Positions 1 through 17,970 of a stretch of DNA of 17,970 nucleotides are shown piece after piece (within the stretch, counting starts at the first letter, position 1; each line of letters opens with the position of its first letter). The translations under genes were made by a program, and so were the position numbers. The stretch is from JALSIF01 sp026981635 [NCBI: bacterium] (GTDB lineage Bacteria > 4484-113 > JALSIF01): NCBI GenBank assembly GCA_026981635.1, contig JALSIF010000164.1:1-17970 (forward strand). Reading direction: 5' to 3'. The notes under the pieces were generated by a model. It searched no databases, was not told where the DNA came from, and saw nothing but the letters and a program-made list of their open reading frames with translations.

Positions 1-239
1 ATAAGGTCACCGGAGTGGGGGTGCGCATCCAGGTCAAGGGGAGACTCAACGGCGCCGAGATGAGGCGCAAGGAGTGGTACCACTGGGGCAGGGTTCCCCT
101 GCAGACACTTAGGGCAAAGATTGACTACGCCCAGGCCACCGCCTACTGCTCCTATGGCACCATCGGGGTCAAGGTGTGGATCTACACCGGCGATGAGGTC
201 AAGGAAAAGGAAGGCCAGGCGGTAGGGGAGGTTTCGTGA
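1..239 (+). CDS. rpsC: 30S ribosomal protein S3, C-terminal fragment
   Basis: Partial gene cut by the left window edge; the reading frame is open from base 3, leaving 78 codons before the TGA. The residues match the C-terminal domain of bacterial S3: a [12 protein letters not shown] segment, then [19 protein letters not shown] and [11 protein letters not shown], which are highly conserved in the family. S3 sits at the mRNA entry site of the small subunit head and, with S4 and S5, helps the ribosome unwind mRNA. The fragment ends in a short Glu/Lys-rich tail ([16 protein letters not shown]). It is followed after one base by rplP in the junction TGAGATG, the usual S3-L16 order of the S10 operon. 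The identity is secure; the true start lies outside the window. Confidence 0.97.
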
Positions 240-240
240 G

Positions 241-657
241 ATGGTTCTGATGCCCAAAAAGACCAAGTGGCGCAAGTCCCAGCGCGGCCGGATGAAGGGG
301 AAGGCCTACCGCGGCTCAAACATTGACTTTGGCAACTTTGGCCTGATTGCGGTGGAGCCGGGCTGGATCACCGGGCGCCAGATTGAGGCGGCCCGCATCG
401 CCATGAACCGGGTGATCCGCAAGGTGGGCAAATACTGGATCCGCATCTTTCCTGACAAGCCCTACACCAAGAAGCCCCTGGAGACCCGCATGGGCAAGGG
501 CAAGGGCAATGTGGAGGGCTATGTGGCGGTGGTGCGGCCGGGACGGGTGCTGTTTGAGGTTGAGGTGCCAAACGAGGCCATCGCCCGCCGCGCCCTGCGC
601 CGGGCGGCCATGAAGCTGCCCATCAAGACCAAGTTCATCGCCAAGGAGCCCTTCTGA
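241..657 (+). CDS. rplP: 50S ribosomal protein L16
   Basis: 138 aa, the normal family length. The N-terminus [20 protein letters not shown] and the blocks [44 protein letters not shown] and [21 protein letters not shown] are typical of bacterial L16. L16 binds 23S rRNA near the A-site tRNA elbow and helps shape the peptidyl-transferase centre. The start at 241 was chosen because L16 begins just before the MPK motif and a purine-rich GGGGAGG lies at about 224-230. A second in-frame ATG at 250 would remove only three residues. The gene lies one base after the rpsC stop and one base before rpmC, so translation is probably coupled on both sides. Confidence 0.97.
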
Positions 658-658
658 G

Positions 659-904
659 ATGGCAAGCAGAAAGGCCAAGGAGTTTGCCAAGCTGAGCATC
701 AAGGAGCTGGAGGAGCGCCTGCGCGAGCTTCGCGCTGAGCTCTTCAACCTGCGCTTCCAGAAGTACACCGGCAGCCTGCACAACTACCGCAGACTGAGGG
801 AGGTGCGGCGCGACATCGCCCGGGTGCTCACCATCCTCACCCAGAAGCGCCGGGAGCTGGAGGAGCTTAAGCAGGCAGATGAAAAGTCGCCCGAGCAGGG
901 ATAG
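659..904 (+). CDS. rpmC: 50S ribosomal protein L29
   Basis: 81 aa, slightly longer than the usual 60-75 aa. The core has the typical two-helix pattern: LSIKELEERLRELRAELFNLRFQK followed by NYRRLREVRRDIARVLTILTQKRRE, matching the family motif in which an N-terminal Lx-E-L helix leads to LRFQ and then the RxxRxxIARxxT helix. L29 sits at the exit of the nascent-peptide tunnel next to L23 and contributes to the docking site for SRP and trigger factor. The C-terminus adds a short charged tail (KQADEKSPEQG). It starts one base after the rplP stop and precedes rpsQ, the usual L16-L29-S17 order. Its TAG stop lies at the start of a short ATAG tandem. Confidence 0.96.
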   Translation: MASRKAKEFAKLSIKELEERLRELRAELFNLRFQKYTGSLHNYRRLREVRRDIARVLTILTQKRRELEELKQADEKSPEQG

Positions 905-912
905 ATAGATAG
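901..912 (+). repeat. ATAG x3 tandem at the end of rpmC
   Basis: Three perfect copies of ATAG span the rpmC stop codon and the start of the 30-base gap before rpsQ. The unit creates in-frame stops on successive frames. No function is evident; it may simply be a small slippage repeat. The remainder of the gap holds the GGAG ribosome-binding sequence at 921-924. Confidence 0.6.
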
Positions 913-934
913 TTATTTCGGGAGATAGGTGACC

Positions 935-1456
935 ATGGCGCGCAAGACCAAAGTGGGAGTAGTGGTGTCCAACAAGATGGACAAGTCGGTGGTGGTCAGG
1001 GTGGAGTTTCGCCGCCGCCACCCCCTCTACAAGAAGGTGGTGCGCCGGTTCTCCAAGTTCATGGCCCATGACGAGAACAATGAGTGTCAGATCGGCGACC
1101 TGGTCCGCATCGTGGAGACCAGGCCGCTCTCCAAGCGCAAGCGCTGGATGGTGGAGGAGATCCTGGAGAAGGCGGTCCACCCCGAGGTGAAGGTGGAGCC
1201 GCTGGAGCAGGAGGCCCAGGTGGAGGAAGAGGAGGTGGCCGAGGTGCTGGGCCACGTAGGGGAGGGGGAGACGGATATCCAGGCAGCGGAGGAAGCCAGC
1301 CAGCAGACCGAGGCCGGGGCGGGGGAGCCCGTTGAGGTCCCGGCCGAGGGCGAGGGAGAGGATGAGGTGGAGGTTGCGGTTGAGTTTGAAGAGCAGGAGA
1401 GCGGCAGTGGCGACCAGGTGGATGATGAAGAGCCCCCCGAGGAGAAACAGTCATGA
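935..1456 (+). CDS. rpsQ: 30S ribosomal protein S17 with a long acidic C-terminal extension
   Basis: 173 aa, twice the normal length of about 85. Residues 1-82 are a standard S17 core: [21 protein letters not shown] at the start, then [25 protein letters not shown] and [18 protein letters not shown]17 is a primary 16S rRNA binder of the OB fold in the body of the small subunit. Residues from about 83 to 173 form a low-complexity tail very rich in Glu, with Gly, Ala, Val and Gln, and no recognisable domain. I chose ATG 935 over GTG 929 because the family begins M-x-R-K and because GGAG at 921-924 is 10 bases upstream. The TGA overlaps the rplN ATG by four bases (ATGA), so the tail is genuinely translated up to the coupling site and is not a missed stop. 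The tail is the odd feature; the core assignment is secure. Confidence 0.95.
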
Positions 1457-1824
1457 TCCGGCAGGAGACCAGGCTCAAGGTGGCCGACAACTCGGGCGCG
1501 CGGGAGATCCTTACCATCCGCATCCTGGGCCGCTCCACCAGTCCGGTGGGTAGTGTGGGCGACATCATCGTCGCCACCGTCAAGCAGGCCTCCCCCCGCG
1601 CCCAGATCAAGAAGGGGGATGTGGTCTTTGCGGTCATCGTCCGCACCCGGGCGCCCATCCGGCGGCGGGACGGGACGGTAGTCCGCTTTGACGACAATGC
1701 GGCGGTGATCATTGACCCCTCCACCCGCTCCCCCAAGGGAACCCGGGTGTTTGGGCCGGTGGCCCGCGAGCTTCGCCAGAAGGGATTCATGAAGATCGTC
1801 TCGCTTGCCCCGGAGGTGCTCTGA
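1453..1824 (+). CDS. rplN: 50S ribosomal protein L14
   Basis: 123 aa, full family length (122-123). Conserved blocks run throughout: [18 protein letters not shown] at the N-terminus, [44 protein letters not shown] and the C-terminal [13 protein letters not shown] followed by [12 protein letters not shown]14 is a beta-barrel protein on the subunit interface that forms intersubunit bridges with 16S rRNA and is the docking point for the silencing factor RsfS. The ATG overlaps the rpsQ TGA by four bases, indicating translational coupling. It ends one base before the rplX ATG in another TGAGATG junction. Confidence 0.98.
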
Positions 1825-1825
1825 G

Positions 1826-2194
1826 ATGGCGAGGAAGGCGAAGAAGAAGGCCAAGGGAGCAGACCGTAGAGTCCCCAAGCTGAATGTGAAGCGGGGGGAC
1901 ACGGTGCTCATCATTGCCGGTGACGACAAGGGCAAGCGGGGCAAGGTGCTTGAGGTCTACCCGCGCGAGCAGAAGGTGCTGGTGGAGGGGATAAACATGG
2001 TCAAGAAGCACGTGCAGCCCACCCAGTTTGGGGAGGAGGGCCACGTGATTGACAAGCCGATGCCCATCCACGTCTCCAACGTGATGGTGATCTGCCCGGT
2101 GACCGGCAAGCCGGGCAAGGTCTACCGCAAGTTTGTGGACGGCAGGTGGCGCCGCTTCCACAAGGTGAGCGGGGAGCTGCTGGACAAGGACTGA
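1826..2194 (+). CDS. rplX: 50S ribosomal protein L24
   Basis: 122 aa. The KOW motif is clear in the first third (LNVKRGDTVLIIAGDDKGKRGKVLEVYP), followed by VLVEGINMVKKHVQP and the region HVSNVMVICPVTGKPGKVYRKF, as in bacterial L24. L24 is one of the two 23S rRNA proteins that start large-subunit assembly and lies at the tunnel exit. The start at 1826 was preferred over an earlier in-frame start inside rplN because it gives the TGAGATG junction seen at other gene borders here and removes an unconserved leader. The N-terminus is Lys-rich (RKAKKKAKGADRR), a little longer than in common homologues. The gap to rplE is 12 bases. Confidence 0.96.
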   Translation: MARKAKKKAKGADRRVPKLNVKRGDTVLIIAGDDKGKRGKVLEVYPREQKVLVEGINMVKKHVQPTQFGEEGHVIDKPMPIHVSNVMVICPVTGKPGKVYRKFVDGRWRRFHKVSGELLDKD

Positions 2195-2206
2195 GGTGAC
2201 CCGACG

Positions 2207-2776
2207 ATGATGAAGTCGCCGCTACAGGTTGAGTGGGAGGAGAAGCTTCGCCAGGAGCTGTTTGAGGAGCTCGGCTACAAGAACATCATGCAGGTTCCCC
2301 GGCTGGTAAAGATCGTCCTAAACGCCGGCATCGGCGAGGGCAAGACCGACCCGCGCCAGATTGACAACGCGGTAAAGACCCTGACCATGATCTCGGGGCA
2401 AAAGGCGGTGGTCACCCGGGCCAAGAAGTCCATCGCCGGTTTTAAGCTTCGGGCGGGTAACCCCATCGGGGTGAAGGTGACTCTCAGGGGCAAGCTCATG
2501 TGGCACTTCCTCTACAAGCTTATCCACGTGGTCCTGCCCCGCACCCGCGACTTTCAAGGGGTGTCGGTGAGGTCCTTTGACGGGCAGGGCAACTTCTCCA
2601 TCGGCCTGGCCGACCAGCTGGTCTTCCCCGAGATCAGCTTTGACGAGGCCCAGTTCATCCACGGGCTGCAGGTGACCATCGTCACCACCGCCAAGAACGA
2701 CCTGGAGGCGGCCTACCTTCTGCATAAGCTGGGCATGCCCTTTAACGACTTTGAGCCGGCTAGGAAGGTGGCCTGA
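2207..2776 (+). CDS. rplE: 50S ribosomal protein L5
   Basis: 189 aa; the family is usually about 179-187. Hallmarks: ELGYKNIMQVPRLVKIVLNAGIGEG near the start, GQKAVVTRAKKSIAGFKLRAGNPIGVKVTLRG in the middle, and LPRTRDFQGVS, FDGQGNFSIGLADQLVFPEI and MGMP-like GMPF at the end. L5 binds 5S rRNA with L18 (and L25 in some lineages) and contacts P-site tRNA. TGAGGTGA at 2192-2199, overlapping the rplX stop, is the ribosome-binding sequence seven bases before the ATG. Two adjacent ATG codons occur; the first was taken. rplE is followed by rpsN after 13 bases. Confidence 0.97.
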   Translation: MMKSPLQVEWEEKLRQELFEELGYKNIMQVPRLVKIVLNAGIGEGKTDPRQIDNAVKTLTMISGQKAVVTRAKKSIAGFKLRAGNPIGVKVTLRGKLMWHFLYKLIHVVLPRTRDFQGVSVRSFDGQGNFSIGLADQLVFPEISFDEAQFIHGLQVTIVTTAKNDLEAAYLLHKLGMPFNDFEPARKVA

Positions 2777-2789
2777 GGGGTGATCAAGG

Positions 2790-2978
2790 ATGGCTAAGAA
2801 GTGCAAGATCGTAAAGGACATGATGAAACCGCCCAAGTTCTCCACCCGGCGCAAGAACCGGTGTAGAATTACCGGCCGCCCGCGGGGCTATATCCGCTAC
2901 TTTGGCGTCTGTCGGGTGAAGTTTAGGGAGCTGGCCCTGGCGGGCAAACTCCCTGGAGTGCGCAAGGCAAGCTGGTAG
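2790..2978 (+). CDS. rpsN: 30S ribosomal protein S14, short type with incomplete zinc site
   Basis: 62 aa, the length of the short zinc-ribbon type of S14 (61 aa), ending in the diagnostic [10 protein letters not shown]14 assembles late into the head of the small subunit. In the usual short form four cysteines in two C-x2-C pairs bind zinc. Here each pair has kept only its first cysteine: C25-R-I-T28 and C41-R-V-K44. The fold around them ([22 protein letters not shown]) otherwise follows the family closely, so the protein is very likely functional without normal zinc coordination. An extra cysteine at position 5 is not a standard ligand. The gene lies between rplE and rpsH as in most bacteria. 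Identity is secure; loss of zinc binding is inference. Confidence 0.96.
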
Positions 2979-2983
2979 GAGCC

Positions 2984-3406
2984 ATGGTTAGAACTGACCC
3001 AATCGCTGACTTCATCACCATCATCCGAAACGGGGTGATGGCCCGCAAGGAGTGGGTGCTCACCGAAAACTCGCGCATCCTGAGGGAGATCGCCAAGATC
3101 TTAAAGCGCGAGGGATATATTGCCGACTGGGAGGTGGTGCCCGACGAGCGGCGCCACGCCATGAAGGGGGGCACCCGGCTAAAGATCCACCTAAAGTATG
3201 TGGACCCCGAGAGGCGCAAGTCGCCCCTGCAGGGGATTAGAAGGGTGAGCAAGCCGGGCCGGCGGATCTATGCGGGGGCCGACGAGATCCCCAGCACCCT
3301 TAACGGCCTCGGCATCACCATCCTCACCACCAGCAAGGGACTGAAGACCGACCGCGAGGCGCGCCGTGAGCACATCGGCGGCGAGATCATGATCCAGGTC
3401 TGGTAG
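2984..3406 (+). CDS. rpsH: 30S ribosomal protein S8
   Basis: 140 aa; bacterial S8 is usually 130-138. The start [17 protein letters not shown] is nearly invariant in the family, as is the C-terminal half: [40 protein letters not shown] and [12 protein letters not shown]8 binds helix 21 of 16S rRNA early in assembly and, in E. coli, represses the spc operon by binding its own mRNA. I did not identify such a target site here. The segment [27 protein letters not shown] differs somewhat from the common V-x-x-P-x-S-K motif. GGAG lies just before the ATG and only five bases separate it from rpsN. Confidence 0.97.
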
Positions 3407-3408
3407 CC

Positions 3409-3957
3409 ATGAGCAGGATAGGCAGACTACCGGTTGAGATCCCCTCCGGTGTGGAGGTCAAGGTGGAGGGGCGCACCATCACGGTGAAGGGACCCAAGGG
3501 GGAGCTCTCCTACACCGTCCCCGAACCGATTGAGTTTACGGTGGAGGAGGGGCGCATCACCTTTACCCGGCCAAACGACCGCCCCAAGGTGCGCGCCCTG
3601 CACGGCACCGCCCGGGCCATCACCAACAACATGGTAATCGGCGTAACCCAGGGCTTTAAGAAGGAGCTTGAGGTGCGCGGGGTGGGGTATAGGGCCCAGA
3701 AGAAGGGAAACACCCTGGTCCTTCAGGTGGGCTTTTCCCACCCGGTGGAGATTGAGATCCCCAAGGAGAGCGGGGTGGAGTTTTCCCTGGAGGGAAACCG
3801 CATCATCCTTACCGGCATTGACAAGCACCTGGTGGGTCACTACGCCGCCCTGATCCGCAAGGTGAGGCCCCCCGAGCCCTACAAGGGCAAGGGGATCAGA
3901 TATGTGGGCGAGTACGTGCGCCAGAAGGCGGGCAAGGCGGCGGCCACCGGTGCCTAG
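3409..3957 (+). CDS. rplF: 50S ribosomal protein L6
   Basis: 182 aa, normal length (176-182). The N-terminal domain starts [21 protein letters not shown] and includes [15 protein letters not shown]; the second domain carries [24 protein letters not shown] and the C-terminal [25 protein letters not shown]6 is a two-domain protein near the sarcin-ricin loop, beside the GTPase-factor binding site. It begins two bases after the rpsH stop with little Shine-Dalgarno sequence, so it probably depends on coupling to rpsH. A 41-base gap separates it from rplR. Confidence 0.98.
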
Positions 3958-3998
3958 CCGGGTAGGAATGGCAGTGAGCTTTGAGGAGTGGGCTTAGG

Positions 3999-4367
3999 AT
4001 GGCAAGGATCAAGAACCGAAGGTTTGGCCGGCTGATCCGCCACAAGCGGATCCGCAAGAAGATCTCGGGTACCCCCGAGGTCCCGCGGCTGGCGGTGTTT
4101 AAGAGCCTGCGCCACATCCACGCCCAGATCATTGACGATACAAAGGGCCACACCCTGGTCTCCGCCTCCAGCGTGGAGCGGGAGCTCCGCCCCAAGATGG
4201 AGGGCAAGAGCAAGACCGAGCAGGCCAAGCTGGTGGGCGAGATCATCGCCGAGCGGGCGCTGGCCAAGGGGATCACCCAGGTGGTCTTTGACCGCGGCGG
4301 GAGCAAGTATCACGGCCGGGTCAAGGCGCTGGCCGAGGCGGCCCGGGAGAAGGGGCTAAAGTTCTAG
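3999..4367 (+). CDS. rplR: 50S ribosomal protein L18
   Basis: 122 aa, typical of bacterial L18 (about 117-122). The Arg/Lys-rich N-terminus ([21 protein letters not shown]) precedes [43 protein letters not shown] and [26 protein letters not shown], the standard L18 ending. L18 binds 5S rRNA and joins it to the large subunit with L5. The ATG at 3999 is preferred over TTG 3981, which would add six unconserved residues; TGAGGAG at 3982-3988 then serves as the ribosome-binding sequence, with a rather long spacer. Placed between rplF and rpsE as in most spc operons. Confidence 0.97.
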
Positions 4368-4380
4368 CGAGGTAGCACCC

Positions 4381-5121
4381 ATGGGAATGGAAAGGCAGAC
4401 AGGTTTTGCACCCTCACCAGAGCAGGAGCTGCAGGAGGAGGTCATCTTCATCAACCGAGTGGCCAAAGTGGTCAAGGGAGGCCGTCGCTTCAGCTTTACT
4501 GCCCTGGTGGTGGTGGGTGACCGCAGGGACCGGGTTGGTCTGGGCTACGGCCGGGGAAGCGAGGTGACCATCGCCATCCAGAAGGCGGTGCAGGACGCCA
4601 AGCGAAACATGATCAAGGTGGTCAAGAACAAGCAGGGCAACACCGTCCCCTACGAGCTTAGGCACAAGTACTGCGCCTCGCGGGTGATCATCAAGCCGGC
4701 CCGGCCGGGAACCGGGGTGATCGCCGGCGGTCCCGCCCGGCCCATCTTTGCCCTGGCCGGGATTCAGGATGTGACCTGCAAGTATCACGGTTCCAACAAC
4801 CCCATCAACTGTGCCCGGGTGGTATTTGAGGCGCTGAAAAGCTACCGCCACCCCAAGGAGATCCTCGCCTGGCGGCGGGCGGAGCCCCAGAAGCTCAGCG
4901 TGATGGAGGTAATTGAGCAGAAGCACAGGGAGATCAGGAGCCAGCTGAGGGAACTTGAGGGCATCCCGCCGGAGATGGCCGAGGGGGAGGACGTGGAGAC
5001 CCAGGAGGCCATCGCCGAGGCGGAGATGGCGGAGGTGGAAGGACAGGGCGAGGCCGAGGTTCCGGAGGAGGCTGAGGCTGTCCCCCAGGAGGGGGAGACC
5101 CCGGAGGCTGAGGAGGAGTAG
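4381..5121 (+). CDS. rpsE: 30S ribosomal protein S5 with an acidic C-terminal extension
   Basis: 246 aa, against about 165 for most bacterial S5. Residues 20-170 are a standard S5: EEVIFINRVAKVVKGGRRFSFTALVVVGD (double-stranded RNA-binding half), then GSEVTIAIQKAVQDAKRNM and RPGTGVIAGGPARPIFALAGIQDV followed by KYHGSNNPINCARVVFEAL. S5 stands at the mRNA entry channel and affects decoding accuracy. Within the core the usual G-K-A before the EV strand is changed to GRG. Residues about 171-195 look like a charged helix, and 196-246 are a Glu-rich low-complexity tail. The TAG is only three bases before the rplO ATG; rpmD (L30), which normally follows rpsE, is absent. Confidence 0.96.
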   Translation: MGMERQTGFAPSPEQELQEEVIFINRVAKVVKGGRRFSFTALVVVGDRRDRVGLGYGRGSEVTIAIQKAVQDAKRNMIKVVKNKQGNTVPYELRHKYCASRVIIKPARPGTGVIAGGPARPIFALAGIQDVTCKYHGSNNPINCARVVFEALKSYRHPKEILAWRRAEPQKLSVMEVIEQKHREIRSQLRELEGIPPEMAEGEDVETQEAIAEAEMAEVEGQGEAEVPEEAEAVPQEGETPEAEEE

Positions 5122-5124
5122 GCG

Positions 5125-5574
5125 ATGGGCAGGATACCCCAGATCAAGCACCCCTCTTTTGCCGGCCGCCGAAAGAGGGTGGGCCGGGGAATCGGCTCGG
5201 GCCACGGCAAGACCTGCGGCCGGGGCACCAAGGGCCAGAAGTCCAGAAGCGGCGACAACGTCCATCCCCGCTTTGAGGGCGGTCAGACCTCCCTCATCCT
5301 TCACCTACCCAAACTAGGTGGTTTCAAGCGAACCAACCAGATCCGCTACGGGGTGATCAATGTGGGGGAGCTAAACGAGATGGAGGGAAGGGACCAGTTT
5401 GACCTGGCCTTCTTCAAGCAGATCGGCATCATTGACCGCAAGCACCCCAAGGTGAAGGTGCTGGGGGAGGGCGAACTTTCCCGCAAGATCACCGTCTATG
5501 CCCACGCCTTCTCTAAGAGTGCCAAGGAGAAGATTGAGGCGGCCGGGGGGCAGGCGATGGTGGTGGAGGATTAG
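5125..5574 (+). CDS. rplO: 50S ribosomal protein L15
   Basis: 149 aa, normal length. The Gly/Arg/Lys-rich N-terminal extension, with RKRVGRGIGSGHGKTCGRGTKGQKSRSG at about residues 16-43, is diagnostic. It is followed by FEGGQTSLILHLPKLGGFKR and the C-terminal globular part with VKVLGEGELSRKITVYAHAFSKSAKEKIEAAGG. L15 threads through domain II/V of 23S rRNA and is a late assembly protein. It lies directly after rpsE and 24 bases before secY, the usual L15-SecY pairing. GGAG-like sequence inside the rpsE tail (GAGGAG, 5110-5117) probably serves as its ribosome-binding site. Confidence 0.97.
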   Translation: MGRIPQIKHPSFAGRRKRVGRGIGSGHGKTCGRGTKGQKSRSGDNVHPRFEGGQTSLILHLPKLGGFKRTNQIRYGVINVGELNEMEGRDQFDLAFFKQIGIIDRKHPKVKVLGEGELSRKITVYAHAFSKSAKEKIEAAGGQAMVVED

Positions 5575-5598
5575 CTATTCTGATAGGCGGGGCATGAC

Positions 5599-6933
5599 AT
5601 GGCCACACTAGCAGCCACCCAGGAGATCGCCCAGGCGGTCCGCTCTCCCGAGCTACTCAAGCGAGTCTACTTCACCCTAGGGGCGATTGCCATCTACGTG
5701 CTGGTTAACTACATCCCCACCCCGGGGGTTGACCCGACCGCCATCCAGCAGTTCATCCAGAGTGCGGGAGCAGGTAACCTGCTTGGCATTTTTAACCTCT
5801 TCGTGGGGGGGGGGCTGGCCCGCCTCTCGGTGCTCGCCCTGGGCATCATGCCCTACATCAACGCCTCCATCATGCTCCAGGTCCTCTCCGCGGTCTATCC
5901 CGAGCTTCGGGAGATGCAGCAGGAGGGAGATCTGGGACGGCGCCAGTACGCCCGCATTACCCGTCTGCTAACCGTATTTCTCGCTGCCCTGCAGGCGGGC
6001 GGTCTGATGATTGCCCTACTGCAGACGGTAGAGCCCACCGTGGAGCGCACCGGCGGTTTCTGGCTGGGCATGGTGGTGGCTTTCCTTTCCCTGGTGGCGG
6101 GCGCCATGTTCATGATGTGGCTGGGGGAGGAGATCACCAAGCACGGCATCGGAAACGGGGTTTCTCTGCTCATCTTCATCGGCATCATTCAGAACTTGCC
6201 GGTCCAGCTCTCGGGAGAGTTTCAGGCGGTGGCGGCCGACCCGCGCCGCGCCCTTCCTCTGGGGATTCTCTTCTTCTCACTCTTTGCCATCACCGTGGGG
6301 GCAGTCTTCATCACCCTGGCAGTGAGAAAGGTCCCCGTTCACTACCCGAGGAAGCAGGTGGCAGGCCGACTGGTGGGTGGCCAAGCCTCCTTCCTACCCA
6401 TCAAGATGGCCCAGGCGGGCGTCATCCCGATCATCTTTGCCATTGCGGTGAGGATGTTTCCCTCAACCTTGACATTAATTCCCTCTCTGCGCCCTACCGA
6501 GAATGAGCTAATGCTAAGCTTTATGACTTTTTGGAATAACTTCTGGTTTGAGGTTATTAGTACCTTCCTGCTGGTAGTTTTCTTCACCTTCATCTATACT
6601 GCCATCATCTTTAACACCCAGGAGATCGCCAAGAACCTCCAGCGCCAGGGTGGGTTTATCCCCGGCATCCAGCCGGGGCGAAAGACATTTGAATACCTAG
6701 ACAAGATCCTATTTCGGGTGACCTTTTTTGGTTCCATTGCCTTGGGGCTCATCACCATCTTGCCCTCGGTTCTTAGGGAGGCTACTGGCATTCAGACCCT
6801 ATTCATCTCGGGTATTGGGCTTCTCATCATCGTGGGTGTCGCCATTGATACCCTGCAGCAGCTTGCCGCCCACATGGTGATGCGTCGCTACACCGGGTTC
6901 AGGCGCACTGCCACCCGGGTCAGGTACCGCTGA
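5599..6933 (+). CDS. secY: Protein translocase subunit SecY
   Basis: 444 aa, about ten predicted membrane segments, forming the protein-conducting channel of the Sec pathway with SecE and SecG. Family marks in order: an N-terminal amphipathic stretch (EIAQAVRSPELLKRVYFTLG), YIPTPGVDP, the plug region GIFNLFVGGGLARLSVLALGIMPYINASIMLQ, EGDLGRRQYARITRLLTV, MMWLGEEITKHGIGNGVSLLIF, the cytosolic KVPVHYPRKQVAGR loop, PIKMAQAGVIPIIFA, the NLQRQGGFIPGIQPGRKT loop that contacts ribosome and SecA, and the C-terminal GFRRTATRVRYR. The codons for VGGG sit in a run of ten G at 5805-5814. The 3' half is clearly more AT-rich than the neighbouring genes. It lies between rplO and adk as in Gram-positive bacteria; secE and secG are not in the window. 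Confidence 0.98.
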   Translation: MATLAATQEIAQAVRSPELLKRVYFTLGAIAIYVLVNYIPTPGVDPTAIQQFIQSAGAGNLLGIFNLFVGGGLARLSVLALGIMPYINASIMLQVLSAVYPELREMQQEGDLGRRQYARITRLLTVFLAALQAGGLMIALLQTVEPTVERTGGFWLGMVVAFLSLVAGAMFMMWLGEEITKHGIGNGVSLLIFIGIIQNLPVQLSGEFQAVAADPRRALPLGILFFSLFAITVGAVFITLAVRKVPVHYPRKQVAGRLVGGQASFLPIKMAQAGVIPIIFAIAVRMFPSTLTLIPSLRPTENELMLSFMTFWNNFWFEVISTFLLVVFFTFIYTAIIFNTQEIAKNLQRQGGFIPGIQPGRKTFEYLDKILFRVTFFGSIALGLITILPSVLREATGIQTLFISGIGLLIIVGVAIDTLQQLAAHMVMRRYTGFRRTATRVRYR

Positions 6934-6938
6934 TCCCC

Positions 6939-7598
6939 ATGGGGCGGGTCTTCGTTCTGGTGGGTCCCCCCGGCTCGGGCAAGGGCACCCAGGCTGAGCT
7001 TTTGAGGGAGCGCTTTGGCCTGGTCCACTTTGACATGGGGGGAGAGCTTCGCCGGGAGATGGCCTCGGGGAGCGAGCTGGGGGAGACCATTGCCGGCTAC
7101 GTAAACCAGGGCAAGCTGGTCCCCCTGCCCATCATCGCCGAGATCGTGGGCAAGTTCCTGCGAGAAAACAAGCGGGCCGACATCCTGTTTGACGGCTTTC
7201 CCAGAAGCCTGGAGCAGGCCGAGGTGCTTGACCGGGCCATAGAGGGGGAGGGAGAGCTAGAGCTAAGGGCGGTGTTTAACTTTGTCATCCCCAAGGAGAT
7301 GCTCCTTGAGCGGGTGGTCTACCGGCGGCTCTGCCCGGAGTGTGGGGCGGTGTATAACCTTCGCACCAGCCCCCCGCGGGAGGATGAGCTTTGCGACCGC
7401 TGTGGGGCAAAGCTTATCCAGCGCAGCGACGACCGGGAGGAGGTCTTCCTGGAGCGCTATGAGACCCAGTATGAGGGGTATGTGGTGCCGGTAATCCAGC
7501 ACTACCGCAAGATGGGCAAGGTGATAGACATTGACGCTACCCGCTCGGTGGGGGAGATCTTTGCCCAGCTGGAGGAGAGCGTTGCGCAAGGTCAGTAG
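6939..7598 (+). CDS. adk: Adenylate kinase, zinc-type LID, variant AMP-site motif
   Basis: 219 aa, the long bacterial type. It converts ATP + AMP to 2 ADP in the cytosol. Visible parts: P-loop GPPGSGKGT at 9-17; DGFPR at 85-89; a LID domain with two C-x2-C pairs, C132/C135 and C152/C155, expected to bind a structural zinc; and RSDD at 162-165 followed by E-E-V-F-L-E-R-Y. The nucleotide-monophosphate site differs: the near-universal S-T-G-D-M-L-R is here D-M-G-G-E-L-R (about residues 32-38). R38 is kept but the Thr and Asp are lost. The downstream SGSELG and GKLVP blocks align normally, so this is a real substitution and not a frame error. It starts five bases after secY and overlaps map by 17 bases. 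The assignment is firm. Confidence 0.95.
   Translation: MGRVFVLVGPPGSGKGTQAELLRERFGLVHFDMGGELRREMASGSELGETIAGYVNQGKLVPLPIIAEIVGKFLRENKRADILFDGFPRSLEQAEVLDRAIEGEGELELRAVFNFVIPKEMLLERVVYRRLCPECGAVYNLRTSPPREDELCDRCGAKLIQRSDDREEVFLERYETQYEGYVVPVIQHYRKMGKVIDIDATRSVGEIFAQLEESVAQGQ
7571..7577 (+). promoter_or_regulatory. Ribosome-binding site deciding the map start
   Basis: GGAGGAG inside the 3' end of adk, four bases before TTG 7582. No ordinary ATG/GTG start lies near the expected N-terminus of map, so this strong purine stretch is what selects the TTG. Confidence 0.6.
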
Positions 7599-8388
7599 AG
7601 CCATCCGCCTCAAGCGCCTGTCCGATCTTCGGGGGATCAGAGCAAGCGGCCTGGTCTCCGCCGGGGTGCTTAGGATGATGGAGGAGTGGATCCGCCCCGG
7701 CGTTTCCACCGCCGAGCTTGACCGGCTGGCCGAGGACTATATCCGCTCCCACGGTGGGGTGCCCGCTTTTAAGGGCTACCGGGGCTTTCCCGCCACCATC
7801 TGCAGCTCGGTAAACGAGGAGATCATCCACGCCATCCCCAGCGGCCGGCGGGTGCTGAGGGAGGGGGACGTGATCACCATTGACGTGGGCACGGTTCTAA
7901 ACGGCTACTTCTCCGACACCGCCCGCACCTACTTCGTGGGGGAGGGGGAGCCGCCGGAGGAGGTGGGGCGTCTGCTTGAGGGGACGGAGAGCGCCCTCTG
8001 GGCCGGTATCCGCCGGATGCGCACGGGGGGCAGGCTGGGGGAGGTGTCGGCGGCCATTGAGGAGGAGCTGGCTCGCTTTGGCCTTACCGTCATCCGCGAG
8101 CTCACCGGCCACGGGGTGGGCTTTGAGCTCCACGAGCCGGCGCCGGTGGTATACAACTTTGGCTCTCCCGACGAGGGACCGGTGCTGGAGGACGGCCTGG
8201 TGATTGCCATAGAACCTATGGCAAGTCTTGGCTCAGGTGATATAATCCCTTGTTCTGACGGCTGGACCTACAAGACCCGGGATGGGTCACTTTCGGCGCA
8301 CTTTGAACATACGGTGGGTCTGTGGCAGGGTGAGCCGGTCGTGCTCACCGACCCCGACTGGGAGGTAGGCTGGTCTCAGGACTACTAG
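7582..8388 (+). CDS. map: Methionine aminopeptidase, type I
   Basis: 268 aa with the chosen start. It removes the initiator Met from nascent proteins. The five metal ligands of the pita-bread fold are all visible: Asp in TIDVG, Asp in FSDTART, His in GHGVG, Glu in IAIEPM and Glu in FEHTV, plus the catalytic-pocket His in [10 protein letters not shown]. The TTG at 7582 overlaps the end of adk by 17 bases and is preceded by GGAGGAG at 7571-7577, four bases away. An earlier in-frame start at 7531 would add 17 residues (MTLPARWGRSLPSWRRA) that look like out-of-frame adk and are not typical of the family. The adk-map-infA-rpmJ order is common in Gram-positive bacteria. Confidence 0.93.
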
Positions 8389-8399
8389 GAGAAGGCAAA

Positions 8400-8627
8400 T
8401 TGGGAAAAACTGACACCATCGTCGTTGAGGGGACCGTGATCCAGGCGCTACCCAACGGCATGTTCAAGGTTAGGCTTGACAACGGGCATGAGGTGCTGGC
8501 CCACATCTCGGGCAAGATCCGCATCCACTACATAAAGATCTTGCCCGGTGACCGGGTGCGGCTGGAGATCTCCCCCTACGACCCTGCCCGGGGACGGATC
8601 GTCTACCGGCTAAGGACAACCGAGTAG
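8400..8627 (+). CDS. infA: Translation initiation factor IF-1
   Basis: 75 aa with a TTG start. IF-1 occupies the ribosomal A site during initiation. The single S1/OB-fold domain is easily recognised: [34 protein letters not shown], then [27 protein letters not shown]. The family normally starts M-x-K-x-D-x-I-x-x-E-G, matching [11 protein letters not shown] here, so TTG at 8400 is the right start; no ATG is available in that position. AGGAGAAGG at 8388-8395 gives a strong ribosome-binding sequence. The gene lies 11 bases after map and 27 bases before rpmJ. Confidence 0.97.
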
Positions 8628-8654
8628 ATCCGAGGGTAGAGAGGAAGTTAGCCC

Positions 8655-8771
8655 ATGAAGGTAAAGGCAAGCATCAAGAAGCGGTGTGCCCACTGCCAGA
8701 TCGTGCGGCGCAAGGGGCGGGTCTATGTGATCTGCAAGCGCAATCCCCGCCACAAGCAGCGCCAGGGATAG
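8655..8771 (+). CDS. rpmJ: 50S ribosomal protein L36
   Basis: 38 aa, exactly the size of the common L36. It starts [11 protein letters not shown] and carries the full zinc ribbon ligand set C11, C14, C27 and H33 (C-A-H-C ... C-K-R-N-P-R-H), so this is the zinc-binding paralogue type. It ends KQRQG. L36 is the smallest large-subunit protein and stabilises the 23S rRNA around the base of the L7/L12 stalk region. GAGGAAG at 8640-8647 is the ribosome-binding sequence. It stands between infA and rpsM as usual. It contrasts with S14 in this window, where the zinc site is incomplete. Confidence 0.97.
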
Positions 8772-8781
8772 GAGGTAGGGT

Positions 8782-9168
8782 ATGGCACGCATTGAAGGAG
8801 TAGACCTACCCAAGAACAAGCGGGTGGTGATCGGGCTTACCTACATCTTTGGCATCGGCCTTTCCCGCGCAAAGAAGATTCTCACCAAGGCGGGGGTGGA
8901 CGAGAACATCCGGGTAAAGGACCTTACCGACGAGCAGGTTAACGCCATCCGCCAGGCCATCCAGGAGCTGGGCTACAAGATTGAGGGTGAGCTCAGAAAG
9001 GAGCGGGCGATGGCCATAAAGAGATTGATTGAGATCAACTGCTACCGGGGGATGCGCCACCGGATGGGCCTCCCCGTCCGGGGGCAGCGCACCCATACCA
9101 ACGCCCGCACTCGCAAGGGTCCGCGCCGCCAGGCGGTGGCGGGCAAGAAGCGGCCAGGGAAGAAGTAG
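8782..9168 (+). CDS. rpsM: 30S ribosomal protein S13
   Basis: 128 aa, slightly longer than the usual 118-126. The N-terminal [34 protein letters not shown], the helical middle with [15 protein letters not shown] and the basic tail [29 protein letters not shown] are diagnostic. S13 lies in the head of the 30S, contacts P-site tRNA through its tail and forms bridges B1a/B1b to the large subunit. GGAGGT at 8771-8776 just ahead of the ATG is a strong ribosome-binding site. The 58-base gap after it, before rpsK, is the largest in the alpha block. Confidence 0.98.
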
Positions 9169-9226
9169 TCTCACCCTGAGCGGGAACCAAATCTAGGTAC
9201 GGGAGAGCGGTCAGGAGGATAGAGCA

Positions 9227-9625
9227 ATGGCCAAACCGAAACGCAGAGGCAGGCAGACCAAGCGCAAGAAGAAGCTAAATGTCCCCAAGGGACGGGTCTA
9301 TATCCACTCCACCTTCAACAACACCATCGTTACCATCACCGACGAGGAGGGCAACGTGGTCACCTGGGCCAGCGGCGGAACGGTGGGCTTTAAGGGGACC
9401 AAGAAGGGGACCGCCTACGCGGCACAACTTGCCGCCGAGCAGGCCTGCCGTAGGGCGATGGACATGGGAATGGCCGAGGTGGAGATCTACACCAAGGGTC
9501 CGGGCAGCGGCAAGGATGCGGCGGTAAGGACGGTAAATAACGTGGGGCTCAAGGTAAACCTGATCAAGGACATCACCCCGGTGCCCCACAACGGCTGCCG
9601 GCCCAAGAAGCGCAAGCGCGGCTAG
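9227..9625 (+). CDS. rpsK: 30S ribosomal protein S11
   Basis: 132 aa, normal length (about 129). The Lys/Arg-rich start is followed by [52 protein letters not shown], and the C-terminus [15 protein letters not shown] is nearly invariant. S11 is on the platform of the 30S, where it helps form the mRNA exit channel with S7 and S18. TCAGGAGG at about 9211-9218 is the ribosome-binding sequence. It lies between rpsM and rpsD as in most bacterial alpha operons. Confidence 0.98.
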
Positions 9626-9645
9626 GGATGGGAGGAGCGTAGCCT

Positions 9646-10278
9646 ATGGTTGACCTCAGAGGACCAGTCTGCAAGTACAGCCGCGCCTTCGGGCGCAAGG
9701 TGGACAACAAGCCCCCCCACAAGGACCCCCTCTCGCGGCGCCCCTACCCGCCGGGACCGCGCCGGCGGCGCAAGCGCCTCTCCGACTACGGCAAGCACCT
9801 GCGTGAGGTGCAGATCGCCCGCTTCATCTACCGCATCTACGAGAAGCAGTTTCGGCGCTACTTCCTGGAGGCCAAGCGCTCACCGGGCCGCACCGACGTT
9901 GAGCTGGTGAGGCTGCTTGAGCGGCGGCTGGACAACGTGATCTACAAGGCCGGCTTTGCGGTCACCCGCCGCCAGGCCAGGCAGCTGGTGGTCCACCGCC
10001 ACTTTGAGGTCAAGCGGGGCGACCACGACTGGCGCTGTGTGGATCGGCCCAGCTTCCAGGTCAGGGTGGGGGACCGCATCCGGGTCAAGCCCTCCAAGCG
10101 GGAGAAGGAGTATTTCCAGCTGGTTAGGGAGGAGGTTACCCCCCTCAAGGAGGAATATTGGCTAAGCGTGGACCCGGAGGTGATGGAGATAGAGGTCACT
10201 GCACTTCCCGAGCCGCGGGAGGAGGAGCTGGCCTTTGACCCCGCCATGATCGTGGAGTACTACTCCAAGTACGTCTAG
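9646..10278 (+). CDS. rpsD: 30S ribosomal protein S4, zinc-free type with an altered S4-domain loop
   Basis: 210 aa, normal for S4 (about 200-210). It begins MVDLRGPVCKYSRAFG: only one cysteine of the N-terminal zinc cluster found in some S4 proteins is present, so this is the zinc-free type. The S4 RNA-binding domain is clear at about residues 92-155 (RLLERRLDNVIYKAGFAVTRRQARQLVVH), but the usual H-G-H-I-x-V-N-G loop is replaced by H-R-H-F-E-V-K-R-G-D-H-D-W-R-C-V-D before the PSF strand, which is a few residues longer. The C-terminus ends IVEYYSKYV, typical of the family. S4 starts 16S rRNA 5'-domain assembly and in E. coli represses the alpha operon; no target site was identified here. rpoA follows after 22 bases. 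Confidence 0.96.
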   Translation: MVDLRGPVCKYSRAFGRKVDNKPPHKDPLSRRPYPPGPRRRRKRLSDYGKHLREVQIARFIYRIYEKQFRRYFLEAKRSPGRTDVELVRLLERRLDNVIYKAGFAVTRRQARQLVVHRHFEVKRGDHDWRCVDRPSFQVRVGDRIRVKPSKREKEYFQLVREEVTPLKEEYWLSVDPEVMEIEVTALPEPREEELAFDPAMIVEYYSKYV

Positions 10279-10282
10279 TCGA

Positions 10283-10290
10283 AAGGAGGT
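10283..10290 (+). promoter_or_regulatory. Strong ribosome-binding site of rpoA
   Basis: AAGGAGGT, the full complement of the 16S rRNA 3' end, lies 10 bases before the rpoA ATG at 10301. It is the strongest such sequence in the window and confirms that the organism uses the standard anti-Shine-Dalgarno. One of only two TCGA tetramers in the window abuts it at 10279-10282. Confidence 0.7.
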
Positions 10291-10300
10291 CTTTTCTGCT

Positions 10301-11287
10301 ATGGCCACCATGGGAAGCGTGAGCCTGAGAAAGCTTAATCTGATCAACCTGCTCACCATGGAGCGGAGGATCAGCGAGGACGGCCGGGTGGGGGAGTTTG
10401 TCATCACTCCGCTTCCCCGCGGCATGGGCACCACCTTCGGCAATGCCCTAAGAAGGGTGCTTCTTAGCTCCATCAAGGGGGATGCCATCACCTACTTCAA
10501 GATTGAGGGGCTCTACCACGAGTTCTCCCCCATGCCGGGCATCCGCGAGGACTCGGTGGAGATCCTGCTCAACCTGCGCAAGATTCCGGTGATGATTGAG
10601 GGGGAGCGCACCACGGCGGTGCTGAGGATGGATGTGGAGGGAAAGCGGGTGGTCACCGCAGCCGACTTTGAGCCCAACCCCGAGGTGCGCATTCTCAACC
10701 CTAAGGAGCAGTACATCTGCGAGCTGGTGAGGGACGACGCCAAGTTCCGCCTGGAGGCTACCATCATGCGCGGGGTGGGCTATGTGCCTGCGATGGAGAA
10801 CCGCTCCGACCAGCAGCCCATCGGGGTGATCACCCTGGATGCCAACTACAGCCCGGTTGAGCGGGTCACCTACCAGATTGAGAAGACCCGGGTGGGCTCT
10901 GACACCAACCTGGACAAGCTGATCCTTACCATTGAGACCAACGGGCTAAAGACCCCCGACCAGGTGCTGGCTGAGGCGGCAAGCTTCCTGGGCAAGTACT
11001 TCAACTGGCTGACCAACGAGGAGATCAAGGCCGGCGCGCTGGGGGTTCTGGCCGAGGAGCCCAAGCCGGAGGAGGAGGACATCCTGGAGAAGCCCATCCA
11101 GTTCCTCGGTCTCAGCAAGCGCTCGGAAAACTGCCTGCTGCACGAGGGGATTGACACCATCGGCAAGCTGATTGAGAAGACCCCCGAAGACCTGCTCAAT
11201 ATCAGGAGCTTCGGTGAACGAAGCCTGATTGAGGTGGTAGACAAGCTGGCCCAGTATGAGCTCTACCTGAGGGAGATGGAAGAGTAG
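10301..11287 (+). CDS. rpoA: DNA-directed RNA polymerase subunit alpha
   Basis: 328 aa, standard length. The N-terminal domain dimerises to start RNA polymerase assembly: FVITPLPRGMGTTFGNALRRVLLSSIKGDAIT, YHEFSPMPGIREDSVEILLNL and VGYVPAMENR plus VGSDTNLDKLILTIETNG. A Pro/Glu-rich linker (AEEPKPEEED, about 251-260) leads to the C-terminal helix-hairpin-helix domain, LGLSKRSENCLLHEGIDTIGKLIEKTPEDLLNIRSFGERSLIEV. R274 corresponds to the DNA-contacting Arg265 of E. coli. The first ATG was taken because of the full Shine-Dalgarno sequence 10 bases upstream; it gives about 15 residues more than the shortest homologues. Gene order rpsD-rpoA-rplQ is the usual one. Confidence 0.98.
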   Translation: MATMGSVSLRKLNLINLLTMERRISEDGRVGEFVITPLPRGMGTTFGNALRRVLLSSIKGDAITYFKIEGLYHEFSPMPGIREDSVEILLNLRKIPVMIEGERTTAVLRMDVEGKRVVTAADFEPNPEVRILNPKEQYICELVRDDAKFRLEATIMRGVGYVPAMENRSDQQPIGVITLDANYSPVERVTYQIEKTRVGSDTNLDKLILTIETNGLKTPDQVLAEAASFLGKYFNWLTNEEIKAGALGVLAEEPKPEEEDILEKPIQFLGLSKRSENCLLHEGIDTIGKLIEKTPEDLLNIRSFGERSLIEVVDKLAQYELYLREMEE

Positions 11288-11317
11288 GATAACCCTGACT
11301 GAGCGGGGAGATTTGCC

Positions 11318-11731
11318 ATGCGCCACAAGAAAGGAAATCGCAAGCTGGGAAAGCCCTTTGATCAGCGCCTCGCCCTCATCCGGGGGCAGGTGGACTCGCT
11401 CTTTCAGCACGGCCGTCTGACCACTACCGAGGCGCGGGCCAAGGAGGTGCGCCGGCTGGCCGAGAAGCTAATCACCCGGGCCAAGCGGGGCGGGCTGAAC
11501 GACCTTCGCTACATCAACCGCTTCCTCTACACCAAGCAGGCCTACCTCAACCTCAAAAACGAGATCGTCCCCGCGGTGGGTGAGCGTAAAAGTGGCTTTG
11601 TCTCCCTGGTCAAGCTAGGCTACCGTCGGGGGGACGGGGCGAAGATGGTCCGCGTCTACCTCCCCGACTGGCGGCCGCCCTTTACCGAGCGCAAACCCAG
11701 GGAGGAAGAGGAAGGCGAAGAGGAGGCCTGA
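11318..11731 (+). CDS. rplQ: 50S ribosomal protein L17
   Basis: 137 aa; the core is the usual 115-120 aa. It starts MRHKKGNRKLGKPFDQRLALIRGQVDSLFQHGRL and continues TTTEARAKEVRRLAEKLITRAKRG, the family signature, ending with GYRRGDGAKMVRVYL. L17 surrounds the peptide exit tunnel on the large subunit. The last dozen residues (KPREEEEGEEEA) are an acidic tail, a smaller version of those on S17 and S5. The AGGAGG coding for E-E within this tail (11721-11726) may be the ribosome-binding site for truA, which follows immediately. Confidence 0.97.
   Translation: MRHKKGNRKLGKPFDQRLALIRGQVDSLFQHGRLTTTEARAKEVRRLAEKLITRAKRGGLNDLRYINRFLYTKQAYLNLKNEIVPAVGERKSGFVSLVKLGYRRGDGAKMVRVYLPDWRPPFTERKPREEEEGEEEA
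11721..11726 (+). promoter_or_regulatory. Candidate ribosome-binding site for a CTG start of truA
   Basis: AGGAGG near the end of rplQ, ten bases before CTG 11737 and one base before CTG 11728. It is the only strong purine stretch placed suitably for either candidate. A second stretch, GGGGAGGAGGG at 11743-11753, has no usable start codon in the truA frame downstream of it. Confidence 0.4.
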
Positions 11732-11736
11732 ACGCC

Positions 11737-12540
11737 CTGCCAGGGGAGGAGGGCAGAGGGCAGTCCCATAAGCTCAAACTTACTCTCCAGTATCGCGGGC
11801 AGGGTTTCTACGGCAGCCAGTATCAGCCCCAGCGCCGCACGGTGGAAGGGGTGCTGAGGGAGGCCCTGGCCACCCTCTATGGGGGTGTCTACCCCAAGCT
11901 AGAACTTGCCGGCCGGACCGACACCGGAGTAAACGCCCTGGGGCAGGTGGCCTCCCTGCCGCCGCTGCCCCACCCGATGGGGGAGGAGGAGCTGATGGTG
12001 GTCCTAAACCGCGCCCTGCCCGAGGACCTCAGGGTGGTGGAGGCAAGGCGGGTGCGGGCCGATTTCCACGCCCGCTTCTCCGCCCTGAGCCGCACCTATG
12101 AGTATGTGATCTGGACCGACCCGGCCCAGCCGGTGGAGTGGGCCTGGCGAAGCTTCTACCTACCGGGGGCTGAGCTAGACCTCGGGGTGATGGAGGAGCT
12201 GTGCGGTGAGTTTCTGAAACTGGAGGAGTTCTCCCACCTCGCCAGCCAGGTCCCCGCGGGGGAGGGGAGGGTGAGGCTCCACCAGTTTCAGGTGGAAAGG
12301 CTGCCTTCCAGGGTAGTCTTTTCCGTTCGGGCAAACCGGTTTCTCTACCGGATGGTCAGGCACATGGTGGGACTGCTCATCAAGGCGGGGCTTTCGCGCT
12401 TGAAAGTAGAGGAGGCGCGTGCTATCATCGGGCGCCGTTTGCGTCAGGTTTCACCATACCTTGCACCTCCGGTAGGCCTTACCCTGGTTGAGGTTGCCTA
12501 TCCGCAGAAGCTTGAGGAAGTGGAAGATGAAGGAGACTAA
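11737..12540 (+). CDS. truA: tRNA pseudouridine(38-40) synthase, probable CTG start
   Basis: 267 aa from the proposed start. TruA makes pseudouridine at positions 38-40 of the tRNA anticodon arm. The catalytic-Asp motif [15 protein letters not shown] is present (the family usually has H where this has N), followed by [33 protein letters not shown] and [17 protein letters not shown]. The conserved N-terminal strand is encoded before the first GTG (11842): [25 protein letters not shown], frame open from 11770 back into rplQ. No ATG, GTG or TTG precedes it in frame after the rplQ stop. CTG at 11737, ten bases after AGGAGG, is the best candidate; CTG 11728 overlapping the rplQ TGA is another. Starting at 11842 would delete an essential strand. 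The 3' end overlaps rplM by 14 bases. Function is sure, start is not. Confidence 0.85.
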
Positions 12541-12958
12541 GTGGTACACGCGGGAGCGGGTTGAGCCGCAGTGGTATGTGGTGGATGCGGCCGGGAAAAG
12601 ACTTGGCCGGCTGGCCACCGAGGTGGCCAAGCTCCTCATCGGCAAGCACAAGCCCCACTACACCCCGGGCCAGCTGGTGGGCGACTTCGTCATCGTGGTC
12701 AACTGCGACAAGGTGGTGGTCACCGGCAAGAAGGAGACCGACAAGATCTACTACCGCCACTCGGGCTACCCGGGAGGGCTAAAGGCGCTTAGCTTTAGGG
12801 AGATGATGCAGCGCGACCCCAGGAAGGTGATCCGGCTGGCGGTAAAGGGGATGCTGCCCAAGAACCGCCTGCGGGACAGGCTGATGAGCCGGCTCAAGGT
12901 CTACGCCGGGCCTCACCATCCCCACCAGGCGCAAAAGCCCACTCCCTGGGAGGTATAA
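12527..12958 (+). CDS. rplM: 50S ribosomal protein L13
   Basis: 143 aa, normal length. The N-terminal [36 protein letters not shown], the middle [35 protein letters not shown] and the C-terminal [33 protein letters not shown] are all characteristic. L13 is an early assembly protein of the large subunit. ATG 12527 was chosen over an upstream in-frame start at 12488 because the usual protein starts M-K-T-x-x near W-Y-V-x-D; it overlaps truA by 14 bases, with GAGG at 12514-12517 upstream. rplM-rpsI form the usual L13-S9 pair. Confidence 0.97.
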
Positions 12959-12968
12959 GATTTAGGCG

Positions 12969-13367
12969 ATGAGCACCATAGAGCTGCAAAAGATAACCGT
13001 CGGGCGCCGCAAGCGGGCGGTGGCGAGGGTGATCCTGCGCCCGGGAAGCGGGCAGATCTTCATCAACGGCAAGCCCCTCGCCGACTACTTCCCCCAGGTC
13101 CCCGCCCAGCTTGAGGTGCTGGAGCCGCTCAGGCTCCTGGGGGTGGAAAACGAGTACGACGTCATCGCCAACGTCAGGGGGGGCGGCTGGCACGGCCAGG
13201 CGGGGGCGGTGAAACTGGGCATTGCCCGCTACCTGGTTTACCTTGACCCCTCGGTCAAGCCCAAGCTTCGCCAGCATGGCCTGCTCACCCGCGACCCGCG
13301 GGAGAAGGAGCGCAAGAAGTACGGGCACCTCAGGGCCCGCAAGAAGCCCCAGTACCACAAGCGGTAG
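12969..13367 (+). CDS. rpsI: 30S ribosomal protein S9
   Basis: 132 aa, normal length (about 130). Marks: VGRRKRAVARVILRPGSGQIFINGKPLADYF at the start, VRGGGWHGQAGAVKLGIARYLV in the middle, and the basic C-terminus LLTRDPREKERKKYGHLRARKKPQYHKR. The final KR reaches the P-site tRNA anticodon stem in known ribosomes. The usual ending is F-S-K-R; here it is Y-H-K-R. It follows rplM by ten bases and ends the ribosomal part of the window. The 65-base region after it has no convincing terminator. Confidence 0.98.
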   Translation: MSTIELQKITVGRRKRAVARVILRPGSGQIFINGKPLADYFPQVPAQLEVLEPLRLLGVENEYDVIANVRGGGWHGQAGAVKLGIARYLVYLDPSVKPKLRQHGLLTRDPREKERKKYGHLRARKKPQYHKR

Positions 13368-13432
13368 TCGCTCCTCCCGCCCGCAGGCAGAGGATGCCTC
13401 GTTGCTAAGATGGGCCGGGGGCCGCTTTGCCC
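13368..13432 (+). other. Gap between rpsI and cdaA
   Basis: Sixty-five GC-rich bases. I see a weak stem (GGCA/TGCC with a five-base loop, about 13386-13398) but no T-run after it, and no recognisable -35/-10 pair. Transcription from the ribosomal operon may therefore continue into cdaA. A run of five G at 13417-13421 is the only Shine-Dalgarno-like sequence. Confidence 0.4.
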
Positions 13433-14299
13433 ATGCAAGAGAGCCTGACCAATCTCCTGCCCGGCGCCATCAACCCGTGGCTCTTTCTGCTGGACCTTCT
13501 CCTGGTCTGGATCCTCTACTACTACTTGATTCTCTTTGTGCGCGGGACCCGGGCGGTGATCATCCTCATCGGCATCGGCACCATCGCCCTGCTCTATGTG
13601 GTGGTGAGCTGGCTGGACCTGGTTACCACCCGCTGGCTACTGGAAAAGTTTTTTGCCTATGGTTCCATTGCCCTGATCGTCATCTTTGCCCCCGAGATCC
13701 GTGACTACCTGGCCGAGATCGGGCGCCGGAGCATGGTGCTTCCCTTCCGCGCCCTGGCCCGCCGCACCCGGGAGGAGCGAGAGGAGGAGGAGCTGCCCGA
13801 GCTCTTGGGCTCGGTGGTAAAGGCATGCACCCAGCTTGCCGCCACCAAGACTGGGGCGATCATCGCCCTGGAGCGCCGCAAGCCCATCCAGCTTGACCAG
13901 ATGATCGTGGGGGAGGAGCTGGATGCGCTGGTCACCGAGCGGCTTTTGATGGCCATCTTTGACAAGCACTCTCCCCTCCACGACGGCGGGGTGGTGATTA
14001 CCGACAGCCGCATCCGCTACGTAAACTGCTACTTCCACCTCTCCGAGAATCCCCTGCTTGACCCCTACCTGGGCAGCCGCCACCGGGCGGCGGTGGGGGT
14101 GACCGAGGACTCCGACGCGGTAGCGGTGGTGGTGAGTGAGGAGACCGGCCAGATCAGCATCGCGGTAAACGGACGTCTCGCCCGGGGGCTCACCCCCGAG
14201 GAGGCGCTGGAGCAGCTTGAGGTGCTGTTTGACCTCACCCACTCACGGGCCACTGAGCTGCCCCCGGTTGAGACGGGTAGGCTGGTTCCCGAGGGGTAG
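13433..14299 (+). CDS. cdaA: Diadenylate cyclase CdaA, membrane-bound
   Basis: 288 aa. CdaA condenses two ATP into the second messenger c-di-AMP at the membrane. Three N-terminal membrane segments are visible at about residues 16-36, 40-60 and 68-86, then a charged coiled segment (RRTREEREEEELPEL) and the DAC (DisA_N) domain. The catalytic motifs are present: HDGG at about 183-186 (the family usually has D-G-A) and GSRHRAA at 214-220, with LHDGGVVITDSRI and AVGVTEDSDAVAVVVSEETGQIS around them. The start is ATG 13433 or TTG 13427, two codons apart. Potassium and cell-wall homeostasis are the usual c-di-AMP outputs. Its partners cdaR and glmM follow directly. Confidence 0.94.
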   Translation: MQESLTNLLPGAINPWLFLLDLLLVWILYYYLILFVRGTRAVIILIGIGTIALLYVVVSWLDLVTTRWLLEKFFAYGSIALIVIFAPEIRDYLAEIGRRSMVLPFRALARRTREEREEEELPELLGSVVKACTQLAATKTGAIIALERRKPIQLDQMIVGEELDALVTERLLMAIFDKHSPLHDGGVVITDSRIRYVNCYFHLSENPLLDPYLGSRHRAAVGVTEDSDAVAVVVSEETGQISIAVNGRLARGLTPEEALEQLEVLFDLTHSRATELPPVETGRLVPEG

Positions 14300-14305
14300 G
14301 TTGAG

Positions 14306-15541
14306 ATGGGTAGCTGGCTCAGATTCTCCCTGTTTAAGAACCTGGAGCTCAAGCTCATCTCCTTTGTGCTTGCCCTGGCCACGGTACTCATCGTTCACTT
14401 CTCCTTTAGGAGCCTCTACCCCATGAGCGTGCAGGCCAAGGTGGAGGTGAGGAACCTGGCCGAGAACCTGGTGGTGGCCAACCGGGAGGAGATCCCGGAG
14501 ACGGTAAACCTGGGATTGCAGGTCCCCCTCCAGCTTGCCGACACCATCCGCAACCGCTCCTTTACTGCCCTGCTGAATCTTTCCGGCTTTGATCTTCCCG
14601 GCACCTACTCGGTCCCCTACGAGTTTCCCGACCTCACCCCCGGGGTGGTGGTCACCTCCCGCCCGCGGCCGGCGCGGGTGAGGCTGGAGCGGGTGGCCAG
14701 CCGGGTGGTGGAGGCAAAGCCGCTGGAGCTTGGCGCCCTGCCCGGCTCCCTGGTCCTGGGCAAGACCTCACTGGAGCCGGAGCTGGTCAAAGTCTCGGGG
14801 CCAGAATCAGTGGTGGAGCGGGTGAGGCAGGCGGTGGTGGAGGTCAGGCTCTCCGAGCTCTACTCCAGCCAGGAGCTAAGGCTGCCGGTGATGGTGGAGC
14901 TTGATGATGGGCAGCGCTACCCCCCCAGCCGCCTCTCCATGACCGTGGTTCCCGCTGAGGTCACCTACCGGGTGGAGGTAAGAAACCAGGAAGATCTTCT
15001 GGTGCTCAACGTCACCCCCGAGCTTCGCGGGGAGGTGCCGGCCGGCTACCGCATTGAGCGCATCACCATTGAGCCGCGGGAGGTGCTGGTGCCGGTGAGG
15101 CTGCTTGGGGGAAAGGAGGTCTATGAGCTTAGGACCGACCCGGTTGACCTCTCCGAACGGCGGGAGAGTTTTGAGGCCAAGGTGAGGATAAACTACCCCT
15201 TCCCCCCCGAGGCGGGACTGCCCCGCTATGCCCGGGTGTCGGTGACCATAAAGCAGCTGGTCACCGGTGAGCTTACTGCGGTGAGGGTCAAGCCCGAGCT
15301 GGTGGGGGCCGACCCGGAGCGGTTCAGCTATGAGCTCCAGACCCAGGAGGTGGAGGTCTACCTGCCCCCCGGGATGGAGCAGGTTGACCAGAGCGAGCTT
15401 AGGGTGGTGGTGGATGTCTCGGGTCTTACCGAGGGGGAGCACCGCCTTCCCCCGGAGCCCCTGCTGGGCAGCGAGCAGGTGGCCTGGGAGGTGAGGCCCC
15501 GGCTGGTCAGGGTGAGGATCAGCAAGAAGGAAGGTGATTAG
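14306..15541 (+). CDS. cdaR: YbbR-repeat protein, CdaA regulator type
   Basis: 411 aa. One N-terminal membrane anchor (about residues 15-34, LKLISFVLALATVLIVHFSF) is followed by an extracytoplasmic part of roughly four YbbR-like beta-rich repeats, about 40-130, 130-215, 215-315 and 315-405. Recurring strands of the type V-x-V-x-P-x-x-V-x-V-x-G-P/R are visible, such as LEPELVKVSGPESVVERV and ITIEPREVLVPVRLLGG. In Firmicutes this protein binds CdaA and modulates c-di-AMP production. The gene lies six bases after cdaA and its stop is one base before the glmM ATG, so the three are surely co-translated. Repeat boundaries are approximate. The name rests on context as well as sequence. Confidence 0.85.
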   Translation: MGSWLRFSLFKNLELKLISFVLALATVLIVHFSFRSLYPMSVQAKVEVRNLAENLVVANREEIPETVNLGLQVPLQLADTIRNRSFTALLNLSGFDLPGTYSVPYEFPDLTPGVVVTSRPRPARVRLERVASRVVEAKPLELGALPGSLVLGKTSLEPELVKVSGPESVVERVRQAVVEVRLSELYSSQELRLPVMVELDDGQRYPPSRLSMTVVPAEVTYRVEVRNQEDLLVLNVTPELRGEVPAGYRIERITIEPREVLVPVRLLGGKEVYELRTDPVDLSERRESFEAKVRINYPFPPEAGLPRYARVSVTIKQLVTGELTAVRVKPELVGADPERFSYELQTQEVEVYLPPGMEQVDQSELRVVVDVSGLTEGEHRLPPEPLLGSEQVAWEVRPRLVRVRISKKEGD

Positions 15542-15542
15542 C

Positions 15543-16907
15543 ATGGCTAGGCTGTTTGGAACCGACGGCATCCGCGGGGTGGCGGGGCGTGACCTCTACC
15601 CCGAGCTGGTCTGCCGCATCGGGCAGGCGGCGGCCCGGGTTCTGCTGGACCCCGCCTCCAACGGGGAGCAGACGGTGATCATCGGCCGCGACAGCCGGCT
15701 TAGCGGGGAGATGCTGGTGAGTGCGCTGACGGCCTCCTTCCTGCTGGAGGACTACACGGTGTGGGAGGTGGGGATCCTGCCCACCCCGGTGCTGGCCTTC
15801 CTCACCCGCAAGTATCCGGTCACCTGCGGGGTGATGGTGACGGCCAGCCACAACCCGGTCAGGGACAACGGGATCAAGTTCTTCCGCACCGACGGCTTTA
15901 AGCTCTCCCCCGAGCAGGAGGCGGCCATTGAGGAGCTGGTGAGGGAGGGGAAGCTAAGCTTTGAGGACGGGCGGGTGAGCTTCGGCAAGGTGCTTGGCCG
16001 CCACGACCTGATCAACGACTACCGGGAGGTGATTCGCGACCACGCCGGCATCGCCCCCCTGCAGAAGAAGGTGAAGGTGGTGCTGGACTGCGCCTTTGGG
16101 GCCTGCGCCGAGCTTGCCCCGCGCATCTTTACCGAGTGGGGGGCGGACCTCATCGCCATCGGCGACCGCTTTGACGGCGCACGGATCAATGTGGAGTGTG
16201 GCGCCACCCACCCCGAGCGGGTGGCCGAGGAGGTGGTGAGACACGGAGCCGACCTGGGGTTCGCCTTTGACGGCGACGGCGACCGAGTGATCGCGGTGGA
16301 CCACGAGGGCCGGGTGGTGGACGGCGACCTGATTATTGCCCTGCTGGCTGAGCGGGTCCCCCGCTACGCCAACCAGCGGATGGTGGTGGTCACCCAGATG
16401 TCCAACCTGGGGATGGAGGCATATCTAGCCGGCAAGGGCTACCGGGTGGAGCGCACCGGGGTGGGGGACATGAAGGTGCTTGCCCGGATGAAGGAGATCG
16501 GTGCCGACCTGGGGGGCGAGCAGTCGGGCCACATAATTCTTCGCGACATCACCACCACCGGCGACGGGACGCTGGTGGCGCTGATTGTGGCAAGCCTGGT
16601 AGTGGAGAGCGGGAGACCCCTAAGAGAGCTGGTCTCCCACATCCCCCTCTATCCCCAGCGTCTCACCAACCTGCCCCTGGCCGACCACCGGGGCTGGAGG
16701 GAGGACGAGGAGTTCATGGGGCGCCTTTCCGCCCTGGAGGAGGAGATCAGAGGCCGCGGCGGCAGAATCTTCGTGCGCCCCAGTGGCACCGAGCCCAAGG
16801 TGCGCATCCTGGTGGAGGCGGAGGATCCGGCGGTGGTGGAGGAGTTTTCCCAGCGGGCAAGGGAGCTCTTCCTTAGCTGGGAGAAGAAGCGGGCCCAATC
16901 GGGTTAG
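15543..16907 (+). CDS. glmM: Phosphoglucosamine mutase
   Basis: 454 aa, normal length (about 445-455). It converts glucosamine-6-phosphate to glucosamine-1-phosphate for UDP-GlcNAc and peptidoglycan. Signature parts: LFGTDGIRGVAG at the start; active-site TASHNP with the phosphorylated Ser at 102; the Mg loop DGDGDR with the first Asp at 243; the sugar loop GGEQSGH around 324-330; and the phosphate-binding RPSGTEPKVR starting at R412. ATG 15543 was chosen over GTG 15534, which overlaps cdaR; AGGAAGGTGA at 15528-15537 lies just upstream. In other bacteria CdaA and GlmM bind each other, which suits the gene order here. Confidence 0.97.
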   Translation: MARLFGTDGIRGVAGRDLYPELVCRIGQAAARVLLDPASNGEQTVIIGRDSRLSGEMLVSALTASFLLEDYTVWEVGILPTPVLAFLTRKYPVTCGVMVTASHNPVRDNGIKFFRTDGFKLSPEQEAAIEELVREGKLSFEDGRVSFGKVLGRHDLINDYREVIRDHAGIAPLQKKVKVVLDCAFGACAELAPRIFTEWGADLIAIGDRFDGARINVECGATHPERVAEEVVRHGADLGFAFDGDGDRVIAVDHEGRVVDGDLIIALLAERVPRYANQRMVVVTQMSNLGMEAYLAGKGYRVERTGVGDMKVLARMKEIGADLGGEQSGHIILRDITTTGDGTLVALIVASLVVESGRPLRELVSHIPLYPQRLTNLPLADHRGWREDEEFMGRLSALEEEIRGRGGRIFVRPSGTEPKVRILVEAEDPAVVEEFSQRARELFLSWEKKRAQSG

Positions 16908-16923
16908 CTGGCCGGCCTGGGCC
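16892..16923 (+). terminator. Weak hairpin across the glmM stop (uncertain)
   Basis: GGCCCA (16892-16897) and TGGGCC (16918-16923) are perfect inverted repeats separated by 20 bases, with a self-complementary GGCCGGCC in the loop. No clean T-run follows; the next bases are TATACTC. It could be a poor intrinsic terminator for the preceding operon or mere chance in GC-rich DNA. Confidence 0.2.
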
Positions 16924-16935
16924 TATACTCATAGG
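16922..16935 (+). promoter_or_regulatory. Possible -10 element and small palindrome before the UPF0173 gene
   Basis: The 59-base gap between glmM and the next gene contains TATACT (16924-16929), close to a -10 consensus, inside a perfect inverted repeat CCTAT-actc-ATAGG (16922-16935). The start codon is 37 bases downstream of TATACT. The -35 position shows only GGGTTA, a poor match, so a promoter is suggested but not established. Confidence 0.3.
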
Positions 16936-16966
16936 GTCTGGGGAAATCTTTCTTGGGAGGCAAGCG

Positions 16967-17686
16967 ATGGCGAAACACAAGCTCACCTTTCTGGGCCATG
17001 CGGCCTGGCGGCTCACCACTGCCGAGGGCAAGGTGATCATCTTTGATCCCTTCCTCACCCCCAACCCCCTCACCCCGGAGGGGGAGAAGAGGCAGACCCG
17101 TTGCGATGTGATGGCCCTGACCCATGGCCACATTGATCATACTTCCGATGCCCTGCAGGTCTACCGCGAGACTGGGTGCAAGATCGTGTCCATCATTGAG
17201 CTTTGCACCATTCTGCAGAAGATGGGAGTGAAGGAAGAAGACCTCCTACCTGCCAATACTGGGGGGACAGTGGAGGTTGAGGGAATCAAGTTCATTTTGG
17301 TGCCTGCCTGTCATTCAAGCTCAACCCAGTTTGATGAGAGGCTCGAATACGCAGGAAAGCCACTTGGCTTTGTGGTTGAGCTACCCGACGGGCTTACCAT
17401 CTACAACTCGGGAGACACCTGGATCTTTGAGGAGATGAAGTACATAAAGCGCCTCTGGCGTCCCACCATTGGAATTCTCTGCATTGGTGGTCACTTCACC
17501 ATGGACGCCAAGGCGGCAGCATTGGCAGCAAAGGAGCTGCTTGAACTAAAGACGGTAATCTGCCAGCACTACGGCACCTTCCCCGTCCTCACCGACACGC
17601 CAGATGATCTGAGGCGGGAGCTTGAGGGAAGTGGGATTGAGGTGCTTTCTCCCCAGCCGGGCGAGACCATAGAGATCGGCGAGTAG
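16967..17686 (+). CDS. UPF0173 metal-dependent hydrolase (metallo-beta-lactamase fold)
   Basis: 239 aa, near the family's usual 225-235. The fold is recognised from KLTFLGHAAWRL and IIFDPFLTPNP at the N-terminus, the metal motif THGHIDHTSD, the further ligand His in PACHSSS, TIYNSGDTW and the C-terminal QHYGTFPVL. A notable change is IGGHFTM where most members have G-D before x-F-T-M. The physiological substrate of UPF0173 proteins is not established. GGGAGG at 16955-16960 is the ribosome-binding site. A 59-base gap with a possible promoter separates it from glmM, so it may be a separate transcription unit. The middle of the gene (about 17160-17390) uses fewer GC-ending codons than the ribosomal genes and holds one of the two TCGA tetramers of the window. 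Confidence 0.9.
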   Translation: MAKHKLTFLGHAAWRLTTAEGKVIIFDPFLTPNPLTPEGEKRQTRCDVMALTHGHIDHTSDALQVYRETGCKIVSIIELCTILQKMGVKEEDLLPANTGGTVEVEGIKFILVPACHSSSTQFDERLEYAGKPLGFVVELPDGLTIYNSGDTWIFEEMKYIKRLWRPTIGILCIGGHFTMDAKAAALAAKELLELKTVICQHYGTFPVLTDTPDDLRRELEGSGIEVLSPQPGETIEIGE

Positions 17687-17693
17687 CGGGCCC

Positions 17694-17970
17694 TTGTCAG
17701 CCCAGCAAGAGCCGGTCCGCTTCGGGTTCGTAATCCACCCGGTCTACACCCGCCAGCTGCTGGGCCACCCTATGCTTCGGCTGGTGGGGCGGGTGCTCGC
17801 CGACGGGGTGCTGGAGCGGGTGGCGGCCCTTTTGCCCTCCATCGTGGCGGGGGAGGTGAGGGGGGTAAGAAGCCCCCTGGGTCCAACCGCCCACGGCTAC
17901 CTCTACGGCCTGCCGGTGACCGGGCGGCTGATGCTTGCCCGCCCCCCCCCGTGGACCTACCGGAAGCTTG
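17694..17970 (+). CDS. N-terminal fragment of a probable COG5322-type dehydrogenase/acyl-ACP reductase
   Basis: Open frame of 92 codons running off the right edge. From TTG 17694 it reads LSAQQEPVRFGFVIHPVYTRQLL, then VGRVLADGVLERVAALLPS, VRGVRSPLGPTAHGYLYGLPVTGRLML and PPPWTYRKL. The pattern F-x-F-V-I-H-P ... G-V-R-S-P-x-G ... G-x-P-x-T-x-R-x-M-L ... R-K recalls, from memory, the N-terminus of COG5322 proteins (predicted amino acid dehydrogenases related to fatty acyl-ACP reductases); the NAD(P)-binding part would lie beyond the window. The start codon is uncertain: the Shine-Dalgarno sequence is weak and no ATG precedes the conserved part. A run of nine C at 17942-17950 encodes Pro-Pro-Pro in a frame that stays consistent with the family pattern. 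Confidence 0.55.
   Translation, partial: MSAQQEPVRFGFVIHPVYTRQLLGHPMLRLVGRVLADGVLERVAALLPSIVAGEVRGVRSPLGPTAHGYLYGLPVTGRLMLARPPPWTYRKL

What the first reader, a model, noticed from the sequence alone, without database searches (positions are those of the whole stretch)
1..17970. TCGA is almost absent from the whole window
Reading the + strand line by line I found only two TCGA tetramers (10279-10282, between rpsD and rpoA, and 17343-17346 in the UPF0173 gene). At about 60-65% GC a random sequence of this length would hold roughly 60. The related palindrome GATC is abundant, so this is not general palindrome avoidance. The coding shows the mechanism: Ile, Phe, Leu and Val before Asp/Glu are written ATT, TTT, CTT or GTT (giving TTGA), whereas before other codons ATC and GTC are common. 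This dinucleotide-context codon choice runs through every gene. It fits long-term avoidance of a TaqI-type restriction site, or decay of methylated TCGA to TTGA/TCAA by deamination. TaqI-like systems are known in thermophiles, but no such gene is in this window.
Basis: partly seen in the sequence, partly recalled or inferred. Interest (0 to 1): 0.72.

Follow-up and report, generated by a model that had tools for sequence, protein, structure and literature searches.

The report
Near-erasure of TCGA across a genome
An uncultured bacterium has lost almost every copy of the four-letter DNA word TCGA, and the pattern of replacements looks more like chemical decay of a methylated C into T than like the usual removal of sites cut by a restriction enzyme.

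Summary
The window holds 2 TCGA (10279, 17343) against 30.6 expected from its own trinucleotides. The depletion is genome-wide: 89 against 1006 in about 507 kb, the lowest of all 256 tetramers. Nine same-class relatives are normal (O/E 0.77-1.51). No TaqI-type, C5-methyltransferase, N6_Mtase or Eco57I family is found in the 85%-complete assembly. Two beta-class methyltransferases exist, one beside a DpnII-type endonuclease, but their relatives mostly do not go with TCGA loss.

Depletion is 39-fold in xTC|GA and 12-fold (calibrated) in TCG|A, where C->T is silent, but 3-fold in xxT|CGA, where it gives a stop or Gln. Lost GTC and CTC became GTT and CTT, with the C+T pool conserved, as a C->T decay model predicts. 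Three other TCGA-poor sequence sets shrink that pool instead. Best explanation: deamination of T-5mC-GA, by a C5-methyltransferase now lost or unassembled. Methylation itself was not observed.

The parts
1..17970 (.). TCGA-depleted stretch (ribosomal protein operons, secY, adk, rpoA, to cdaA, glmM and UPF0173), 2 TCGA against 30.6 expected
   Evidence: gene names
10279..10282 (.). Residual TCGA directly after the rpsD stop, joined to a Shine-Dalgarno-like stretch before rpoA (GTCGAAAGGAGGT); the same string occurs at L005:5784
17343..17346 (.). Residual TCGA in the UPF0173 metal-dependent hydrolase gene (16967-17686), frame xTC|GA
5599..6933 (+). secY, used to find relatives of the same class and their homologous regions

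Best explanation
TCGA was erased mainly by mutation, not by selection against a cutting site. I infer that the C of TCGA was, or is, methylated at C5 on both strands by a TCGA-specific cytosine methyltransferase. 5-methylcytosine deaminates to T, so TCGA became TTGA or TCAA at a C->T rate that a simple model puts at 60-240 times that of the same codon position elsewhere. Where this change is silent the word is almost gone; where it would make a stop or an Arg->Gln change, purifying selection has kept about a third. Shown: the depletion, its genome-wide reach, its absence in nine same-class relatives, its frame dependence and the C->T replacement pattern. Inferred: C5 methylation, the enzyme, and that it is lost or in the missing 15% of the assembly.
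For: Strict ORFs (282 of 440): xTC|GA 26/1011 (0.026), xxT|CGA 11/32.7 (0.34); TCG|A 5 of 58.5 expected after calibration on CCG, ACG and GCG before A (0.085), 5 of 191.5 without it. P that xxT|CGA shares the xTC|GA depletion is 1.7e-9, or 1.7e-6 with a doubled baseline as seen in two control families. xxT|CGA has two silent transition escapes (T->C, A->G), so selection should empty it too. Before GA, GTC falls 0.107->0.005 and GTT rises 0.085->0.228 while GTG and GTA do not rise; Leu likewise. A four-state model predicts GTT 0.187 and CTT 0.288 under C->T decay at every transition bias tried, and 0.095 and 0.187 under selection; observed 0.228 and 0.305. The largest gain where TCG|A was lost is TCA (183 against 131 expected). 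C+T pool odds ratios before GA (Val, Leu) are 1.28 and 1.08 here; 1.30/1.19, 0.97/1.10 and 0.68/0.74 in same-class families; 0.31/0.39 in Thermus pTT27, 0.48/0.30 in G149, 0.29/0.63 in TCGA-poor Elusimicrobia-type loci. Precedent: PMC10423294 (passages) reports loss of the m5C motif ACGT in H. pylori by deamination, mostly silent and biased to the second frame.
Against: No PF00145 C5-methyltransferase in the assembly. No methylation data. Compared with TCG|A instead of xTC|GA, the frame contrast is weaker: P = 1.6e-4, or 0.028 with a doubled baseline; it rests on 11 strict sites. T-versus-A/G controls inside this genome are high in two other contexts (Val 3.83 before CA and 3.1 before TA, Leu 1.51 in both; 1.05 and 0.71 before AA), perhaps through partial TGCA and GTAC avoidance, so the codon shift alone is not decisive. 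Ile ATA before GA (0.177) lies between the decay (0.107) and selection (0.418) predictions. Outside ORFs, where decay should be freest, 20 TCGA remain of 55.1 expected, 9 of them not in tRNA genes. All 14 tRNA T-loops keep TTCGA although 2 of 4 in other phyla's loci have TTCAA. CAA share after T is raised here (0.168 against 0.094) but also in pTT27 (0.382 against 0.23), so it does not discriminate.
Confidence: 0.6

Rival explanations
1. Classical restriction avoidance: a TCGA-cutting Type II system (TaqI-like, or another with an m6A enzyme) was long resident and selected against TCGA; its genes are now lost or lie in the unassembled part.
For: Avoidance of Type II sites, including traces of lost systems, is widespread (PMC4687349, passages). 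TCGA is strongly avoided in H. pylori, which methylates it with m6A (PMC7379913 and PMC3936762, passages). The Thermus HB8 plasmid has TCGA 276 against 472 expected. Six other of 385 genomes have a TCGA:AGCT ratio as low, up to 0.026 (read off by eye).
Against: Does not explain the roughly 13-fold weaker depletion of xxT|CGA than of xTC|GA, about 6-fold with a doubled baseline, or the shift of GTC/CTC to GTT/CTT. Searched R-M families absent.
Confidence: 0.3
2. One of the two resident beta-class systems does it: the C275 methyltransferase with its DpnII-type endonuclease, or the orphan CcrM-like methyltransferase on C157, recognises TCGA.
For: They are the only DNA methyltransferases found with the families searched; H. 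pylori M.HpyAX for TCGA is also beta-class.
Against: Of 17 other genomes with relatives of the endonuclease (some partial), 15 have TCGA O/E 0.57-1.14, including the four closest (47-51% identity); G149 (0.03) and G194 (0.29) are exceptions. Of the six genomes holding the C157 enzyme's closest relatives (52-59%), five have TCGA:AGCT 0.35-1.46 and one 0.10. Both carry DPPY, which by recall is the adenine-type motif.
Confidence: 0.08
3. A compositional or codon-pair effect unrelated to any DNA-level target.
For: GTAC, CTAG, CGCG and TGCA are also low (0.50-0.55).
Against: TCGA (0.088) is more than five times lower than the next tetramer after trinucleotide correction, is low in all frames and outside ORFs, and is low whatever the third base of the next codon (0.022-0.069).
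Confidence: 0.02

Closest known systems
Deamination-driven loss of the m5C motif ACGT in Helicobacter pylori (PMC10423294, passages read)
   Same: Palindromic CpG tetramer lost towards the two deaminated forms, mostly as silent changes, biased to the second codon frame.
   Different: There the methyltransferase is known and loss is population-specific; here the word is TCGA, nearly erased, and no C5-methyltransferase is found.
TCGA avoidance in H. pylori with solitary beta-class m6A methyltransferase M.HpyAX (PMC3936762, PMC7379913, passages read)
   Same: Same tetramer, strong genome-wide scarcity.
   Different: m6A enzyme known there; no TCGA enzyme identified here; the replacement signature of H. 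pylori was not examined.
TaqI / TthHB8I systems of Thermus
   Same: Target TCGA; plasmid pTT27 of strain HB8 is TCGA-poor (276/472). That HB8 carries TthHB8I is recalled.
   Different: Far weaker depletion; the C+T pool before GA shrinks; the families PF09573 and PF12950 are absent here.
Traces of lost R-M systems (PMC4687349, passages read)
   Same: A depleted site without its system in the genome.
   Different: That study deals with avoidance; the words deamination and methylcytosine had 0 hits in its main text.

Membership tests
TaqI-type restriction-modification | RE_TaqI endonuclease (PF09573) | tested here: not met
   0 matches in own genome, control Thermus composti rings; assembly 85% complete
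TaqI-type restriction-modification | TaqI-type gamma methyltransferase (PF12950, PF02384, PF07669) | tested here: not met
   0 matches each
TaqI-type restriction-modification | TCGA scarcity reached equally by every silent route | tested here: not met
   xxT|CGA 0.34 against 0.026 in xTC|GA and 0.085 in TCG|A
C5-methylation decay of a CpG motif | Lost sites replaced by the C->T form on either strand | tested here: met
   with the internal-control caveat
C5-methylation decay of a CpG motif | Depletion weak where C->T is not silent | tested here: met
   11 of 32.7 expected
C5-methylation decay of a CpG motif | Depletion strongest outside genes | tested here: inconclusive
   20 of 55.1 expected, 9 outside tRNA genes, in 35 kb that includes short or broken ORFs
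C5-methylation decay of a CpG motif | C5-methyltransferase gene (PF00145) | tested here: not met
   0 matches in own genome; 10 of 14 control genomes ring
C5-methylation decay of a CpG motif | 5-methylcytosine at TCGA | not testable with these tools
   no reads or methylation data
DpnII-type R-M (C275) | DpnII endonuclease beside a DNA methyltransferase | tested here: met
   PF04556 E 2.6e-73, PF01555 E 1e-61
DpnII-type R-M (C275) | TCGA specificity | tested here: inconclusive
   relatives' genomes not TCGA-poor in 15 of 17; specificity itself not measured
HpyAX-like solitary TCGA methyltransferase (C157 gene) | Beta-class methyltransferase without endonuclease, specific for TCGA | tested here: inconclusive
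   PF01555 and CcrM-like; genomes of its closest relatives mostly not TCGA-poor; HpyAX sequence not at hand

The most novel reading that the evidence does not exclude
A TCGA-specific cytosine modification or deamination system, not represented by the families searched, mutated its own target across the whole genome until almost none was left: a self-erasing mark recognisable from codon frames alone, without any methylation data.
Probability: 0.3. Interest if true: 0.65.

Novelty: new variant of a known kind. Interest (0 to 1): 0.45.

Why it matters
Missing restriction-site words are usually read as selection by a restriction enzyme. Here a frame-and-replacement test, applied to assembled sequence alone, separates mutational decay from selection and sorts four TCGA-poor sequence sets into two kinds. 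If it holds up, many 'avoided' sites could be re-sorted, and lost cytosine methyltransferases could be inferred from genomes that no longer carry them.

Tried and rejected
Considered and set aside: chance or composition. DpnII-type system as cause. CcrM-like orphan as cause. Hi-C or digest artefact: codon choice itself is shifted, so the word is truly absent. m4C decay: a reference title seen reports C-to-A at a cytosine-N4 site, not C->T; that paper was not held. Paralogue mismatch test: only 3 pairs, 1007 bases, no TCGA difference, uninformative. CAA-share test did not discriminate. A first Markov-by-frame script stopped on a division by zero; its TCGA line is used only as support. Expectations from AA/CA contexts gave unstable values, I think because TGCA and GTAC are themselves low; I used the GC/GG/GT contexts instead, and cite only for Ile and for codon shares in relatives. 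Named relatives: the first genome-contig scan with rpoA found none; the second, with a secY alignment, did. Paper searches; one search gave one irrelevant paper for Elusimicrobi-, restriction and TCGA together.

Full report
Observation. The window holds TCGA twice, at 10279 and 17343. Expectation is 60.8 from base composition and 30.6 from trinucleotides, O/E 0.065. The genome, a 1.745 Mb assembly in 317 contigs, 85% complete, shows the same. I fetched 80 contigs; 19 were wholly N and were dropped. The other 61 plus the window (about 507 kb) hold 89 TCGA against 1006 expected, the lowest of 256 tetramers, the next being GTAC at 0.50. In the whole assembly SNSTCGASNS occurs 23 times and its backwards control SNSAGCTSNS 945 times. 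No sequence is an island of normal TCGA: 43 of 62 hold at least one site, none more than five.

Lineage. The assembly has no relative closer than its class in the searched set. Nine same-class relatives have TCGA O/E 0.77 to 1.51 in 18-57 kb each, so depletion probably arose on this branch. Their secY proteins are about half identical to this one. Among named records the nearest by secY are MAGs labelled 'bacterium' or 'Planctomycetales bacterium'. In 385 genomes across the domain, seven including this one have TCGA:AGCT at or below 0.026 with a control count of 60 or more (G000, G030, G072, G149, G167, G286, G314; read off the table by eye, and without correction for composition). TCGA scarcity of this order looks rare but recurrent.

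Enzymes. Own-genome searches found no C5-methyltransferase (PF00145), TaqI_C (PF12950), RE_TaqI (PF09573), N6_Mtase (PF02384) or Eco57I (PF07669). D12-type methyltransferases were not searched for. PF01555 gave two genes: one at C275:622-1551 followed by a DpnII-family endonuclease at 1594-2487, and a CcrM-like orphan on C157. Relatives of the endonuclease occur in 17 other genomes of 385, some only in part; in 15 of these TCGA O/E is 0.57-1.14 in the stretches read, the exceptions being G149 (0.03) and G194 (0.29), while GATC O/E runs from 0.15 to 1.02. I read that system as GATC-type by family and do not think it is the cause. The orphan's closest relatives (52-59% identity; G160, G187, G006, G003, G112, G042) sit in genomes with TCGA:AGCT of 1.46, 0.97, 0.35, 0.52, 0.10 and 0.78. 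It is probably not TCGA-specific, though its specificity was not measured.

Frames. TCGA can fall in three codon frames. In xTC|GA, C->T on the coding strand is silent. In TCG|A, C->T on the other strand is silent (TCA). In xxT|CGA, C->T gives a TGA stop or CAA (Gln), but two other transitions are silent (xxT->xxC for most codons, CGA->CGG). Selection against the word should empty all three; decay of the C should spare the third. In 282 strict ORFs of 440 the counts are 26/1011 (0.026), 5/191.5 (0.026) and 11/32.7 (0.34); calibrating TCG|A on CCG, ACG and GCG before A lowers its expectation to 58.5, giving 0.085. With all 440 ORFs they are 39/1401, 12/97 (calibrated) and 17/54, with bootstrap ranges 0.019-0.037, 0.054-0.199 and 0.147-0.474. 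A codon-model check of the residual sites agreed with the ORF frame for 34, 9 and 13 sites; 9 disagreed, 8 lay in no ORF and 16 were set aside as tRNA. The third frame's baseline is 2.06, 1.86 and 0.84 in the three same-class families. Against xTC|GA the third frame differs with P = 1.7e-9, or 1.7e-6 with a doubled baseline; against calibrated TCG|A, 1.6e-4 or 0.028.

Replacements. Before GA the C-ending codons fall from 0.107 to 0.005 (GTC), 0.119 to 0.004 (CTC), 0.761 to 0.020 (ATC) and 0.455 to 0.006 (TTC), compared with other G-starting codons. In the Val and Leu boxes the loss goes to T: GTT 0.085->0.228, CTT 0.153->0.286, with GTG, GTA, CTG and CTA not rising. A reversible four-state model with C->T raised predicts GTT 0.187 and CTT 0.288 at each transition bias tried (1 to 8), needing a 60-240-fold rate; selection predicts 0.095 and 0.187. 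Where TCG|A is lost, TCA gains most (183 against 131 expected), TCC (727 against 706) and TCT (83 against 71) less.

Comparators. Three other TCGA-poor sequence sets behave differently: Thermus thermophilus HB8 plasmid pTT27 (NC_006462), G149 (40 kb), and 18 of 31 Elusimicrobia-type loci chosen for O/E below 0.25 (27 of the 31 bear Elusimicrobia or Parendomicrobium titles, 4 are titled 'uncultured bacterium' and were put there by me from their place in the hit list). In these the C+T pool before GA shrinks: odds ratios for Val and Leu 0.31/0.39, 0.48/0.30 and 0.29/0.63, against 1.28/1.08 here and 0.68-1.30 in the same-class families. Third-frame counts are 1/13.5 in G149, 1/12.8 in the Elusimicrobia-type loci, and 41/55 in pTT27 against 192/535 in its first frame, so pTT27 too keeps more in the third frame, by a factor of two. 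In the Elusimicrobia-type loci TCG|A goes to TCC (443 against 282), hardly to TCA (51 against 44), uncalibrated. These sets look like selection; this genome looks like decay.

Against. In this genome T also gains on A/G-ending Val codons before CA and TA (odds ratios 3.83 and 3.1; Leu 1.51 in both), although not before AA (1.05; Leu 0.71). GTG|CA makes TGCA and GTG|TAC makes GTAC, both moderately scarce, which may explain it, but the codon shift alone is not proof. Ile ATA is intermediate. Outside ORFs of 120 codons the count is 20 against 55, 9 after tRNA sites are set aside, one of these tRNA-like and some in short ORFs. All 14 tRNA T-loops keep TTCGA, which neither model explains simply. 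No C5-methyltransferase is seen.

Judgement. I put 0.6 on decay of a methylated cytosine, 0.3 on classical avoidance by a lost or unassembled system, 0.08 on a resident beta-class enzyme. TCGA scarcity as such is known in H. pylori (PMC7379913), and deamination of an m5C tetramer is known for ACGT there (PMC10423294). New here, as far as the searches listed show, is near-erasure of TCGA with a decay signature and no enzyme in sight. By contrast PMC10333322 (passages) reports that hypermutation alone could not explain motif depletion in the Bacteroides fragilis group.

Noticed in passing
L207, L233, L258, L219, L221, L263 and 12 further Elusimicrobia-type loci around secY: Elusimicrobia-type genomes, many from gut samples by title, are widely TCGA-poor: 18 of 31 loci have O/E below 0.25 (six with 0 or 1 site), with a selection-like replacement pattern; L251 is normal (97/77).
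   Followed up: partly
L054 (G000:C275) 622-2487: Two-gene DpnII-type R-M locus in a genome where GATC is only mildly scarce (0.80), perhaps a recent arrival.
   Followed up: partly
L063 (G000:C157) about 14447-15322, minus strand: Orphan CcrM-like beta-class methyltransferase that matches CcrM only to residue 259 of 366; close relatives (56%) in same-class genomes G003 and G006.
   Followed up: partly
G149 (L109, L183): TCGA 2/61, GGCC 8/57, CTAG 6/55, GTAC 18/65: several palindromes scarce at once in one genome.
   Followed up: no
L104, L121 (G104): ACGT 0/34 and 1/13, CTAG 0/37 and 3/37: near absence of two other palindromes.
   Followed up: no
L114 (G194): GCGC 1/36 with TCGA 13/46 and CATG 14/56.
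   Followed up: no
L257: GTAC 0 of 22 expected, with GATC 10/53 and CTAG 4/32, in a record titled Parendomicrobium.
   Followed up: no
window 10271-10290 and L005:5776-5795: Identical GTCGAAAGGAGGT, Shine-Dalgarno-like, keeps TCGA at two loci.
   Followed up: no
G000 tRNA genes in the fetched contigs: 14 of 14 T-loops keep TTCGA; 15 of the 89 residual sites overlap tRNA genes, 16 with one more that I judged tRNA-like.
   Followed up: partly
G003, G006, G009 (same class): Mild TCGA and clear GATC shortage (GATC 0.33-0.50), with GTC before GA lower and GTG higher than before other G-starting codons.
   Followed up: no
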